51,861 bases of DNA, taken from an uncultured Eubacteriales bacterium. Its GTDB lineage: Bacteria > Bacillota > Clostridia > Lachnospirales > Lachnospiraceae. The position numbers and the translations under genes are program-made. The stretch lies in assembly GCA_949294665.1 (NCBI GenBank), contig CASFID010000072.1:1-51861 (forward strand). The letters are read 5' to 3'. Numbering within the stretch: the stretch's first letter is position 1; each line of letters opens with the position of its first letter. The notes beneath the pieces are model-generated. The model was not told where the DNA came from, made no database searches, and saw only the letters and a program-made list of their open reading frames with translations. Positions 1 through 51,861 of this stretch are shown piece by piece.

Positions 1-1
1 C

Positions 2-397
2 TTAGGCGGCGGCAACGTATTTGAGATCGGCGAACCGAACACAGCGTTCGCGCAGTACTTCATCGGACAGAGCTATCTGAAGATGCTCACTACAGAGAGA
101 GTCGGAATAGGCAACGTAACTTTCGAGCCGGGTTGCCGTAACAACTGGCATATCCATCACAAAGGAGGCCAGATCCTTCTTGTCACAGGCGGACGCGGTT
201 ACTATCAGGAGTGGGGCAAAGAGGCACAGGAGCTGCATGCAGGTGATGTTGTAAACATTCCGCCGGAAGTAAAGCACTGGCATGGAGCAGTAAAAGACAG
301 TTGGTTCCAGCATCTTGCCATTGAGGTGCCTGCAGAGGGCGCATCCAACGAGTGGCTTGAAGCGGTTTCCGATGAAGAATATGGAAAGTTAAAGTAG
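2..397 (+). CDS. Cupin-domain protein, 5' truncated by window edge
   Basis: The frame is open from the first bases, so the true start lies upstream of the window; the first in-window ATG (83) is internal. The protein is a single small beta-barrel cupin. The first metal motif reads NNWHIHHKGGQ, with Gln at the usual Glu position; the second reads PPEVKHWHGA. The three or four His residues probably hold a divalent metal. It lies 24 bases upstream of a carboxymuconolactone-decarboxylase-like gene. Cupin/CMD pairs are common in clostridia and are often annotated as small oxidoreductase or decarboxylase partners, but the substrate is unknown. The family call is solid; the function is not known. 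Confidence 0.85.
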   Translation, partial: LGGGNVFEIGEPNTAFAQYFIGQSYLKMLTTERVGIGNVTFEPGCRNNWHIHHKGGQILLVTGGRGYYQEWGKEAQELHAGDVVNIPPEVKHWHGAVKDSWFQHLAIEVPAEGASNEWLEAVSDEEYGKLK

Positions 398-421
398 CAT
401 GCTATGAAAGGATGAAGGATC

Positions 422-1171
422 ATGACAGAAGCAGCAGAAAAATATTTCAGCAGATTATATCCGGACGGCAATTTTAAACTTGCGTCCACAGATCCGGAGT
501 TCGCGGAATTTTTTGCGAACTTTTCCTGCGACGAGGTAGTGAATCAGGATGATCTTGACGATCGTACAAGGATGATGGCAATTTTGGCTGCATTACTTGG
601 CTGCCAGGGAGTCGACGAATTCAGGGAAGTGCTTCCTGGCGCTCTGAATCTCGGGGTGACGCCGGTAGAGATAAAAGAGATCGTCTATCAGGCATGTGCG
701 TATCTCGGGATTGGGAGAGTACGCCCGTTTTTCGACGCGGTCAATGAAGTCCTGACGGAAAAAGGAATTGCACTGCCCCTGGAAGGACAGGCGACCACGA
801 CGATCGAAGACCGCGTGGAAAAAGGCGAACAGGCTCAGGTAGACATCTTCGGAGACGGCATGAAAGGATTTGCTACGTCAGGACCTGAGGAGAGCCGACA
901 TATCAACCGCTGGCTGTCGGGTAACTGTTTTGGGGATTACTATACCCGTAAGGGGCTGGATTACGGCCAGAGAGAGATGATCACGTTCTGTTTTCTGGCG
1001 GCACAGGGCGGATGCGAGCCGCAGCTCACATCTCATGCTGCGGGGAATATGAAAGTAGGAAATGACAAGGCGTTTCTGATCAAGATCATCTCCCAGTGTC
1101 TGCCTTATATCGGGTATCCGAGGAGTTTAAATGCGCTCAGATGTGTGAACGATGCGGCTTCTCAGCAGTAG
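422..1171 (+). CDS. Carboxymuconolactone decarboxylase (CMD) family protein, two-domain
   Basis: The 249-residue protein holds two CMD/AhpD-like helical repeats, about residues 35-115 and 150-240. Each has one conserved Cys (ALLGCQGV and QGGCEPQLTSH) and not the CxxC pair of AhpD peroxidases, so a thiol-peroxidase role is unlikely. The second repeat keeps the C-x5-H spacing typical of the decarboxylase branch. The gene follows the cupin gene by 24 bases with an AAGGATGAAGG ribosome site, so the two are probably one transcript. A strong hairpin terminator follows at 1221. The substrate cannot be deduced; such fusions are usually annotated only by family. Confidence 0.85.
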   Translation: MTEAAEKYFSRLYPDGNFKLASTDPEFAEFFANFSCDEVVNQDDLDDRTRMMAILAALLGCQGVDEFREVLPGALNLGVTPVEIKEIVYQACAYLGIGRVRPFFDAVNEVLTEKGIALPLEGQATTTIEDRVEKGEQAQVDIFGDGMKGFATSGPEESRHINRWLSGNCFGDYYTRKGLDYGQREMITFCFLAAQGGCEPQLTSHAAGNMKVGNDKAFLIKIISQCLPYIGYPRSLNALRCVNDAASQQ

Positions 1172-1220
1172 TGCGGGCGAATATGGAAATACAGTATAAG
1201 AACAGGATAATGCAGTAATA

Positions 1221-1266
1221 TAAGACACCTTCTGTAAGCGGAAGGTGTCTTATTTGTTATCTTTTT
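1221..1266 (+). terminator. Rho-independent terminator after cupin/CMD operon
   Basis: A 12-base stem (1221-1232 with 1241-1252) closes an 8-base loop and is followed by a T-rich tail ending in CTTTTT. It separates the cupin/CMD transcript from pyk. Confidence 0.85.
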
Positions 1267-1319
1267 GTAAAGAACGCGTTGATCTTATGACTTCTGTCTG
1301 GATATTGAACTTGCAATGA

Positions 1320-1328
1320 TGTTATAAT
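1320..1328 (+). promoter_or_regulatory. Extended -10 promoter for pyk
   Basis: TGTTATAAT is a perfect extended -10 (TGnTATAAT) with no good -35 at 17 bases. It lies 74 bases before the pyk start and downstream of the preceding terminator, as expected for a strong monocistronic glycolytic promoter. Confidence 0.6.
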
Positions 1329-1401
1329 AACTTTAGCAGTTCACCTGGATAAAGGATCGGCTGCTTTATCAAAGCGAGGATTCACTCGGAAAGGAAAGAT
1401 T

Positions 1402-2823
1402 ATGAGAAAGACAAAGATTATCTGTACACTTGGACCGGCCACAGACAGGGAGGGTATTCTGGAAGCTCTCATCAGAGAAGGCATGGATGTGGCGCGTTTT
1501 AATTTTTCGCACGGGACGCATGAAGAACAGAAGGAACGTCTGGAGAAGTTGAAGACACTGCGCAGACAGTTTGATAAGCCAATCGCGGCGCTTCTGGATA
1601 CGAAAGGACCGGAGATACGCATCGGCTGTTTCCGGGATAAGAAGATCACACTCGAAGAGGGACAGGAATTCACGCTCGTAAATGACGAGATCGACGGAAC
1701 GCAGGAGCAGGTGACGGTCAGCTACAAAGATCTTTATAAAGATGTAAAACCCGGAGATTCCATTCTGATCGACGACGGACTGGTCGGAATGGAAGTTGTG
1801 AACATCGTGAATAAAGATATCGTCTGCATCGTAAAGAACGGCGGAGACATCTCAGACCACAAGGGAGTCAATGTGCCGGGCGTGGAGCTGAAGATGCCGT
1901 TTATCAGTCCGAAAGACAGAGATGATCTTCTGTTTGGCATTCAGGAGGATTTTGATTTCGTTGCGGCTTCGTTTACAAGAACAGCGGATGATATCAGAGA
2001 GATGCGGCGACTCCTTAATGACAATGGCGGTTCGGATATTAATATTATCGCCAAGATCGAGAATCAGCAGGGCGTGGATAATATTGACGCGATCATAGAG
2101 GCGGCAGACGGAATCATGATTGCCAGAGGCGATATGGGTGTGGAAATTCCGCTCGAGCATGTGCCGATCATCCAGCAAAGGATTATTGAGAAAGTATACG
2201 AAGCAGGCAAGGTTGTTATTACGGCAACGCAGATGCTTGATTCTATGATGATCCATCCACGTCCGACGCGTGCGGAGACGACCGATGTGGCAAATGCGAT
2301 CTTCCAGGGAACGAGCGCGATCATGCTGTCCGGTGAGACGGCGGCGGGAAAATATCCGGTAGAAGCGCTTAAGATGATGGTCAGGATTGCCGTGCAGATG
2401 GAACGCAATATCGATTACAATGCGATCTTTCGCAGAAGGGAACGCAGCGAAGAACCGGATATAACGAACGCGATCTCCCACGCGACATGTATGACAGCCA
2501 TCGATCTGAAAGCAAATGCCATCCTGGCGGTAAGCAAAACCGGAAACACGGCCCGTATGATCTCTAAATATCGTCCGGACTGTCTGATCGCAGGATGTTC
2601 CAGTTCTGAAAAAGTATACAGACAGCTGAATCTGTCGTGGGGCATCCTGCCTCTGCAGATCAGGGAAGAGTACAGCTCGGAAATCCTCTGCCTGCGCGCC
2701 ATCGAAGCTGCACAGGCACATGGTATTGTAGAAGAAGGAGACAAGATCGTATTTACAGGTGGAATCCCGCTTGGCATTCCGGGCCGGACAAACCTGATCC
2801 GCGTATGTATTGTAGGCGAATAA
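1402..2823 (+). CDS. pyk: Pyruvate kinase
   Basis: Pyruvate kinase transfers phosphate from phosphoenolpyruvate to ADP in the last step of glycolysis (cytoplasm, K+/Mg2+). The 473-residue protein begins RKTKIICTLGPAT and carries NFSHG, LLDTKGPEIR, the catalytic-Lys/metal-Glu stretch IIAKIENQQG and the TATQMLDSM signature, followed by GDMGVE-type phosphate-binding residues and the LSGETA loop. It ends without the extra PEP-utilising-like domain found in Bacillus pyruvate kinases (about 585 residues), so it is the short form. A GGAAAGGA ribosome site precedes the ATG. It has its own promoter and is convergent with the minus-strand ABC operon. No clear terminator is seen in the 49 bases between them. 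Confidence 0.98.
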   Translation: MRKTKIICTLGPATDREGILEALIREGMDVARFNFSHGTHEEQKERLEKLKTLRRQFDKPIAALLDTKGPEIRIGCFRDKKITLEEGQEFTLVNDEIDGTQEQVTVSYKDLYKDVKPGDSILIDDGLVGMEVVNIVNKDIVCIVKNGGDISDHKGVNVPGVELKMPFISPKDRDDLLFGIQEDFDFVAASFTRTADDIREMRRLLNDNGGSDINIIAKIENQQGVDNIDAIIEAADGIMIARGDMGVEIPLEHVPIIQQRIIEKVYEAGKVVITATQMLDSMMIHPRPTRAETTDVANAIFQGTSAIMLSGETAAGKYPVEALKMMVRIAVQMERNIDYNAIFRRRERSEEPDITNAISHATCMTAIDLKANAILAVSKTGNTARMISKYRPDCLIAGCSSSEKVYRQLNLSWGILPLQIREEYSSEILCLRAIEAAQAHGIVEEGDKIVFTGGIPLGIPGRTNLIRVCIVGE

Positions 2824-2872
2824 AAATCTGATATTAGTTTTCTGTTTCAGTAGCAATAAGTTGCGCCAGTAT

Positions 2873-3145
2873 CTATATAAGTGACATCCCGACGATCGCC
2901 GCAGCGCCGACGGCGTACATCAAGGTGATTACAAGACAGATTTTCATTAAATTATTTTTTACCCCTGCTGTCGTATAGGACAGCAGGGTGAATATCCCAC
3001 TGAATATCATGAATGCAGCATAACTGTATACGATGATCTCGGCAGCAGGGGACTCCAGCGCCCAGTCAAATGTGCGCAGAGGCAGGATTGTCCACGGAAG
3101 GAAGATCATAAGTGTGCTGACAGCGGTCAATATTTTTTCTTTCAT
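2873..3145 (-). CDS. Small membrane protein in ABC transporter operon
   Basis: The 90-residue hydrophobic protein has three predicted membrane segments (about 8-24, 36-58, 67-88). It starts 6 bases after the last permease gene, with an AAAGGAG ribosome site, so it is the fourth gene of the minus-strand ABC operon. I do not recognise a named family. By position it could be an accessory or immunity-type subunit of the peptide transporter, but this is inference from context only. Confidence 0.7.
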   Translation of the reverse strand: MKEKILTAVSTLMIFLPWTILPLRTFDWALESPAAEIIVYSYAAFMIFSGIFTLLSYTTAGVKNNLMKICLVITLMYAVGAAAIVGMSLI

Positions 3146-3151
3146 TTTTTC

Positions 3152-3922
3152 TTATCTCCTTTCAGCCCGCCCGAAATACAGGCAGGAAATCAGTAAACAG
3201 ATCAGTGTGATCCCAACAGCTGCAGGAATCCATGGAACCGGCTCTATCCGGCTTTTCCCAATATTTTCCGCTACCTCTCCGTATTCCGCCATGACAAGAT
3301 AGAACGGGTATCCTATGGGGTAGATAAACCATGCTTTTGTATTGTTGATCAGTACGCTCGGTACGATTGAGATAAGTCCTGCGCCCACGGAAAATACGGG
3401 TGAGGATATGCACACGGCGATCAGCCAGAATACGGACAGCATAGGCAGGGAGGCCAGATACAGTTTTCCGGCGAAGGGGAGCACATAGCCAGGTGTAAGG
3501 ATGAAGCTGTAGTCATTCAGCGCGCCCGCGGCTGCAGCGGCGATATAGTATCCGGCAGTCATAAACAGGATGAATGCCGCAGCGGTCACTGCCAGCACGA
3601 TAAATTTGGCAAGGCAGAGAATGGGCGTGCCGACTGGCAGTGCGAGCATCTTGAGGATACCGTGATTCGTCCGTTCCGTCTGGACGAGAATGACGGTGGC
3701 GACGACCATGACCGCCGGATAGATAAACCACGCCATTCCCATGAATCCCTGAATGAAGAAGCTGTTTTCCGGCGAGATGACTATATCGCTCATATCAAAA
3801 TTCAGATCCGCATTCAGAATGTTCGGAAACCACAGGATGGCCGTGGCGGCGATCAGGATCAGCAGGATCTTTGAGCGTTTCATTTTCTTAAATTCAACTG
3901 CTGTTAATGTAAAAATATTCAT
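3152..3922 (-). CDS. ABC transporter permease, lantibiotic-immunity (MutG/EpiG) type
   Basis: The start was set at MNIFTLTAVEFKKMKRSK because an AGGAGG site lies just upstream and the ATG overlaps the upstream permease stop (ATGA), indicating translational coupling. The 256-residue protein has six membrane segments and no ATPase or extracellular domain. Its N-terminus (E-F-x-K-x-K-R) is typical of ABC-2 permeases that export or exclude lantibiotics and bacitracin (MutG, EpiG, SpaG, CprC types). It would pair with the neighbouring permease and the ATPase at 4638. The exact peptide is not deducible. Confidence 0.85.
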   Translation of the reverse strand: MNIFTLTAVEFKKMKRSKILLILIAATAILWFPNILNADLNFDMSDIVISPENSFFIQGFMGMAWFIYPAVMVVATVILVQTERTNHGILKMLALPVGTPILCLAKFIVLAVTAAAFILFMTAGYYIAAAAAGALNDYSFILTPGYVLPFAGKLYLASLPMLSVFWLIAVCISSPVFSVGAGLISIVPSVLINNTKAWFIYPIGYPFYLVMAEYGEVAENIGKSRIEPVPWIPAAVGITLICLLISCLYFGRAERR

Positions 3923-4641
3923 GCAAATAACCTCCTGGCTTTTAAGTAAATAATCTCTGCGGCACATGCAGCGGCAGTCTCGCACACGGCTGTAATACAG
4001 TACTGGACCACCCGCGCTGCCTCCATGCCCGGCAATATCTGAAACGGCAGGGCATACGGAAACAAAGAGACGATAAAATTATCTGCAGGGAGCATGGTAG
4101 CCATAAAGATACACAAAATCCCGATTCCGAGTGAGGTCCACATATTCCGGCATGCCGATGCGGCCACGAGTGCGATCACGGTTGACGGAAGGGTGAGGAG
4201 CAGCGTAAACCCGAGAGTCTGCAGTACCTCCATGAGTTCTTCTTTTCCGGCGTCCAGCCAGTGCCATCCGCAGAAACACAGAGAGGCGGCCTCGAGGAGA
4301 ATTATCATGAGGAAAAACGGCAGGAGTATCCCGCATTTCCCGACAAAAAGCCCGGACTCCCGGACAGGGAGCGACTGCATTTTCTGGATGGCATTATCCG
4401 CATATTCGATGTGGTACAGGATGCAGGCTCCGGCTGTGATGAGCAGAAGATTCAACATGGAAATCATCTGCAGATTGGCGTCCGCGAGGACTGCAGCGGG
4501 CGAGTCCGCCATAGAAGTAAAAGTATCCGGTCGAGCGGCTGTATTGATGACCGGAAGGGCCGCCGCTATGATGCCTCCTGCGAGGAATGCGCCCGCCAGG
4601 CCGGTCCGTCTGATTTTCTTATATTCTAATCGGAAACTCAT
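3919..4641 (-). CDS. ABC transporter permease, lantibiotic-immunity (MutE/EpiE) type
   Basis: This 240-residue integral membrane protein has about six hydrophobic segments and begins MSFRLEYKKIRRTG, the basic amphipathic start usual for this permease class. It overlaps the ATPase stop and the next permease start by four bases each (ATGA junctions), so ATPase, permease and permease are made in fixed ratio. Two different permeases plus one ATPase is the hallmark of LanFEG-type self-protection transporters and of CprABC in Clostridioides difficile. It sits in the cytoplasmic membrane. Confidence 0.85.
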   Translation of the reverse strand: MSFRLEYKKIRRTGLAGAFLAGGIIAAALPVINTAARPDTFTSMADSPAAVLADANLQMISMLNLLLITAGACILYHIEYADNAIQKMQSLPVRESGLFVGKCGILLPFFLMIILLEAASLCFCGWHWLDAGKEELMEVLQTLGFTLLLTLPSTVIALVAASACRNMWTSLGIGILCIFMATMLPADNFIVSLFPYALPFQILPGMEAARVVQYCITAVCETAAACAAEIIYLKARRLFA

Positions 4642-5393
4642 TTCACACCACCCCGTCTTAAATTGTCTTCCTCGATCAGTGCGAGGAACATATCTTCCAG
4701 ATTCTCATCGGGATACCCCTCAAAACCTGCTTTTTCTTTCAGCTCTTCCAGCGTTCCCTCAAAGAGCAGATGTCCATGGTTTAATACGCCGATATGGTCT
4801 GCCATCAGTTCGATCTCAGAGAGAAGATGGGAGGAGACGAACACCGTGCAGTCAAATTTGTCCGGCAGAGAGCGGATCAGAGTGCGGATCTCGTGGATGC
4901 CCACCGGATCGAGTCCGTTTGTGGGCTCGTCGAGGATCAGGATGGGCGGTCTGCCGAGAAGGGCTCCTGCAAGTCCGAGACGCTGCTTCATGCCAAGAGA
5001 ATATTTGCGGGCGAGGCGTTTCTTATAAGAAGTGAGATCTACAAGCTCCAGTGCGTCGTCTACAGCGGACTTCGGCAGCTTTAAGATCCGGCGGATAATG
5101 TCCAGATTCTCCTCGCCGGTAAGGTTTCCATAGAAAGCGGGCGCCTCGATAAAGGAGCCGATCTCCCTCAGGATTTTTACACGGTTATGGGGATAGCTCA
5201 TTTTATCGATGACAAATGCGCCGCTGCTCGGGCGGGTGAGCCCGAGGAACATTTTCATGGTCGTTGACTTACCTGCGCCGTTCGGCCCGACGAAGCCGTA
5301 CACAGATCCTTTCGGAACGTGCAGGTTCAGATTCGATACGGCGGTAAAGTCACCGTAAGATTTGGTCAGATTTCTTGTCTGGATCATATTCAT
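4638..5393 (-). CDS. ABC transporter ATP-binding protein, BcrA/LanF type
   Basis: This is the ATPase of the peptide-antibiotic export/immunity transporter. The start chosen is MNMIQTRNLTKSYG: it lies nine bases from the AAGGAG site, whereas an upstream in-frame ATG (5402) would abut that site. The 251-residue protein has Walker A GPNGAGKS (36-43), the BcrA-type signature YSLGMKQRLGLA, Walker B ILILDEPTNGLDP and the H-loop VSSHLLSE. It heads a four-gene operon on the minus strand, divergent from a response regulator/histidine kinase pair. A weak-consensus promoter with phased repeats lies just upstream, consistent with activation by that regulator. Confidence 0.92.
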   Translation of the reverse strand: MNMIQTRNLTKSYGDFTAVSNLNLHVPKGSVYGFVGPNGAGKSTTMKMFLGLTRPSSGAFVIDKMSYPHNRVKILREIGSFIEAPAFYGNLTGEENLDIIRRILKLPKSAVDDALELVDLTSYKKRLARKYSLGMKQRLGLAGALLGRPPILILDEPTNGLDPVGIHEIRTLIRSLPDKFDCTVFVSSHLLSEIELMADHIGVLNHGHLLFEGTLEELKEKAGFEGYPDENLEDMFLALIEEDNLRRGGVK

Positions 5394-5451
5394 ATTACAC
5401 ATCTCCTTTTAATACTTGTTTATCCGGCGGGGTTCCCGTCGCTGTATCTTT

Positions 5452-5510
5452 ATCATAGACGGTGAACCTTACGTCTATCTTCTCTCCACCTTACATTTAC
5501 CTTACATTTT
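5452..5510 (-). promoter_or_regulatory. ABC operon promoter with 11-base phased repeats (response-regulator box)
   Basis: On the minus strand a TATGAT -10 (5452-5457) has no recognisable -35. Next to it, four 11-base units lie in phase at 5467-5510. Three begin CCTTAC: CCTTACGTCTA, CCTTACATTTA and CCTTACATTTT. The degenerate unit between the first two is TCTTCTCTCCA. Direct repeats at one helical turn over the -35 region are the usual target of OmpR-family response regulators, and one is encoded just downstream on the plus strand. The regulatory link is inferred. Confidence 0.6.
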
Positions 5511-5540
5511 CCGTGCAGAATACAAAATGCAGGACTGCTG

Positions 5541-5549
5541 TGCTACAAT
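5541..5549 (+). promoter_or_regulatory. Extended -10 promoter for two-component operon
   Basis: TGCTACAAT fits an extended -10 (TGnTAnAAT). No good -35 is seen. It lies 110 bases before the response regulator start, just beyond the phased repeats, so autoregulation is possible. Confidence 0.45.
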
Positions 5550-5659
5550 ATCTCTGGCGGTGGATATGCACTGCCGCCTGAAAGCGGCGAGGTCCTTCAT
5601 ATACTGCATGGAAGAATAGTGACGCAGGGATACTTTGTCGGAAGAGGAGGAGAATACCT

Positions 5660-6361
5660 ATGTCATCAGATTATATAAAGAGAAAACGGATCCTGCTGGT
5701 GGACGACGAACCGGAACTGCTGGATATGGTCGTATCCATATTAGAAGAGGACGGGTATGAGAATATCCGGACCGCGCAGAGTGTGGCAGAAGCGCTGAAG
5801 ACATCGGATGACTTTGAGCCTGAACTGGCCATTCTCGATGTGATGCTCCCGGACGGCGATGGCTTCGGACTGATGGAAAAGTTGAAAGAAAAGGGAGACT
5901 ATCCGATGCTTTTCCTGACAGCCCGGGGGGAGGATGAAGATAAGTTCCGTGGATTCGGTCTCGGGGCGGACGATTACATGGTAAAACCGTTCCTCCCCAA
6001 AGAACTGCTCTTCCGTATTGCAGCGATCCTGCGCAGGAGTTATAAGGAGGAAGATCCGCTTGTGAAACTGAGCGGCTGTGAGGTCGATCTGGAACGGGCG
6101 GAAGTGATAAAGGGCGGAGAGCATATCCCGCTGACGGCAAAGGAATTTGCTCTTGTGTCTGCCTTATACCGCAATGCAGGGCGGATCGTGACGATCGACG
6201 CCCTCTGTGAAGCGGCGTGGGGCGACAATCCTTACGGATATGAGAATTCTCTCATGGCTCATATCCGCCGTATCCGGGAGAAGATTGAAGAGAATCCGTC
6301 AAAGCCGGCCTCGCTGGTTACGGTAAAAGGGCTGGGTTACAAACTGATCCTGGCGCGATAG
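5660..6361 (+). CDS. OmpR/PhoB-family response regulator
   Basis: The 233-residue regulator has a receiver domain (about 10-122) and a winged-helix DNA-binding domain (about 135-232). Receiver residues are all present: acidic pair D15/D16, phospho-acceptor D60 (LAILDVMLPDG), T87 and K109 (MVKPF). The wing ends in VTVKGLGYKL. A GGAGGAGAA site precedes the ATG. It is followed 46 bases later by its probable sensor kinase and is divergent from the ABC operon. The pair resembles CprR/CprK and BceR-like systems that control antimicrobial-peptide transporters. The target is probably the repeat box at 5467-5510. Confidence 0.93.
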   Translation: MSSDYIKRKRILLVDDEPELLDMVVSILEEDGYENIRTAQSVAEALKTSDDFEPELAILDVMLPDGDGFGLMEKLKEKGDYPMLFLTARGEDEDKFRGFGLGADDYMVKPFLPKELLFRIAAILRRSYKEEDPLVKLSGCEVDLERAEVIKGGEHIPLTAKEFALVSALYRNAGRIVTIDALCEAAWGDNPYGYENSLMAHIRRIREKIEENPSKPASLVTVKGLGYKLILAR

Positions 6362-6407
6362 CCCGTAAATGCTCTCAACAAGAAACAGAGAAAGGAAATG
6401 ACAGACT

Positions 6408-7799
6408 ATGAAAAGCATACCGAAACTGATCCGGAGATTTGTCCTCATCCTGCTTCTGAGTATTTTTCTCTTTCTGGCGCTTAATGTCGGTTTTCTGATC
6501 TTTTATACGGTCGGGCATTCTACGAACAGGGGACCGTGGACCACTGCGCAGGAGGCGGCAGACTCTATGGAAGAGACAGAGACGGGGTATACTATGCCCG
6601 AGGAGATGCAGACAGAGCTGGAAAGCAAAAATATCTGGGCCGTCTATATAGATAACAGCACATTAAAGGCGCTGTGGCACTCGGACTATCTGCCGGACAC
6701 GGCGCCGCTGGAATATACAGCCTCCGAGATCGCGTCGATCACCCGGGGATATATTGATGATTGTCCTATATTTACCGGAACGGGAGAAGACGGACTGATG
6801 ATCCTCGGATATCCGCAAAAGAGTTTCTGGAAACACATGTACCCGAGCTGGGATTACCAGATGATCGAGAGCGCTCCAAAGACCGCACTTACGGTTCTTG
6901 CGGCAAATATCATACTCGTACTCCTGATCTATATCGGGGCAAATACCGGGCTGCTGCGCTCGGTGCACCCGATCGTGGAGGGCATCCGGAAACTGCCGGA
7001 GGGAGAACCGGTCAGTTTAAAAGAAAAAGGGATACTTTCAGAACTGGCATTCCATCTGAATAAGGCATCGGAAATGCTACAGTCGCAGAAATATCAGCTC
7101 AGAAAGAAAGACGCGGCCCGCGCCAACTGGATCGCCGGCGTATCCCACGATATCCGCACGCCGTTGTCCATGGTCATGGGATACGCGGCGCAGCTCGAGG
7201 ATTCCGAATATCTGCGGGAAGAGGACCGGAAGAAAGCGTCTGCCATCGTCCGCCAGAGCCGCAGGATCAAGAATCTTATCAATGATCTGAACCTGGCGTC
7301 CAAGATGGAGTACAATATGCAGCCCGTTATCAGAGAAGAGATCAATGCGGTCGCCCTTGTCCGGCAGGCAGCGGTTGATTTTATCAATATGGACGTGGAT
7401 GGGAGATATCCCATTGAGTGGGAGACAGACGAGGAGCTTAACATCTGCCTGATCTGTGTGGATAAAGAACTTATAAAGCGGGCGGTCTCGAACCTGATCC
7501 AGAACAGCATGAACCATAATGAGGGCGGATGCACAATTTATGTGATGGTGGAGGAAATAAAGGGATATTGCGTGATCTCTGTCGAGGATGACGGGGCGGG
7601 CGCTTCTGAGAAAGAAATCGAAAAACTGAACCATGCGCCGCACTACATGGTGTGCGATACAAACACGACAGAGCAGCGACATGGTCTTGGCCTGCTGATC
7701 GTAAAGCAGATCGCGGAGTCCCACGGGGGAAAGACAGAAATTGGAAGAGGCGGGCATGGAGGATTCGGAGTAAAGATCATATTACCGACAAAATATTAA
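6408..7799 (+). CDS. Sensor histidine kinase, two membrane segments
   Basis: The 463-residue kinase has membrane segments at about 11-33 and 158-177 that enclose an extracellular domain of about 120 residues, large enough to bind peptide or partner proteins. This differs from the BceS type, which lacks a sensor domain. The H-box VSHDIRTPLS carries H247. The N-box is NLIQNSMNHN, the G1 box EDDGAGAS and the G2 box GLGLLIVKQI. No clear HAMP motif is visible. It is the partner of the upstream response regulator. The putative signal is a lantibiotic or other cationic peptide. Confidence 0.93.
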   Translation: MKSIPKLIRRFVLILLLSIFLFLALNVGFLIFYTVGHSTNRGPWTTAQEAADSMEETETGYTMPEEMQTELESKNIWAVYIDNSTLKALWHSDYLPDTAPLEYTASEIASITRGYIDDCPIFTGTGEDGLMILGYPQKSFWKHMYPSWDYQMIESAPKTALTVLAANIILVLLIYIGANTGLLRSVHPIVEGIRKLPEGEPVSLKEKGILSELAFHLNKASEMLQSQKYQLRKKDAARANWIAGVSHDIRTPLSMVMGYAAQLEDSEYLREEDRKKASAIVRQSRRIKNLINDLNLASKMEYNMQPVIREEINAVALVRQAAVDFINMDVDGRYPIEWETDEELNICLICVDKELIKRAVSNLIQNSMNHNEGGCTIYVMVEEIKGYCVISVEDDGAGASEKEIEKLNHAPHYMVCDTNTTEQRHGLGLLIVKQIAESHGGKTEIGRGGHGGFGVKIILPTKY

Positions 7800-7876
7800 A
7801 AAATTAACCGAAATAAAATAATTTGAAAGAATATTCAAACCAAAATAAAATTTATTTGAATTTTCTAAAAAATAAA

Positions 7877-7931
7877 TTGACGTACAGTAAAAAGTATGAT
7901 AACATCAAGCTATCAACCAATTGTCGACAAT
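7877..7931 (+). promoter_or_regulatory. Promoter and palindromic operator ahead of catabolic island
   Basis: TTGACG (7877-7882) and TAACAT (7900-7905) are 17 bases apart. Downstream, at 7920-7931, is the perfect 12-base palindrome ATTGTCGACAAT. It fits the TnGTnnACnA-like operators bound by GntR/FadR-subfamily repressors, and such a regulator is the second gene of the island. Position downstream of the -10 suits repression by blocking. A second inverted repeat, TTTGAA-6-TTCAAA, lies at 7822-7839. Binding is inferred, not shown. Confidence 0.55.
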
Positions 7932-7972
7932 AAGTATACAAAATGTCGTCTATGAAAAGAATGGAGGGAAAA

Positions 7973-8644
7973 ATGATCAATATCAGGAAACATGCCCCTG
8001 CAATCGATGAGAAAGTGCTGGCGAGCCTTATGGCGCAGCCGGCAGCTACAGTCCATGAGGCGATGGGGCGAAGAGGAGCACTGGATCCGGCGATAAAACC
8101 GATCTGCCGCTCTATGAAAACATGCGGACAGGCGCTGACTGTGAGCTGCCATACAGGTGACAATCTGATGCTGATAAAAGCAATCAGTATGGCACGCCCC
8201 GGTGATGTGATCATTGCAGATATGGGGGCGGCGAAAGATTCCGGTCCATTTGGCGAGGTACTGGCAGTGGAATGCGTCACAAAGGGCCTTGCGGGACTGG
8301 TTGTATCATGTGCAGTGAGGGACAGTCTGGAAATCGAAAAACTGGGATTCCCGGTGTTCTCAAACGGCCTGTGTATCAAGGGAACGGCGAAAGCTACATT
8401 AGGTACGATCAATCATCCGATCTGCTGCGGCGGGCAGATTGTATATCCGGGCGACGTTGTCATAGGAGATGCAGACGGAGTCGTCATCGTGCCGCAGTCA
8501 GAGGCGTCCGAGGTCCTGAAACTGGCTGAGGAACGTACGGCAAAGGAAGAAAAGGTTATGAGCAGACTGAGATCAGGAGAATCACTCTTTGATATCTACG
8601 GGTATCAGAAAGTGATGGAGACTCTTAACTGCTCAGAGGAGTAA
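7973..8644 (+). CDS. RraA/HMG-aldolase family protein 1
   Basis: The start was chosen at MINIRKHAP because GGAGGG lies four bases upstream; longer in-frame starts lack a ribosome site. The 223-residue protein has the RraA/dimethylmenaquinone-methyltransferase fold. Recognisable parts are CGQALTVSC, the phosphate/pyruvate-binding stretch FGEVLAVECVTKG, and AVRD with the conserved Arg-Asp. The Asp-Gly-Gly stretch of canonical members is replaced here by ADMGAAK, so the active site is altered. Family enzymes cleave 4-hydroxy-4-methyl-2-oxoglutarate or 4-carboxy-4-hydroxy-2-oxoadipate to pyruvate and/or decarboxylate oxaloacetate. It opens the catabolic island and is separated from the GntR gene by that gene's own promoter. 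Confidence 0.85.
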   Translation: MINIRKHAPAIDEKVLASLMAQPAATVHEAMGRRGALDPAIKPICRSMKTCGQALTVSCHTGDNLMLIKAISMARPGDVIIADMGAAKDSGPFGEVLAVECVTKGLAGLVVSCAVRDSLEIEKLGFPVFSNGLCIKGTAKATLGTINHPICCGGQIVYPGDVVIGDADGVVIVPQSEASEVLKLAEERTAKEEKVMSRLRSGESLFDIYGYQKVMETLNCSEE

Positions 8645-8650
8645 TCTGTC

Positions 8651-8666
8651 CGGGATATATATACCG
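8651..8666. repeat. Near-perfect 16-base palindrome after RraA 1
   Basis: CGGGATATATATACCG is self-complementary except for one symmetrical pair. There is no T-run, so it is a weak terminator at best. It could be an operator for the downstream regulator promoter. Confidence 0.35.
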
Positions 8667-8708
8667 TGATCTGTGTTTGTGACATCACCTTCAATAGATG
8701 TAATTTGC

Positions 8709-8737
8709 TTGGCGTAATGTGAGATTTGTATTATAAT
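8709..8737 (+). promoter_or_regulatory. Sigma-A promoter of the GntR gene
   Basis: TTGGCG and TATAAT are separated by exactly 17 bases. Transcription would begin near 8744, which rules out the longer in-frame ATG at 8726 and supports the regulator start at 8807. Confidence 0.75.
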
Positions 8738-8806
8738 GAAAACAGCTTGAATGTGCGGATTTACAGGCATTACAGCCCGCAGAGAAAAGTATTGGAGGAT
8801 AAAAAT

Positions 8807-9472
8807 ATGGCAAACAAATCGAATGGAGCCATCGGAAAGGCGTATCAGTATTTGCGTGACAGTATCCTTTCCGGGGAGCTCGCATTAGGGGCTCCGATCT
8901 CAGAGATGGAGATCAGCGCCAGGCTGCAGATCAGCCGTTCACCGATCCGTGAAGCGCTGAGACGTATGGAAACAGAGGGACTCGTCTATCGGTATCCCGG
9001 GCGGGGAACTTTTGTGACAAACATTACCCGGAAAGATCTCGAAGAGATTTTTGAACTCCGTATCATGTTTGAGGTTCAGGCGCTTAATACTGCAAGCAGG
9101 TATTTTGAGGAAGAGTTTCTGGATTCGCTGGAGAGAGATTTTATGTATTTGAATCCGGATTCACAGCCACAGCAGTATTATGATGCGAATTCAAGACTTC
9201 ATACGGGGATTATAGCCTATGCAGGCAATAAGAGGATGGAGAAGTTCTATAAACAGCTTCAGACTCAGATAGCAATCGTAACCAGGATTTCTGCACGTGA
9301 TCCTGAGCATTTTGTACTTTCGAGAGAAAAGCACCTGGCTATTGTCCGAGCGCTGAAAGAACGCGACGTAGAGAAAGCGAAGGAGTGCCTTAAAGTCCAT
9401 CTGGAAGAAGTAAGGGACAGGACGATCAAAGGGTATACGCAGCCCGTCCCTCTCAATCGGGAGATACAGTAG
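8807..9472 (+). CDS. GntR-family regulator, FCD (FadR) subfamily
   Basis: The 221-residue protein has a winged helix at about 10-72 (ISRSPIREALRRMETEGLV) and an all-helical FCD ligand-binding domain at about 80-212. FCD His residues that usually bind a metal are present in NSRLHTGI, REKHLAIV and KVHLEEV. The ATG is preceded by TTGGAGG. FCD regulators usually sense the substrate or an organic-acid intermediate of the adjacent pathway and de-repress it. It lies inside the island between RraA 1 and the dehydrogenase, so it is the best candidate regulator of that locus. The likely operator is ATTGTCGACAAT at 7920. Confidence 0.92.
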   Translation: MANKSNGAIGKAYQYLRDSILSGELALGAPISEMEISARLQISRSPIREALRRMETEGLVYRYPGRGTFVTNITRKDLEEIFELRIMFEVQALNTASRYFEEEFLDSLERDFMYLNPDSQPQQYYDANSRLHTGIIAYAGNKRMEKFYKQLQTQIAIVTRISARDPEHFVLSREKHLAIVRALKERDVEKAKECLKVHLEEVRDRTIKGYTQPVPLNREIQ

Positions 9473-9540
9473 AAATAAGCGACAGATCACGGAGAGCAGA
9501 AACCGGTTTTACACTACGACCTGAATAGTGGAGGAAGAGC

Positions 9541-10419
9541 ATGAAGATAGGAATGATCGGTTTAGGCGCTATGGGTATGCCTATAGCAAAATGTTTCTTG
9601 AATGCGGGATATGAACTGCACGCATTCGATGTGGCAGGGAAGGCCAGAGAAGAGATAGAGAAAGCGGGCGCCGCAGTGTACCATGAGGCGGGAGACATCG
9701 GAGAAAAAGCAGACGTTATTGTAAGTTCTCTGCCAAATGCAGCGATCGTGGACTCTGTGATAAGCGAGGTCATGGGGAAGAAAGAACTTAGAGCAGATAC
9801 GTGGATCGATCTGAGCAGTATTGCCCCGGCGTCGGCAGTGGCGTTTGCAAAACGGCTGGAAGAAAAGTCCGTTTCTTATATGGACTGCCCGGTAAGCGGA
9901 GGAGTCCAGGGAGCCGCTCAGGGAACGCTGACAGTTATGGCAGGAGGGCCCGACGGGACTTTTGAGAAGGTGAGGGATATCCTGGAAGTGATCGGGAAAA
10001 AGATATACCACGTAGGCGGCGTTGGAGCAGGCTCAGGGATCAAGATGGTCAATAACTTTATGCTGGGCTGTAATATGGCGGCCGCGGCGGAGGCGCTTGT
10101 GCTGGGAAGCAAACTGGGACTTGATCTGGACACAATGTATGAGATCATCGGCAACAGTTCGGGAAGAAGCTTTATCGTTGAAAACAAAATTCCCAATTTC
10201 ATAAAGAAAAGAAAATTCTCCGGCGGCTTCGCCATAGACCTGCAGTATAAAGATCTGGGACTTGCCATGGAGACTGCCAGGGCATTATCTATGCCGGTAC
10301 ATATGGGAAGCACTGCCGTGCAGATGTTTGAAACGGCCCGCGCAAAAGGATATGGCAGAGATGACATTACGGCCCTGGTCAAAATGGAAGAGGAACTTAT
10401 GGATGTGGAAGTGAAATAA
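9541..10419 (+). CDS. 2-(Hydroxymethyl)glutarate dehydrogenase-like reductase (3-hydroxyisobutyrate dehydrogenase family)
   Basis: This NAD(P)-dependent beta-hydroxyacid dehydrogenase has 292 residues. The Rossmann motif is GLGAMG (7-12), the substrate loop DCPVSGG includes S119, and the catalytic Lys is K168 (GIKMVNN). The stretch around residues 174-190 (LGCNMAAAAEALVLG), and the SSGRS and GGFAIDLQYKDLGLA segments, closely resemble, from memory, the Eubacterium barkeri enzyme that reduces (S)-2-formylglutarate to (S)-2-(hydroxymethyl)glutarate. An enamidase that would make formylglutarate lies downstream in the same locus. Tartronate semialdehyde reductase or 3-hydroxyisobutyrate dehydrogenase remain alternatives. 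The next gene begins 12 bases later. Confidence 0.8.
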   Translation: MKIGMIGLGAMGMPIAKCFLNAGYELHAFDVAGKAREEIEKAGAAVYHEAGDIGEKADVIVSSLPNAAIVDSVISEVMGKKELRADTWIDLSSIAPASAVAFAKRLEEKSVSYMDCPVSGGVQGAAQGTLTVMAGGPDGTFEKVRDILEVIGKKIYHVGGVGAGSGIKMVNNFMLGCNMAAAAEALVLGSKLGLDLDTMYEIIGNSSGRSFIVENKIPNFIKKRKFSGGFAIDLQYKDLGLAMETARALSMPVHMGSTAVQMFETARAKGYGRDDITALVKMEEELMDVEVK

Positions 10420-10431
10420 GGAGGACGAGTC

Positions 10432-11850
10432 ATGACAGTCAGTGAGATCGCGAAAAAGTATGACTTTGATTACGGCCATATGACGCTGGGAGAATGCATC
10501 CGGGTGGCAGAGGAAAGCGCTCTGTCCACAGGAGAAGTTATCCTCACAGAAGCTCAGGAGACTACGGGGAAAAGCCGAAGCGAAGTGATAGAATGTATGG
10601 AAGCTGCTTTCGGGCACAATCTGAAAGCAGCGCAGATCGGGACAGAGAGCGGACGGAGTTTTCTGCTCGGCACGGTCGGACAGGATCTGACAGGTGAGGA
10701 GAAAGTTCCTGTGGCGGGAGATACATTCGTAGATAAGATCGTGGCATATACACTTGCCGCTCAGGTCGGAAATCATACGATAGGCCTGTGCCCATGTGCA
10801 GGGACAGGGGATTCCTGCCCTTACACAGGATTCGTAAAAGCGATGAAAGAAGAATATTCCGATACGGATATCATGGCGAGGACTATGGCGGTCATCCTGA
10901 AGATCGGAGGGATCTTCCGTGTGGGAAAACGCACGACAGGATGCAATATGGAGGGGATCGGAGCCGGTGCGGCTGCCACAGCGGCGGCCTTTGTAGAACT
11001 CTCAGGCGGGACACCGGCTGAGATGGAGAAAGCAGTGGTGCTTGCATTATCTCCGACGATCAGTGTACCGTGTACTCCGCGTGTGCTGGTCCCCGGGCTC
11101 TGCGCGACACATATCGGGGGAGGAGTGCTTATTGCAAGACTCGCAAGTCAGCTCGCGATGCATACTTCCATACCGTCTACAGTGCCGGTGGATGTAATGA
11201 TCGCTATGGCGGCTCAGTGTCATCTTGCCTCGGCCAAATATGTAGTGCCGGTTACCATAGAGTATATGGAGCCATTCTTTAAGCATGACGAACGCGTCGA
11301 TGCATATGTGGACCCGCAGATACTCAAAGACGAGAGGACAAGACAGGAAGAGCTGATCAAAAAGGCGTCCGCAGAGATTCGGGAACTGGCCAAAAAGGCG
11401 AATCCGATCACAGCGCCATTCGGAGAAGCAGTCGTAGGCGGAAGCAGCCAGGGGGTAGGTTCTCCTACAAACTGCGCGAGAATCGCACATTTTCTTGCAA
11501 AAGGGACGGTACATAAAGTAAAGATCGAACTGTATTCCGAGCTGTTCGCACGAAGAGCGATCAATGTGCCGGGCATTCTTATGGCGGCGATCGACGGAGC
11601 CGGGACAAGCGATGCCGTATCTTATAAGGAAAGTCTCGACCGCGCCCGTGAAAGAGGGATCGAGGTAGAGATCATTGAAGTAAAAGAACCATCCGTACAG
11701 CGTATTACAGTAGAAGCGTCAGAGGGAAACGGCATGGCGGATTCACTGAACAGGGGTGGAGCGAGACTGGTCTTAAGAGATGCTTATCCGAGCGTAGAGG
11801 AGGCGCGCAGGATCGCAGAGAAACTGAATATCGTGTTAGTAGATCAATAG
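10432..11850 (+). CDS. Iron-sulfur serine-dehydratase-like enzyme, probable 2-(hydroxymethyl)glutarate dehydratase
   Basis: The 472-residue protein matches the alpha chain of [4Fe-4S] L-serine dehydratases over about 60-360. Candidate cluster cysteines are C171 (TTGCNMEGIGAGAAATAA) and C214 (SVPCTPRVLVPG), with C120, C122 and C129 in a Cys-rich loop. The final 110 residues, from about 361 (KVKIELYSELFARR), form an extra domain I do not recognise; the canonical beta domain is missing. In E. barkeri nicotinate fermentation a serine-dehydratase-like enzyme is assigned to dehydrate 2-(hydroxymethyl)glutarate to 2-methyleneglutarate. The tight coupling to the Hmd-like gene (12 bases) supports that role here. 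True serine deamination is the alternative. Confidence 0.75.
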   Translation: MTVSEIAKKYDFDYGHMTLGECIRVAEESALSTGEVILTEAQETTGKSRSEVIECMEAAFGHNLKAAQIGTESGRSFLLGTVGQDLTGEEKVPVAGDTFVDKIVAYTLAAQVGNHTIGLCPCAGTGDSCPYTGFVKAMKEEYSDTDIMARTMAVILKIGGIFRVGKRTTGCNMEGIGAGAAATAAAFVELSGGTPAEMEKAVVLALSPTISVPCTPRVLVPGLCATHIGGGVLIARLASQLAMHTSIPSTVPVDVMIAMAAQCHLASAKYVVPVTIEYMEPFFKHDERVDAYVDPQILKDERTRQEELIKKASAEIRELAKKANPITAPFGEAVVGGSSQGVGSPTNCARIAHFLAKGTVHKVKIELYSELFARRAINVPGILMAAIDGAGTSDAVSYKESLDRARERGIEVEIIEVKEPSVQRITVEASEGNGMADSLNRGGARLVLRDAYPSVEEARRIAEKLNIVLVDQ

Positions 11851-11911
11851 GCATAGTTTCTGTGAGAAGAACGGATGCCTATATCAAAAAAGAATCGACA
11901 ATAAATCGACA
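11847..11911. promoter_or_regulatory. Hairpin and operator-like half-sites before the LarA-like gene
   Basis: ATAGGCAT (11847-11854, spanning the dehydratase stop) pairs with ATGCCTAT (11875-11882), with an inner TTCT/AGAA stem. No T-run follows. Then TCGACA occurs at 11895 and 11906, an 11-base direct repeat. Each resembles half of the ATTGTCGACAAT palindrome at 7920. This may be an internal regulatory point of the island. Confidence 0.4.
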
Positions 11912-11920
11912 CATTGAATA

Positions 11921-13201
11921 ATGAGTGAAAAGATTATGAGCACAGTGGAAGATATCGTCAGGCATACGGAAATACCTCAGATGACATCAGTCAGGCAGTA
12001 TTTTGATCACAAACACGTATCCGATCTCAGAGAAAAGGTAACGTCAGAGTTTGAGAAAAGGCGGATAAAAGAGAAGATAAGACCGGATATGAGCGTTGCG
12101 GTGACAGCGGGGAGCAGAGGGATCAAAAATATCGGAACCATTCTCCGCACAGTGATCCACCTGCTGAAAGAAGCAGGAGCCCGGCCGTTTATCGTGCCGG
12201 CTATGGGAAGCCACGGCGGAGCTACGGCAGAAGGACAAAAAGAGATGCTGCAGGGGCTCGGGATCACGGAAGAGAGTATGGGATGCCCGATAAGGTCCTC
12301 GATGAAAGTTGTTGAGATAGGAACGACCGGGAAAGGGAAAAAGGTATTTCTGGATCAATATGCGGCAAAAGCAGATGGGATTGCGGTTGTCAATCGGATA
12401 AAGGCGCACACGTCATTTACCGGAAAGTATGAAAGCGGTCTTATGAAGATGATGGCGGTCGGGCTGGGAAAACAGAAAGGAGCTCAGGCATGTCATTGTG
12501 AAGGCCACGGAAAGCTTGCGGAACATGTGGAAGAATATGGAAAAGCAGTCTTAAGAAACGCAAATATCATCTTTGGCGCCGCGATCCTCGAAAATGCCTA
12601 TGACGAAACGAGAGACATACAGATCTTGTATCCGGATGAAATCCCCGGCAGAGAGCCCGAACTGCTGCTCGAGGCCAAGAAACATATGCCAGGGATCTGG
12701 CTGACAGACATTGACGTGCTGATTGTGGACAGGATCGGAAAGGATATAAGCGGACTGGGGATGGATCCGCATGTGACAGGCGCCTTCGTCAGCAAATACG
12801 CGCACGGTCCGAAACGTCCGTCGTATGTCGCAGCCCTGGATCTGACCGATAAAACCCACGGAAATGCCACAGGGATCGGAGTGGCAGATATTACGACGAA
12901 ACGTCTTGTCGGGAAAATAGACTATGAGGCGACCTGTGCGAATGTGATGACTGCAGTTATGCCGAGGGCGGCCAGAATACCGCTGACTGCGGCGAATCAG
13001 AGGACGGCCATACAGGCCGCGATACAGGCGAGCGGATGTACGGACGCGTCGAAAATAAGAATGGTCAGAATACAGGATACACTCCATCTGGAGAAGATAC
13101 AGATATCATCCGCGATGCTGCGGGAAGCAGCCGAACACCCGCGGATGGAGATCATGGATGCAGCCCCTCTGCTGTTTGATAAGAATGGAAATCTGTTTTA
13201 G
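11921..13201 (+). CDS. LarA-like (DUF2088) nickel-pincer isomerase homologue
   Basis: The 426-residue protein has the lactate-racemase N-terminal (DUF2088) fold. Conserved stretches are AVTAGSRGIKN, PAMGSHGGATAEGQ, NRIKAHTSF and ESGLMKMMAVGLGK. Candidate nickel-pincer ligands and catalytic bases are H98, H163, K176 (or K184) and H192, matching the order of H108, H174, K184 and H200 in Lactobacillus LarA. Family members racemise or epimerise 2-hydroxyacids. The cofactor-making LarB, LarC and LarE are not in this window. The ribosome site at ATG 11921 is poor; ATG 11936 is an alternative. It probably acts on a hydroxyacid intermediate of the island. Confidence 0.8.
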   Translation: MSEKIMSTVEDIVRHTEIPQMTSVRQYFDHKHVSDLREKVTSEFEKRRIKEKIRPDMSVAVTAGSRGIKNIGTILRTVIHLLKEAGARPFIVPAMGSHGGATAEGQKEMLQGLGITEESMGCPIRSSMKVVEIGTTGKGKKVFLDQYAAKADGIAVVNRIKAHTSFTGKYESGLMKMMAVGLGKQKGAQACHCEGHGKLAEHVEEYGKAVLRNANIIFGAAILENAYDETRDIQILYPDEIPGREPELLLEAKKHMPGIWLTDIDVLIVDRIGKDISGLGMDPHVTGAFVSKYAHGPKRPSYVAALDLTDKTHGNATGIGVADITTKRLVGKIDYEATCANVMTAVMPRAARIPLTAANQRTAIQAAIQASGCTDASKIRMVRIQDTLHLEKIQISSAMLREAAEHPRMEIMDAAPLLFDKNGNLF

Positions 13202-13290
13202 CAGATACATCGGGAAAGGAGGTTAAGGAGAACAAAAGACGGGGTAAAATCATTTATCTAAAGAATATGAACTATTAAAGGAGGAGAATT

Positions 13291-14616
13291 ATGGGTAACA
13301 ATCAGGAAGTACAAGACGTCAATGTGACGGCCGAAACTGTTGATGAAGAATTTGCCACCAGCAGCGTGCCGAAGTCGGCGAGACGTTCTGCGTGGAAACT
13401 GCTGATGGTCTGGATGGGCTATGTATTTGTCGTTACTACGATGCAGGTAGGCGGAAATATGGCTATGGGACTCGATTTTACAGAGTTTATTACTGCCGCG
13501 CTTCTGGCAGGAGCAATGCTGTCAGTGATCGCATGTTTTATGGCGTATATCTCCTGTAAATCAGGTCTTACTTTTACGCTGCTCTGTAAATACTCATTCG
13601 GAAAGGCCGGCATATGGATTCCTGTCTTCCTTGTCATCATTACGTGTGTTTCGTGGTATTCTATCGACGCATGGCTGATCGGGGAGACGGTAAATACTCT
13701 GTTCCCGTCCATTCCGATCATTCCTGTCGTGATCGTAGCAGGACTGGGCATTATCCTTACAGGATACGTCGGGATCCGGGCAATGGAAATCTTAAGTACG
13801 ATCGCGGTGCCGCTCATCATTATTTTCGGTATCGTTTCTATTGTATTTTCGATCGACAGTATCGGTGTTGAGAATCTCACAAGCATGGAGCCGGCAACGG
13901 GAGCAGCCATTACTTTTACATATGCTCTTGCGCTTGGAGTAGGTTCTTTCAGCCACGGCGCTGTTGCGAATACCGCCGAAGTCATGAGATATTCCAAGAC
14001 GCCGAAACAGGCGGTAGTGATCATGATCATCGCGATGATGATAGGAAATACATTTATGCTCGTATTCGGCGGCGTCGGTATGCTCTCCACAGGAGAATAT
14101 GACATGGCTCTGATCTTGAAAGCGCAGAACCTTCTCGCTCCGGCATTCCTGGTCGTTCTTCTGAACATCTGGTCTACGGCGCAGGGGCTGGTGTATACAT
14201 CGACAAACGCCATCGTGGGCGCTCTGAAAGTAAAGAGAATCTATGTCAGTATCGGCATCGCTATCGTAGGACTTACAATGTCCCTGCTGCATTTTATCGA
14301 CTACTTTGGAACATGGATCGACTTAAACGCAAAATTTATTCCGCCGTTTGCAGGAATCATTATCGCGGATTATTTCTTCATATACAAACGGAAATTCCCG
14401 GATATCAGGAAATTCGACAAGATCATGCCTACGGCAAACTGGTCAGGACTTATTACATGGCTTTTCGGTTCTATCCTTGCCGGATTCGGACTGCTTGAGT
14501 TCGGACTTCCGACGATCAACTACATCGTTGTATGTGTGATCGTAAAGGTCCTCCTCTCCAAATATGTGTTCAAACAGGAGGAAAAGAGCATCAAGGAATG
14601 TGAGGCGGTACAGTAG
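13291..14616 (+). CDS. NCS1-family (CodB-like) permease
   Basis: This 441-residue transporter has about twelve membrane segments and a hydrophilic 30-residue N-terminus. The early WMGYVFVVTTMQVGGN and the central SWYSIDAWLIGE segments are typical of NCS1 carriers of cytosine, purine, hydantoin or related heterocycles (Na+ or H+ symport). AAAGGAGGAGAA precedes the ATG. Its place among ring-opening and ring-derived acid enzymes makes it the likely importer of the pathway substrate and points to a nucleobase- or pyridone-like cyclic amide. The actual substrate is not visible. Confidence 0.88.
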   Translation: MGNNQEVQDVNVTAETVDEEFATSSVPKSARRSAWKLLMVWMGYVFVVTTMQVGGNMAMGLDFTEFITAALLAGAMLSVIACFMAYISCKSGLTFTLLCKYSFGKAGIWIPVFLVIITCVSWYSIDAWLIGETVNTLFPSIPIIPVVIVAGLGIILTGYVGIRAMEILSTIAVPLIIIFGIVSIVFSIDSIGVENLTSMEPATGAAITFTYALALGVGSFSHGAVANTAEVMRYSKTPKQAVVIMIIAMMIGNTFMLVFGGVGMLSTGEYDMALILKAQNLLAPAFLVVLLNIWSTAQGLVYTSTNAIVGALKVKRIYVSIGIAIVGLTMSLLHFIDYFGTWIDLNAKFIPPFAGIIIADYFFIYKRKFPDIRKFDKIMPTANWSGLITWLFGSILAGFGLLEFGLPTINYIVVCVIVKVLLSKYVFKQEEKSIKECEAVQ

Positions 14617-14652
14617 CAGCGGTCTTGACATTGACGAAAAAGAGGTGGACAT

Positions 14653-15714
14653 ATGGCGAAAAAAAGTAAGATGAAAGCTGTTGTTTATCAAAAAGAAGGA
14701 GTATTGGCACTGGAGGAACGTCCGGTGCCTGTACTGCAGAAAAGCACAGACGCTATTGTAAAAGTGTCTATGGCGGCAATATGCTCAAGTGATCTTCATA
14801 TCAAACGGGGAGCAGTGCCCAGGGCAAAACCCGGGACGATCCTTGGTCATGAGATCATCGGTGTGATAGATGAGATCGGGAGTGATGTAAAAGGACTGAA
14901 AAAAGGAGACAGAGTGACGGTAAACTGCGAGACGTTCTGCGGAGAATGCTATTTCTGCAAAAGAGAGTATGTAAATAACTGCTCTGCACCGGGTGGTGGA
15001 TGGACTCTCGGCTGTTCTGCGGACGGCGGACAGGCCGAATATGTGCGTGTCCCGTTTGCGGGAAACTGTCTGAACAAGATCCCCGACAGTGTTTCGGATG
15101 ATGCGGCGCTCCTTGTAGGAGACGTGTTATCTACGGGGTACTGGGCGGCTCAGATATCCGAGCTGCATCCGGCGGAGACGATCGCGATCATCGGAGCCGG
15201 ACCTACGGGACTGAGTACGGCGATGTGTACGAAGCTGTATTCTCCTGCATGTACGGTTATGATCGATATCTCGCAGGAAAGACTGGAATTTGCCAGAGAA
15301 CATGGTCTTGCAGACGTCATCGTCAATCCGAAGACAGAAGATGCAGAAAAGATCATAAAAGATCTGACCGATGGACGGGGAGCAGACAGAGTATTTGAAG
15401 TGGCAGGTGGAAGAGATACTTTTGAAATGGCCTGGAAGATCGCTCGCTGCAGCGGGATCGTGTGTATCGTGGCGATGTATGAGGAGCCGCAGACACTGCC
15501 GCTTCATGAGATGTACGGCAAGAATCTTGTATTCAAGACCGGCGGCGTGCATGCAAGCTGCTGCGGTGAGATCCTAAAGCTCATCGAGGGCGGTAAGATA
15601 GATGTGCGTCCGCTTATCACTCACAGATTCTCATTGGAAGACGTAATGGAGGGATACCGTATCTTTGAAGCCCAGGAGGACGGCGTTATCAAAGTGGCGG
15701 TCATTCCGGACTGA
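14653..15714 (+). CDS. Zinc-dependent alcohol dehydrogenase (MDR family)
   Basis: The 353-residue medium-chain dehydrogenase has catalytic-zinc residues C44 and H66-E67 (GTILGHEIIG) and a complete structural-zinc site C96/C99/C102/C110 (FCGECYFCKREYVNNC). An NAD(P)-binding GAGPTGLST motif lies near residue 180. It follows the permease by 36 bases and precedes the DUF1185 pair by 23, so it is in the island operon. It would oxidise an alcohol or reduce an aldehyde such as a semialdehyde intermediate. Threonine- or sorbitol-dehydrogenase-like names are possible, but the substrate is unknown. Confidence 0.9.
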   Translation: MAKKSKMKAVVYQKEGVLALEERPVPVLQKSTDAIVKVSMAAICSSDLHIKRGAVPRAKPGTILGHEIIGVIDEIGSDVKGLKKGDRVTVNCETFCGECYFCKREYVNNCSAPGGGWTLGCSADGGQAEYVRVPFAGNCLNKIPDSVSDDAALLVGDVLSTGYWAAQISELHPAETIAIIGAGPTGLSTAMCTKLYSPACTVMIDISQERLEFAREHGLADVIVNPKTEDAEKIIKDLTDGRGADRVFEVAGGRDTFEMAWKIARCSGIVCIVAMYEEPQTLPLHEMYGKNLVFKTGGVHASCCGEILKLIEGGKIDVRPLITHRFSLEDVMEGYRIFEAQEDGVIKVAVIPD

Positions 15715-15737
15715 AAAGGAGACAGGAGGTTATAAAT

Positions 15738-16328
15738 ATGGCGAAAGAACCCGATATCCGCAAGCTGGTTACATTTCGTGAGATCATACGCAGCGAAGGC
15801 GGCAGAGAACTTGGGCATCCTTTGATAAAGTGCGCGGTTGCCGCTGTTATCAGGAATCCGTTTGCGGGAAAGTATGAAGAAGATCTGACATTACTGATGG
15901 AGTACGGGGAATACCTGGGAGATTACCTCACAAGGACAGCGGTCCGCGCGATGGGAGTCGAGGCCTCTGACGTAGAGACATTTGGAAAAGCATGCATCGT
16001 AGGGCTGGACGGCGAACATGAACATGCAGCCGCGCTGATGCATCCGCGACTCGGGGCACCCATGAGAAAGGTTCTTGGAGCAGGGAAAGCAGTGATCCCG
16101 TCCGCTAAGAAGATCGCTGCGGCCGGGGCAACGCTGGACGTGCCGCTGCTCTATAAAGACGCGATGATGGTCCGTTCCCATTATGATGCCATCACGATCC
16201 GTATCCCGGATGCGCCTCATCCTGACGAAGTGGTTGTGGCGACGGCGTTTTCCAATGGAGGAAGGCCACATGCGAGGATCGGCGGTTTATCTGTAGAAGA
16301 GATCCACAACTGGAACGGCATGGATTAG
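15738..16328 (+). CDS. DUF1185 / amino acid synthesis (AA_synth) family protein A
   Basis: The 196-residue protein belongs to the DUF1185 family, labelled amino acid synthesis but without established chemistry. Conserved features visible in both copies here are E-x-GRELxHPLxKCA near residues 20-32, FAGxxxEDL, GEYLGxxL, GLxGExEHxxAL and the C-terminal RPxARxGGL. It is followed by a homologue 16 bases later. The two copies differ throughout, so this is an old duplication and they may form a heteromer. The island context suggests a catabolic step on a ring-derived acid or amide. Confidence 0.8.
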   Translation: MAKEPDIRKLVTFREIIRSEGGRELGHPLIKCAVAAVIRNPFAGKYEEDLTLLMEYGEYLGDYLTRTAVRAMGVEASDVETFGKACIVGLDGEHEHAAALMHPRLGAPMRKVLGAGKAVIPSAKKIAAAGATLDVPLLYKDAMMVRSHYDAITIRIPDAPHPDEVVVATAFSNGGRPHARIGGLSVEEIHNWNGMD

Positions 16329-16344
16329 AAAGGAGGGATCGATC

Positions 16345-16932
16345 ATGCAAAGGCCATACATACGGAAAGAAGTTGTTATCATTGACGAGATACGAAAAGA
16401 AATCGGCAGAGAGCTGGAGCATCCGCTCAGGAAATGCGCGTCTGCCGCAATCGTAGAAAATGTGTTTGCAGGAACTCACACAGAAGATCTCTCCCTGTAT
16501 AAAGAATACGGAGAATACCTTGGAAAGCTTCTGATCGAGAATGCTCTTGACGCACTGGATGTAAAACCGGCCGATATACAGAGCTACGGGAAAGCCGCCG
16601 TCACAGGACTGGCGGGTGAGCAGGAACACGGCTCCGCACTGCTGCATATGGGATTTGACGCTCCGGTGCGCGAGATATTAGGAGATACACTCTCCATCAT
16701 CCCGTCGTCGGAAAAATCGGCTCCTGCGGGGCATTCGATCGATGTTCCGCTGCACAGCAAACGCGCGGTCAAGGTGCGGACACATTATGACGCGATGGAG
16801 GTATATGTAGACGATGCGCCGCGACCGGATGAGATCATGATCATATTATGCGTGACTACCGGGCCAAGACCTTTCGCTCGTGTCGGCGGGCTTCTGCTGG
16901 ATCAGGTAAAGAACATGGATGGCATCAGCTAA
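16345..16932 (+). CDS. DUF1185 / amino acid synthesis (AA_synth) family protein B
   Basis: The 195-residue homologue of the preceding gene has the same motif order: REL-x-HPLRKCA, FAGTHTEDL, GEYLG, GLAGEQEHGSALL, RPFARVGGLL. AAAGGAGGG precedes the ATG, and the enamidase gene begins 14 bases after its stop. Co-retention of both copies suggests complementary roles. The family has no secure function; nothing in the sequence identifies a cofactor. Confidence 0.8.
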   Translation: MQRPYIRKEVVIIDEIRKEIGRELEHPLRKCASAAIVENVFAGTHTEDLSLYKEYGEYLGKLLIENALDALDVKPADIQSYGKAAVTGLAGEQEHGSALLHMGFDAPVREILGDTLSIIPSSEKSAPAGHSIDVPLHSKRAVKVRTHYDAMEVYVDDAPRPDEIMIILCVTTGPRPFARVGGLLLDQVKNMDGIS

Positions 16933-16946
16933 AGGAGGCGTTATAT

Positions 16947-18110
16947 ATGGAACTTATTGTCACAAATATCGGGAAACTGGTCAGTGGAGATATTACACAG
17001 CCGCTGCTCGATGCGGACACGATATATATCAAAGACGGATTATTCGAGGAGATCGGGAATCAAGAGATACTCAAGAGACATCCGGGTGCGCGCGTGCTCG
17101 ATGTGAACGGAGTCACAGTGGCCCCGGGCCTGATTGATTCACACTGCCATCCCTGCATCGGTGATTACACATTCCGGCAGAAAGCAGCCGATTTTCTGGA
17201 AAGCGAGATCCATGGAGGCTGTACGACGCTGATCTCAGCCGGGGAACCACACTTCCCGGGCAGACCTACGGATGCAGCGGGAGCAAAAGCACAGGCGATA
17301 TTTGTCTCTAAGACTTTCCGCAACAAGTCTCCTCTGGGCGCCAAAGTACACGGAGGGGCTCTCATCCTGGAAAAGGGAATGACAGAAAAAGATTTTGAAG
17401 AAATGGAGCGGGAAGGAGTATGGCTTGTCGGCGAGATCGGTCTGGGAAGCGTGAAATCTCCGGAAGAAGCCGCGCCTCTCGTGGAGATCGCAAAACGCCA
17501 TGGATTTAAAGTCCACATGCACACAGGAGGCACGTCTATCCCGGGAAGTTCCACTGTGACAGCAGACGACGTGATACGGACGAATCCTACAGTGGCATCC
17601 CACTGTAACGGCGGACCGACAGCAGTGTCGGTCAAAGAGGTAGACCGTATCATCAGCGAAACGGATGTGGCGGTAGAGATCGTTCAGTGCGGGAACTACA
17701 GGGTGGCAAAGCACATTTATGAGAAAGTGCTTGAACTGGGAAAAGAAGACAGGGTGATTTTCGGAAACGACGCCCCTTCTGGCACCGGTTTCGTCTCTCT
17801 CGGAATCCTGCGGAACGTATGCTATGCCAGCCTGTGCGGCATCGCACCGGAGAAAGCGATCGCCATGGCGAGCGGAAATACGGCGCGTACATTCGGGCTG
17901 AACACAGGTATGATCGCTCCCGGAAGAGAAGCGGACATGATCTGTCTGGACGCACCGATCGGTTCGGTAGGAGAGGACGCCCTCGCGGCGATCGATGCAG
18001 GCGATATCCCGGCCGTCACATATATTATCGTGGACGGAGAAGTGATCGTGGAGAAGAGCCGCAACACACCGCCGGGAAATCATATGCCGGAATTCAGGGA
18101 CGAAAGATAA
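16947..18110 (+). CDS. Enamidase (amidohydrolase superfamily)
   Basis: The start was chosen at MELIVTNIGKLVSGD, seven bases after AAAGGAGG. The 387-residue metal-dependent amidohydrolase shows H66/H68 (DSHCHP), E163 (VGEIGLG, in place of the carboxylated Lys), H190/H192 (VHMHTGG), H219 (ASHCNGG) and D275 (FGNDAPSGTG). Long stretches match my memory of Eubacterium barkeri enamidase, a binuclear Fe-Zn enzyme that hydrolyses 1,4,5,6-tetrahydro-6-oxonicotinate to ammonia and 2-formylglutarate. It is the key reason to read the locus as heterocycle fermentation. A related cyclic enamide could be the true substrate. Confidence 0.85.
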   Translation: MELIVTNIGKLVSGDITQPLLDADTIYIKDGLFEEIGNQEILKRHPGARVLDVNGVTVAPGLIDSHCHPCIGDYTFRQKAADFLESEIHGGCTTLISAGEPHFPGRPTDAAGAKAQAIFVSKTFRNKSPLGAKVHGGALILEKGMTEKDFEEMEREGVWLVGEIGLGSVKSPEEAAPLVEIAKRHGFKVHMHTGGTSIPGSSTVTADDVIRTNPTVASHCNGGPTAVSVKEVDRIISETDVAVEIVQCGNYRVAKHIYEKVLELGKEDRVIFGNDAPSGTGFVSLGILRNVCYASLCGIAPEKAIAMASGNTARTFGLNTGMIAPGREADMICLDAPIGSVGEDALAAIDAGDIPAVTYIIVDGEVIVEKSRNTPPGNHMPEFRDER

Positions 18111-18158
18111 CAGAAAGAAATACAACAGCACAATGAAATATGAAAGGAGTAATTTGCT

Positions 18159-18791
18159 ATGGCTGGTTTTAGCGAGCATTATACAAATCTGAAAAAGGAA
18201 CTTAATCTGAGGAAAACAGCGATCCTGATCGTAGATATGATGAATGACTTTTGTAAGCCGGGCGGGAAAATGGTGCTTGACGACGGATATATTGTCGTAG
18301 AGCCCATCCAGCGTCTGGTAGAGGAAGGGAGAAAACATGGGATCCCGATCGTATGGATCTGTCAGAAATACCGTAAGGACAAGTACGACAAAGTGACGGA
18401 GAAACGTGAAGGAACATGCTATGAAGGAACATGGGGCGGCGAGCAGATTGAAGATCTCCCGATCCTGCCGGAAGATTATGTCGTAAACAAGCGCCGTTAC
18501 AGCGGATTTTTCCAGACAGATCTGGATCTTACTCTGAGAGATATGGGATGTGAAAAAGTAATTGTAGGCGGGGTAGTGACGAATATTTGCGTACGCGGAA
18601 CGGTTGCGGATGCATTCCAGCTTGACTATGACGTATTTGTTCCGAAAGATGCTGTCCGTGCAACGAGCGACCGCGAACAGGAGTCACAGTTATGGGATTT
18701 TGAGACTCACTTCGCCACGGTGACGACAGTCGACGAACTGATCGAGGCGATGGCTGACCTGAAGCCGGAGGACGCCTGCAGGATACACTAG
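18159..18791 (+). CDS. Isochorismatase-like cysteine amidohydrolase
   Basis: The 210-residue protein has the isochorismatase-fold triad D26 (LIVDMMNDF), K111 (VVNKRRYSGF) and C144 (GGVVTNICVRG). The D-x-H metal site of nicotinamidase is absent, so PncA activity is unlikely. Relatives hydrolyse maleamate, carbamoylsarcosine, biuret or ureidoacrylate. In this locus it could release ammonia from an open-chain amide, or hydrolyse a substrate amide before ring opening; both are inferences. It lies 48 bases after the enamidase gene in the same orientation. Confidence 0.88.
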   Translation: MAGFSEHYTNLKKELNLRKTAILIVDMMNDFCKPGGKMVLDDGYIVVEPIQRLVEEGRKHGIPIVWICQKYRKDKYDKVTEKREGTCYEGTWGGEQIEDLPILPEDYVVNKRRYSGFFQTDLDLTLRDMGCEKVIVGGVVTNICVRGTVADAFQLDYDVFVPKDAVRATSDREQESQLWDFETHFATVTTVDELIEAMADLKPEDACRIH

Positions 18792-18828
18792 AAAGAAATA
18801 CATATCAGACAGATCTATCAAGCGATGA

Positions 18829-18860
18829 GTACCGGGCGGCTTCCTGTAAGTCCCCGGTAC
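18829..18860 (+). repeat. Intergenic hairpin before RraA 2
   Basis: GTACCGGG (18829-18836) pairs perfectly with CCCGGTAC (18853-18860) across a 16-base loop. No T-run follows; the next gene's AGGAGG begins about 8 bases later. It may stabilise or process the operon mRNA. Confidence 0.45.
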
Positions 18861-18876
18861 CGGACAGGAGGTATAT

Positions 18877-19542
18877 ATGGGAGTTCTGACACAGGAATTA
18901 AGAGAAAGACTTGAAAAATTATCTACAACGAATGTTTCCGATGCGCTGGACGCACTTGGACTGAAAGGATCGACATATGGCGTGAACAAAATGTACGAAG
19001 GCTGCCGGAAGATCATCGGAGAAGCCGTCACAATGAAAGTAGTCGCTGCGGGACTTACAAAGTCCACCACACATATGGGCGTAAACGCGATCGAGGCGGC
19101 GAAAGAAGGCGATGTGATCGTAATCGACAACGGCGGACGCATTGATGCGAATTGCTGGGGCGGTGTTTTAAGTACGGGAGCAAAATATAAAGGAGTATCC
19201 GGAGTCGTTATCGACGGTGCGTGCCGCGATCTGGATGAGTGTATGGAACTTGATTTCCCGGTCTATGCCCGCGCAACGATCTGTGCGACGGCACGCGGCA
19301 GAGTCATGGAAGAAGCGACCAATGTTATGGTTTCCTTCCACGGCGTTCAGGTCCGCCCGGGCGATATTGTTATGGCAGATATTACGGGCGTAGTCTTTAT
19401 CCCTCAGGAACGTGCGCAGGACGTTGTCTCAAAGGCAGAGACGCTCCATGAAAAAGAGGAGGCGATGTGCAGAGACATCAGATCTGGTATGTCGATGAAG
19501 GAAGTGGACACAAAATATAATTATGAAAATATGCTGAAATAG
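18877..19542 (+). CDS. RraA/HMG-aldolase family protein 2 (canonical)
   Basis: The 221-residue protein keeps the canonical family residues: VIDNGGRIDANCWGG, GVVIDGACRD (Arg-Asp) and the C-terminal GVxxxPQE stretch. This is the most aldolase-like of the three homologues in the locus. Family enzymes split 4-hydroxy-4-methyl-2-oxoglutarate-type acids to pyruvate with a divalent metal and also decarboxylate oxaloacetate. A strong AGGAGG precedes the ATG, and the third homologue starts 20 bases after the stop. It may provide the carbon-carbon cleavage that ends the pathway. A regulator-of-RNase role is unlikely in this context. Confidence 0.88.
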   Translation: MGVLTQELRERLEKLSTTNVSDALDALGLKGSTYGVNKMYEGCRKIIGEAVTMKVVAAGLTKSTTHMGVNAIEAAKEGDVIVIDNGGRIDANCWGGVLSTGAKYKGVSGVVIDGACRDLDECMELDFPVYARATICATARGRVMEEATNVMVSFHGVQVRPGDIVMADITGVVFIPQERAQDVVSKAETLHEKEEAMCRDIRSGMSMKEVDTKYNYENMLK

Positions 19543-19562
19543 ATGCAGGGAGGGAGGAGCTT

Positions 19563-20231
19563 ATGAATATTCCGAAATTAGCGCCGGAGATAATAGAGGC
19601 TTATAAGTCTCTGGATTCCACAAGCATCTCTGATGCGATGGACCGTCTTGGGATCCCGTCCGGTCTGTATCATCTCAAACCGGTCACTCCCGGCAAAGTG
19701 ATGTGCGGACAGGCATTTACGGTCAGATATGTTCCGTGCGGCGAAGTGAAAGGCACAGTTGGCGATTTCCTGGACGACGTGGAACCGGGACAGGTCTGCG
19801 TGCTGGATAACGGCGGCAGAGATTACTGTACCGTATGGGGCGATATTATGGCTCTGTATGCGTCCATGCGGAAGATAGCCGGAACGGTCATCTATGGAGT
19901 GTGCCGTGATGTGAAGGATGTAAGAAAGATAGGATATCCGATCTTTTCTCTGGGACATTATATGGTTACAGGCAAAGACCGGGTAGAAGTAGCCGAGGTC
20001 AATGGTCCGGTGACGATAGCAGATATAAAGGTGTGTCCCGGCGACCTGATCTTCGGGGACGATACGGGCGCTCTGTGCGTACCCTACGACAGAGTGGAAG
20101 AAGTCCTGCAAATAGCGAAAGAAATAGAGGATAAGGAAGAGCGCATCCGACAGGCTCTGCATGAGGGAGTCTCGCTCCGTGAGGCCAGAGCAAAAACAGG
20201 ATATCATCATTTGCAGACAAGACAAGAATAA
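19563..20231 (+). CDS. RraA/HMG-aldolase family protein 3
   Basis: The 222-residue homologue has VLDNGGRDYCTVWGD, TVIYGVCRD and GDDTGALCVP. The GGVL of copy 2 is replaced by GDIM and the ID before G is replaced by IY, so substrate or activity probably differs. It lies directly after copy 2 and 18 bases before a GTG-started 2-hydroxyacid dehydrogenase. Three divergent members in one locus argue for distinct steps or a hetero-oligomer rather than dosage. Confidence 0.87.
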   Translation: MNIPKLAPEIIEAYKSLDSTSISDAMDRLGIPSGLYHLKPVTPGKVMCGQAFTVRYVPCGEVKGTVGDFLDDVEPGQVCVLDNGGRDYCTVWGDIMALYASMRKIAGTVIYGVCRDVKDVRKIGYPIFSLGHYMVTGKDRVEVAEVNGPVTIADIKVCPGDLIFGDDTGALCVPYDRVEEVLQIAKEIEDKEERIRQALHEGVSLREARAKTGYHHLQTRQE

Positions 20232-20249
20232 GAGAATGGAGGGGCAGAT

Positions 20250-21191
20250 GTGGGTATAAATGTATTATATCTGGACAAAATGAATGAACCAATGGAAAGG
20301 ATGATCCTGGAGATGTGTCCGCCGGATGTAGATCTCAGATTCCTTCAGCCGAACATAGGGAAGAAAGGGGCTCTGGAAGATGCGGAATGTCTGTTTGACA
20401 CAACATTCCAGGTCACCAGGGAGATCATCGATCAGACTCCGAACCTGAAACTCATACAGAGGACGGGCGTGGGTGTGGACATGGTAGATACAGCTTATGC
20501 AAAAGAGAAAAATATCCCTGTATCGATCTGCCGGGGGTTCAATTCGTCCTCGGTGGCGGAACTGGCGATACTTGATATGCTGGCGCTTTACCGCCACATC
20601 ATCGATCTTACCGTACTGAGCAGAAAAAAGGAATGGCATACGTGGACATTCCGGCATGAGAGTTTTGAACTGCTGGGCAAAACGATCGGCATTATCGGAG
20701 GCGGCGCGATCGGCCGCGAAGTGATGAAAAGGGTAAAAGCATTTGGCGCGGAGGTGATCTACAGCGACGTTGTGAGAATGGACCGCTCTCTTGAGGACCA
20801 GCTTGGCTGCCGGTATGTTGATTTTGAGGAACTGATCCGGACATCAGATATCATCAGTATCCATGCGCCGCTTCTTGAAAGTACCAGGGGAATGATAGGA
20901 GCAGAACAATTCAGGATGATGAAAGACACTGCTCTCCTGATCAATACGGCCCGCGGTCAGATCGTGGATGCAGACGCACTCATAGATGCACTCAGGACAG
21001 GCAAAATATGGGGAGCGGCAGTGGACGCTTTCGAGCCCGAAGATCCGATGTTCGGCGTGGAACTGGATAATCTGATCGCCACTCCGCATGTGGGAGCCGC
21101 GACTTACGACAACTATTACCGTGTCTATAAGTTCGGACTGGAAAACGCTCAGCGGATCGCCGCAGGAAAAGAACCTCTGGGCTGTCTGTGA
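20250..21191 (+). CDS. D-isomer-specific 2-hydroxyacid dehydrogenase
   Basis: The start is GTG at 20250 with GGAGGGG five bases upstream. The 313-residue protein has the two-lobed formate/glycerate dehydrogenase fold. The NAD-binding motif is IGGGAIGREV near 150, catalytic Arg lies in INTARGQIVDA, and the catalytic His in TPHVGAAT. It would interconvert a 2-oxo and a 2-hydroxy acid with NAD(H), which could regenerate NAD+ during fermentation or supply the substrate for the LarA-like isomerase. It is the last enzyme gene before a separately promoted transporter. Confidence 0.92.
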   Translation: MGINVLYLDKMNEPMERMILEMCPPDVDLRFLQPNIGKKGALEDAECLFDTTFQVTREIIDQTPNLKLIQRTGVGVDMVDTAYAKEKNIPVSICRGFNSSSVAELAILDMLALYRHIIDLTVLSRKKEWHTWTFRHESFELLGKTIGIIGGGAIGREVMKRVKAFGAEVIYSDVVRMDRSLEDQLGCRYVDFEELIRTSDIISIHAPLLESTRGMIGAEQFRMMKDTALLINTARGQIVDADALIDALRTGKIWGAAVDAFEPEDPMFGVELDNLIATPHVGAATYDNYYRVYKFGLENAQRIAAGKEPLGCL

Positions 21192-21202
21192 TCATGGAAC
21201 AG

Positions 21203-21277
21203 AGCGGGATATTATAAAGCGGCTTGACATTTCGGGGGAAAAAGGCCAGAATAGAAAAAGTGCGATAATATCCCGCT
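21203..21277 (+). promoter_or_regulatory. Promoter framed by a 13-base inverted repeat
   Basis: AGCGGGATATTAT (21203-21215) and its exact complement (21265-21277) flank TTGACA (21224-21229) and CAGAAT (21247-21252), spaced 17 bases. The right arm lies at about +15. The arrangement suits a looping repressor, or a large hairpin that also ends the upstream operon. It drives the AEC transporter. Confidence 0.55.
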
Positions 21278-21306
21278 TTGCGCGGCATAAGGATGGAGAA
21301 TGATAT

Positions 21307-22251
21307 ATGGATAACCTGATCTTTAGTCTGAACGCTACTGTTCCGGTGTTTCTGCTGATGATCCTCGGTCTGGTATTTAAAAAGATCGGGTGGATAGACG
21401 ATGCTTTTGCATCAAAGATGAATCAGTTCGTTTATATGGGACCGCTGCCGGTCCTTCTCTTTGAGGACCTGGCAACGGTCGATTTTACGCAGGTATGGGA
21501 TATCAGTTTCCTGCTGTTCTGTTTTGGATCGACATTTGTCTGCATCCTGATCTCTGCCGCAGCATCCGGCCTGCTCAGAGACCGCGGTCAGCGGGGGGAG
21601 TTCATACAGGCGTCCTACCGCAGCAGCGCCGCTCTGCTGGGCATTGCATTTATCCAGAATATATATGGCAATGCAGGTCTTGCTCCGCTGATGATCATAG
21701 GGTGTGTTCCTCTGTATAACATCATGGCAGTCGTCATACTCACTTTTTTCCATCCGGAACAGAAGAAAATAGGGAAAGAAATGTGGGCGGCAACTTTAAA
21801 AGGTGTTGTCACGAATCCTACCGTACTCGGCATTGCCGCCGGGTTCTGCTGGTCTGCACTTAAGCTCCCCATGCCGTCTATCCTGGAGAAAACAGTGTCC
21901 GATATCGGCGCTGTGGCGACGCCGCTCGGACTGATGGCGCTGGGAGCAAGCTTTGATCTGAAAAAGGCATTTGAGAAGATCAGGCCTGCCATTGCCGCCT
22001 CTGGAATGAAGCTTATCCTGTTTGCAGCTATGTTCCTTCCTGTAGCCGTCTGGATGGGCTTTCGCAGGGAAGAACTGGTGGCCATCCTTGTCATGCTCAG
22101 TTCGGCCACGACTGTGAGCTGTTATGTAATGGCGCGGAATATGGGGTATGACGGCGTTCTGACGTCAAGTGTCGTCATGCTCACGACTATGCTCAGCGCG
22201 TTTACGATGACGGGATGGCTGTACATATTGAGGAGCATGGGGATGGTGTAA
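21307..22251 (+). CDS. AEC-family transporter
   Basis: The 314-residue membrane protein with about ten hydrophobic segments belongs to the auxin-efflux-carrier family. Bacterial members move mono- and dicarboxylates such as malate, malonate or lactate. Its N-terminal half has the typical GLVFKKIGWID start and a charged cytoplasmic loop near 150-165. GGATGGAGAA precedes the ATG. Placed at the end of the island with its own promoter, it is a good candidate to export the acid end-product or import an acid co-substrate. It is convergent with the acetyltransferase. Confidence 0.88.
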   Translation: MDNLIFSLNATVPVFLLMILGLVFKKIGWIDDAFASKMNQFVYMGPLPVLLFEDLATVDFTQVWDISFLLFCFGSTFVCILISAAASGLLRDRGQRGEFIQASYRSSAALLGIAFIQNIYGNAGLAPLMIIGCVPLYNIMAVVILTFFHPEQKKIGKEMWAATLKGVVTNPTVLGIAAGFCWSALKLPMPSILEKTVSDIGAVATPLGLMALGASFDLKKAFEKIRPAIAASGMKLILFAAMFLPVAVWMGFRREELVAILVMLSSATTVSCYVMARNMGYDGVLTSSVVMLTTMLSAFTMTGWLYILRSMGMV

Positions 22252-22270
22252 GCTTTACAAGCGCGCGTGT

Positions 22271-22906
22271 TCAGAGTGTTTTTCCCTCTGATTTCAGGAT
22301 ATACGCCCAGGCTTCGGCGTCGAACTCCCGGTCTTTATAGTAGTATCTCTTGTCCTCTTCTGTGATCTGCTTTATCACCCGGCATGGATTCCCGGCTGCG
22401 ACTACCCAGTCGGGGATATCTTTTGTCACTACACTTCCCGCGCCGATGACAGTGTTGTTTCCGATGTGAACGCCCGGCATGATGACAGTGTTTCCTCCGA
22501 TCCACACATTGTCTCCGATCGTCACGCTGATGCCGTACTCATACATGGAATTGCGGGAGACGGGATGAAGCGGATGCCCTGCCGTGTAGACAGCTACATT
22601 GGGAGCCAGCTGACAGTTGTCTCCGATCGTAACTTTCGCCACATCGATGATGGTACAGTTGTAGTTTGCGAAAAAGTTCTTCCCGACTTCAATATGGGAG
22701 CCGTAGTCACAGTAGAACGGCGGATTGATAAATGCGTTCTCAGATTTCCCAAGCAGTTCTCTGACGATCTTTCCGATCTCGTCGAAGTCAGAACGATCTA
22801 CTGTGTTCAGATGCTGCAGGATCCTCCGGCATACTTTCTGCTCTTCCATTACAGATTCGTCGGAGATGTATGCCATCTCCCGGTCTCTTCTTTCGATATT
22901 ATTCAT
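22271..22906 (-). CDS. Maltose/sugar O-acetyltransferase (hexapeptide repeat)
   Basis: The start was chosen at MNNIERRDREMAY with AAGGAG seven bases upstream. The 211-residue protein has the short N-terminal helical Mac domain and a left-handed beta-helix of hexapeptide repeats (about 70-190), with the catalytic His in YTAGHPL. The ending AGNPCRVIKQI is typical of maltose/galactoside acetyltransferases that move acetyl from acetyl-CoA to sugars. It lies downstream of a GH31 glucosidase on the same strand, which fits a sugar role. Confidence 0.9.
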   Translation of the reverse strand: MNNIERRDREMAYISDESVMEEQKVCRRILQHLNTVDRSDFDEIGKIVRELLGKSENAFINPPFYCDYGSHIEVGKNFFANYNCTIIDVAKVTIGDNCQLAPNVAVYTAGHPLHPVSRNSMYEYGISVTIGDNVWIGGNTVIMPGVHIGNNTVIGAGSVVTKDIPDWVVAAGNPCRVIKQITEEDKRYYYKDREFDAEAWAYILKSEGKTL

Positions 22907-22981
22907 AATGCTTACTCCTTGAATACAGTTGATTTTTATTTCCGGATATGCCGACACCGGAGCCGGCAGGTTCAGATAAGA

Positions 22982-25009
22982 TCAGTATCTAAGTGTCCGG
23001 CAGTTTTTGGACAGATCGTAATCGCTGCTTACTCCGTCATCGTCATAGAGCGTGTATTCAGCTCCTTCATAACCGATCATCCGTATCGTATCCGTATTGA
23101 TCTTATCCACGCATTCTGCGACGTCGGCTATCGGGATACACTTGCCGGAGCGGATGAAGAGCGGTACTTCATTGAGGGCGACATCCACATAGTGGATCCC
23201 CTTTTTAAGGACTTCCTCAGAGACAGTCCCGTCCGGCAGGAATTTGACGAATTTCATTTCTTCCGGGAGATAGACGTAACGTCCTTTTCCATTCTGTTCA
23301 TAGACAGGAGCGATCATGATCTCACCGCCGATCATAAGCTGGTCCTCAATGCGGGACGCCATCCTGTCGTCAGGATAGACGAATGCCAGCGGTTTGAAAT
23401 ACAGATCATCGCCCAGTGCAGCCTTCATGTATTCGCTGTAAAGATAAGGCAGCAGGCGGTATCTTACACCGATCACATGGCGGAAATCCTCAATGTTCTC
23501 AAATTGATAACATTCCTGTTCTCTTGTGCCAAGGGCAGAGTGGTTCCTCATAAGCGGAGTGAAGATCCCAAGAGCAAGAAAACGCAGCAGCAGATCTCTT
23601 GTCGTATCGGAGCCAAAACCTCCCAGATCAGCGCCGACATAAAGGAAACCACACATGTTAAGCGAAGGCAGCATCTTCAGATTGAGCAGGATATGAGACC
23701 ACCAGGATTTGTTGTCTCCTGTCCATATGCCGCCATAGCGATGCATTCCGATATAGGAGGAGCGGGAGAACAGGAGGAATCGTCTGTCCGGGTCGATGCG
23801 ATAAAACGCTTCGCCCGCCGCTCGTGTCATGTTAAAACCGAAGAGATTGTGCACTTTATCGTGGCGGATCTTCTTACCGTTTACGTTATGGTAAAATCTG
23901 CGGTAGTCGGCCGCGCTGTTGGAGAGACTTCCAAGTTTATCTCCGAGCTGCCACACGCCGATATCCTCCGGCGAGGAAGAACTTTTGCCGCTCCCGTCCC
24001 AGTTGGAGGTTCCTGTCTCTGCAAACTTGCGCGCCATTTCTTTTGCCTCTTCAAGCCCTTCCGTGGAATAGAAGATCGCAGGCTCGTTCATATCATTCCA
24101 GAATCCTTCGATCCCCTGATCTGTGAGAAAACGGTACTTGTCGCCAAACCATTTCCGGGCTTCAGGATTGAGGACGTCCGGGAAATGTGTGTCTCCGGGC
24201 CAGACTGCAGCTACGAAATCGCTGCCGTCCTCTCGCTGGCAGAAGTAACGGTTCTTTACCCCCTCTTCATACACATCATACCCGTCCTCGATCTTAACGC
24301 CCGCATCGATGATGGGGATCAGACGGATATCCTGCTCTTTCATATCCCGGACAAATTCCGGAAAGTCAGAGAACTCGTCGCTGAGAGTAAAATCTTTGTA
24401 GGAATCCATATAATCGATATCCATATAGAGCATATCCAGGGGGATATGGTTTTCGCGGTAGCCGCGCGCCACTTTCCTGAAGTCCTCTTTTGTCTTATAA
24501 CCCCATCGGCTCTGACCGAAGCCAAAAGCAAATTTGGGCGGGATATAACTCTGCCCTATGATATGACGGAACTGTTTCACGATATCGTAAGGACTGTCCC
24601 CGTCTATTACATACAGCGCAAGGTCCGCGTCTTCACAGGAAACTTTCAGGGTGTCCATGCGTGTGTAGCCGATGTCAAAGGTCAGCTTTGACGGATAGTC
24701 AAAGAACAGACCGAAATTCTCTTTTCCTGAGACCACGATAAAATTGTGGGCGGCATAGAGGGAACGTTTGTCCTCCGTGTGGTCCGGATCATCCGAACAG
24801 TCGCTGATATAACAATATCCGCGCTTGTTGATCCCGCGGTTGGCCTCGCCCAGCCCATAGACGATGTCGTCCTCCCCCATAAGATATGTGAAACAGAAGC
24901 CGTCTTCCGTACTGATGACGCCGTATGCGGGCGCATCCGCCGCTGCGGGAATGTTTTCGACGACGGCCTCCGTCTCAACCGGTGTTCCGTAGATATATTT
25001 TCGGATCAT
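22982..25009 (-). CDS. Glycoside hydrolase family 31 alpha-glucosidase-like enzyme
   Basis: The start is MIRKYIYGTPVE, with AAAGGAGA seven bases upstream. The 675-residue protein has the GH31 N-terminal beta domain and a catalytic barrel. The nucleophile is D306 (GFWNDMNEP) and the acid/base D432 (WTGDNKS), with FGFGQSRWGY at the barrel entrance and RSSYIGMHRYGG downstream. A 60-residue insertion between about 320 and 380 contains a Ser-rich stretch. There is no signal peptide, so it acts in the cytoplasm on imported alpha-glucosides or alpha-xylosides. Substrate choice cannot be read. It may be co-transcribed with the acetyltransferase 75 bases downstream. Confidence 0.93.
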   Translation of the reverse strand: MIRKYIYGTPVETEAVVENIPAAADAPAYGVISTEDGFCFTYLMGEDDIVYGLGEANRGINKRGYCYISDCSDDPDHTEDKRSLYAAHNFIVVSGKENFGLFFDYPSKLTFDIGYTRMDTLKVSCEDADLALYVIDGDSPYDIVKQFRHIIGQSYIPPKFAFGFGQSRWGYKTKEDFRKVARGYRENHIPLDMLYMDIDYMDSYKDFTLSDEFSDFPEFVRDMKEQDIRLIPIIDAGVKIEDGYDVYEEGVKNRYFCQREDGSDFVAAVWPGDTHFPDVLNPEARKWFGDKYRFLTDQGIEGFWNDMNEPAIFYSTEGLEEAKEMARKFAETGTSNWDGSGKSSSSPEDIGVWQLGDKLGSLSNSAADYRRFYHNVNGKKIRHDKVHNLFGFNMTRAAGEAFYRIDPDRRFLLFSRSSYIGMHRYGGIWTGDNKSWWSHILLNLKMLPSLNMCGFLYVGADLGGFGSDTTRDLLLRFLALGIFTPLMRNHSALGTREQECYQFENIEDFRHVIGVRYRLLPYLYSEYMKAALGDDLYFKPLAFVYPDDRMASRIEDQLMIGGEIMIAPVYEQNGKGRYVYLPEEMKFVKFLPDGTVSEEVLKKGIHYVDVALNEVPLFIRSGKCIPIADVAECVDKINTDTIRMIGYEGAEYTLYDDDGVSSDYDLSKNCRTLRY

Positions 25010-25059
25010 GTCTGTCTCTCCTTTCGTATTGCGCAAAATGGTTAGTATGATTACGCTAC

Positions 25060-25073
25060 AGTATTATAATACT
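25060..25073. promoter_or_regulatory. 14-base perfect palindrome over GH31 -10 element
   Basis: AGTATTATAATACT is fully self-complementary and includes a minus-strand TATAAT (25063-25068). It lies about 54 bases upstream of the GH31 start. No good -35 is present, so an activator or repressor at the palindrome is possible. Confidence 0.45.
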
Positions 25074-25150
25074 TTGCCGAAAAGAAGACTTGCAGTATTC
25101 TGCATAATTATAACATAATCATGCGGTCTGTGATCCGGACTATACTCCTT

Positions 25151-25810
25151 TTATATCCCTTTTCTGTACAGATAGTATGAATATGCTGCCGGTACTCCCG
25201 CACAGATCAATACGATTACGATGATCGCGGCAAGTGTTCCGTAATCGCCCATCACACTGCCGAGAAAGCCCGCAATGATCAGGAGAAACCCGCCCAGTAT
25301 AAATGTCTTTCCGCCCAGCCGGTGAGTCCGGTTCCAGTTTTCCGTGCTGTTCAGCGTCCATGGAACGCGGATGCCGACCGTGTAGTTCTGCTGTAGTTTC
25401 GGCATATAGTTCCCGAGGACGATGAGGAGGATGCCGATCAGTATGAAGACAACGATCCCCACATCTATTTCCATGCCGAGAGCAATTGCGTAAGTGATAC
25501 TGTTTACGATAAGCGACATTACCGGAATGATCCAGAACACCAGTGTGAGTGGTTTTTTGTGGATGTTGCTCCGTTTCGGGTCATTAAGGGTGATAAAAGA
25601 GACAAACAGCTGCAGTACGGCCAGAATACACGGCATGCCGAATACGGCAAATGCTTTTCCTGAGTATCCGTCCGCCTGTCCGTCTGTGCCCCAGTGAGTG
25701 GCGATCTGGTCGGGAAGCCGGTTCCACGCGATGAGACCGAACAGGATCGGGATCAGCGTGATCAGCGTTGTAATGATAATTGTAATCTTATATCTTTTTA
25801 TATTTTCCAT
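25151..25810 (-). CDS. SdpI/DUF1648-family membrane protein
   Basis: The 219-residue protein has about six membrane segments and the DUF1648 motif LPDQIATHWGTDGQADGY near 32-49. The NYMPKLQQNYTVGIRVPWTL segment typical of SdpI/YhfL proteins follows near 135-155. Bacillus SdpI gives immunity to the SdpC toxin and sequesters the repressor SdpR. The adjacent ArsR-type gene, only 3 bases away, is the SdpR equivalent. No SdpC-like toxin or SdpAB gene is nearby, so this is an immunity/sensing pair without its own toxin. Confidence 0.88.
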   Translation of the reverse strand: MENIKRYKITIIITTLITLIPILFGLIAWNRLPDQIATHWGTDGQADGYSGKAFAVFGMPCILAVLQLFVSFITLNDPKRSNIHKKPLTLVFWIIPVMSLIVNSITYAIALGMEIDVGIVVFILIGILLIVLGNYMPKLQQNYTVGIRVPWTLNSTENWNRTHRLGGKTFILGGFLLIIAGFLGSVMGDYGTLAAIIVIVLICAGVPAAYSYYLYRKGI

Positions 25811-25813
25811 CGT

Positions 25814-26080
25814 TTAATTCTCTCCTTTCAGATCTGACAGCCAGACCATGACTTCCTCAAGGACAGTCAGATTTAATTCATAATAGATATAATTCTTTTC
25901 CCGCGTCTCCCGGATCAGGTCGGCTTTTTTCAGGATCTTAAGATGATAGGAGACGGTAGCCTGCGTCATATCGAAGTTTGCGGCTATGTCTCCGGCAGAA
26001 TGCCGGCCGTTTTTGAGAAGCTCCAGTATTTCCCGCCGTACAGGATCGGATAACGCTTTAAATGTATCGGCAAAACTCAA
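25814..26080 (-). CDS. ArsR-family repressor, SdpR-like
   Basis: The 88-residue winged-helix protein begins FADTFKALSDPVRREILELLK and has the recognition helix MTQATVSYHLKIL (about 38-50). It lacks the ELCVCDL-type metal-binding cysteines of ArsR, as SdpR does. The following SdpI-like gene would bind it at the membrane. Upstream are a consensus promoter and two large palindromes, so autoregulation is very likely. Confidence 0.92.
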   Translation of the reverse strand: MSFADTFKALSDPVRREILELLKNGRHSAGDIAANFDMTQATVSYHLKILKKADLIRETREKNYIYYELNLTVLEEVMVWLSDLKGEN

Positions 26081-26101
26081 TCGCGCTCACTTCCTTTCCA
26101 A

Positions 26102-26181
26102 AGTATTTAGAAATATTTCTAAATACTATATAATACTTTGAAAGCTGGAAGTCAATATCTATTTAGAAAAATATCTAAATA
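26102..26181 (-). promoter_or_regulatory. sdpR-like promoter with two palindromic operators
   Basis: On the minus strand, TTGACT (26150-26155) and TATATA (26127-26132) are 17 bases apart. A perfect 26-base palindrome occupies 26102-26127, touching the -10. A second, 22-base palindrome (26160-26181; two mismatched pairs) sharing the TATTTAGAAA/TCTAAATA arms lies upstream of the -35. Paired sites around the promoter fit a dimeric ArsR-type autorepressor. Confidence 0.8.
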
Positions 26182-26300
26182 CTTTCCAAACATGAGGTAC
26201 TTTGCTATGCTATTAAGGAAAGTGTATCAGTAAATACATGATGTTGGGGGAAAAAGCCCCCGACTTCGATCAGACAGTAACTCCGGGAGGCACAGCAGAT

Positions 26301-28043
26301 ATGGAAAAATGGTTCGTCACTATGAAGAAAGCGGATTTTGATCAGATCGCGGAGAAATATCACATTTCCCCAATTCTTGCGAGGCTGATACGAAACAGGG
26401 ATATAATCGGAGATGAGGACGTTGATTTCTATCTGAACGGAACGATAGCAGATCTCTGCGACGGAATGCTGATGAAAGATATGGACCGGGCGGTAGAGAT
26501 CCTGTCGGAAAAGATCCGGGAGGAGAAGCGGATCCGCGTGATCGGAGATTATGATATAGACGGTGTGAATGCCACATATATTCTCCAGCAGGGACTGTCC
26601 GAACTGGGGGCGGATGTGGACACGGATATCCCGGACCGGATCAGGGACGGATACGGATTGAATATCGACCTGATCGACCGGGCGATCAATGACGGGATCG
26701 ACACGATCATCACCTGCGACAACGGAATCGCCGCGGCGGAGGAGATCGCCTACGGGAAAGAAAACGGGCTGACGATCGTGGTGACGGATCACCATGAAGT
26801 GCCTTATGTGGAGATGAACGGAGAGAAGGAATACATACTTCCACGGGCAGATGCGGTCGTTGATCCCCACCGCGCGGACTGCGGGTATCCCTTCAAGGGA
26901 CTGTGCGGCGCGGCGGTGGCGTATAAACTGGTCGAGGCGCTGTACAATGTCATGCAAAGGGATCCGGAAGATGTAGACTATCTTATGGAAAATGTGGCCA
27001 TTGCGACGGTGGGCGACGTGATGGATCTGACCGGGGAGAACCGGATCTTTGTAAAGCAGGGCCTGGAGATGCTGAAACGCACGCAGAATCCGGGCCTGAA
27101 AGCGCTGATCGAATGTACGGAGATCGATGTGGAGCGTCTGAACGCCTATCATATCGGGTTCATCCTCGGACCATGTATTAATGCCAGCGGAAGGCTCGAT
27201 ACGGCAAAGCGCGCGCTGGAGCTTTTGAATGCCCGTACCAGGCGGGATGCCGTTATGCTGGCTGAGGACTTAAAAGCCCTCAATGACAGCAGAAAAGAGA
27301 TGACTGAGCGTGGCGTGGAGGAAGCTGTCCAGATGATCGAGAGCACTTCTCTGAAAGAAGACAGGGTGCTTGTGGTCTATCTGCCGGACTGTCATGAAAG
27401 CATTGCGGGGATCATCGCCGGGCGTATCCGTGAGAAATACTACAAGCCTGTATTCGTGCTCACAAGAGCGGAAGAGGGAGTCAAAGGCTCCGGGCGTTCC
27501 ATCGAGTCCTACGACATGTTTGCCCAGATGTGCAGGTGCCGGGCGCTCTTTACAAAGTTCGGCGGACATAAGCTGGCGGCAGGCCTGTCGCTGAAAGAGG
27601 AGAATGTGGAGCGGTTCCGGGAGACGATCAATGAGCTCTGCGAACTGAGCGATGAGGACCTCCAGGAGAAGGTGTCTATCGATATGCGGCTTCCGTTCCC
27701 CTATATTACGGAACAGCTCGTAAATGAACTGGAACTTCTGGAACCCTTTGGCAAGGGAAATCCAAAACCTCTCTTTGCAGAGCGTAATTTACGAGTCATC
27801 AGTCCGCGTATCTTCGGAAAGAACAGAAACGTGCTCAAATGCAGGCTACAGGACCAGCAGGGCAACCAGATGGAGGCGGTGTATTTCGGAGATGTGGAGG
27901 ACTGCCTTCAGGCGATGGAGAAAAAGCAGGTCATGTCGTTTACATATTATCCGACGATCAACGAATATATGGGAAGAAGGACTCTGCAGCTTACGATCGT
28001 GAATTATCAGCAGACTGAGCAGGCTTTACAGAAAAATGTTTGA
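26301..28043 (+). CDS. recJ: Single-stranded-DNA-specific exonuclease RecJ
   Basis: RecJ degrades 5' single-stranded DNA ends in recombination and mismatch/base-excision repair. The start chosen is MEKWFVTMKK, preceded by GGGAGG; an in-frame ATG at 26238 is possible but has only a distant site. The 580-residue protein has DHH motifs I-IV (IGDYDIDGVN, TCDNGIA, VTDHHE), the DHHA1 domain with SGRS and GGHKLAAGL, and a C-terminal OB fold from about 440. The short form is usual in clostridia. It is followed by rel, but the apt gene commonly found between them in Firmicutes is absent. Confidence 0.95.
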   Translation: MEKWFVTMKKADFDQIAEKYHISPILARLIRNRDIIGDEDVDFYLNGTIADLCDGMLMKDMDRAVEILSEKIREEKRIRVIGDYDIDGVNATYILQQGLSELGADVDTDIPDRIRDGYGLNIDLIDRAINDGIDTIITCDNGIAAAEEIAYGKENGLTIVVTDHHEVPYVEMNGEKEYILPRADAVVDPHRADCGYPFKGLCGAAVAYKLVEALYNVMQRDPEDVDYLMENVAIATVGDVMDLTGENRIFVKQGLEMLKRTQNPGLKALIECTEIDVERLNAYHIGFILGPCINASGRLDTAKRALELLNARTRRDAVMLAEDLKALNDSRKEMTERGVEEAVQMIESTSLKEDRVLVVYLPDCHESIAGIIAGRIREKYYKPVFVLTRAEEGVKGSGRSIESYDMFAQMCRCRALFTKFGGHKLAAGLSLKEENVERFRETINELCELSDEDLQEKVSIDMRLPFPYITEQLVNELELLEPFGKGNPKPLFAERNLRVISPRIFGKNRNVLKCRLQDQQGNQMEAVYFGDVEDCLQAMEKKQVMSFTYYPTINEYMGRRTLQLTIVNYQQTEQALQKNV

Positions 28044-28131
28044 AAATCGACAAAATAGTGCTATACTATGAATATTATAGAGTTATCATAGAATCAGTGG
28101 GGATGCCCCGAAGTTGCAGAGGCATCCTTTT
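28040..28131 (+). promoter_or_regulatory. rel promoter with hairpin in the leader
   Basis: TTGAAA (28040-28045) and TATACT (28062-28067) are 16 bases apart, overlapping the recJ stop. The leader then contains GGATGCC (28101-28107) pairing with GGCATCC (28121-28127), followed by TTTTC. This may be the recJ terminator, an attenuator for rel, or both. Confidence 0.55.
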
Positions 28132-28167
28132 CATATAGAAAACAGATCAGATAAAGGGGGTAGTGAT

Positions 28168-30471
28168 ATGGCGGGTACTCTTGAATATGAACAGCTCAAT
28201 AAGAACCTTGAGGTCGTGGACGGCCATGCGGTAAAAGCTCCCGAGGACTATCAGGATCCTGAAGAACTCTACCGGGCTCTGGTAGCCAGGGTGAGGAAAT
28301 ATCATCCCTCCACCGATATCTCAATGATCGAGAAAGCATATAATATCGGAAAAGAAGCACATAAAGATCAGGTGAGAAAATCAGGAGAACCATATATCAT
28401 CCATCCGCTGTGGGTAGGTATTATCCTGGCCGACCTGGAGATGGATAAGGAGACGATCGTTGCGGGGATGCTGCATGACGCAGTGGAAGATACAGATATG
28501 ACGCTGGACGATATCACAAGAGAATTCGGCGAAGAGGTCGCCCTTCTCGTAGACGGCGTTACGAAGCTGGGACAGCTCAATTATTCCCAGGATAAGCTTG
28601 AAGTGCAGGCCGAGAATCTGCGCAAGATGTTCCTTGCAATGGCAAAGGACATCCGTGTGATCATCATCAAACTGGCGGACCGGCTCCACAATATGCGCAC
28701 GCTGGAGTTTATGACGCCGGCGAAGCAGCAGGAGAAAGCCCGCGAGACGATGGATATCTATGCGCCTATCGCTCAGAGGCTCGGTATCTCCAAAATCAAG
28801 ACAGAGCTCGACGACCTGTCTTTAAAATACTGGAAACCGGACGTCTACTATCAGCTTGTAAAAGACCTGAACGAACGCAAGACTGAGAGGGAGGAATTCG
28901 TACAGCAGATCGTCGCGGAAGTGTCAAAGCATATGAAGAATGCTCATATTAAGGCAAAGGTCTATGGCCGTGTGAAGCATTTCTTCAGTATATATAAGAA
29001 GATGGTGAATCAGAATAAAACGCTGGATCAGGTGTATGACCTCTTTGCGGTGCGTATTATCGTAGATTCAGTGAAAGACTGCTATGCGGCGCTGGGCATC
29101 ATCCATGAGATGTATACGCCGATCCCGGGACGATTCAAGGATTATATCGCCATGCCGAAGCCGAATATGTATCAGTCTCTCCACACGACGCTGATGGGGC
29201 CGTCCGGCCAGCCGTTCGAGATCCAGATCCGTACCGAGGAGATGCACAAGACGGCTGAATACGGTATCGCCGCCCACTGGAAATATAAGGAGGGCGCGGA
29301 CGCCGCGAAGAGTATGGAAGCACAGGAGGCAAAGCTCAACTGGCTGCGTCAGATCCTGGAGTGGCAGAGAGACATGTCGGATAACCGGGAGTTTTTAAGC
29401 CTGTTAAAGGGAGATCTGGACCTGTTCGCGGAGGACGTCTACTGCTTCACACCCAACGGGGATGTGAAGAATCTGCCAAATGGTTCCACGCCGGTGGATT
29501 TCGCCTATGCGATCCACAGCGCGGTCGGCAACAAGATGGTCGGCGCCCGTGTGAACGGCAAGCTGGTCAACATTGATTATAAGATACAGAACGGCGACAG
29601 GATCGAGATTCTGACGTCCCAGAATTCAAAAGGGCCAAGCCGGGACTGGCTGAATATCGTCAAGAGCACGCAGGCAAAGAATAAGATCAACCAGTGGTTT
29701 AAGAAGCAGTTCAAGGAAGAGAATATCATCCGCGGTAAAGAGCTGATCCTCTCATACTGCCGCAGCAAAAATATAAATCTGTCCGATATCCTCAAACCGA
29801 AATACCAGCAGATCGTACAGAAAAAGTATGGTTTCCGCGACTGGGACGCGGTCCTTGCAGCAATCGGACACGGAGGTCTTAAGGAAGGCCAGGTGGTGAA
29901 CCGGCTCCAGGAGGAATACGAGAAAGAGCACAAAAAAGAGATCACCGACGAGACGATCCTCGAGAAAATCTCCGAGGCGAACCACCAGAAGGTGCATATC
30001 GCCAAGTCGAAGAGCGGCATCGTCGTCAAAGGCATCAACGATATGGCGGTGCGTTTCTCCAAGTGCTGTAATCCGGTGCCCGGGGATGAGATCGTCGGGT
30101 TTGTCACCCGCGGACGCGGCATGTCCATCCACCGGACGGACTGTGTGAACATGCTCCATCTCTCCGCGGCTGAGCGGGAGAGACTTATCGACGCCGAGTG
30201 GGAGGATACATCGGAGAGCGAGGGCGGAGGACAGTATCTTGCTGAACTCAAGATGTACGCGGACGACAGGCAGGGACTTCTTATGGACATCACGAAGATC
30301 TTTACAGAGGCAAAGATTGATGTGAAGTCGGTGAACATCAGAACAAGCAAGAAGGGTACGGCGACTCTTGATATGGGTTTTATCGTGCAGGGGCGCGAGC
30401 AGCTTGACGAGGTGATCAAAAAGCTGCGTCAGGTGGAGAGCGTGATCGATATCGAGAGGACGACGGGATGA
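28168..30471 (+). CDS. relA: Bifunctional (p)ppGpp synthetase/hydrolase Rel
   Basis: Rel makes and degrades (p)ppGpp in the stringent response. The start chosen is MAGTLEYEQL, with AAAGGGGG upstream. The 767-residue protein has the HD hydrolase domain with intact H103-D104 (AGMLHDAVEDTD), so it should hydrolyse ppGpp. Next come the synthetase domain (RIIVDSVKDCY, PNMYQSLHTT), the TGS domain at about 400-465 (CFTPNGDVKNLP), the helical/zinc-finger region (KCCNPVPGD) and a C-terminal ACT domain. It opens a clostridial operon with MBL hydrolase, hemZ, hisS and aspS. Confidence 0.97.
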   Translation: MAGTLEYEQLNKNLEVVDGHAVKAPEDYQDPEELYRALVARVRKYHPSTDISMIEKAYNIGKEAHKDQVRKSGEPYIIHPLWVGIILADLEMDKETIVAGMLHDAVEDTDMTLDDITREFGEEVALLVDGVTKLGQLNYSQDKLEVQAENLRKMFLAMAKDIRVIIIKLADRLHNMRTLEFMTPAKQQEKARETMDIYAPIAQRLGISKIKTELDDLSLKYWKPDVYYQLVKDLNERKTEREEFVQQIVAEVSKHMKNAHIKAKVYGRVKHFFSIYKKMVNQNKTLDQVYDLFAVRIIVDSVKDCYAALGIIHEMYTPIPGRFKDYIAMPKPNMYQSLHTTLMGPSGQPFEIQIRTEEMHKTAEYGIAAHWKYKEGADAAKSMEAQEAKLNWLRQILEWQRDMSDNREFLSLLKGDLDLFAEDVYCFTPNGDVKNLPNGSTPVDFAYAIHSAVGNKMVGARVNGKLVNIDYKIQNGDRIEILTSQNSKGPSRDWLNIVKSTQAKNKINQWFKKQFKEENIIRGKELILSYCRSKNINLSDILKPKYQQIVQKKYGFRDWDAVLAAIGHGGLKEGQVVNRLQEEYEKEHKKEITDETILEKISEANHQKVHIAKSKSGIVVKGINDMAVRFSKCCNPVPGDEIVGFVTRGRGMSIHRTDCVNMLHLSAAERERLIDAEWEDTSESEGGGQYLAELKMYADDRQGLLMDITKIFTEAKIDVKSVNIRTSKKGTATLDMGFIVQGREQLDEVIKKLRQVESVIDIERTTG

Positions 30472-30499
30472 TAAAGTATGACAGGAGATCAGAGAGAAG

Positions 30500-31123
30500 A
30501 TGAAGATAGAAAGATTTGTACTTGGTCCGGTGGGAACGAACTGCTATATCGTCAGCAACGGGGAGACGAAAGAATGTTTTCTCGTTGATCTGGCGGCGTG
30601 TCCTCCGGAACTTGTGAGCCATATTAAAAAGACAGGGCTGACAGTGAAGGCGGTGCTGCTCACGCACGGGCATTTTGATCATATCATGGGGCTCGACCGT
30701 TTCCTGGAGGAGTTCCCGGCGCCGGTCTATGCATGCAAAGCGGAGAGGGAACTTCTGGAGAACGCGCAGCTGAACTCTTCCGCATCTATGCTCGGACAGC
30801 CTTACACATTTAACGGGGCAGAGTATCTGGCGGACGGGGAGATCCTAAATCTCGCAGGGATGAAGATCCAGGTGCTCCACACTCCGGGACACACAGCCGG
30901 CGGATGCTGCTACTACATTGCCGGCGAAAATGTGCTCTTCAGCGGGGATACCCTGTTCCGGGCGTCCATCGGACGCACAGATCTGCCTACCGGAAGTATG
31001 AGTGAACTTGTGCGTTCCGTCCGGGAGAAACTGTTTGTCCTGCCGGATGAGACGAAAGTTTATCCGGGACACATGGAAGAGACGGATATCGCCTATGAGA
31101 AGAAATATAATCCGTTCCTCTGA
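30500..31123 (+). CDS. Metallo-beta-lactamase-fold hydrolase (glyoxalase II-like)
   Basis: The 207-residue MBL-fold protein has the dinuclear zinc motif H56-x-H58-x-D60-H61 (THGHFDHIMGLD), followed by HTPGHTAGG, FSGDTLF and a final PGHMEET. It is short like the YcbL/GloB2 class, lacking the C-terminal domain of true glyoxalase II, so it may hydrolyse thioesters or lactoylglutathione-like compounds. It lies 28 bases after rel, a conserved position in clostridia. Confidence 0.9.
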   Translation: MKIERFVLGPVGTNCYIVSNGETKECFLVDLAACPPELVSHIKKTGLTVKAVLLTHGHFDHIMGLDRFLEEFPAPVYACKAERELLENAQLNSSASMLGQPYTFNGAEYLADGEILNLAGMKIQVLHTPGHTAGGCCYYIAGENVLFSGDTLFRASIGRTDLPTGSMSELVRSVREKLFVLPDETKVYPGHMEETDIAYEKKYNPFL

Positions 31124-31189
31124 AAAGAAATCCGGCGGTCAGCGTCCGCCAGGAGAAGCAAAAAGAGTTTTATCAGGCGGGAATGAACA

Positions 31190-32806
31190 ATGATAAGGAT
31201 ATCAAGTAAAAGAAACAAATATACTTATAATGTATATCATGTCGTGAAAGCATTCTTTCCAAATGAAGAAATTACACAGAAAGTAGATGAAAAGCAGGAC
31301 TCTCTCGTAGATATAGAGCTGCCGGGAGAGACCTGCTTTTCCCTTGCTCCCGGTGAAGTGGATCGTGCGCTGAATATACAGGGCAGGCAGGGGGAAAGGG
31401 CGGAAACGGACATGGAATTTCCCGATGCGTCGTTTCCTGATGTGGAGTTCCCCACGGAAGAGGCGCGGCAGCAGGCGGTGAAACGAGAGATCACAAGACG
31501 GCTCTATCGTTATCTTTCTGAGACGACCGGGCGTTCCCTGGCGTGGGGGACGCTTACAGGCGTGCGTCCGACAAAGCTGGCCATGCAGAAAATAGAATCC
31601 GGCATGACCCAGGAAGAAACGGCACATTTTCTGGAGGATACGTATTATGTGAGCGGGGATAAGGCGCGCCTTGCCTGTGAGGTGGCGTGCAGAGAGAATG
31701 AGCTTCTGTCGCGCCTGGACTGTCAGGAGGGATTCAGTCTCTACGCGGGCATCCCATTCTGCCCCAGCGTGTGCTCCTACTGCTCGTTCAGTTCATCACC
31801 GGTCGGGGAATGGAAAGACCGGATGGACGCATATCTGGACGCGCTGCTCAAAGAGATACATGCCATTGGAGAGATGACAGAAGAGCAGGGCCGAAGACCG
31901 GATACCATATATATCGGCGGCGGGACGCCGACTACGCTCGAACCGCGGCAGCTGGAACGTCTGCTGAGTGCTGTGACAGAAACCTTCGATGTCTCTAACA
32001 CCCTGGAATTCACCGTGGAGGCAGGCCGGCCGGACAGCATCACAGAAGAGAAACTCTCAGTCATCCGAAAATATCCTGTGAGCCGAATCTCCGTCAATCC
32101 TCAGACGATGCAGCAGAAGACGCTGGATCTTGTAGGCAGGAGGCACACAGTAGAGCAGACAGTGCATGCATTTGAGATGGCGCGGGACATGGGATTTGAC
32201 AATATCAATATGGATCTGATCGCCGGACTTCCCGGTGAGACGGTCGGGGATATGGAAGATACCCTGCGGCAGATCGAGGCTCTGCGGCCCGACAGTCTGA
32301 CAGTCCACGCCCTTGCGATCAAGAGGACCGCCAGATTCGGGCAGGAGGGACGTACGGCAGATCTTCATGCGGAGATATCCGGCATGGTGGAGAGCGCCTA
32401 TGCGAGCGCCCGCAGGATGGGACTGGTTCCCTATTACCTGTACCGGCAGAAGAATATCGCAGGGAATTTTGAAAATGTGGGCTACGCGGAACTTGACAAA
32501 GCCGGAATATACAATATACTGATTATGGAAGAAAAACAGACCATCCTTGCGGCGGGGGCGGGAGCGTCCACAAAGATCCTGCTCAGGGAACCGATCATAA
32601 AGGATGGCGGAAAAGAAGTGGATCTGATCCGTGTGGAGAACGTAAAGAATATCAACGAATATATTTCCCGGATCGATGAAATGATAGAACGAAAATACCA
32701 CAAGGGTATACCATTATGCCGTGAAAATCACGGCAAACAGAGGAAATACCACAAGGGTATACCATTATGCCGTGAAAATCACGGCAAACAGAGGAAAGGA
32801 GAATAG
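31190..32806 (+). CDS. hemZ: Coproporphyrinogen dehydrogenase-like radical SAM protein HemZ, repeat-extended
   Basis: The 538-residue radical SAM enzyme of the HemN/HemW group has the cluster motif C191-x3-C195-x2-C198 (FCPSVCSYCSF). The downstream glycine-rich and SAM-binding stretches are IYIGGGTPTTL and VEAGRPDSI. A 150-residue N-terminal domain marks the HemZ branch. True oxygen-independent coproporphyrinogen oxidase activity is uncertain for this branch. The last 36 residues are odd: two identical 17-residue units (KYHKGIPLCRENHGKQR) encoded by a perfect 51-base tandem duplication, beyond where homologues normally end. The hisS ribosome site overlaps the final codons. Confidence 0.92.
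   Translation: MIRISSKRNKYTYNVYHVVKAFFPNEEITQKVDEKQDSLVDIELPGETCFSLAPGEVDRALNIQGRQGERAETDMEFPDASFPDVEFPTEEARQQAVKREITRRLYRYLSETTGRSLAWGTLTGVRPTKLAMQKIESGMTQEETAHFLEDTYYVSGDKARLACEVACRENELLSRLDCQEGFSLYAGIPFCPSVCSYCSFSSSPVGEWKDRMDAYLDALLKEIHAIGEMTEEQGRRPDTIYIGGGTPTTLEPRQLERLLSAVTETFDVSNTLEFTVEAGRPDSITEEKLSVIRKYPVSRISVNPQTMQQKTLDLVGRRHTVEQTVHAFEMARDMGFDNINMDLIAGLPGETVGDMEDTLRQIEALRPDSLTVHALAIKRTARFGQEGRTADLHAEISGMVESAYASARRMGLVPYYLYRQKNIAGNFENVGYAELDKAGIYNILIMEEKQTILAAGAGASTKILLREPIIKDGGKEVDLIRVENVKNINEYISRIDEMIERKYHKGIPLCRENHGKQRKYHKGIPLCRENHGKQRKGE
32693..32797 (+). repeat. 51-base tandem duplication with hairpins at hemZ end
   Basis: Two perfect copies lie at 32693-32743 and 32744-32794, with three bases of a third. 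Each copy contains the hairpin GCCGTGAAAATCACGGC (7-base stem, 3-base loop) and a GGTATACC palindrome. The period is 17 codons, so the hemZ frame stays open. It lies just before hisS. Confidence 0.95.
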
Positions 32807-32812
32807 ACAGTT

Positions 32813-34063
32813 ATGGCGCTGAAAAAGAAACCGGTCACAGGCATGAAAGATATGATGCCGTCCGAAATGGAGGTCAGGGATTATGTCATCAGTCTGATCA
32901 AGGACACATATAAGACATTCGGGTTCTCATCGATTGAGACACCCTGCGTAGAGCACATTGAAAATCTGTGCAGCAAACAGGGCGGGGACAACGAGAAGCT
33001 GATCTTCAAGATTTTAAAGAGAGGCGAGAAGCTTAAGATCAATGAGGCAAAAGAAGAGGCTGATCTTGTGGACGGAGGACTGCGCTACGACCTGACAGTT
33101 CCGCTTTCCCGTTACTATGCAAACCATGCGAATGAGCTTCCGGCTCCGTTCAAGGCGCTTCAGATGGGAAATGTATGGCGTGCGGACAGACCTCAGAGAG
33201 GACGTTTCCGTCAGTTTATGCAGTGTGATATCGATATCCTCGGCGAACCGTCCAATCTGGCTGAGATCGAACTGATCCTTGCGACGACGACACTGCTCGG
33301 CAAGCTGGATTTCCACAACTTCACCATCCGCATCAACGACAGAAGATTCCTGAAGGCTATGGCGGCTTACAGCGGCTTCAAAGAGGAAGATTACGACAGT
33401 GTATTTATCACGCTGGACAAGATGGATAAGATCGGACTGGACGGCGTCGAGGCAGAGCTGAAGGAGAACGGTTATGCAGAGGAATCGGTTGAGAAGTATC
33501 TTGAGCTTTTTAAAGAGATTACGGGCGATGTTGCGGGCGTCCGCATGTGTAAGGAGAAATTACAGGGCTATCTTGCGCCTGAGGCGGCGGATGGGCTGGA
33601 AATGATCATCAGCTGCGTGGAGCAGGAGAAAGAAGCGGACTTCCGCATGAAATTCGATCCTACCCTTGTTCGCGGTATGTCCTACTATACAGGGACGATT
33701 TTTGAAATCTCCATGGATGAGTTCGGCGGCTCTGTCGGAGGCGGCGGACGCTACGACAAGATGATCGGAAAATTCACCGGTCAGGATACGCCTGCGGTAG
33801 GATTCTCCATCGGGTTCGAGCGTATCGTGATGCTCCTTCTCGAGCGCGGCTATCAGGTCCCTACAAGCAGACCGAAGAAAGCCTATCTTCTGGAGAAGAA
33901 GATCTCTCAGGAGAAGCTGCTTGAAGTGCTGGAACAGGCAAAGGCAGACCGTGCAGACGGAATGCAGGTTATGATCATGAATATGAAGAAGAACAAGAAG
34001 TTCCAGAAGGAACAGCTTACAGAACAGGGATATACGGATATTACGGAGGTGTACAATGGCTGA
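32813..34063 (+). CDS. hisS: Histidyl-tRNA synthetase
   Basis: This class II synthetase charges tRNA-His. The 416-residue protein has motif 2 around RPQRGRFRQFMQCDID, the histidine-binding LVRGMSYYTGTIFE and motif 3 VGFSIGFERI, followed by a short anticodon-binding domain from about 330. The motif-2 segment reads MQCDIDILG where many homologues have HQxGxE-like residues, a variant seen in other clostridial enzymes. AAAGGAG lies within the hemZ end. It overlaps aspS by eight bases, indicating coupled translation. No T-box is visible. Confidence 0.96.
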   Translation: MALKKKPVTGMKDMMPSEMEVRDYVISLIKDTYKTFGFSSIETPCVEHIENLCSKQGGDNEKLIFKILKRGEKLKINEAKEEADLVDGGLRYDLTVPLSRYYANHANELPAPFKALQMGNVWRADRPQRGRFRQFMQCDIDILGEPSNLAEIELILATTTLLGKLDFHNFTIRINDRRFLKAMAAYSGFKEEDYDSVFITLDKMDKIGLDGVEAELKENGYAEESVEKYLELFKEITGDVAGVRMCKEKLQGYLAPEAADGLEMIISCVEQEKEADFRMKFDPTLVRGMSYYTGTIFEISMDEFGGSVGGGGRYDKMIGKFTGQDTPAVGFSIGFERIVMLLLERGYQVPTSRPKKAYLLEKKISQEKLLEVLEQAKADRADGMQVMIMNMKKNKKFQKEQLTEQGYTDITEVYNG

Positions 34064-35846
34064 ATCAATGCAGGGATTTAAGAGGACTCACAGATGCGGG
34101 GAGCTTTCCGCGGCAAATGTGGGCGAGACTGTGACCATCATGGGATGGGTGCAGAAGAACAGGAACAAGGGCGGACTCGTATTTGTCGACGTGCGTGACC
34201 GTTCCGGTATCATTCAGGTTGTGTGTGAAGAGGGGAAGACAGATCCGGCGCTTCTTGAGAAAGCGGCGTCTCTGCGTTCCGAGTATGTGGTCGCTATTGT
34301 GGGAGAGGTGGCAAAACGTTCCGGCGCTGTGAACGAGAAGATCGCTACAGGTGAGATCGAAGTGATCCCCAGTGAGCTGCGCATTCTTTCCGAGTCGCTG
34401 ACACCGCCGTTTCAGGTAGAAGAGAACTGCAAGACAAAGGAAGAGGTGCGCCTGAAATACCGCTACCTTGACCTGCGCAGACCGGATATCCAGAGAAATC
34501 TGATGATGAAGAGCCGTGTTATGACTCTGACACGTCAGTTCTTTACAGAAGAAGGATTCCTTGAGATCGAGACGCCTATGCTTGGCAAGACGACTCCTGA
34601 GGGAGCGAGAGATTACCTTGTGCCGAGCCGTATCCACCCGGGATGCTTCTACGGACTGCCCCAGTCACCGCAGCTTTACAAGCAGCTTCTGATGTGCTCC
34701 GGTTTCGACCGTTACATCCAGATCGCCAGATGTTTCCGTGACGAGGACCTGCGCGCTGACAGACAGCCGGAATTCACACAGATCGATATGGAGCTGTCTT
34801 TCGTGGATGTGGACGATGTGATCGACGTCAATGAGAGATACCTCGCAAAACTCTTTAAGGAAGTGCTGGATGTGGATGTACAGCTTCCGATCCAGAGAAT
34901 GACATGGCAGGAAGCCATGGACCGCTTCGGTTCCGATAAGCCGGATCTTCGTTTCGGAATGGAACTGACCGACGTGACGGACGTGGTGAAAGGCTGCGGC
35001 TTCGGTGTGTTCACCGGCGCTATCGAGAACGGCGGAACTGTCCGCGGTATCAACGCCAAAGGACAGGGCGCAATGCCGAGAAAGAAGATCGACAAGTTGA
35101 CTGCGTTCGTGAAAGACTACGGCGCAAAAGGTCTTGCATATATCGCAATTCACGAAGACGGCACTGTAAAATCTTCCTTTGCGAAGTTCATGAGCGAAGA
35201 GGAGATGGACGCGCTGATCAAAGCGATGGACGGACAGCCGGGAGACCTGCTTCTGTTCGCGGCTGATAAGAATAAAGTTGTATGGGATTCACTGGGAGCG
35301 CTCCGCGTGGAGCTGGCGAAACAGCTTGATCTTCTGGACAAGAACGAATACCGCTTCGTATGGATCACAGAATTCCCGCAGTTTGAGTGGAGCGACGAGC
35401 AGGGCCGTTATCTCGCCATGCATCATCCGTTCACTATGCCGATGGAAGAGGATCTGCCGCTCCTCGATAAAGGAGAGCTCGGCAAGATCCGCGCAAAAGC
35501 TTACGATATTGTCCTCAACGGAAATGAGATCGGCGGCGGAAGTGTCAGAATCCATCAGAATGACATTCAGGAGAAAATGTTCGAGGCGCTCGGATTTACG
35601 AAAGAACAGGCGCACAGCCAGTTCGGATTCCTGCTTGAGGCATTCAAGTACGGAGTGCCGCCGCACGCAGGACTTGCGTACGGACTGGACCGTCTTGTTA
35701 TGCTCATGGCAAAACAGGACAGCATCCGCGACGTGATCGCATTCCCGAAGATCAAGGATGCGTCGTGCCTGATGACAGAGGCTCCGACTCCGGCAGACGA
35801 GAAGCAGCTGGAAGAGCTGGGGCTGTCTGTTGCAAAAGAAAGTTGA
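34056..35846 (+). CDS. aspS: Aspartyl-tRNA synthetase
   Basis: The 596-residue bacterial-type class II synthetase has an N-terminal OB-fold anticodon domain (about 15-105) and motif 2 FRDEDLRADRQPEFTQID. The bacterial GAD insertion lies at about 290-420, and motif 3 is HAGLAYGLDRLVML. Other signatures are KYRYLDLRRPDIQ-type and QSPQLYKQLLM. The start overlaps hisS. A strong bidirectional terminator follows. Whether it also charges tRNA-Asn cannot be told from sequence alone. Confidence 0.97.
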   Translation: MAESMQGFKRTHRCGELSAANVGETVTIMGWVQKNRNKGGLVFVDVRDRSGIIQVVCEEGKTDPALLEKAASLRSEYVVAIVGEVAKRSGAVNEKIATGEIEVIPSELRILSESLTPPFQVEENCKTKEEVRLKYRYLDLRRPDIQRNLMMKSRVMTLTRQFFTEEGFLEIETPMLGKTTPEGARDYLVPSRIHPGCFYGLPQSPQLYKQLLMCSGFDRYIQIARCFRDEDLRADRQPEFTQIDMELSFVDVDDVIDVNERYLAKLFKEVLDVDVQLPIQRMTWQEAMDRFGSDKPDLRFGMELTDVTDVVKGCGFGVFTGAIENGGTVRGINAKGQGAMPRKKIDKLTAFVKDYGAKGLAYIAIHEDGTVKSSFAKFMSEEEMDALIKAMDGQPGDLLLFAADKNKVVWDSLGALRVELAKQLDLLDKNEYRFVWITEFPQFEWSDEQGRYLAMHHPFTMPMEEDLPLLDKGELGKIRAKAYDIVLNGNEIGGGSVRIHQNDIQEKMFEALGFTKEQAHSQFGFLLEAFKYGVPPHAGLAYGLDRLVMLMAKQDSIRDVIAFPKIKDASCLMTEAPTPADEKQLEELGLSVAKES

Positions 35847-35850
35847 CGTA

Positions 35851-35894
35851 AAAAGACATTCCCTGAGCCGTGTGGCTACAGGGAATGTCTTTTT
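35851..35894. terminator. Bidirectional terminator between aspS and YeeE-like gene
   Basis: A long stem (35851-35865 with 35879-35894) encloses an inner AGCC/GGCT hairpin. T-runs flank it on both strands, so it can end both the aspS operon and the convergent sulfur operon. Confidence 0.92.
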
Positions 35895-35899
35895 AATTA

Positions 35900-37171
35900 T
35901 TATGAAAAGTACCGCTTTTTTATCGCGTTCCCGAGCATACCTCCGCTGAACAGGAAGATGAAATAAATCCATCCTGACAGTGAGAGATTTGCGATCGGGC
36001 TGTAGAGCGCTCCTACGTTACATCCGTTGGCAAGCCTGGTGCCGACGCCCATGAGCAGTCCGCCGACGACGTAGATGAGTACCTCCTTCGGGGTGATCTT
36101 CAGGCTTTCTTTAAACTGCTTTGTAAATATCCCCATCATCAGGCTTGCGACCAGCGCGCCCAGTATGATGCACACGTTCTGGACATTCATTGCGTTTTCA
36201 AAGAACGGAACGGTAAAGGATTCTGCACTCTGCTTCGTGAATCCGGTGACGGACTCGATCGGCACGCCGAACACGAGCAGCAGCCGGCCAAACCAGTGTC
36301 CATACGGGGTGGAAGCGCCCCATCCGCCTTTGGTCACGATCATGAGCGTGGAGAAAAGGATGGTGATCACTACGGCTCCCATTTTCAGCGTCCACGGTTT
36401 AGCGAAGATCCGGTAGACTGTAGTCTCGGAAAGCACAGGAACTGCCTCCTGGTCACCTAAGACTTCGATCTCCTCTTGTTCCTGCTGGATTTCCGTATCT
36501 ACGCCGGTATAGGTTCCGGCTTTCCGCCGCTTATTCTCGTACATTTTGCCAAGCCCGGCGGCCAGAAGGCACAGGATCCCGGTCAGGATCAGAGCGCCCA
36601 GGTATCCGTTCATCCCGTCAAAGCGGAACAGATCCGGGAGGAAGACACCCGTCTCATAGGAAGAACTGTGGATCAGAGTATCCGTTACCCAGCCCTGAGT
36701 TGCCTGAAGCGGAAAGCCGATATAAACACCGACGCCGAAGAAAAACAAGGTGATGATCGCCCTTGTCGGTCCGGCTACGAGATCCGTAAGTACGCCTGAG
36801 GCACAGCACATACAGAAGGCCATCCCTACGCCGAACATAAGCCCTCCGACGACAAGTCCCAGATTGATCTGGTTGATCCAGAGACCGAAGTTCTCTGCTC
36901 CTGTGGCAAAGCAGAGGGCGGCAGTGACTACGGCACTCAAAAAGAACATAAACGTCAGCGTGCGGAGCAGTTTTGTGGAGCCGGCATTATAAGCCCTGTT
37001 GGCGCTCCCCGCGAAGCCGAACATCGCACGGGTAAGCGCGTAGCCAAGTCCCAGGCCGACAAGCATCCGGTAGAAAAGGCTGCTGTCTTTTAAAAATATA
37101 CCTCCTGCTACAACGACAACTGCCAGGACGATGACTCCGGCAGTAAACTCTTTTCTGTTGATTTTTCCCAT
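35900..37171 (-). CDS. YeeE/YedE-family sulfur-compound transporter
   Basis: The 423-residue membrane protein has two DUF395/Sulf_transp repeats (about 30-200 and 270-420) joined by a charged loop at about 212-250. Each repeat keeps its signature Cys: C120/C122/C123 (FCMCCASGVLTDLVAGP) and C384 (RLANGCNVGALYSP). In characterised relatives (TsuA) such cysteines pass thiosulfate across the membrane. The YedE branch has also been linked to selenium. The gene follows a persulfide-reductase gene on the same strand after 77 bases holding a GC-rich hairpin. Confidence 0.9.
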   Translation of the reverse strand: MGKINRKEFTAGVIVLAVVVVAGGIFLKDSSLFYRMLVGLGLGYALTRAMFGFAGSANRAYNAGSTKLLRTLTFMFFLSAVVTAALCFATGAENFGLWINQINLGLVVGGLMFGVGMAFCMCCASGVLTDLVAGPTRAIITLFFFGVGVYIGFPLQATQGWVTDTLIHSSSYETGVFLPDLFRFDGMNGYLGALILTGILCLLAAGLGKMYENKRRKAGTYTGVDTEIQQEQEEIEVLGDQEAVPVLSETTVYRIFAKPWTLKMGAVVITILFSTLMIVTKGGWGASTPYGHWFGRLLLVFGVPIESVTGFTKQSAESFTVPFFENAMNVQNVCIILGALVASLMMGIFTKQFKESLKITPKEVLIYVVGGLLMGVGTRLANGCNVGALYSPIANLSLSGWIYFIFLFSGGMLGNAIKKRYFS

Positions 37172-37200
37172 TTTCGATTCCTCTCATTTCTTTTTCTCAG

Positions 37201-37228
37201 GCGCCGGGAGCCGCGCGGTTCCCGGCGC
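37201..37228 (-). repeat. GC-rich hairpin between reductase and transporter genes
   Basis: GCGCCGGGA (37201-37209) pairs with TCCCGGCGC (37220-37228). No T-run follows on the minus strand, so it is probably an RNA-processing or stability element that sets unequal expression of the two genes. Confidence 0.6.
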
Positions 37229-37248
37229 TTTATAAGGTATATCAGCGA

Positions 37249-38937
37249 TTAGTTAAAGTTATATTCTGTAACGATCGGATCCCTCTTCTGCGTTACATCA
37301 TTGAAATACTCGTAGAAGCAGATTCCGAGGAAACTTCCGGAAATGTTGAAAATGTTGTCAAAGCCATGTCCCTGGAGGGCGAGCAATGCATTGTAACTCC
37401 TCTGGGAACTCCGACAGTGAAGATAGACCGGCTGGTCCTTCGGGATCTCATCCAGACGCTGCCTGATCTGGCTCAGAGGAATGTTCACGGCGGTTTTGAT
37501 ATGGCCTGCCGCATATTCCGGCTCTTCGCGCACGTCGATGATATATGCCCCGCTCTCCACAAGGCCTCTGACCTCATCTACACGTACCTGGCGGAAGGTT
37601 TTCTTCATGAGGTTGCCGGCTACAAGAGCCGCGTGGTTGCAGGCGTCCTTGGCTGTTGAGAACGGAGGAGCGTAGCACAGCTCCAGATCGCGCAGATCGT
37701 CAATGGTGCCGCCAAATTTGATCAGGGTTGCCACAATGTCGACACGCTTGGCTGCGTCGCCGCGGGAGATTGCCTGTGCGCCCAGGACTTTTCCTGTCGG
37801 TAACTCATAGATCAGCTTGAAGTGGAGCGGACAGCTGCCCGGCATAATACCTACACGGTCCTGCGGGATGACATAAACGATATCGTAGGAGATGCCCTCC
37901 TTTTCGCATTGTGCGGCAGTCAGCCCTGTACTGGCCGCATTATAATCAAACACTTTGATACAGCTTGATCCGATGTATCCGGTATTTGTCACCGGGAGCC
38001 CGCACATATGATCCGCCGCACAGCGCGCCTGCTTTTGAGCCGGGCCGGCCAGCTGCATCATAGAAGGTTTGTGCGTCAGCGCGTTATATACCTCCACAGC
38101 GTCTCCTACCGCGTAGATATCCGGATCTTCCGTCCGGTAATTCGCGTCTGTCAGGATCGCCCCTCTCTGGTTCAGGGCAAGCCCGGCGTCTTTCGCCAGG
38201 GCCGAGTCCGGCGTGACGCCTGCAGCCATAACTACTGCGTCGGATTCTATGATCCTGCCGGATTTCAGCGCCATATCAGAACCGTGGAACTCTACGACCT
38301 GATCCCCTACGATGAGATCTACGCCTTTGTCCAGCATTTCTTTGTGAAGGATCTGCACCATATCGTAGTCGTATGGATTAAGGATCTGGGGAAGCGCTTC
38401 TACCAGGGATACATGGTATCCTCCTTCTACCAGGTTTTCCGCAACTTCTACACCGATAAATCCGCCTCCTACGACAGAGACGTTCTTTGCATGGTTATCC
38501 TTGAGAAAGCCGTACAGCTTTGCGATATCCACCACGTTCTTCACTGTAAAGATATTCGCGTTTTCAATCCCTTTGATCCGGGGAACGACCGCGTTCGCCC
38601 CGGGCGACAGGACCAGCTTGTCATACGTCTCTTCATATTCTTTTCCGTTTTCGAGATCTCTGACCGTCACCTTTTTACCCTCACGGTCAATGGAGATCAC
38701 TTCGCTCGACGTCCTCGCCTGGATGTTATACTGGCATGCGAACTGTTCCGGCGTCATGAGCACCAGATTTTCCGTCGCGCTGATCGTCTCGCTCAGCCTG
38801 TAGGGAAGACAGCAGTTAGAAAAGGATACGTTTGGCCCTCTTTCAAACATAATAATCTCCGCCTGCTCATCCAATCTGCGAAGACGAGCGGCAGCGCTTG
38901 CGCCCCCGGCGACTCCTCCGACAATTACATATTTCAT
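37249..38937 (-). CDS. CoA-disulfide/persulfide reductase with rhodanese domain
   Basis: The 562-residue flavoprotein has FAD-binding GGVAGGASAAARLRRLD, NAD-binding VVGGGFIGVEVAEN, a dimerisation domain and a C-terminal rhodanese domain (about 455-545). The active Cys of the disulfide-reductase half lies in SFSNCCLPY (C42/C43), unusual because the standard motif is SFxNCGLPY. The rhodanese Cys is C508 (HCRSSQRS). Fused enzymes of this type (CoADR-RHD, Npsr) reduce CoA-persulfide or polysulfide with NAD(P)H. Neighbouring YeeE-like transporter and amino-acid permease suggest uptake and reduction of sulfane sulfur. AGGAGG precedes the ATG. Confidence 0.93.
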   Translation of the reverse strand: MKYVIVGGVAGGASAAARLRRLDEQAEIIMFERGPNVSFSNCCLPYRLSETISATENLVLMTPEQFACQYNIQARTSSEVISIDREGKKVTVRDLENGKEYEETYDKLVLSPGANAVVPRIKGIENANIFTVKNVVDIAKLYGFLKDNHAKNVSVVGGGFIGVEVAENLVEGGYHVSLVEALPQILNPYDYDMVQILHKEMLDKGVDLIVGDQVVEFHGSDMALKSGRIIESDAVVMAAGVTPDSALAKDAGLALNQRGAILTDANYRTEDPDIYAVGDAVEVYNALTHKPSMMQLAGPAQKQARCAADHMCGLPVTNTGYIGSSCIKVFDYNAASTGLTAAQCEKEGISYDIVYVIPQDRVGIMPGSCPLHFKLIYELPTGKVLGAQAISRGDAAKRVDIVATLIKFGGTIDDLRDLELCYAPPFSTAKDACNHAALVAGNLMKKTFRQVRVDEVRGLVESGAYIIDVREEPEYAAGHIKTAVNIPLSQIRQRLDEIPKDQPVYLHCRSSQRSYNALLALQGHGFDNIFNISGSFLGICFYEYFNDVTQKRDPIVTEYNFN

Positions 38938-38993
38938 AAGATACCTCCTTTAAATTGGTTATATGTCAAGCTCTTTGCAGAGGACTGACCTGA

Positions 38994-40328
38994 TTAAGTT
39001 TCTGCCCTTTTTCTGTCTTTCAGGGACATCCGTATAAAGAAAATTACGCCCACAAGGATCCATACCGCGAGGAAAAAACGGGCGGGCCCGCTAAGCGCCG
39101 CCGGGCTGGAAGGGATGATGAGAAGGAGCATAAAGGATACGGACAGTATGGCCCCGATCAGGCCGGCAGCCTTCTCTGTTTTCTCCCCGGCGATCCGCAA
39201 GGTGTTCAGGCAGACATAAAAATAGGTGACTGCCGCTCCAAAAGAACACATATCCACAATCCAGGAAACGACCTCCCGCCCGAAAAAACAGGCGAAGATG
39301 CTGACCACGGATACAGAGATGATCGCATTGCGCAAAATGCCTCTGTCAGTTGTCTTCCCGATCCAGCGGGGCAGGATATTCTGTCTCCCCATGGAACTGA
39401 TCAGCTTCGTGGAGCAGATCATAAAACCATTGATCCCACCGGATACCGCGCTCCCGAGTGCGATAACCAGCATAAGGAATCCGATGATTCCAAGATTCTC
39501 AAGGACACCGCTTCCAAGCGCCCAGTCCATGGAATAAGCTTCTTTCGGACCGTAAGCAAGCGCTGTTGTAAAGTTAAGGAGCATATAGCATCCCATCCCG
39601 ATCAGAAGAGACGCGACCGCCATAAGCGACGCCTTATGCCGGCTGATATCCATATCTTTTACCAGCTGTGGGACCGCGTCAAAACCGATGAACAAAAACG
39701 GCGTGATCGCCACAACCTGGAGGATCTGCCCGGGCTGCGGGCTCTGATGATCGATATAATTTTCACGGAACGCATTCATGTCAGCTTTGAACAGCATTCC
39801 CAGAAATACAGCAATCACACAGATGACCAGAGCCGCCACAATGATGAACTGCGCCTTGCCCGACTGCTTTATGCCCCTCAGATTAAGCGTCATGAAGAAA
39901 AGGACGATGATGACAGAGACAAGCACTTCTCCCGCGTACACCGGATCACCGGCCACAGTATACAGATAGCCAAAGTTGAGAGCTCCGGAGAAAAGCTTGT
40001 CAAACACCAGCGGAAATGCAGTGGCATTTAACGGTACCAGACTCAGATATGCCAGGAACAGGAACCATCCCACGATGAATGCGTGCTTCCTCCCCATAAA
40101 AATCAGAATATAGGAAAATTCCCCGCCTTCATCAATGTCCTGTCTCAGCATATGCCAGTAGCTTCTCTCGATGATGATGATCGCCATGGTTCCGCAAAAA
40201 AGGCCGATCGTAGTGTTGATGACTCCGGAATGATAGAGGAACTGACTGCCTGGCAGCATAAAGGAACCCCATCCGATGATCGCCCCGAGCAGGATGGCGA
40301 ATACCTCTCCGGCTCCCAGCTTCTTCAT
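38994..40328 (-). CDS. APC-superfamily amino acid permease
   Basis: The start chosen is MKKLGAGEVFAILLG, with AGGAGG seven bases upstream. The 444-residue protein has about twelve membrane segments and the APC N-terminal motif GAIIGWGSFMLPG in segment 1. The substrate is not deducible. It lies 56 bases before the persulfide reductase gene on the same strand, so a sulfur amino acid is a reasonable guess, but only by context. An extended -10 promoter is present upstream. Confidence 0.88.
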   Translation of the reverse strand: MKKLGAGEVFAILLGAIIGWGSFMLPGSQFLYHSGVINTTIGLFCGTMAIIIIERSYWHMLRQDIDEGGEFSYILIFMGRKHAFIVGWFLFLAYLSLVPLNATAFPLVFDKLFSGALNFGYLYTVAGDPVYAGEVLVSVIIVLFFMTLNLRGIKQSGKAQFIIVAALVICVIAVFLGMLFKADMNAFRENYIDHQSPQPGQILQVVAITPFLFIGFDAVPQLVKDMDISRHKASLMAVASLLIGMGCYMLLNFTTALAYGPKEAYSMDWALGSGVLENLGIIGFLMLVIALGSAVSGGINGFMICSTKLISSMGRQNILPRWIGKTTDRGILRNAIISVSVVSIFACFFGREVVSWIVDMCSFGAAVTYFYVCLNTLRIAGEKTEKAAGLIGAILSVSFMLLLIIPSSPAALSGPARFFLAVWILVGVIFFIRMSLKDRKRAET

Positions 40329-40378
40329 AGCAACGCCTCCTAATCTTTGATAATTTTTTGACAAAATATCTATAAAAA

Positions 40379-40387
40379 AGTATAGCA
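40379..40387 (-). promoter_or_regulatory. Extended -10 promoter of the permease-sulfur operon
   Basis: The minus strand reads TGCTATACT (TG at one base from TATACT), about 50 bases before the permease start. The -35 is weak. Confidence 0.5.
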
Positions 40388-40433
40388 GTTTATCCGTTTT
40401 TTTTCTGTGACAAAATCACATTCGGGCAGACAA

Positions 40434-40477
40434 AGAGCCCCGGACCATCAGAAAGATGATCCGGGACTCTTTTTTGT
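40434..40477. terminator. Terminator between YfcC-like gene and permease
   Basis: An imperfect long stem (about 40434-40450 with 40456-40472; GAAA-type loop) ends the minus-strand YfcC-like transcript. The minus-strand tail is CTCTTTG; the plus-strand tail is a run of seven T. Confidence 0.75.
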
Positions 40478-40529
40478 CAGGCCAAGGGCCTGCTTTGATT
40501 CGATGATCAATCTGCCAGTGACACAAAGA

Positions 40530-41939
40530 TCAGTATCCGATAAAGATCGCTATGCTAAGCATGACGACCTGCGCCGCCATCCATATAAGAAACAGCGGAG
40601 TGATATATCGATACCATTTTGTGACAGGCACTTTCAGCATTCCACACATCATACATACCATTGTAGGCCAGAACAGATTGGAATACCCGTCTCCGAACTG
40701 GAAAGCCAGTACGGCGACCTGTCGGCTGATGCCGCACAGATCCGCCAGAGGGGCCATGATAGGCATAGATACCGCCGCCTGTGCAGGACCTGCAGGGATG
40801 AAGAAGTTCAGCAGGTTCTGCACGAACAGCATCAGGATCCCGCTGAAATATCCGGAAAAGTTGTTCAGCAGATTTGAAAGCCAGTACAGGATCGTGTCAA
40901 TGATGTTTCCGTCTGTCATAACGAGACAGATACTGTTGGCAAGTCCGATACAGATGAGAGAAAACATCGTATCACCTGCGGATTTCACGAAATCTTCCGC
41001 TATTTTATTCGGTGAATACCGGTTTATAATCCCGACAAGAATATTGGCAATGATAAAGAGCGCGGTCAGTTCTGTAAGATACCAGTGGAGCACAAGCGCT
41101 CCGAAGATGGTAGTGCCGATCGTCAGAAAAAATACACATATATTCAGCTTTACAGAGAGCGTCATCGGATTCTGCGTGCTTTCATAGATGCGGGTGTATA
41201 TCTCGTCTGTTTTTTTCGGCTTATTCGGATCGTACAGCAGACTTTTCGTAGGATCTGCTTTTACCTTTGCGGCATATCTCATCGTATAAGCAATCAGTAT
41301 CCCCATAAACACCAGCCAGCAGATGATCCGATAGCCTATACCGGAAAACATGGGAAGCCCTGCGATGGTCTGCGCTACGCCGATCGTATATGGATTGGTC
41401 GTGGCCGAGGCAAAACCGGTGAAGATCGACAGATAGACGATAGAGCTTCCGACAATTTCATCGTAGCCGAGGGCCAGAGCCAGCGAAATACAGACCGGAA
41501 ACAGCCCGAATATTTCTTCCGCCATGCCTGCGACAGATCCGAGCAGTCCGAAAAAGCACATGATAAGCGGAAGGATGATCTTTCTTTTGTGCAGCCCGTG
41601 CTTGAAGATCAGACCGAACAGACTGTCAAATACTCCGCATTTTACCAGCGCATCCATGAATGCGTAGGCAAACATGATAAGAAAGATCAGTTGTCCCTGT
41701 TGAACGAACCCTTCTCCGATCAGTTCAAACATTTTCAGCGGATTGACGGGAGTCGAATCAAGATATGTGAAAGAATCAGCTATTACAAGCTCCTGTCCTG
41801 TCTGGGGATCCATAACCCGTTCATACTGACCTGCCGGAACGAGGTAAGTCAGTATCATGGCAATCACAATAAATATAAAAATAAATACTAATGAATTCGG
41901 AACAGATTCAACTCCTTTTTTTATGGATTTCCTTTTCAA
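40530..41939 (-). CDS. YfcC/DcuC-family carrier
   Basis: The start is a TTG at 41939 with AGGAGG nine bases upstream; no in-frame ATG precedes it. The 469-residue protein has about eleven membrane segments and the family features PAGQYERV near 35-42, FLIMFAYAFMDALVK and FIPAGPAQAAVSMPIMAPLADL near 370-392. The family (AbgT/DcuC-related) moves dicarboxylates or amino acids; YfcC itself is poorly characterised. It is the last gene of the MerR - epimerase - epimerase - carrier series and probably imports the substrate of that pathway. Confidence 0.88.
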   Translation of the reverse strand: MKRKSIKKGVESVPNSLVFIFIFIVIAMILTYLVPAGQYERVMDPQTGQELVIADSFTYLDSTPVNPLKMFELIGEGFVQQGQLIFLIMFAYAFMDALVKCGVFDSLFGLIFKHGLHKRKIILPLIMCFFGLLGSVAGMAEEIFGLFPVCISLALALGYDEIVGSSIVYLSIFTGFASATTNPYTIGVAQTIAGLPMFSGIGYRIICWLVFMGILIAYTMRYAAKVKADPTKSLLYDPNKPKKTDEIYTRIYESTQNPMTLSVKLNICVFFLTIGTTIFGALVLHWYLTELTALFIIANILVGIINRYSPNKIAEDFVKSAGDTMFSLICIGLANSICLVMTDGNIIDTILYWLSNLLNNFSGYFSGILMLFVQNLLNFFIPAGPAQAAVSMPIMAPLADLCGISRQVAVLAFQFGDGYSNLFWPTMVCMMCGMLKVPVTKWYRYITPLFLIWMAAQVVMLSIAIFIGY

Positions 41940-41963
41940 TGATTTCGCCTCCTGTAAAAGTAG

Positions 41964-42803
41964 TCAAAAAAGAGAATTTAATTGTTTTACTGCCAGGCAG
42001 GCATAATGATTCGGATCGACCAGATGCTCAAAATTGAGTTCCATAGCGGCAGTTCCGCTGTATCCGTACCGGTCAAGATCGTCAAAATAAGAACGGACGA
42101 CATCCAGGCCCTCGCCGGCAGTAACTTCGCCGGATGAAGTCAGATTATAGAATCTGAAATACCCGATCTTATCGGGGATCACCCGAAAATAATCAGAGAT
42201 CGTTTCACCTGTCTCGTCCAGTACAGAAGTATCGATACAGGCTTTTAAGGAGCTGCTGTCCACTTCACAGATCATGCGCGTCAACGAGGGCAGGTCATTT
42301 ACAAGATTGCTCATGAGTTTTGAAACGGGGCGGAGGTATAAGATGATATCAAGCTCTTCTGCACGTTTTGCCATACGTTTCAGAGCGGCCTGCGAGCGCT
42401 TCCATGCCGGCGTCTTGTCCTGCTCAAAGTACCCCCATCCGGAAGTGACAAGCATAGTCTCTGTTCCCAGAGAGGACAGATCATCCATATAGTCCAGATA
42501 GTATCGGATACTTTTTTCACGTACAGCGTGATTCTCGGAAGCGATATTAAGCGGATATTCCAGTGACTCCGGGGCAAAACAGTCCATTTTCAGATTATGT
42601 GCGTTAGAGCCATCGTGGATCTGAAAGGTCAGTCTGCCGATTTTATCCTGCGACATTGGAAAGTCCCCATAATGACAGTAGTGCGGAGCGCCTGCGTAGA
42701 ACTCGTACTTTTGAATGCCGGAACGCTCCAGAGATTCCAGCATTTTGTTAATCGATACTTTTTTATAGGCAAAAGTCTGAATAGATAACTGGTCAAATTT
42801 CAT
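41964..42803 (-). CDS. Sugar phosphate isomerase/epimerase (TIM barrel) 1
   Basis: This AP-endonuclease-2-like TIM-barrel protein has about 279 residues. Metal-site candidates are E and D/H in the middle and late strands (LRPVSKL, MICEVDSSSLKACIDTS, MELNF). The usual Glu of strand 5 appears replaced in LRPVS, so catalysis may be altered. ATG 42803 is used; TTG 42809, with a closer AGGAGG, is possible. It follows its homologue with essentially no gap. Family members isomerise ketoses or inositols. Confidence 0.82.
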   Translation of the reverse strand: MKFDQLSIQTFAYKKVSINKMLESLERSGIQKYEFYAGAPHYCHYGDFPMSQDKIGRLTFQIHDGSNAHNLKMDCFAPESLEYPLNIASENHAVREKSIRYYLDYMDDLSSLGTETMLVTSGWGYFEQDKTPAWKRSQAALKRMAKRAEELDIILYLRPVSKLMSNLVNDLPSLTRMICEVDSSSLKACIDTSVLDETGETISDYFRVIPDKIGYFRFYNLTSSGEVTAGEGLDVVRSYFDDLDRYGYSGTAAMELNFEHLVDPNHYACLAVKQLNSLF

Positions 42804-42809
42804 AATCAA

Positions 42810-43664
42810 TTACACCTCCTGTCCAGTGGAATACGGCAGATATTCGTTCAGCTTTTTAAGACTCCTGACGTAGGCATCCTCCGGATCCTCATAGGACGGA
42901 GAGATTTCCAGCGTGATATCGCCGGCATAATTATTTCCTGCCAGATCCCGCAGATGCTGTTCGAGATTCTGTGTTCCGTCGCCCCATGCAAGCCAGCCGT
43001 CGGGCGCCCCGTCTATGAGATGGATGTGGCTGACTTTGTCCCCAAGTTCTCTAAGATAAGGGGCCAGAGTGGTCTCGTCCTTAGCCACTGCGATCGCACA
43101 GGTATCCACACAGACCGCCGAATAGTCAGAGTCGAGATCTCTGATGATCCGCTTCGCAGATTCCAGCCCGTTAATGTGATTTGTCGTGTAGCTTGGCATG
43201 ACCTCCCAGAGGATCTTTACCCCTGCCTCCTCAGCAGTCTTCAAGACCTGCTCTCCGGAATCGCATCCGCGTTTCCAGGATTCTTCCAGAGGTTCATCGT
43301 AGCATCCCCATCCGATCGACATCAGATATTTGGGAATCCCAAGTTCTGCCGCCTGAGAGATGAGTTTCTGGAAATAGCCGATACTTGCTCTGCGCAGTTC
43401 CGTGTCACGGGCGGCCATATTTACTGCGTAGGCCGCCTGCTCTCCGGTAAGACACGTTGGCCTTAGACCGCTTTTTTCAATCTTGTTTCTGATCTTGCGG
43501 AGTCCGGACACATTGGTATCATAGTTGCAAAAATGCGGATATCCGGCCCAGAATTCAAAACTTTTGAATCCTGCTCTGGCGGTAGATTCAAGGAAATAGT
43601 CAAAAGAAAAATGACTGTAGGTGATATTCATGCTGGATATCTGCTGAATATTAATTGTTCCCAT
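42810..43664 (-). CDS. Sugar phosphate isomerase/epimerase (TIM barrel) 2
   Basis: The 284-residue TIM-barrel protein has the expected metal ligands: Glu in ILWEVMPSYTTN, Asp and His in CVDTCAIAV and VSHIHLIDG, and Glu in ITLEIS. This site is complete, unlike that of its downstream homologue. AAGGAG precedes the ATG. The pair may form a hetero-oligomer, or act at two steps (keto-sugar epimerisation then isomerisation). It is preceded by a MerR-type regulator on the same strand. Confidence 0.87.
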   Translation of the reverse strand: MGTINIQQISSMNITYSHFSFDYFLESTARAGFKSFEFWAGYPHFCNYDTNVSGLRKIRNKIEKSGLRPTCLTGEQAAYAVNMAARDTELRRASIGYFQKLISQAAELGIPKYLMSIGWGCYDEPLEESWKRGCDSGEQVLKTAEEAGVKILWEVMPSYTTNHINGLESAKRIIRDLDSDYSAVCVDTCAIAVAKDETTLAPYLRELGDKVSHIHLIDGAPDGWLAWGDGTQNLEQHLRDLAGNNYAGDITLEISPSYEDPEDAYVRSLKKLNEYLPYSTGQEV

Positions 43665-43765
43665 ATAAATGTCTCCTTATATTTATTCTTTTGTATTTAT
43701 CCTGAAAGATGCAGCGCGCCACATCAGGCTCCGGTGAAATTCGGTGCTGTCCCGCGACGACATAA

Positions 43766-44614
43766 CTAAATTTTCACAAGCGGAAGATAGATCTGACGAA
43801 GGGCGCTTTCTTTTTCAGCGGGGTTTTCCATTGCGAGTTCGCCCACATAATAATGAGTACAGGCTGGTTTATATCCCTCCTCTTCTGCAATGTCCAGCAT
43901 TTTGTGGAGGTGGAAAGGAATGTCTTCAATGGTAATAGTATCCATATATTTGATCCGATAAGGTGAAGTTTCGTAGTAAATCGGAAGAGGGGTATCAAAC
44001 ACTTCATTTGTAGCCAGTTTGATACAGAACCGGCCGACGCTGCTGATATCTATATTCTTTAGAGGCATCTGATAATAGTGATCCGAATAATACCATGGAA
44101 GTGTTCGGTCACGGGCGTACATTTCTACCTCTGCGTTGATTGCAGATGCAAAATGTGAACCGTAGGAAAGATCCATTCGGATATCCGACATGATATAGCA
44201 ATGGTCATGCAGAGGTCCGAGCTGGTATCCGGCTTCTCTGTAATCGGTCAGCATGTTGTGATTGTGACGCTTCATCAGTGTCAGTTTCCCTTTGATTTTT
44301 TCCAGATATGCGATTTCCCTGTCGATTTCTTCCAGACGTTCTGAAGATATCTGATCCAGGTTTTCAAAAAAGGAAGCGGGTTTTTTCATGATCGTTTCTA
44401 TCTGTGTCAGTGAAAATCCGAAATACTGATACTGTTCGATCAGGTACGCTTCCTGAATCTGGTAGGCGTCATACAGACGGTATTCAGATCCTTCATCCCG
44501 CCACCGCGGACACAGGAGTCCGATCTTGTCATAGTAGCGGAGACGGGACACCGGAAGATTTGTTATTTTTGAGACCTCTCCGATTCTGTAGCGTTTTGAT
44601 AAATTTGAGTTCAT
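43766..44614 (-). CDS. MerR-family regulator with GyrI-like effector domain
   Basis: The start chosen is MNSNLSKRYRIGEVSK with AAAGGAG upstream. The 282-residue protein has the MerR winged helix (YRIGEVSKITNLPVSRLRYYDKIGLL, about 8-33 in part) and a coiled dimer helix at about 85-120. The 150-residue C-terminal domain resembles BmrR/GyrI ligand-binding folds. Such regulators sense small organic ligands and remodel promoters with long spacers. The divergent promoter of the sugar operon (18-base spacer) is a likely target. Confidence 0.9.
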   Translation of the reverse strand: MNSNLSKRYRIGEVSKITNLPVSRLRYYDKIGLLCPRWRDEGSEYRLYDAYQIQEAYLIEQYQYFGFSLTQIETIMKKPASFFENLDQISSERLEEIDREIAYLEKIKGKLTLMKRHNHNMLTDYREAGYQLGPLHDHCYIMSDIRMDLSYGSHFASAINAEVEMYARDRTLPWYYSDHYYQMPLKNIDISSVGRFCIKLATNEVFDTPLPIYYETSPYRIKYMDTITIEDIPFHLHKMLDIAEEEGYKPACTHYYVGELAMENPAEKESALRQIYLPLVKI

Positions 44615-44797
44615 TTTCTCAGCTCCTTTGTGAAACACCATAATTTTCGGTCGCCAGAGGATATAGTACCCAGTATTACTCAAATATGCAAATCATTATT
44701 CGGAAACGGTCAGAGTGTACTTGCATTCAGGATAAAAGCTAAACGCGGGTTTAGAGTCCATTGGAATTTTACACAAATTTTGTCCCTTTTTTTCTGC

Positions 44798-44827
44798 TTG
44801 ACTGGTCCGCGAAACCGACATTAAAAT
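44798..44827 (+). promoter_or_regulatory. Promoter of the RbsD-like operon, MerR-type spacing
   Basis: TTGACT and TAAAAT are 18 bases apart, longer than optimal. The spacer holds a partial dyad GGTCCGCGAAACC. This resembles MerR-activated promoters, and a MerR gene is divergent from it. Confidence 0.55.
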
Positions 44828-44881
44828 ACAGGCAACATAAAGCAATATATACCGTGTGTTCAGAAAGGAGAATCAGAGATT

Positions 44882-45325
44882 ATGAAAAAAGGCGGAATTA
44901 TGAATGCAAGATTGATGGGTGAGCTTACGAAGCTGCGCCACTATGATACGATGGTTATCTGTGATATCGGATATCCGATCCCCAAAGGGGCGAATGTGGT
45001 AGACGTGTCTTTGACAGCCGGAATCCCGACGTTTATGCAGACGCTCAAAGCAGTTTTAAACGAGGTGAATTTTGCCGAGTATACTGTGTTTGACTTTATG
45101 GAGGAAGCGAATAAGGAATATTACGACGAGCTGAAACAGATTTTTAAAAATCAGGACGCCCACGAGGTAAGTATGGACGAATTCCGCGAACTTACAAAAG
45201 ACGCCAATCTCTTTGTGCGGACCGCAGAGACACGCCCGGCCTCAAATATATATCTTGTCTCCTGTTCAGGGGACGACTGGAGTGTGGATACTTACGGGGT
45301 GCAATTTGATGACGTCAGCAAATGA
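44882..45325 (+). CDS. RbsD/FucU-family sugar mutarotase
   Basis: The 147-residue protein matches D-ribose pyranase/L-fucose mutarotase: an early His (LRHYDTMVICDIGYPIPKG), VDVSLTAGIPTFMQTLKAVL and a C-terminal SNIYLVSC. The RbsD family interconverts ring forms of ribose or fucose so that kinases and isomerases can use them. A TAATATAT-rich leader and AAAGGAG precede the ATG. It opens the plus-strand sugar operon, with an FGGY kinase and an aldolase downstream. Confidence 0.88.
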   Translation: MKKGGIMNARLMGELTKLRHYDTMVICDIGYPIPKGANVVDVSLTAGIPTFMQTLKAVLNEVNFAEYTVFDFMEEANKEYYDELKQIFKNQDAHEVSMDEFRELTKDANLFVRTAETRPASNIYLVSCSGDDWSVDTYGVQFDDVSK

Positions 45326-45356
45326 TATACGGCTAAGCTGAGAAAGAAGGAGAAAA

Positions 45357-45746
45357 ATGGATTTTATATTTAATCATCAGGCGATCTGTTCAGCAGATCT
45401 GAAAAGAAGCGAGCAGTTTTACCAGGGTTTTCTTGGATTGAAAAAAGTAGAAGACTGGTGTAACGAGGCAGAGGACGGAAGCTGGAAGATTGATTTCTAC
45501 TGCGACGGGCAGTCTCCCTGGATGCTGGAAGTGAAGTGGACCAGAGACTTTGACGGAGAATATGATCACGGTACTGTGGGAGCAGATCACATCGCGTTTG
45601 TATATGACGATGTGCCGGGTTCGATCAAAAGAGCGAGAGCGCTTGGCTATACGGCGACGGAACCGGATGAAAACGGAAACTGCATGATCACAGATCCCGA
45701 TGGATATTTGATAGAAATATGCGATGTAAAAGGTCTGGAAGAGTAG
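45357..45746 (+). CDS. VOC-family (glyoxalase/dioxygenase-fold) protein
   Basis: The 129-residue protein has the vicinal-oxygen-chelate fold, with metal-ligand candidates His in FNHQAICSADL, Glu in MLEVKW and DHIAF, and a final YLIEICDV. AAGGAG precedes the ATG, 31 bases after the RbsD-like gene. Relatives include methylmalonyl-CoA epimerase and lactoylglutathione lyase. In this operon it may be a sugar-intermediate epimerase, but nothing fixes the substrate. Confidence 0.87.
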   Translation: MDFIFNHQAICSADLKRSEQFYQGFLGLKKVEDWCNEAEDGSWKIDFYCDGQSPWMLEVKWTRDFDGEYDHGTVGADHIAFVYDDVPGSIKRARALGYTATEPDENGNCMITDPDGYLIEICDVKGLEE

Positions 45747-45754
45747 GTGATCGT

Positions 45755-46045
45755 ATGAAGAAAATTCTGATAAGGATTATTATCGTGGCTGCTCTCTGTA
45801 CGCCGTTTCTCATATATCCGTATCTGCGTGTACAGAAAGACCGGCAGGAACAGGCAGCCGTCGAGACTCAGGCCACAACGGCTGAGTCCGGGCAGAGCAC
45901 AGGAGAAAATGACGGCATGAAGATCACCTGGGAGACGATCGTCCTTCTGGGGATCGCCGGAGGAGCCGGCGCGCTGAGATACAGACATGCAAAGCAGATG
46001 AGACAGGCTGCGCTGAATGAATGGCAGAAAAAGACAGGAGCATAG
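45755..46045 (+). CDS. Small two-segment membrane protein
   Basis: The start is MKKILIRIIIVAALCTPFL, eight bases after the VOC stop. The 96-residue protein has an N-terminal membrane segment (about 4-19), a Thr/Glu-rich linker, a second hydrophobic segment (ETIVLLGIAGGAGAL) and a basic tail. No family is recognised. It closes the first part of the sugar operon before a strong terminator. Confidence 0.65.
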   Translation: MKKILIRIIIVAALCTPFLIYPYLRVQKDRQEQAAVETQATTAESGQSTGENDGMKITWETIVLLGIAGGAGALRYRHAKQMRQAALNEWQKKTGA

Positions 46046-46054
46046 CAGAGGAGC

Positions 46055-46096
46055 AAAAAAGGTATTTCTGAAACGGCTTTCAGAAATACTTTTTTT
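46055..46096 (+). terminator. Terminator after the small membrane protein
   Basis: A 13-base stem with one G-T mispair (46061-46073 with 46078-46090), a CGGC loop and a run of eight T mark a strong terminator. It divides the sugar locus into two transcripts. Confidence 0.93.
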
Positions 46097-46101
46097 AACC
46101 C

Positions 46102-46151
46102 TGCATGTTTTCATGCAAATTTCCGATAGACTCTCAATCCCACTAGAGAGT
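46102..46151. repeat. Two inverted repeats ahead of the kinase-aldolase operon
   Basis: TGCATGTTTTCATGCA (46102-46117) is a perfect hairpin. ACTCTC (46130-46135) and GAGAGT (46146-46151) form a second dyad with a 10-base gap. Both lie between the terminator and the 2-hydroxyacid dehydrogenase start and are candidate operators. No clear -35/-10 pair was found. Confidence 0.5.
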
Positions 46152-46206
46152 TTAAGATGAGAGTACACAGATACTTGTCCAAACATATGAAAAAGGAGGA
46201 ATGAAC

Positions 46207-47244
46207 ATGAAAGTACTGATAGTGCTGGACTCCTGTCCGGTCAGTGAGTTTCAGCAGGATCCCGGGGCGCGCGAGATCCTCTCATCACTCGGACCGGAAG
46301 CCGAGATCGAGTTTGTCCAGGACACACTGATGGATGAAGACGACTACGGATATGTAGCGCGGATCGAGAAGGAGGGCCCGGAATGGATCGAGCCGCAGAA
46401 AGAAGTGATGGAGAGACTGCCGGAGGCAGATATACTTCTGGTGCACTGGCATGCCGTGAACAGCAAGATGATCGACACTGCTAAAAAACTGAAGTTTATC
46501 GGCGTTATGAGGAGCGGCCTGGAACATATTAACTGTTCTTATGCGCAGGAAAAAGGGATCGTTGTCAGAAACTGCCCCGGACGCCTGGCAAATTCGGTGG
46601 CGGATCTTGCTCTGGCATTTATGATCGATGAAACGAGGGGGATCACAAGGAGAAATCTCCGCCTCGGTGACAGGAGTCTGATCGAAAAGGACAAATACGA
46701 CGATGCCTCCAGCAGACCGATGTGTATGCTGAAAGTCGGTCTGGTCGGATTCGGAAAGATTGCGCAGGAGGTGGCGAAAAGAGTCCGGGCATGTGGAAGC
46801 ACAGTGGCTGCATACGATCCGTTCTGCGCGGACGGAGTCTTTGAAGCCGCGGGAGTAAAAAAGGTATCTTTAGACGAACTGCTTGAGACAAGCGACATTA
46901 TCTCCGTTCACGTAAGACTGACAGAAGACACGAAATCTATGATCGGTGAAAAGGAATTTGTAAAGATGAAACCAAATGCCATCTTTATCAATACGGCGAG
47001 GGCAGGACTTGTCGATGAGGAGGCTCTGATCCGCGCGCTTCAGACCGGACAGATCCGGGGCGCCGGCCTGGACGTATTTGCAACAGAGCCGCCGTCGGAG
47101 GACTGTCCGCTCCTTCATATGGACAATGTGACGTCTACTCCCCATATCGGCGGAGTGTTTAACGGAATGCTGGTACTTTCCCTGAAGCTGACGGTGGATA
47201 TTCTGAAAGATTATCTGAACAGTCAAAAGGACAGTCAGAAATAA
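46207..47244 (+). CDS. 2-Hydroxyacid dehydrogenase (PGDH/GyaR-like)
   Basis: The start chosen is MKVLIVLDSC at 46207: AGGAGG is seven bases away, whereas the ATG at 46201 is one base from it. The 345-residue NAD-dependent dehydrogenase has VGFGKIAQEV as nucleotide motif, catalytic Arg in INTARAGLVDE, Glu in VFATEPP and His in TPHIGG. It would convert a sugar-acid-derived 2-hydroxy acid and a 2-oxo acid. It opens the second sugar transcript, 14-17 bases before the kinase. Confidence 0.92.
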   Translation: MKVLIVLDSCPVSEFQQDPGAREILSSLGPEAEIEFVQDTLMDEDDYGYVARIEKEGPEWIEPQKEVMERLPEADILLVHWHAVNSKMIDTAKKLKFIGVMRSGLEHINCSYAQEKGIVVRNCPGRLANSVADLALAFMIDETRGITRRNLRLGDRSLIEKDKYDDASSRPMCMLKVGLVGFGKIAQEVAKRVRACGSTVAAYDPFCADGVFEAAGVKKVSLDELLETSDIISVHVRLTEDTKSMIGEKEFVKMKPNAIFINTARAGLVDEEALIRALQTGQIRGAGLDVFATEPPSEDCPLLHMDNVTSTPHIGGVFNGMLVLSLKLTVDILKDYLNSQKDSQK

Positions 47245-47261
47245 GAAAAAGGAGGAAGATG

Positions 47262-48713
47262 ATGAAACGGAAAGCATATCTGATCATTGATGTGGGAACC
47301 GGGAACACAAGAGCAGCCGTTATCAGCACAGAGGGCGATTCCCTGGCTGTGGCAAGAGAAGATTCGGTCTATTATGAAGACCATGATTTCCCGAGCAGTA
47401 TTTATTTTAAGCCGGAAGAGTGGATGAGGACGATATCGTCCCTGATCCACAGGGCGGTAGAAGCTGCCGGGCCGGCAGATATCATAGCTGTCAGCGCGGC
47501 CAGCCAGAGACAGGGCATCGTCCTGATCGACCACGACGGTCAATCCCTTCTTGGATTCCCTAACAGTGATATGAGAGGAGCAGAGTTTATAGACGATCTG
47601 GACTGGGATACCCTTACGGAGATCACAGGCCTGGAAAAAGACGCGTTCTATTCCTGTATGAAGGTGAGAGGAACGCAGAAACGTCAGCCTCAGACTGCCG
47701 CCAGAATCAGGACTTACACATCGATCAGCGACTGGATCGGGTATCTTTTTACCGGCGAGGTCGTGTGGGAAAGATCCCAGACGGCTCATACACTCGCGTA
47801 CGATATCCGCATTGACGCATGGAGCATCAGGATGTGCGAGATGATCGGCGTTGATCCTGAACAGCTTCCGCCTATGGCCATTGCAGGGTCTGTGCTCGGA
47901 CCGGTAAAAGAAGAGCTTGTCACGGAATTTGGACTGAGTCCCGGAGCGAAATTTATCGTGGGAGCTTCCGATACGCAGCTGGCGCTTGTGGGAGTTCAGG
48001 CGAAAAAGGGAGACGTTGTAGTCGTAAACGGGACTACGACGCCGATCACTATGGTGATCGATCATTACAGAAAGTTTCCCTTCTGGATCAGTCCCCATGC
48101 AGTCGCCAACGAATATATGCTTGAGCTGAACTGCGGAGCTACCGGGATCAACGTACAGAGACTTAAAGATAAGCTCCTTTCTGAATATTCTTATGAACAG
48201 CTTGAGAAGAGAGCTATGGAAAAAGGCGGCATCCCCAGGATGCTCGCCATGTTCGGCGAGCAGTATAATCTGCCGGAGGAGCGCTGTACGACAGTTGGTT
48301 TCCTGTTTGACGAAGAGATCGAGATGACGCTGGAACCGTGTGATTTCATACATGCGATGAATCTGGACGTGGCATGCCAGATCGCGCTGAATTACAGGCA
48401 TCTCACAAAGATAGAACCGTCGGATAAAGAATACATGCTCGGATGCGGAGGAGGCTTCCGAAGCAGCATCACCGCGCAGGCGGCGGCCGATATCAGCGGA
48501 AAAGAAGTGTGGCTGCCCAGAGGATATGATCAGGCTACGATGTTAGGCTGTATCCATCTGTGCAATCAGGCCATGGAGATGCCGCATATCGAGCGTACGC
48601 TGGAAAAGAGGTTCCAACCGCAGGACAGCCAGGAGATAAAGAAATACTTTGAAAAGTGGCTCACATATCGGGGGAGAATGAGGAATATGAACGATCTTTC
48701 CATTCTCGGTTAG
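47262..48713 (+). CDS. FGGY-family carbohydrate kinase
   Basis: The 483-residue ATP-dependent kinase shows the actin-like phosphate loops IDVGTGNTRAAV and VNGTTTPITM and the adenosine motif GCGGGFRSSI. Sugar-contacting residues near SQRQGIVLID and DWIGYLFTGE are FGGY-like. Relatives phosphorylate xylulose, ribulose, fuculose, erythritol, gluconate or autoinducer-2. Two adjacent ATGs are possible (47259 and 47262); the second is six bases from AGGAGG. With the class II aldolase downstream it likely makes the phosphorylated ketose or acid that the aldolase splits. Confidence 0.93.
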   Translation: MKRKAYLIIDVGTGNTRAAVISTEGDSLAVAREDSVYYEDHDFPSSIYFKPEEWMRTISSLIHRAVEAAGPADIIAVSAASQRQGIVLIDHDGQSLLGFPNSDMRGAEFIDDLDWDTLTEITGLEKDAFYSCMKVRGTQKRQPQTAARIRTYTSISDWIGYLFTGEVVWERSQTAHTLAYDIRIDAWSIRMCEMIGVDPEQLPPMAIAGSVLGPVKEELVTEFGLSPGAKFIVGASDTQLALVGVQAKKGDVVVVNGTTTPITMVIDHYRKFPFWISPHAVANEYMLELNCGATGINVQRLKDKLLSEYSYEQLEKRAMEKGGIPRMLAMFGEQYNLPEERCTTVGFLFDEEIEMTLEPCDFIHAMNLDVACQIALNYRHLTKIEPSDKEYMLGCGGGFRSSITAQAAADISGKEVWLPRGYDQATMLGCIHLCNQAMEMPHIERTLEKRFQPQDSQEIKKYFEKWLTYRGRMRNMNDLSILG

Positions 48714-48721
48714 GAGGAAGT

Positions 48722-49876
48722 ATGTATCATTCGATCACAGATAAGATCACATTGAATAACGGCTACAAGATGCCGCCGGTCAGCGCCTGCGGAGATATGG
48801 AGGACAGCGACGATCTGGAACTATGGAAACAGAAGCATCCCGGTGAAGTGCCGTTTCAGGAAAATATAGAGGAATACCTCAAGTGCGGATACCGCAGCTT
48901 TGACACCGGCAAAAGATACGGGACAGAAGAAGTGCTCGGTAAAGTATTCCGGGAGTGCGGCATCCCGAGAGAGGAACTGTATCTGACGACAAAAGTTTAT
49001 CACGATGAACACGGGTATGACAGGACGCTGAAATATGTGGACAGCGTACTGAAGAAGACGGGACTGGATTATATTGATCTGTTTCTTATCCATTGCCCGG
49101 TGACATGCAGAGGACTGTATGCGCAGACATACAAGGCGCTTGCAGAATGCTGTGAGTCGGGCGTGATCCGGGCAGTCGGAGTCAGTAATTTTACGGTGCA
49201 GCATTATTATGAACTGGCGGAAATATCCGGCATTGTCCCCGCCGTGAACCAGCGGGAGCAGCACCCGTATTACGTTCAGCATAATCTGCTCGCATATGAA
49301 AGAAAGCACGGGATCATCCCGCAGTCCTACAGTCCGATCGGGCAGGGAAAATATGTAAATGATAAAAGGCTTGAGTGGATCGCGCAGCGGCATGAAAAGA
49401 GCATAGCCCAGGTGATCCTGCGGTGGCATCTGCAGAAGGGATTTATGCTGGTGACAAGAACATGTAAAAAGTACAGGATGCAGGAAAATGCGGATATTTT
49501 TGATTTTGAATTAAGCGCGGAGGAAATGGCGTTTATGGAGACGTTAAACCGTGGTGAGCGCAACTGGCATGATCCCATGAGATTCCCGGGAAGCTGCTTT
49601 TATTACCCGGTCGAGAAGACATTTAAAGAAGCGGTGGAAAAGGAACTGGAAAGCAGATATCCTGACAAAGCTTTAAGAGAATGCATAAGAAAGCGGCTGG
49701 ATGAATGTATGCAATACCAGGATGTGGATGGGACAAAGGACGCGATCATCTTCTGCTTTGCCCGTGCAGAAGCAAAGTACGGAAAGAATCCGGGAATCCC
49801 GGCGCAGGCAGAGAAAGAAGCGACGCTGCTGGCGGGAGAAATGATCCGGTGGATAGAAAATCAGGAGGTGAAGTAA
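48722..49876 (+). CDS. Aldo/keto reductase 1 with conserved C-terminal extension
   Basis: The start is at MYHSITDKITLNNGY with AGGAGG four bases upstream. The 384-residue barrel has the AKR tetrad: Asp in SFDTGKRYG, Tyr in the same motif, Lys in TTKVY and His in LIHCPV, plus the VSNFTVQHYYEL and QSYSPIGQG segments. AKRs of this branch have about 280 residues. Here about 90 more residues follow residue 290, including DVDGTKDAIIFCF. The next gene shares the extension. A polyol or keto-sugar role is likely. Confidence 0.9.
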   Translation: MYHSITDKITLNNGYKMPPVSACGDMEDSDDLELWKQKHPGEVPFQENIEEYLKCGYRSFDTGKRYGTEEVLGKVFRECGIPREELYLTTKVYHDEHGYDRTLKYVDSVLKKTGLDYIDLFLIHCPVTCRGLYAQTYKALAECCESGVIRAVGVSNFTVQHYYELAEISGIVPAVNQREQHPYYVQHNLLAYERKHGIIPQSYSPIGQGKYVNDKRLEWIAQRHEKSIAQVILRWHLQKGFMLVTRTCKKYRMQENADIFDFELSAEEMAFMETLNRGERNWHDPMRFPGSCFYYPVEKTFKEAVEKELESRYPDKALRECIRKRLDECMQYQDVDGTKDAIIFCFARAEAKYGKNPGIPAQAEKEATLLAGEMIRWIENQEVK

Positions 49877-49877
49877 A

Positions 49878-51032
49878 ATGATCGATTCGATCTTTGACAA
49901 AATAGAGCTCAACAACGGGTATCAGATGCCGAGACTGGGTACGGGGCCTGATCTCCCGGAGGCGGACGTGGGCGCGTGGAATGTAGACCAGACGGACGAG
50001 GAAGTGCACCCGGGGGCGATGAGTTTCCAGGAGACGTTGGAAACGTTGATCGAATGCGGATACCGCAGTTTTGACAGCGGAGCAAGATACGGGACGGAAG
50101 AACCCATCGGCAAGTTCTTCCGCACGTGCGGGATCCCGAGAGAAGAGCTTTTTATCACGACAAAAGTAAATAACATGATGCAGGGATATGACAGTACTCT
50201 GAAAGATTTTGAGCAGTCGATGAAAAATACCGGGCTCGACTATATCGATCTTTATCTGATCCACTGCCCGGTCCCGATCAAAGGGCAGTATGTGGACACG
50301 TGGAAGGCGATGGAAGAGATATACAGATCGGGCAGGGTAAAGGCGATCGGAGTGAGTAATTTCACCGTACAGCACTTTTATGATCTGGCCGATGTATCGG
50401 ATATCGTTCCGGCGGTAAACCAATATGAGCAACATCCGTTTTATATCCAGGCGAATCTTCTTGCATATGAAAGACGACACGGGATCATCCCGCAGTCCTA
50501 CAGTCCGCTTGGGCAGGGACGGTTTGCCCGGGATCCCAGGCTCCAGTGGCTGGCGGACAAATACGGGAAGACGATCGCCCAGATCATCTTAAGATGGCAT
50601 CTCCAGAGCGGTTTTATGATCGTGACCAGGTCCAGCAACAGGGAAAGGATCCGCCAGAATGCAGATATCTTTGATTTTGAGCTGAGCGCGGAAGATATGG
50701 GGTATATGGCGGCTCTTGATCACGGGGACAGGACCTGGCATATTCCTGACCGTTTCCCGGGTACAGCCGCCCACATTCATGTGGAGGAAGCTTTCAGAAA
50801 AACGGTTGCCGAAGAAATCGGGAACAGAAAGCTGTCCGATGACCAGGCGGAATCGATCATGGAAGCGATGAAAGTCCTGTTGGAACCGGCAGACATAGAC
50901 GGGACAAAAGACTATATCATCTATTGCTTTAATAAAGCGGCGGCCCTGTATGGAAGAAATGGAAAGATCGAAGAACAGGCAGTCGGGGAAGCCGGTAAAC
51001 TGGCCGTCAAATTCGTGGAAGATCATCTGTAG
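49878..51032 (+). CDS. Aldo/keto reductase 2 with conserved C-terminal extension
   Basis: The 384-residue homologue of the preceding gene starts one base after its stop and keeps the same tetrad (SFDSGARYG, TTKVN, LIHCPV) and the same tail (DIDGTKDYIIYCF, then an amphipathic helix). Sequence differences are spread throughout, so the duplication is old. Two reductases could serve as oxidation and reduction partners to epimerise a hydroxyl, or act on two intermediates. No deletion or frameshift is seen. Confidence 0.9.
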   Translation: MIDSIFDKIELNNGYQMPRLGTGPDLPEADVGAWNVDQTDEEVHPGAMSFQETLETLIECGYRSFDSGARYGTEEPIGKFFRTCGIPREELFITTKVNNMMQGYDSTLKDFEQSMKNTGLDYIDLYLIHCPVPIKGQYVDTWKAMEEIYRSGRVKAIGVSNFTVQHFYDLADVSDIVPAVNQYEQHPFYIQANLLAYERRHGIIPQSYSPLGQGRFARDPRLQWLADKYGKTIAQIILRWHLQSGFMIVTRSSNRERIRQNADIFDFELSAEDMGYMAALDHGDRTWHIPDRFPGTAAHIHVEEAFRKTVAEEIGNRKLSDDQAESIMEAMKVLLEPADIDGTKDYIIYCFNKAAALYGRNGKIEEQAVGEAGKLAVKFVEDHL

Positions 51033-51048
51033 AGCACGAGGAGAAAAT

Positions 51049-51717
51049 ATGAGCGGGAATTATGTAAGTGATTTTGAGGCAAAAGAGAAGATACTGGAAG
51101 TTGGAAGAAGGCTGTACGGCAGAGGACTCGTATCCGGGAATGAAGGCAATATTTCATACAGGGTAGGTCCTGAGGAAGTATGGGTGACACCGACTTATGA
51201 GAGCAAGGGTTTTCTGAACAAGGATATGCTGGTAAAGCTGGATCTGGAAGGAAATATACTTTCGGATGGAGCCTATGAACCCTCTTCGGAGGTGAAAATG
51301 CACCTCGGGATCTATCAGGAACATCCGGGTATCATGGCTGTGATACATGCGCACCCGATCATCGCGACGGCTTATGCTTGCTGCGGCCAGGAAGTACCGG
51401 CAGATATCGTGCCCGAAGCGATTCCTATGTTCGGGAAAAAAGTTGCACTAATGCCGTTTGGGATGCCCGGAAGCAAAGAACTGCCTGATAATATCAGGCC
51501 CTTTGTAAAAGGCAACCGGGCTGTGCTGATGGAAAATCACGGCGCTGTCACATGGGGGGAGAGCATGAAAGAAGCGTATTTTACAATGGAGACGCTTGAA
51601 AACTACTGTAAATTGTATACAGTGGCAAATCTGATCGGCACGCCGAACCATGTGCCGGAATACGCAGTAAACGAATTGTTCCACTATTATACGGAAATGG
51701 ATCAGGAATTTAAATAA
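51049..51717 (+). CDS. Class II aldolase (L-fuculose-phosphate aldolase-like)
   Basis: The start is MSGNYVSDFEAKEK with CGAGGAG upstream. The 222-residue zinc enzyme has SGNEGNISYR (phosphate-loop type, near 29-38), the catalytic Glu in PSSEVKMH (E81), zinc ligands H100 and H102 (IHAHP) and H164 (MENHGAV). It is the class that cleaves or epimerises fuculose-, rhamnulose- or ribulose-phosphates. With the kinase and dehydrogenases upstream it completes a sugar or sugar-acid degradation operon. Nothing further is encoded before the window ends. Confidence 0.93.
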   Translation: MSGNYVSDFEAKEKILEVGRRLYGRGLVSGNEGNISYRVGPEEVWVTPTYESKGFLNKDMLVKLDLEGNILSDGAYEPSSEVKMHLGIYQEHPGIMAVIHAHPIIATAYACCGQEVPADIVPEAIPMFGKKVALMPFGMPGSKELPDNIRPFVKGNRAVLMENHGAVTWGESMKEAYFTMETLENYCKLYTVANLIGTPNHVPEYAVNELFHYYTEMDQEFK

Positions 51718-51722
51718 TTGAA

Positions 51723-51767
51723 ATGATCTCTCGGAATCCTGAGTGATCATAGCCAGCAGACGCTGGC
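51723..51767. repeat. Near-palindrome and short hairpin after the aldolase gene
   Basis: A 28-base near-palindrome with ATGATC and GATCAT ends (about 51723-51751) is followed by GCCAGC-AGAC-GCTGGC (51752-51767). No T-run follows, so termination is uncertain. The remaining 90 bases to the window edge are AT-rich and hold a repeated ATAGACAT (near 51808 and 51822), but no gene that I can see. Confidence 0.45.
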
Positions 51768-51861
51768 GTTGAACTTTGAAAAGTAAATATTATCTAAAAA
51801 GTGAAAAATAGACATGCTGAAATAGACATAGCTGTCGCTATATCTGAAAAAATGCGATATA

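Follow-up and report, generated by a model that had tools for sequence, protein, structure and literature searches.

What could a bacterium degrade with three consecutive enzymes of nicotinate fermentation when the genes for the other steps are missing around them? The question is raised by 15 genes, all on the + strand, at 7943-22251 of the window (the whole 51,861-nucleotide stretch analyzed here). Our analysis suggested that this island probably degrades a related nitrogen ring to pyruvate by an undescribed route, in which the middle steps of nicotinate fermentation are kept. The upper half of the route is well supported. We infer its substrate and lower half.

The island and its trio of nicotinate enzymes

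All genes and families named in the preliminary description were found, and other genomes were searched for the set. Gene order was kept in G055 (15/15 genes), which is congeneric with the genome of the window (G000). A second congeneric genome, G013, had the same order, with its last gene cut by the contig end. The recurrence in G055 and G013 indicated that the island did not arise by chance. Anaerotruncus massiliensis carried 13 of the 15 genes in order, and a Clostridiaceae MAG (locus L009) carried a ten-gene core. With regard to a possible mobile or foreign origin of the island, its flanking genes differed between G000 and G055, and GC content was flat (0.47-0.53) across the 48,000 bases profiled. 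The island ends with an AEC-family transporter (PF03547, 21307..22251), which was absent from the Anaerotruncus and Clostridiaceae MAG loci; the MAG contig ends soon after the D-2-hydroxyacid dehydrogenase gene.

The enamidase (Ena, 16947..18110) shared 62% identity with 2VUN, the E. barkeri enamidase of known structure, and kept H66, H68, E163, H192, H219, and D275. Its ORF opens at 16848, inside the preceding gene DUF1185b, but translation probably begins at 16947 (MELIVTN...). An enamidase tree was built from 46 rows (loci up to L050, >330 aa, plus the window and 2VUN) out of 85 rows plus 2VUN. The island clade was the sister of the E. barkeri/A. bakii clade (99/97).

The other two members of the trio are adjacent. 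The preliminary description had called the product of 9541 an Hmd-like dehydrogenase, which mixed up two names. In the E. barkeri naming, the dehydrogenase is called Hgd and the name Hmd belongs to the FeS dehydratase; the 9541 product is Hgd-like and the 10432 product Hmd-like. Hgd (9541..10419) was closest to the E. barkeri 2-hydroxymethylglutarate dehydrogenase, and its best PDB match was 3CKY (267 bits; the next scored 176). S119, G120, G121, K168, and N171 were invariant in 20 rows of a residue table that leaves out L030 and L059; the Hgd tree used 21 of 23 rows. Hmd (2-(hydroxymethyl)glutarate dehydratase-like, SDH_alpha, 10432..11850) was 52-58% identical to its counterpart in 10 canonical loci, and C122, C129, C171, C214, and C224 were invariant (16 rows, 15 different). 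Fixed changes relative to homologues were few, 9 in Hmd and 2 in Hgd, the latter count being lowered by the more distant relatives in the Hgd set. Judged by identities and trees, all three proteins are orthologous to the nicotinate-fermentation enzymes and group with the canonical ones, in agreement with the trio proposed earlier.

Upstream of the first gene, RraA1, an operator-like palindrome, ATTGTCGACAAT (7920..7931), lies downstream of a promoter-like TTGACG-17-TAACAT (7877-7905). The core TTGTCGACAA was exact in three island genomes, with one mismatch in Anaerotruncus and two in the Clostridiaceae MAG. Judged only by how often such motifs occur, the promoter and the palindrome did not exceed chance. 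The window contained 13 promoter-like sites, not above the 16.8 in shuffles, and 15 terminator-like sites, slightly above 10.9 (sd 3.6). Among the repeats, only a weak 35-nt pair (D2) at 7911 and 11882 was informative, pointing to the palindrome. Riboswitch control found no support, as nothing in the window matched Rfam at gathering score. The GntR/FCD regulator (Pfam GntR and FCD, 8726..9472), present in four of the five islands, is the likely controller of the operon.

Nicotinate-fermentation genes in island genomes and controls

Like the E. barkeri-type nicotinate clusters (L011-L018, L026, and L050), the island belongs to anaerobic Bacillota and has Ena, DUF1185, Hgd or Hmd orthologues. 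Unlike those systems, the five island genomes searched lacked the split nicotinate dehydrogenase, 6-hydroxynicotinate reductase (Hnr), and the B12-dependent methyleneglutarate mutase (Mgm). The Hnr query was taken from locus L011 and identified by its position and two 4Fe-4S motifs. It had no full-length match in any of the five island genomes, where only ferredoxin-like fragments (query residues 1-100) were hit, and matched at full length in 4/4 controls. Full-length Mgm was likewise missing from all five and present in 3/3 controls. Both queries matched the controls at 63-100%. Split NdhM was found in none of the five island genomes and in 3/3 controls. In island genomes, its matches did not exceed 40% identity along the length (46% along a part), and each lay within an ORF of 762-948 aa; in controls they were 63-100% identical, in ORFs of 333-342 aa. 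NdhL matched at 31-37% in three island genomes, in a search that had no positive control. XDH-family matches (31-46% identical) all lay in ORFs of 762-948 aa, with no split subunits among them. For split-type nicotinate dehydrogenase and full-length Hnr and Mgm, the absences noted earlier for the window extended to all five genomes, and no complete E. barkeri set was found beside the window.

In the fetched island loci, no Mii, DmdA, DmdB or Dml was called; in contrast to the E. barkeri-type clusters, these loci have a LarA-type isomerase of group 22 (LarA22), a D-2-hydroxyacid dehydrogenase (D2HDH), and three RraA proteins. Thirteen of 80 enamidase loci carried Hmd. By presence calls that rest on one self-set group of match thresholds, Hnr or Mgm occurred in 10/10 of the Hmd-bearing loci outside the island group, and LarA22 or island-type RraA in 0/10. 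The pattern was reversed in the three Hmd-bearing island loci (3/3).

Enzymes around the trio

The LarA-like isomerase of the preliminary description (11921..13201) can be placed more precisely in NCBIfam NF052515, nickel-pincer isomerase group 22 (526 bits; cut-off 400). It was 55-73% identical to other island members and 42-49% identical to the other group-22 members aligned. H98, H163, K176, and H192 were invariant, and both catalytic histidines were kept; the roles of catalytic His, NPN Lys, and Ni His are presumed from residue spacing. Single-sequence and profile searches of the PDB gave no match, and the predicted model matched LarA structures (best E 6e-11). The island protein thus resembles the LarA superfamily in its fold, two catalytic histidines, and NPN lysine position. 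LarC and LarE, for the NPN cofactor, were both found in four of the five island genomes. The main-text passages searched in the nickel-pincer literature gave no substrate for group 22 and did not use the term. In D2HDH (20250..21191, GTG start), R235 and H280 did not vary across the 15 rows compared. A LarA-type racemase together with a D-2-hydroxyacid dehydrogenase implies that the carbon skeleton carries an alpha-hydroxyl, which argues against plain 2-methyleneglutarate as the branch point.

RraA1 (ORF 7943..8644; a better start at 7973 is preceded by GGAGG) is predicted to be an HMG/CHA-type pyruvate aldolase. It scored 216 bits against NF006731 (cut-off 179) and 190 against TIGR02798, below the cut-off of 304.5. 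Its best PDB match was 3NOJ, of which it keeps 8 of 11 positions checked: R40, G101, R123, D124, G144, K147, R195, and E199. Of these, R123 is the catalytic Arg, and D124 and E199 are the metal Asp and Glu (PMC5065237). All three were also kept in RraA2 (18877..19542) and RraA3 (19563..20231), both assigned by family match. RraA1 differs from the known aldolase at H75, Y99, and D102, and no dioxygenase was seen among the island families. RraA2 was the most conserved island protein (81-96%). The residues kept fit a pre-reduced cyclic amide with an aldolase-based exit.

Two DUF1185 proteins, DUF1185a (15738..16328) and a diverged second copy, DUF1185b (16345..16932), formed a pair in all five islands. 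They scored above the Pfam cut-off for PF06684 and have the fold of 3BYQ; the family alignment used 53 of 81 rows. The preliminary description had treated DUF1185 as a foreign replacement. DUF1185 accompanied the enamidase in 76 of 80 loci, canonical nicotinate clusters included, indicating that it is not a substitute part. We propose that DUF1185 is the enamine deaminase partner of the enamidase. The NCS1 permease (Transp_cyt_pur, 13291..14616) reached 281 bits against the cytosine-permease model, below its cut-off of 326, and is the proposed importer of the heterocycle. The zinc medium-chain dehydrogenase (ADH_N/ADH_zinc_N, 14653..15714) has C44, H66, E67, C96, C99, C102, and C110 invariant in 18 rows. 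The isochorismatase-fold amidase (ICH, 18159..18791), assigned by its family model, has D26, K111, and C144 invariant in 8 rows.

Proposed route and its alternatives

With a probability of roughly 0.4, we propose that the island converts a hydroxylated lactam to two pyruvates via 4-methylene-2-oxoglutarate, without the B12 mutase or Hnr. The substrate would be of the 1,4,5,6-tetrahydro-6-oxonicotinate (THON) type, hydroxylated at the carbon adjacent to the lactam carbonyl. It would enter through NCS1, or perhaps through a sugar-type ABC importer in Anaerotruncus, and the enamidase would open the lactam. DUF1185 may aid enamine hydrolysis, freeing ammonia and giving 4-hydroxy-2-formylglutarate. 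Hgd would reduce the aldehyde with NADH, and Hmd would dehydrate the product to 4-hydroxy-2-methyleneglutarate. LarA22 would then set the configuration of the alpha-hydroxyl, and D2HDH would oxidize the compound to 4-methylene-2-oxoglutarate, recovering NADH. Hydration and cleavage, in which the RraA proteins may act, would give two pyruvates. The net reaction would be C6H7NO4 + 2 H2O -> 2 pyruvate + NH3, NADH-neutral. The formulas balance, and the L009 core is exactly the gene set that the proposed route uses. The presence of LarC and LarE in four of the five island genomes favors this reading, and G055, with neither, counts against it.

Ordinary nicotinate fermentation, with its other genes elsewhere or lost in assembly, was rejected as highly improbable. 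G000 is a 75-contig draft and XDH-family proteins are present, but the searches for full-length Hnr and Mgm and for split NdhM were negative in island genomes, G055 (3 contigs, 98%) included, and positive in controls. Another reading, nearer to the preliminary description, starts from unhydroxylated, pre-reduced THON, which Ena, Hgd, and Hmd would convert to 2-methyleneglutarate before an aldolase-based route, LarA22 and D2HDH acting later or on a by-product. The three enzymes differ little from the canonical ones and may accept identical substrates. We nevertheless consider this unlikely: on chemical grounds, 2-methyleneglutarate lacks the alpha-hydroxyl that LarA and D2HDH would act on, and a hydroxyl would have to be introduced before it could reach a pyruvate aldolase. 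The ten-gene core retains both LarA22 and D2HDH.

The probability is similarly low for two co-regulated modules, in which Ena, Hgd, and Hmd would act on one compound and LarA22, D2HDH, and RraA on an unrelated sugar acid or hydroxyacid of the same nutrient, such as a heterocycle glycoside or nucleoside. A 2-hydroxyacid dehydrogenase was near LarA22, without an enamidase, in 8 of 31 group-22 neighborhoods of other genomes, one of which (L139) also had an RraA-like gene; the pairing of the two genes speaks for the main route as well. Next to the G055 island lies a second module, which comprises an SDR, a sugar-type ABC importer, an ADH, and a copy of RraA3, and the Anaerotruncus island itself contains an SDR and importer. 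Against this, Hgd and Hmd separate RraA1 from LarA22 in each of the five genomes, and no sugar importer was seen in the L009 locus. Still less likely is a different ring, a dihydropyrimidine or hydantoin, opened by Ena, with ICH removing the carbamoyl group as RutB does, DUF1185 acting as RutC, and Hgd as a semialdehyde reductase. Cytosine permease is what the NCS1 protein resembles most, a partial alignment connects ICH with RutB, and ICH, DUF1185, and Ena are also neighbors in an Anaerolineales MAG (L046); yet ICH is missing from the L009 locus, Ena shares 62% identity with the enzyme that acts on THON, and the island retains Hgd and Hmd of the glutarate type.

In the Rut pyrimidine pathway, RutB, RutC, and a reductase carry out amide hydrolysis, enamine deamination, and aldehyde reduction in sequence. 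The proposed route would run the same three reactions, but its ring-opening enzyme is unrelated and DUF1185 stands where Rut has a Rid protein. Our literature search, largely of papers outside subscription, found no description of this gene combination, and the passages available of a riboflavin-degradation preprint (PMC12934955) did not mention enamidase, RraA, LarA or isochorismatase. A broader claim is more doubtful: that this is an undescribed anaerobic pathway via 4-methylene-2-oxoglutarate and HMG, in which a nickel racemase joins nicotinate enzymes to an aromatic-degradation aldolase, and DUF1185 is a new class of enamine deaminases that works with enamidases across many bacteria and in some archaea.

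Bacteria bearing the island include human gut isolates. If true, the proposed route would give anaerobes a second way out of the enamidase route, one that needs neither B12 nor the ring reductase. It would give LarA group 22 and DUF1185 a testable substrate class, and would predict the breakdown products of hydroxylated pyridine-carboxylates.

Gene content and spread of the island

ORF calling placed fifteen genes in one run at 7943-22251 of the window, all on the + strand. By Pfam and NCBIfam models, they encode, in order, RraA1, a GntR/FCD regulator, a HIBADH-family dehydrogenase (Hgd), a serine-dehydratase-like protein (Hmd), a LarA-type nickel-pincer isomerase of group 22 (LarA22, NF052515), an NCS1 permease, a zinc dehydrogenase (ADH), two DUF1185 proteins, an amidohydrolase (the enamidase, Ena), an isochorismatase-fold amidase (ICH), RraA2, RraA3, a D-2-hydroxyacid dehydrogenase (D2HDH), and an AEC transporter. 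A two-component system and, past ABC genes, pyruvate kinase lie 5' of the island. A hexapeptide acetyltransferase and a GH31 enzyme lie 3' of it, followed by RecJ, RelA/SpoT, and aminoacyl-tRNA synthetases.

The ABC-2 transporter genes and two-component system separating pyruvate kinase from the island occupy 3152-7799; unlike in the window, pyruvate kinase directly adjoins the island in the congeneric genome G013. A separate sugar-type cluster at 46201-51032 consists of consecutive genes for a second D-2-hydroxyacid dehydrogenase, an FGGY kinase, and two aldo-keto reductases. The assembly (3.59 Mb, 75 contigs, completeness 95.9%, contamination 5.05%) also contains two similar stretches, on contigs C36 and C65, both of which combine an XDH-type ORF with two amidohydrolases. 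They may be duplicated clusters for purine breakdown or may reflect contamination of the assembly.

An enamidase at E <= 1e-40 was found in 3 of 146 related genomes, all of one genus: the window's own (G000), G013, and G055 (90% and 86% identity to the window's, respectively). At E <= 1e-60, only the window's own appeared among 392 sampled genomes of the order. GTDB contigs were scanned with a three-sequence enamidase alignment; the best 80 of at least 175 relatives were kept, and three of these loci (L007, L008, and L009) had the island. L007 (NZ_LT635549.1, Clostridium sp. Marseille-P3244) agreed in content with contig C3 of G055, and the two were treated as one genome. The exact gene set that the preliminary description had proposed to look for elsewhere was recovered in G055 (15/15 genes, order unchanged), and G013 kept the order as far as the contig end, where the last gene is cut. 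L008 of Anaerotruncus massiliensis, with its upstream stretch L175, holds 13 of the 15 genes (RraA1, GntR, Hgd, Hmd, LarA22, ADH, both DUF1185, Ena, ICH, RraA2, RraA3, and D2HDH) as well as an SDR and a sugar-type ABC importer; no NCS1 or AEC gene was found in this locus. L009 of a Clostridiaceae MAG, whose contig stops shortly past D2HDH, holds ten (RraA1, Hgd, Hmd, LarA22, DUF1185a, DUF1185b, Ena, RraA2, RraA3, and D2HDH). These counts indicated that the island is rare, yet found beyond one genus.

Next to the G055 island (L005, 4945-12054) lies a second module made up of an SDR-like gene, a sugar-type ABC importer, an ADH (65%), an RraA3 copy (77%), and a GntR gene on the opposite strand (54%); in Anaerotruncus, the SDR and ABC genes lie within the island itself.

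The palindrome TTGTCGACAA lies between a promoter-like -10 and RraA1. It is exact in the window, G013, and G055, with one mismatch in Anaerotruncus and two in the Clostridiaceae MAG (the latter read by eye). A related, partly matching site lies 5' of LarA22 in the window, G013, and G055. The motif count in the window was not above chance, so the case for a control site comes from position and conservation. We take TTGTCGACAA to resemble a FadR/GntR-type operator; such a predicted site would suit the GntR regulator encoded by the second island gene.

The enamidase trio and the genes of canonical clusters

Ena matched 2VUN with 533 bits and 62% identity. It keeps H66, H68, E163, H192, H219, and D275 (numbering from 16947), which we take to be metal ligands, after the amidohydrolase family. 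The five island enamidases formed one clade (support 100/100) in a 46-row tree, next to a group of E. barkeri, Acetobacterium bakii, and three more sequences (99/97). The best match of Hgd was 3CKY, a 2-hydroxymethylglutarate dehydrogenase (267 bits vs 176 for the runner-up). Hmd fell far under the serine-dehydratase cut-off (34 vs 243 bits) and was 52-58% identical to its counterpart in ten canonical, E. barkeri-type loci (Desulfosporosinus, Acetobacterium, Sporomusa, Moorella, and others). In the Hmd tree, the island proteins formed a clade (100/99), and the placement of the long-branched Moorella row is uncertain. Hmd has nine fixed differences from canonical homologues and Hgd has two, the Hgd comparison set including more distant relatives; the canonical forks of the Hgd tree were poorly resolved. 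Judged by these matches and by the Ena and Hmd trees, the enamidase, dehydrogenase, and FeS dehydratase singled out in the preliminary description are a genuine nicotinate-fermentation trio.

By Pfam, the canonical A. bakii cluster (L012) has Ena, DUF1185, Hgd, and Hmd together with NdhF, NdhS, NdhL, NdhM, a B12-binding protein (methyleneglutarate mutase, Mgm), a PrpF-type isomerase, MutL, aconitase-type subunits, and a PEP-mutase/ICL-type lyase. In L011 and other loci, a 490-aa iron-sulphur protein with two 4Fe-4S motifs adjoins Ena, and it was taken as 6-hydroxynicotinate reductase (Hnr) by position.

Hnr, Mgm, and nicotinate dehydrogenase had been described as missing from the window, and genome-wide searches extended this, for full-length Hnr and Mgm and for split-type NdhM, to all five island genomes (G000, G013, G055, G531 of Anaerotruncus, and G532, the Clostridiaceae MAG). 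G533, which has an enamidase but not the island, was run alongside. Full-length Hnr was present in 4/4 control genomes (63-100%) and in none of these six, where matches cover only the ferredoxin-like first 100 residues. Full-length Mgm was present in 3/3 controls (71-100%) and in none of the six, with a B12-domain match at most; an earlier query of three genomes likewise gave no full-length match. NdhM was present in 3/3 controls (63-100%). The five island genomes had no split-type NdhM: their matches, in every case within ORFs of 762-948 aa, reached <=40% along the length (46% along part of it). G533 had no match. An NdhL search of three genomes gave matches at 31-37%, and MutL was found in 0/3 genomes in a search without a positive control.

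Hmd occurred in 13 of the best 80 of at least 175 enamidase loci. The ten non-island loci all had Hnr or Mgm and none had LarA22 or island-type RraA; the three island loci all had LarA22 and island-type RraA and none had Hnr or Mgm.

L010 (1060-12665), from G533, carries an ADH (62%), a LIV-type ABC transporter, a CN-hydrolase, a DASS transporter, Ena, DUF1185, and Hgd, and is maybe a third enamidase-route variant. In Sporomusa ovata (L014, 2049-6923), an MTTB-type methyltransferase, an SSF symporter, a corrinoid-binding protein, and a pterin-binding enzyme lie 5' of the nicotinate cluster, perhaps demethylating trigonelline (N-methylnicotinate) to feed the nicotinate pathway.

A candidate route to pyruvate

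The bifunctional enamidase opens and deaminates 1,4,5,6-tetrahydro-6-oxonicotinate to 2-formylglutarate, as stated in PMC9304392. For the island, we propose a substrate with a hydroxyl adjoining the lactam carbonyl. Ring opening would make it an alpha-hydroxyacid, meeting the needs of LarA and D2HDH. Hgd and then Hmd would yield 4-hydroxy-2-methyleneglutarate, and its oxidation 4-methylene-2-oxoglutarate. Addition of water would give HMG, which would be split into two pyruvates; RraA1 resembles the aldolase known to act on HMG. With cofactors assumed, D2HDH would regain the NADH used by Hgd. The formulas balance. The route would draw on the ten-gene core, though ADH, ICH, and DUF1185b have no step, which counts against it. 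The hydroxylated lactam might be imported ready-made by NCS1 or arise by action of ADH, SDR, and ICH. The fungus A. nidulans converts nicotinate to hydroxylated piperidinones (PMC9304392), so compounds related to the proposed substrate do occur.

H98, H163, K176, and H192 were invariant across aligned group-22 sequences, and their spacing agrees with that of the catalytic and cofactor residues in LarA. The LarA22 structure model had a mean pLDDT of 84, and the 19 matches listed at E <= 0.001 were all LarA-like (best E 6e-11), counting 4nar, titled only as a structural-genomics entry and presumably a LarA homologue. On these residues and model matches, LarA22 should racemise an alpha-hydroxyacid. 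Of 391 genomes from the class, 25 had group 22, one of them that of the window. A 2-hydroxyacid dehydrogenase lay nearby in 8 of 31 stretches around group-22 members in other genomes (L127, L130, L132, L136, L138, L139, L149, and L152); the other 23 had no D2HDH, which counts against the route. The labels TRAP-/Tct-like transporter and DapA-/KDPG-like aldolase for other neighbours of group-22 genes are a reading from lengths and sequence starts. Also against the route, no island protein is less conserved in the genus than LarA22, and the whole G055 genome has neither LarC nor LarE, whereas the other four island genomes have both. G055 may have lost them or may scavenge the cofactor; its LarA22 gene retains the four catalytic/cofactor positions.

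In HMG/CHA aldolase, Arg123 stabilises the enolate and Asp124 and Glu199 are metal ligands (PMC5065237). RraA1, RraA2, and RraA3 keep all three residues in every aligned row, the Anaerotruncus RraA1 not being among the rows. Of 11 aldolase positions checked, the window's RraA3 keeps 7 and RraA2 keeps 4; RraA2 is the island's most conserved protein, at 94 and 96% inside the genus and 92% and 81% outside it. The aldolase-based exit suggested earlier fits these residues. RraA1 keeps 8 of the 11 positions (H75, Y99, and D102 differ). It fell under the cut-off of a stricter aldolase model, which counts against the route. Another RraA-like protein is reported to act as a dehydratase/decarboxylase on a 2-keto-3-deoxy acid (PMC8563752); by analogy, removing or adding water on pyruvoyl compounds may be within the family's reach.

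The island is a real, conserved, new variant of the enamidase route. From the sequences, Ena-Hgd-Hmd chemistry on a glutarate skeleton is quite probable and the HMG exit tentative; we give the whole mechanism a probability of roughly 0.4.

DUF1185 was present in 76 of the best 80 of at least 175 enamidase loci (L007-L086), in many phyla, and these included loci without Hgd, Hmd, or Hnr. In an Anaerolineales MAG (L046, 8714-11146), DUF1185, ICH (46%), and Ena adjoin, with no Hgd or Hmd in the locus. The pairing thus gives DUF1185, named as a family of unknown function, a functional tie to enamidases in general.
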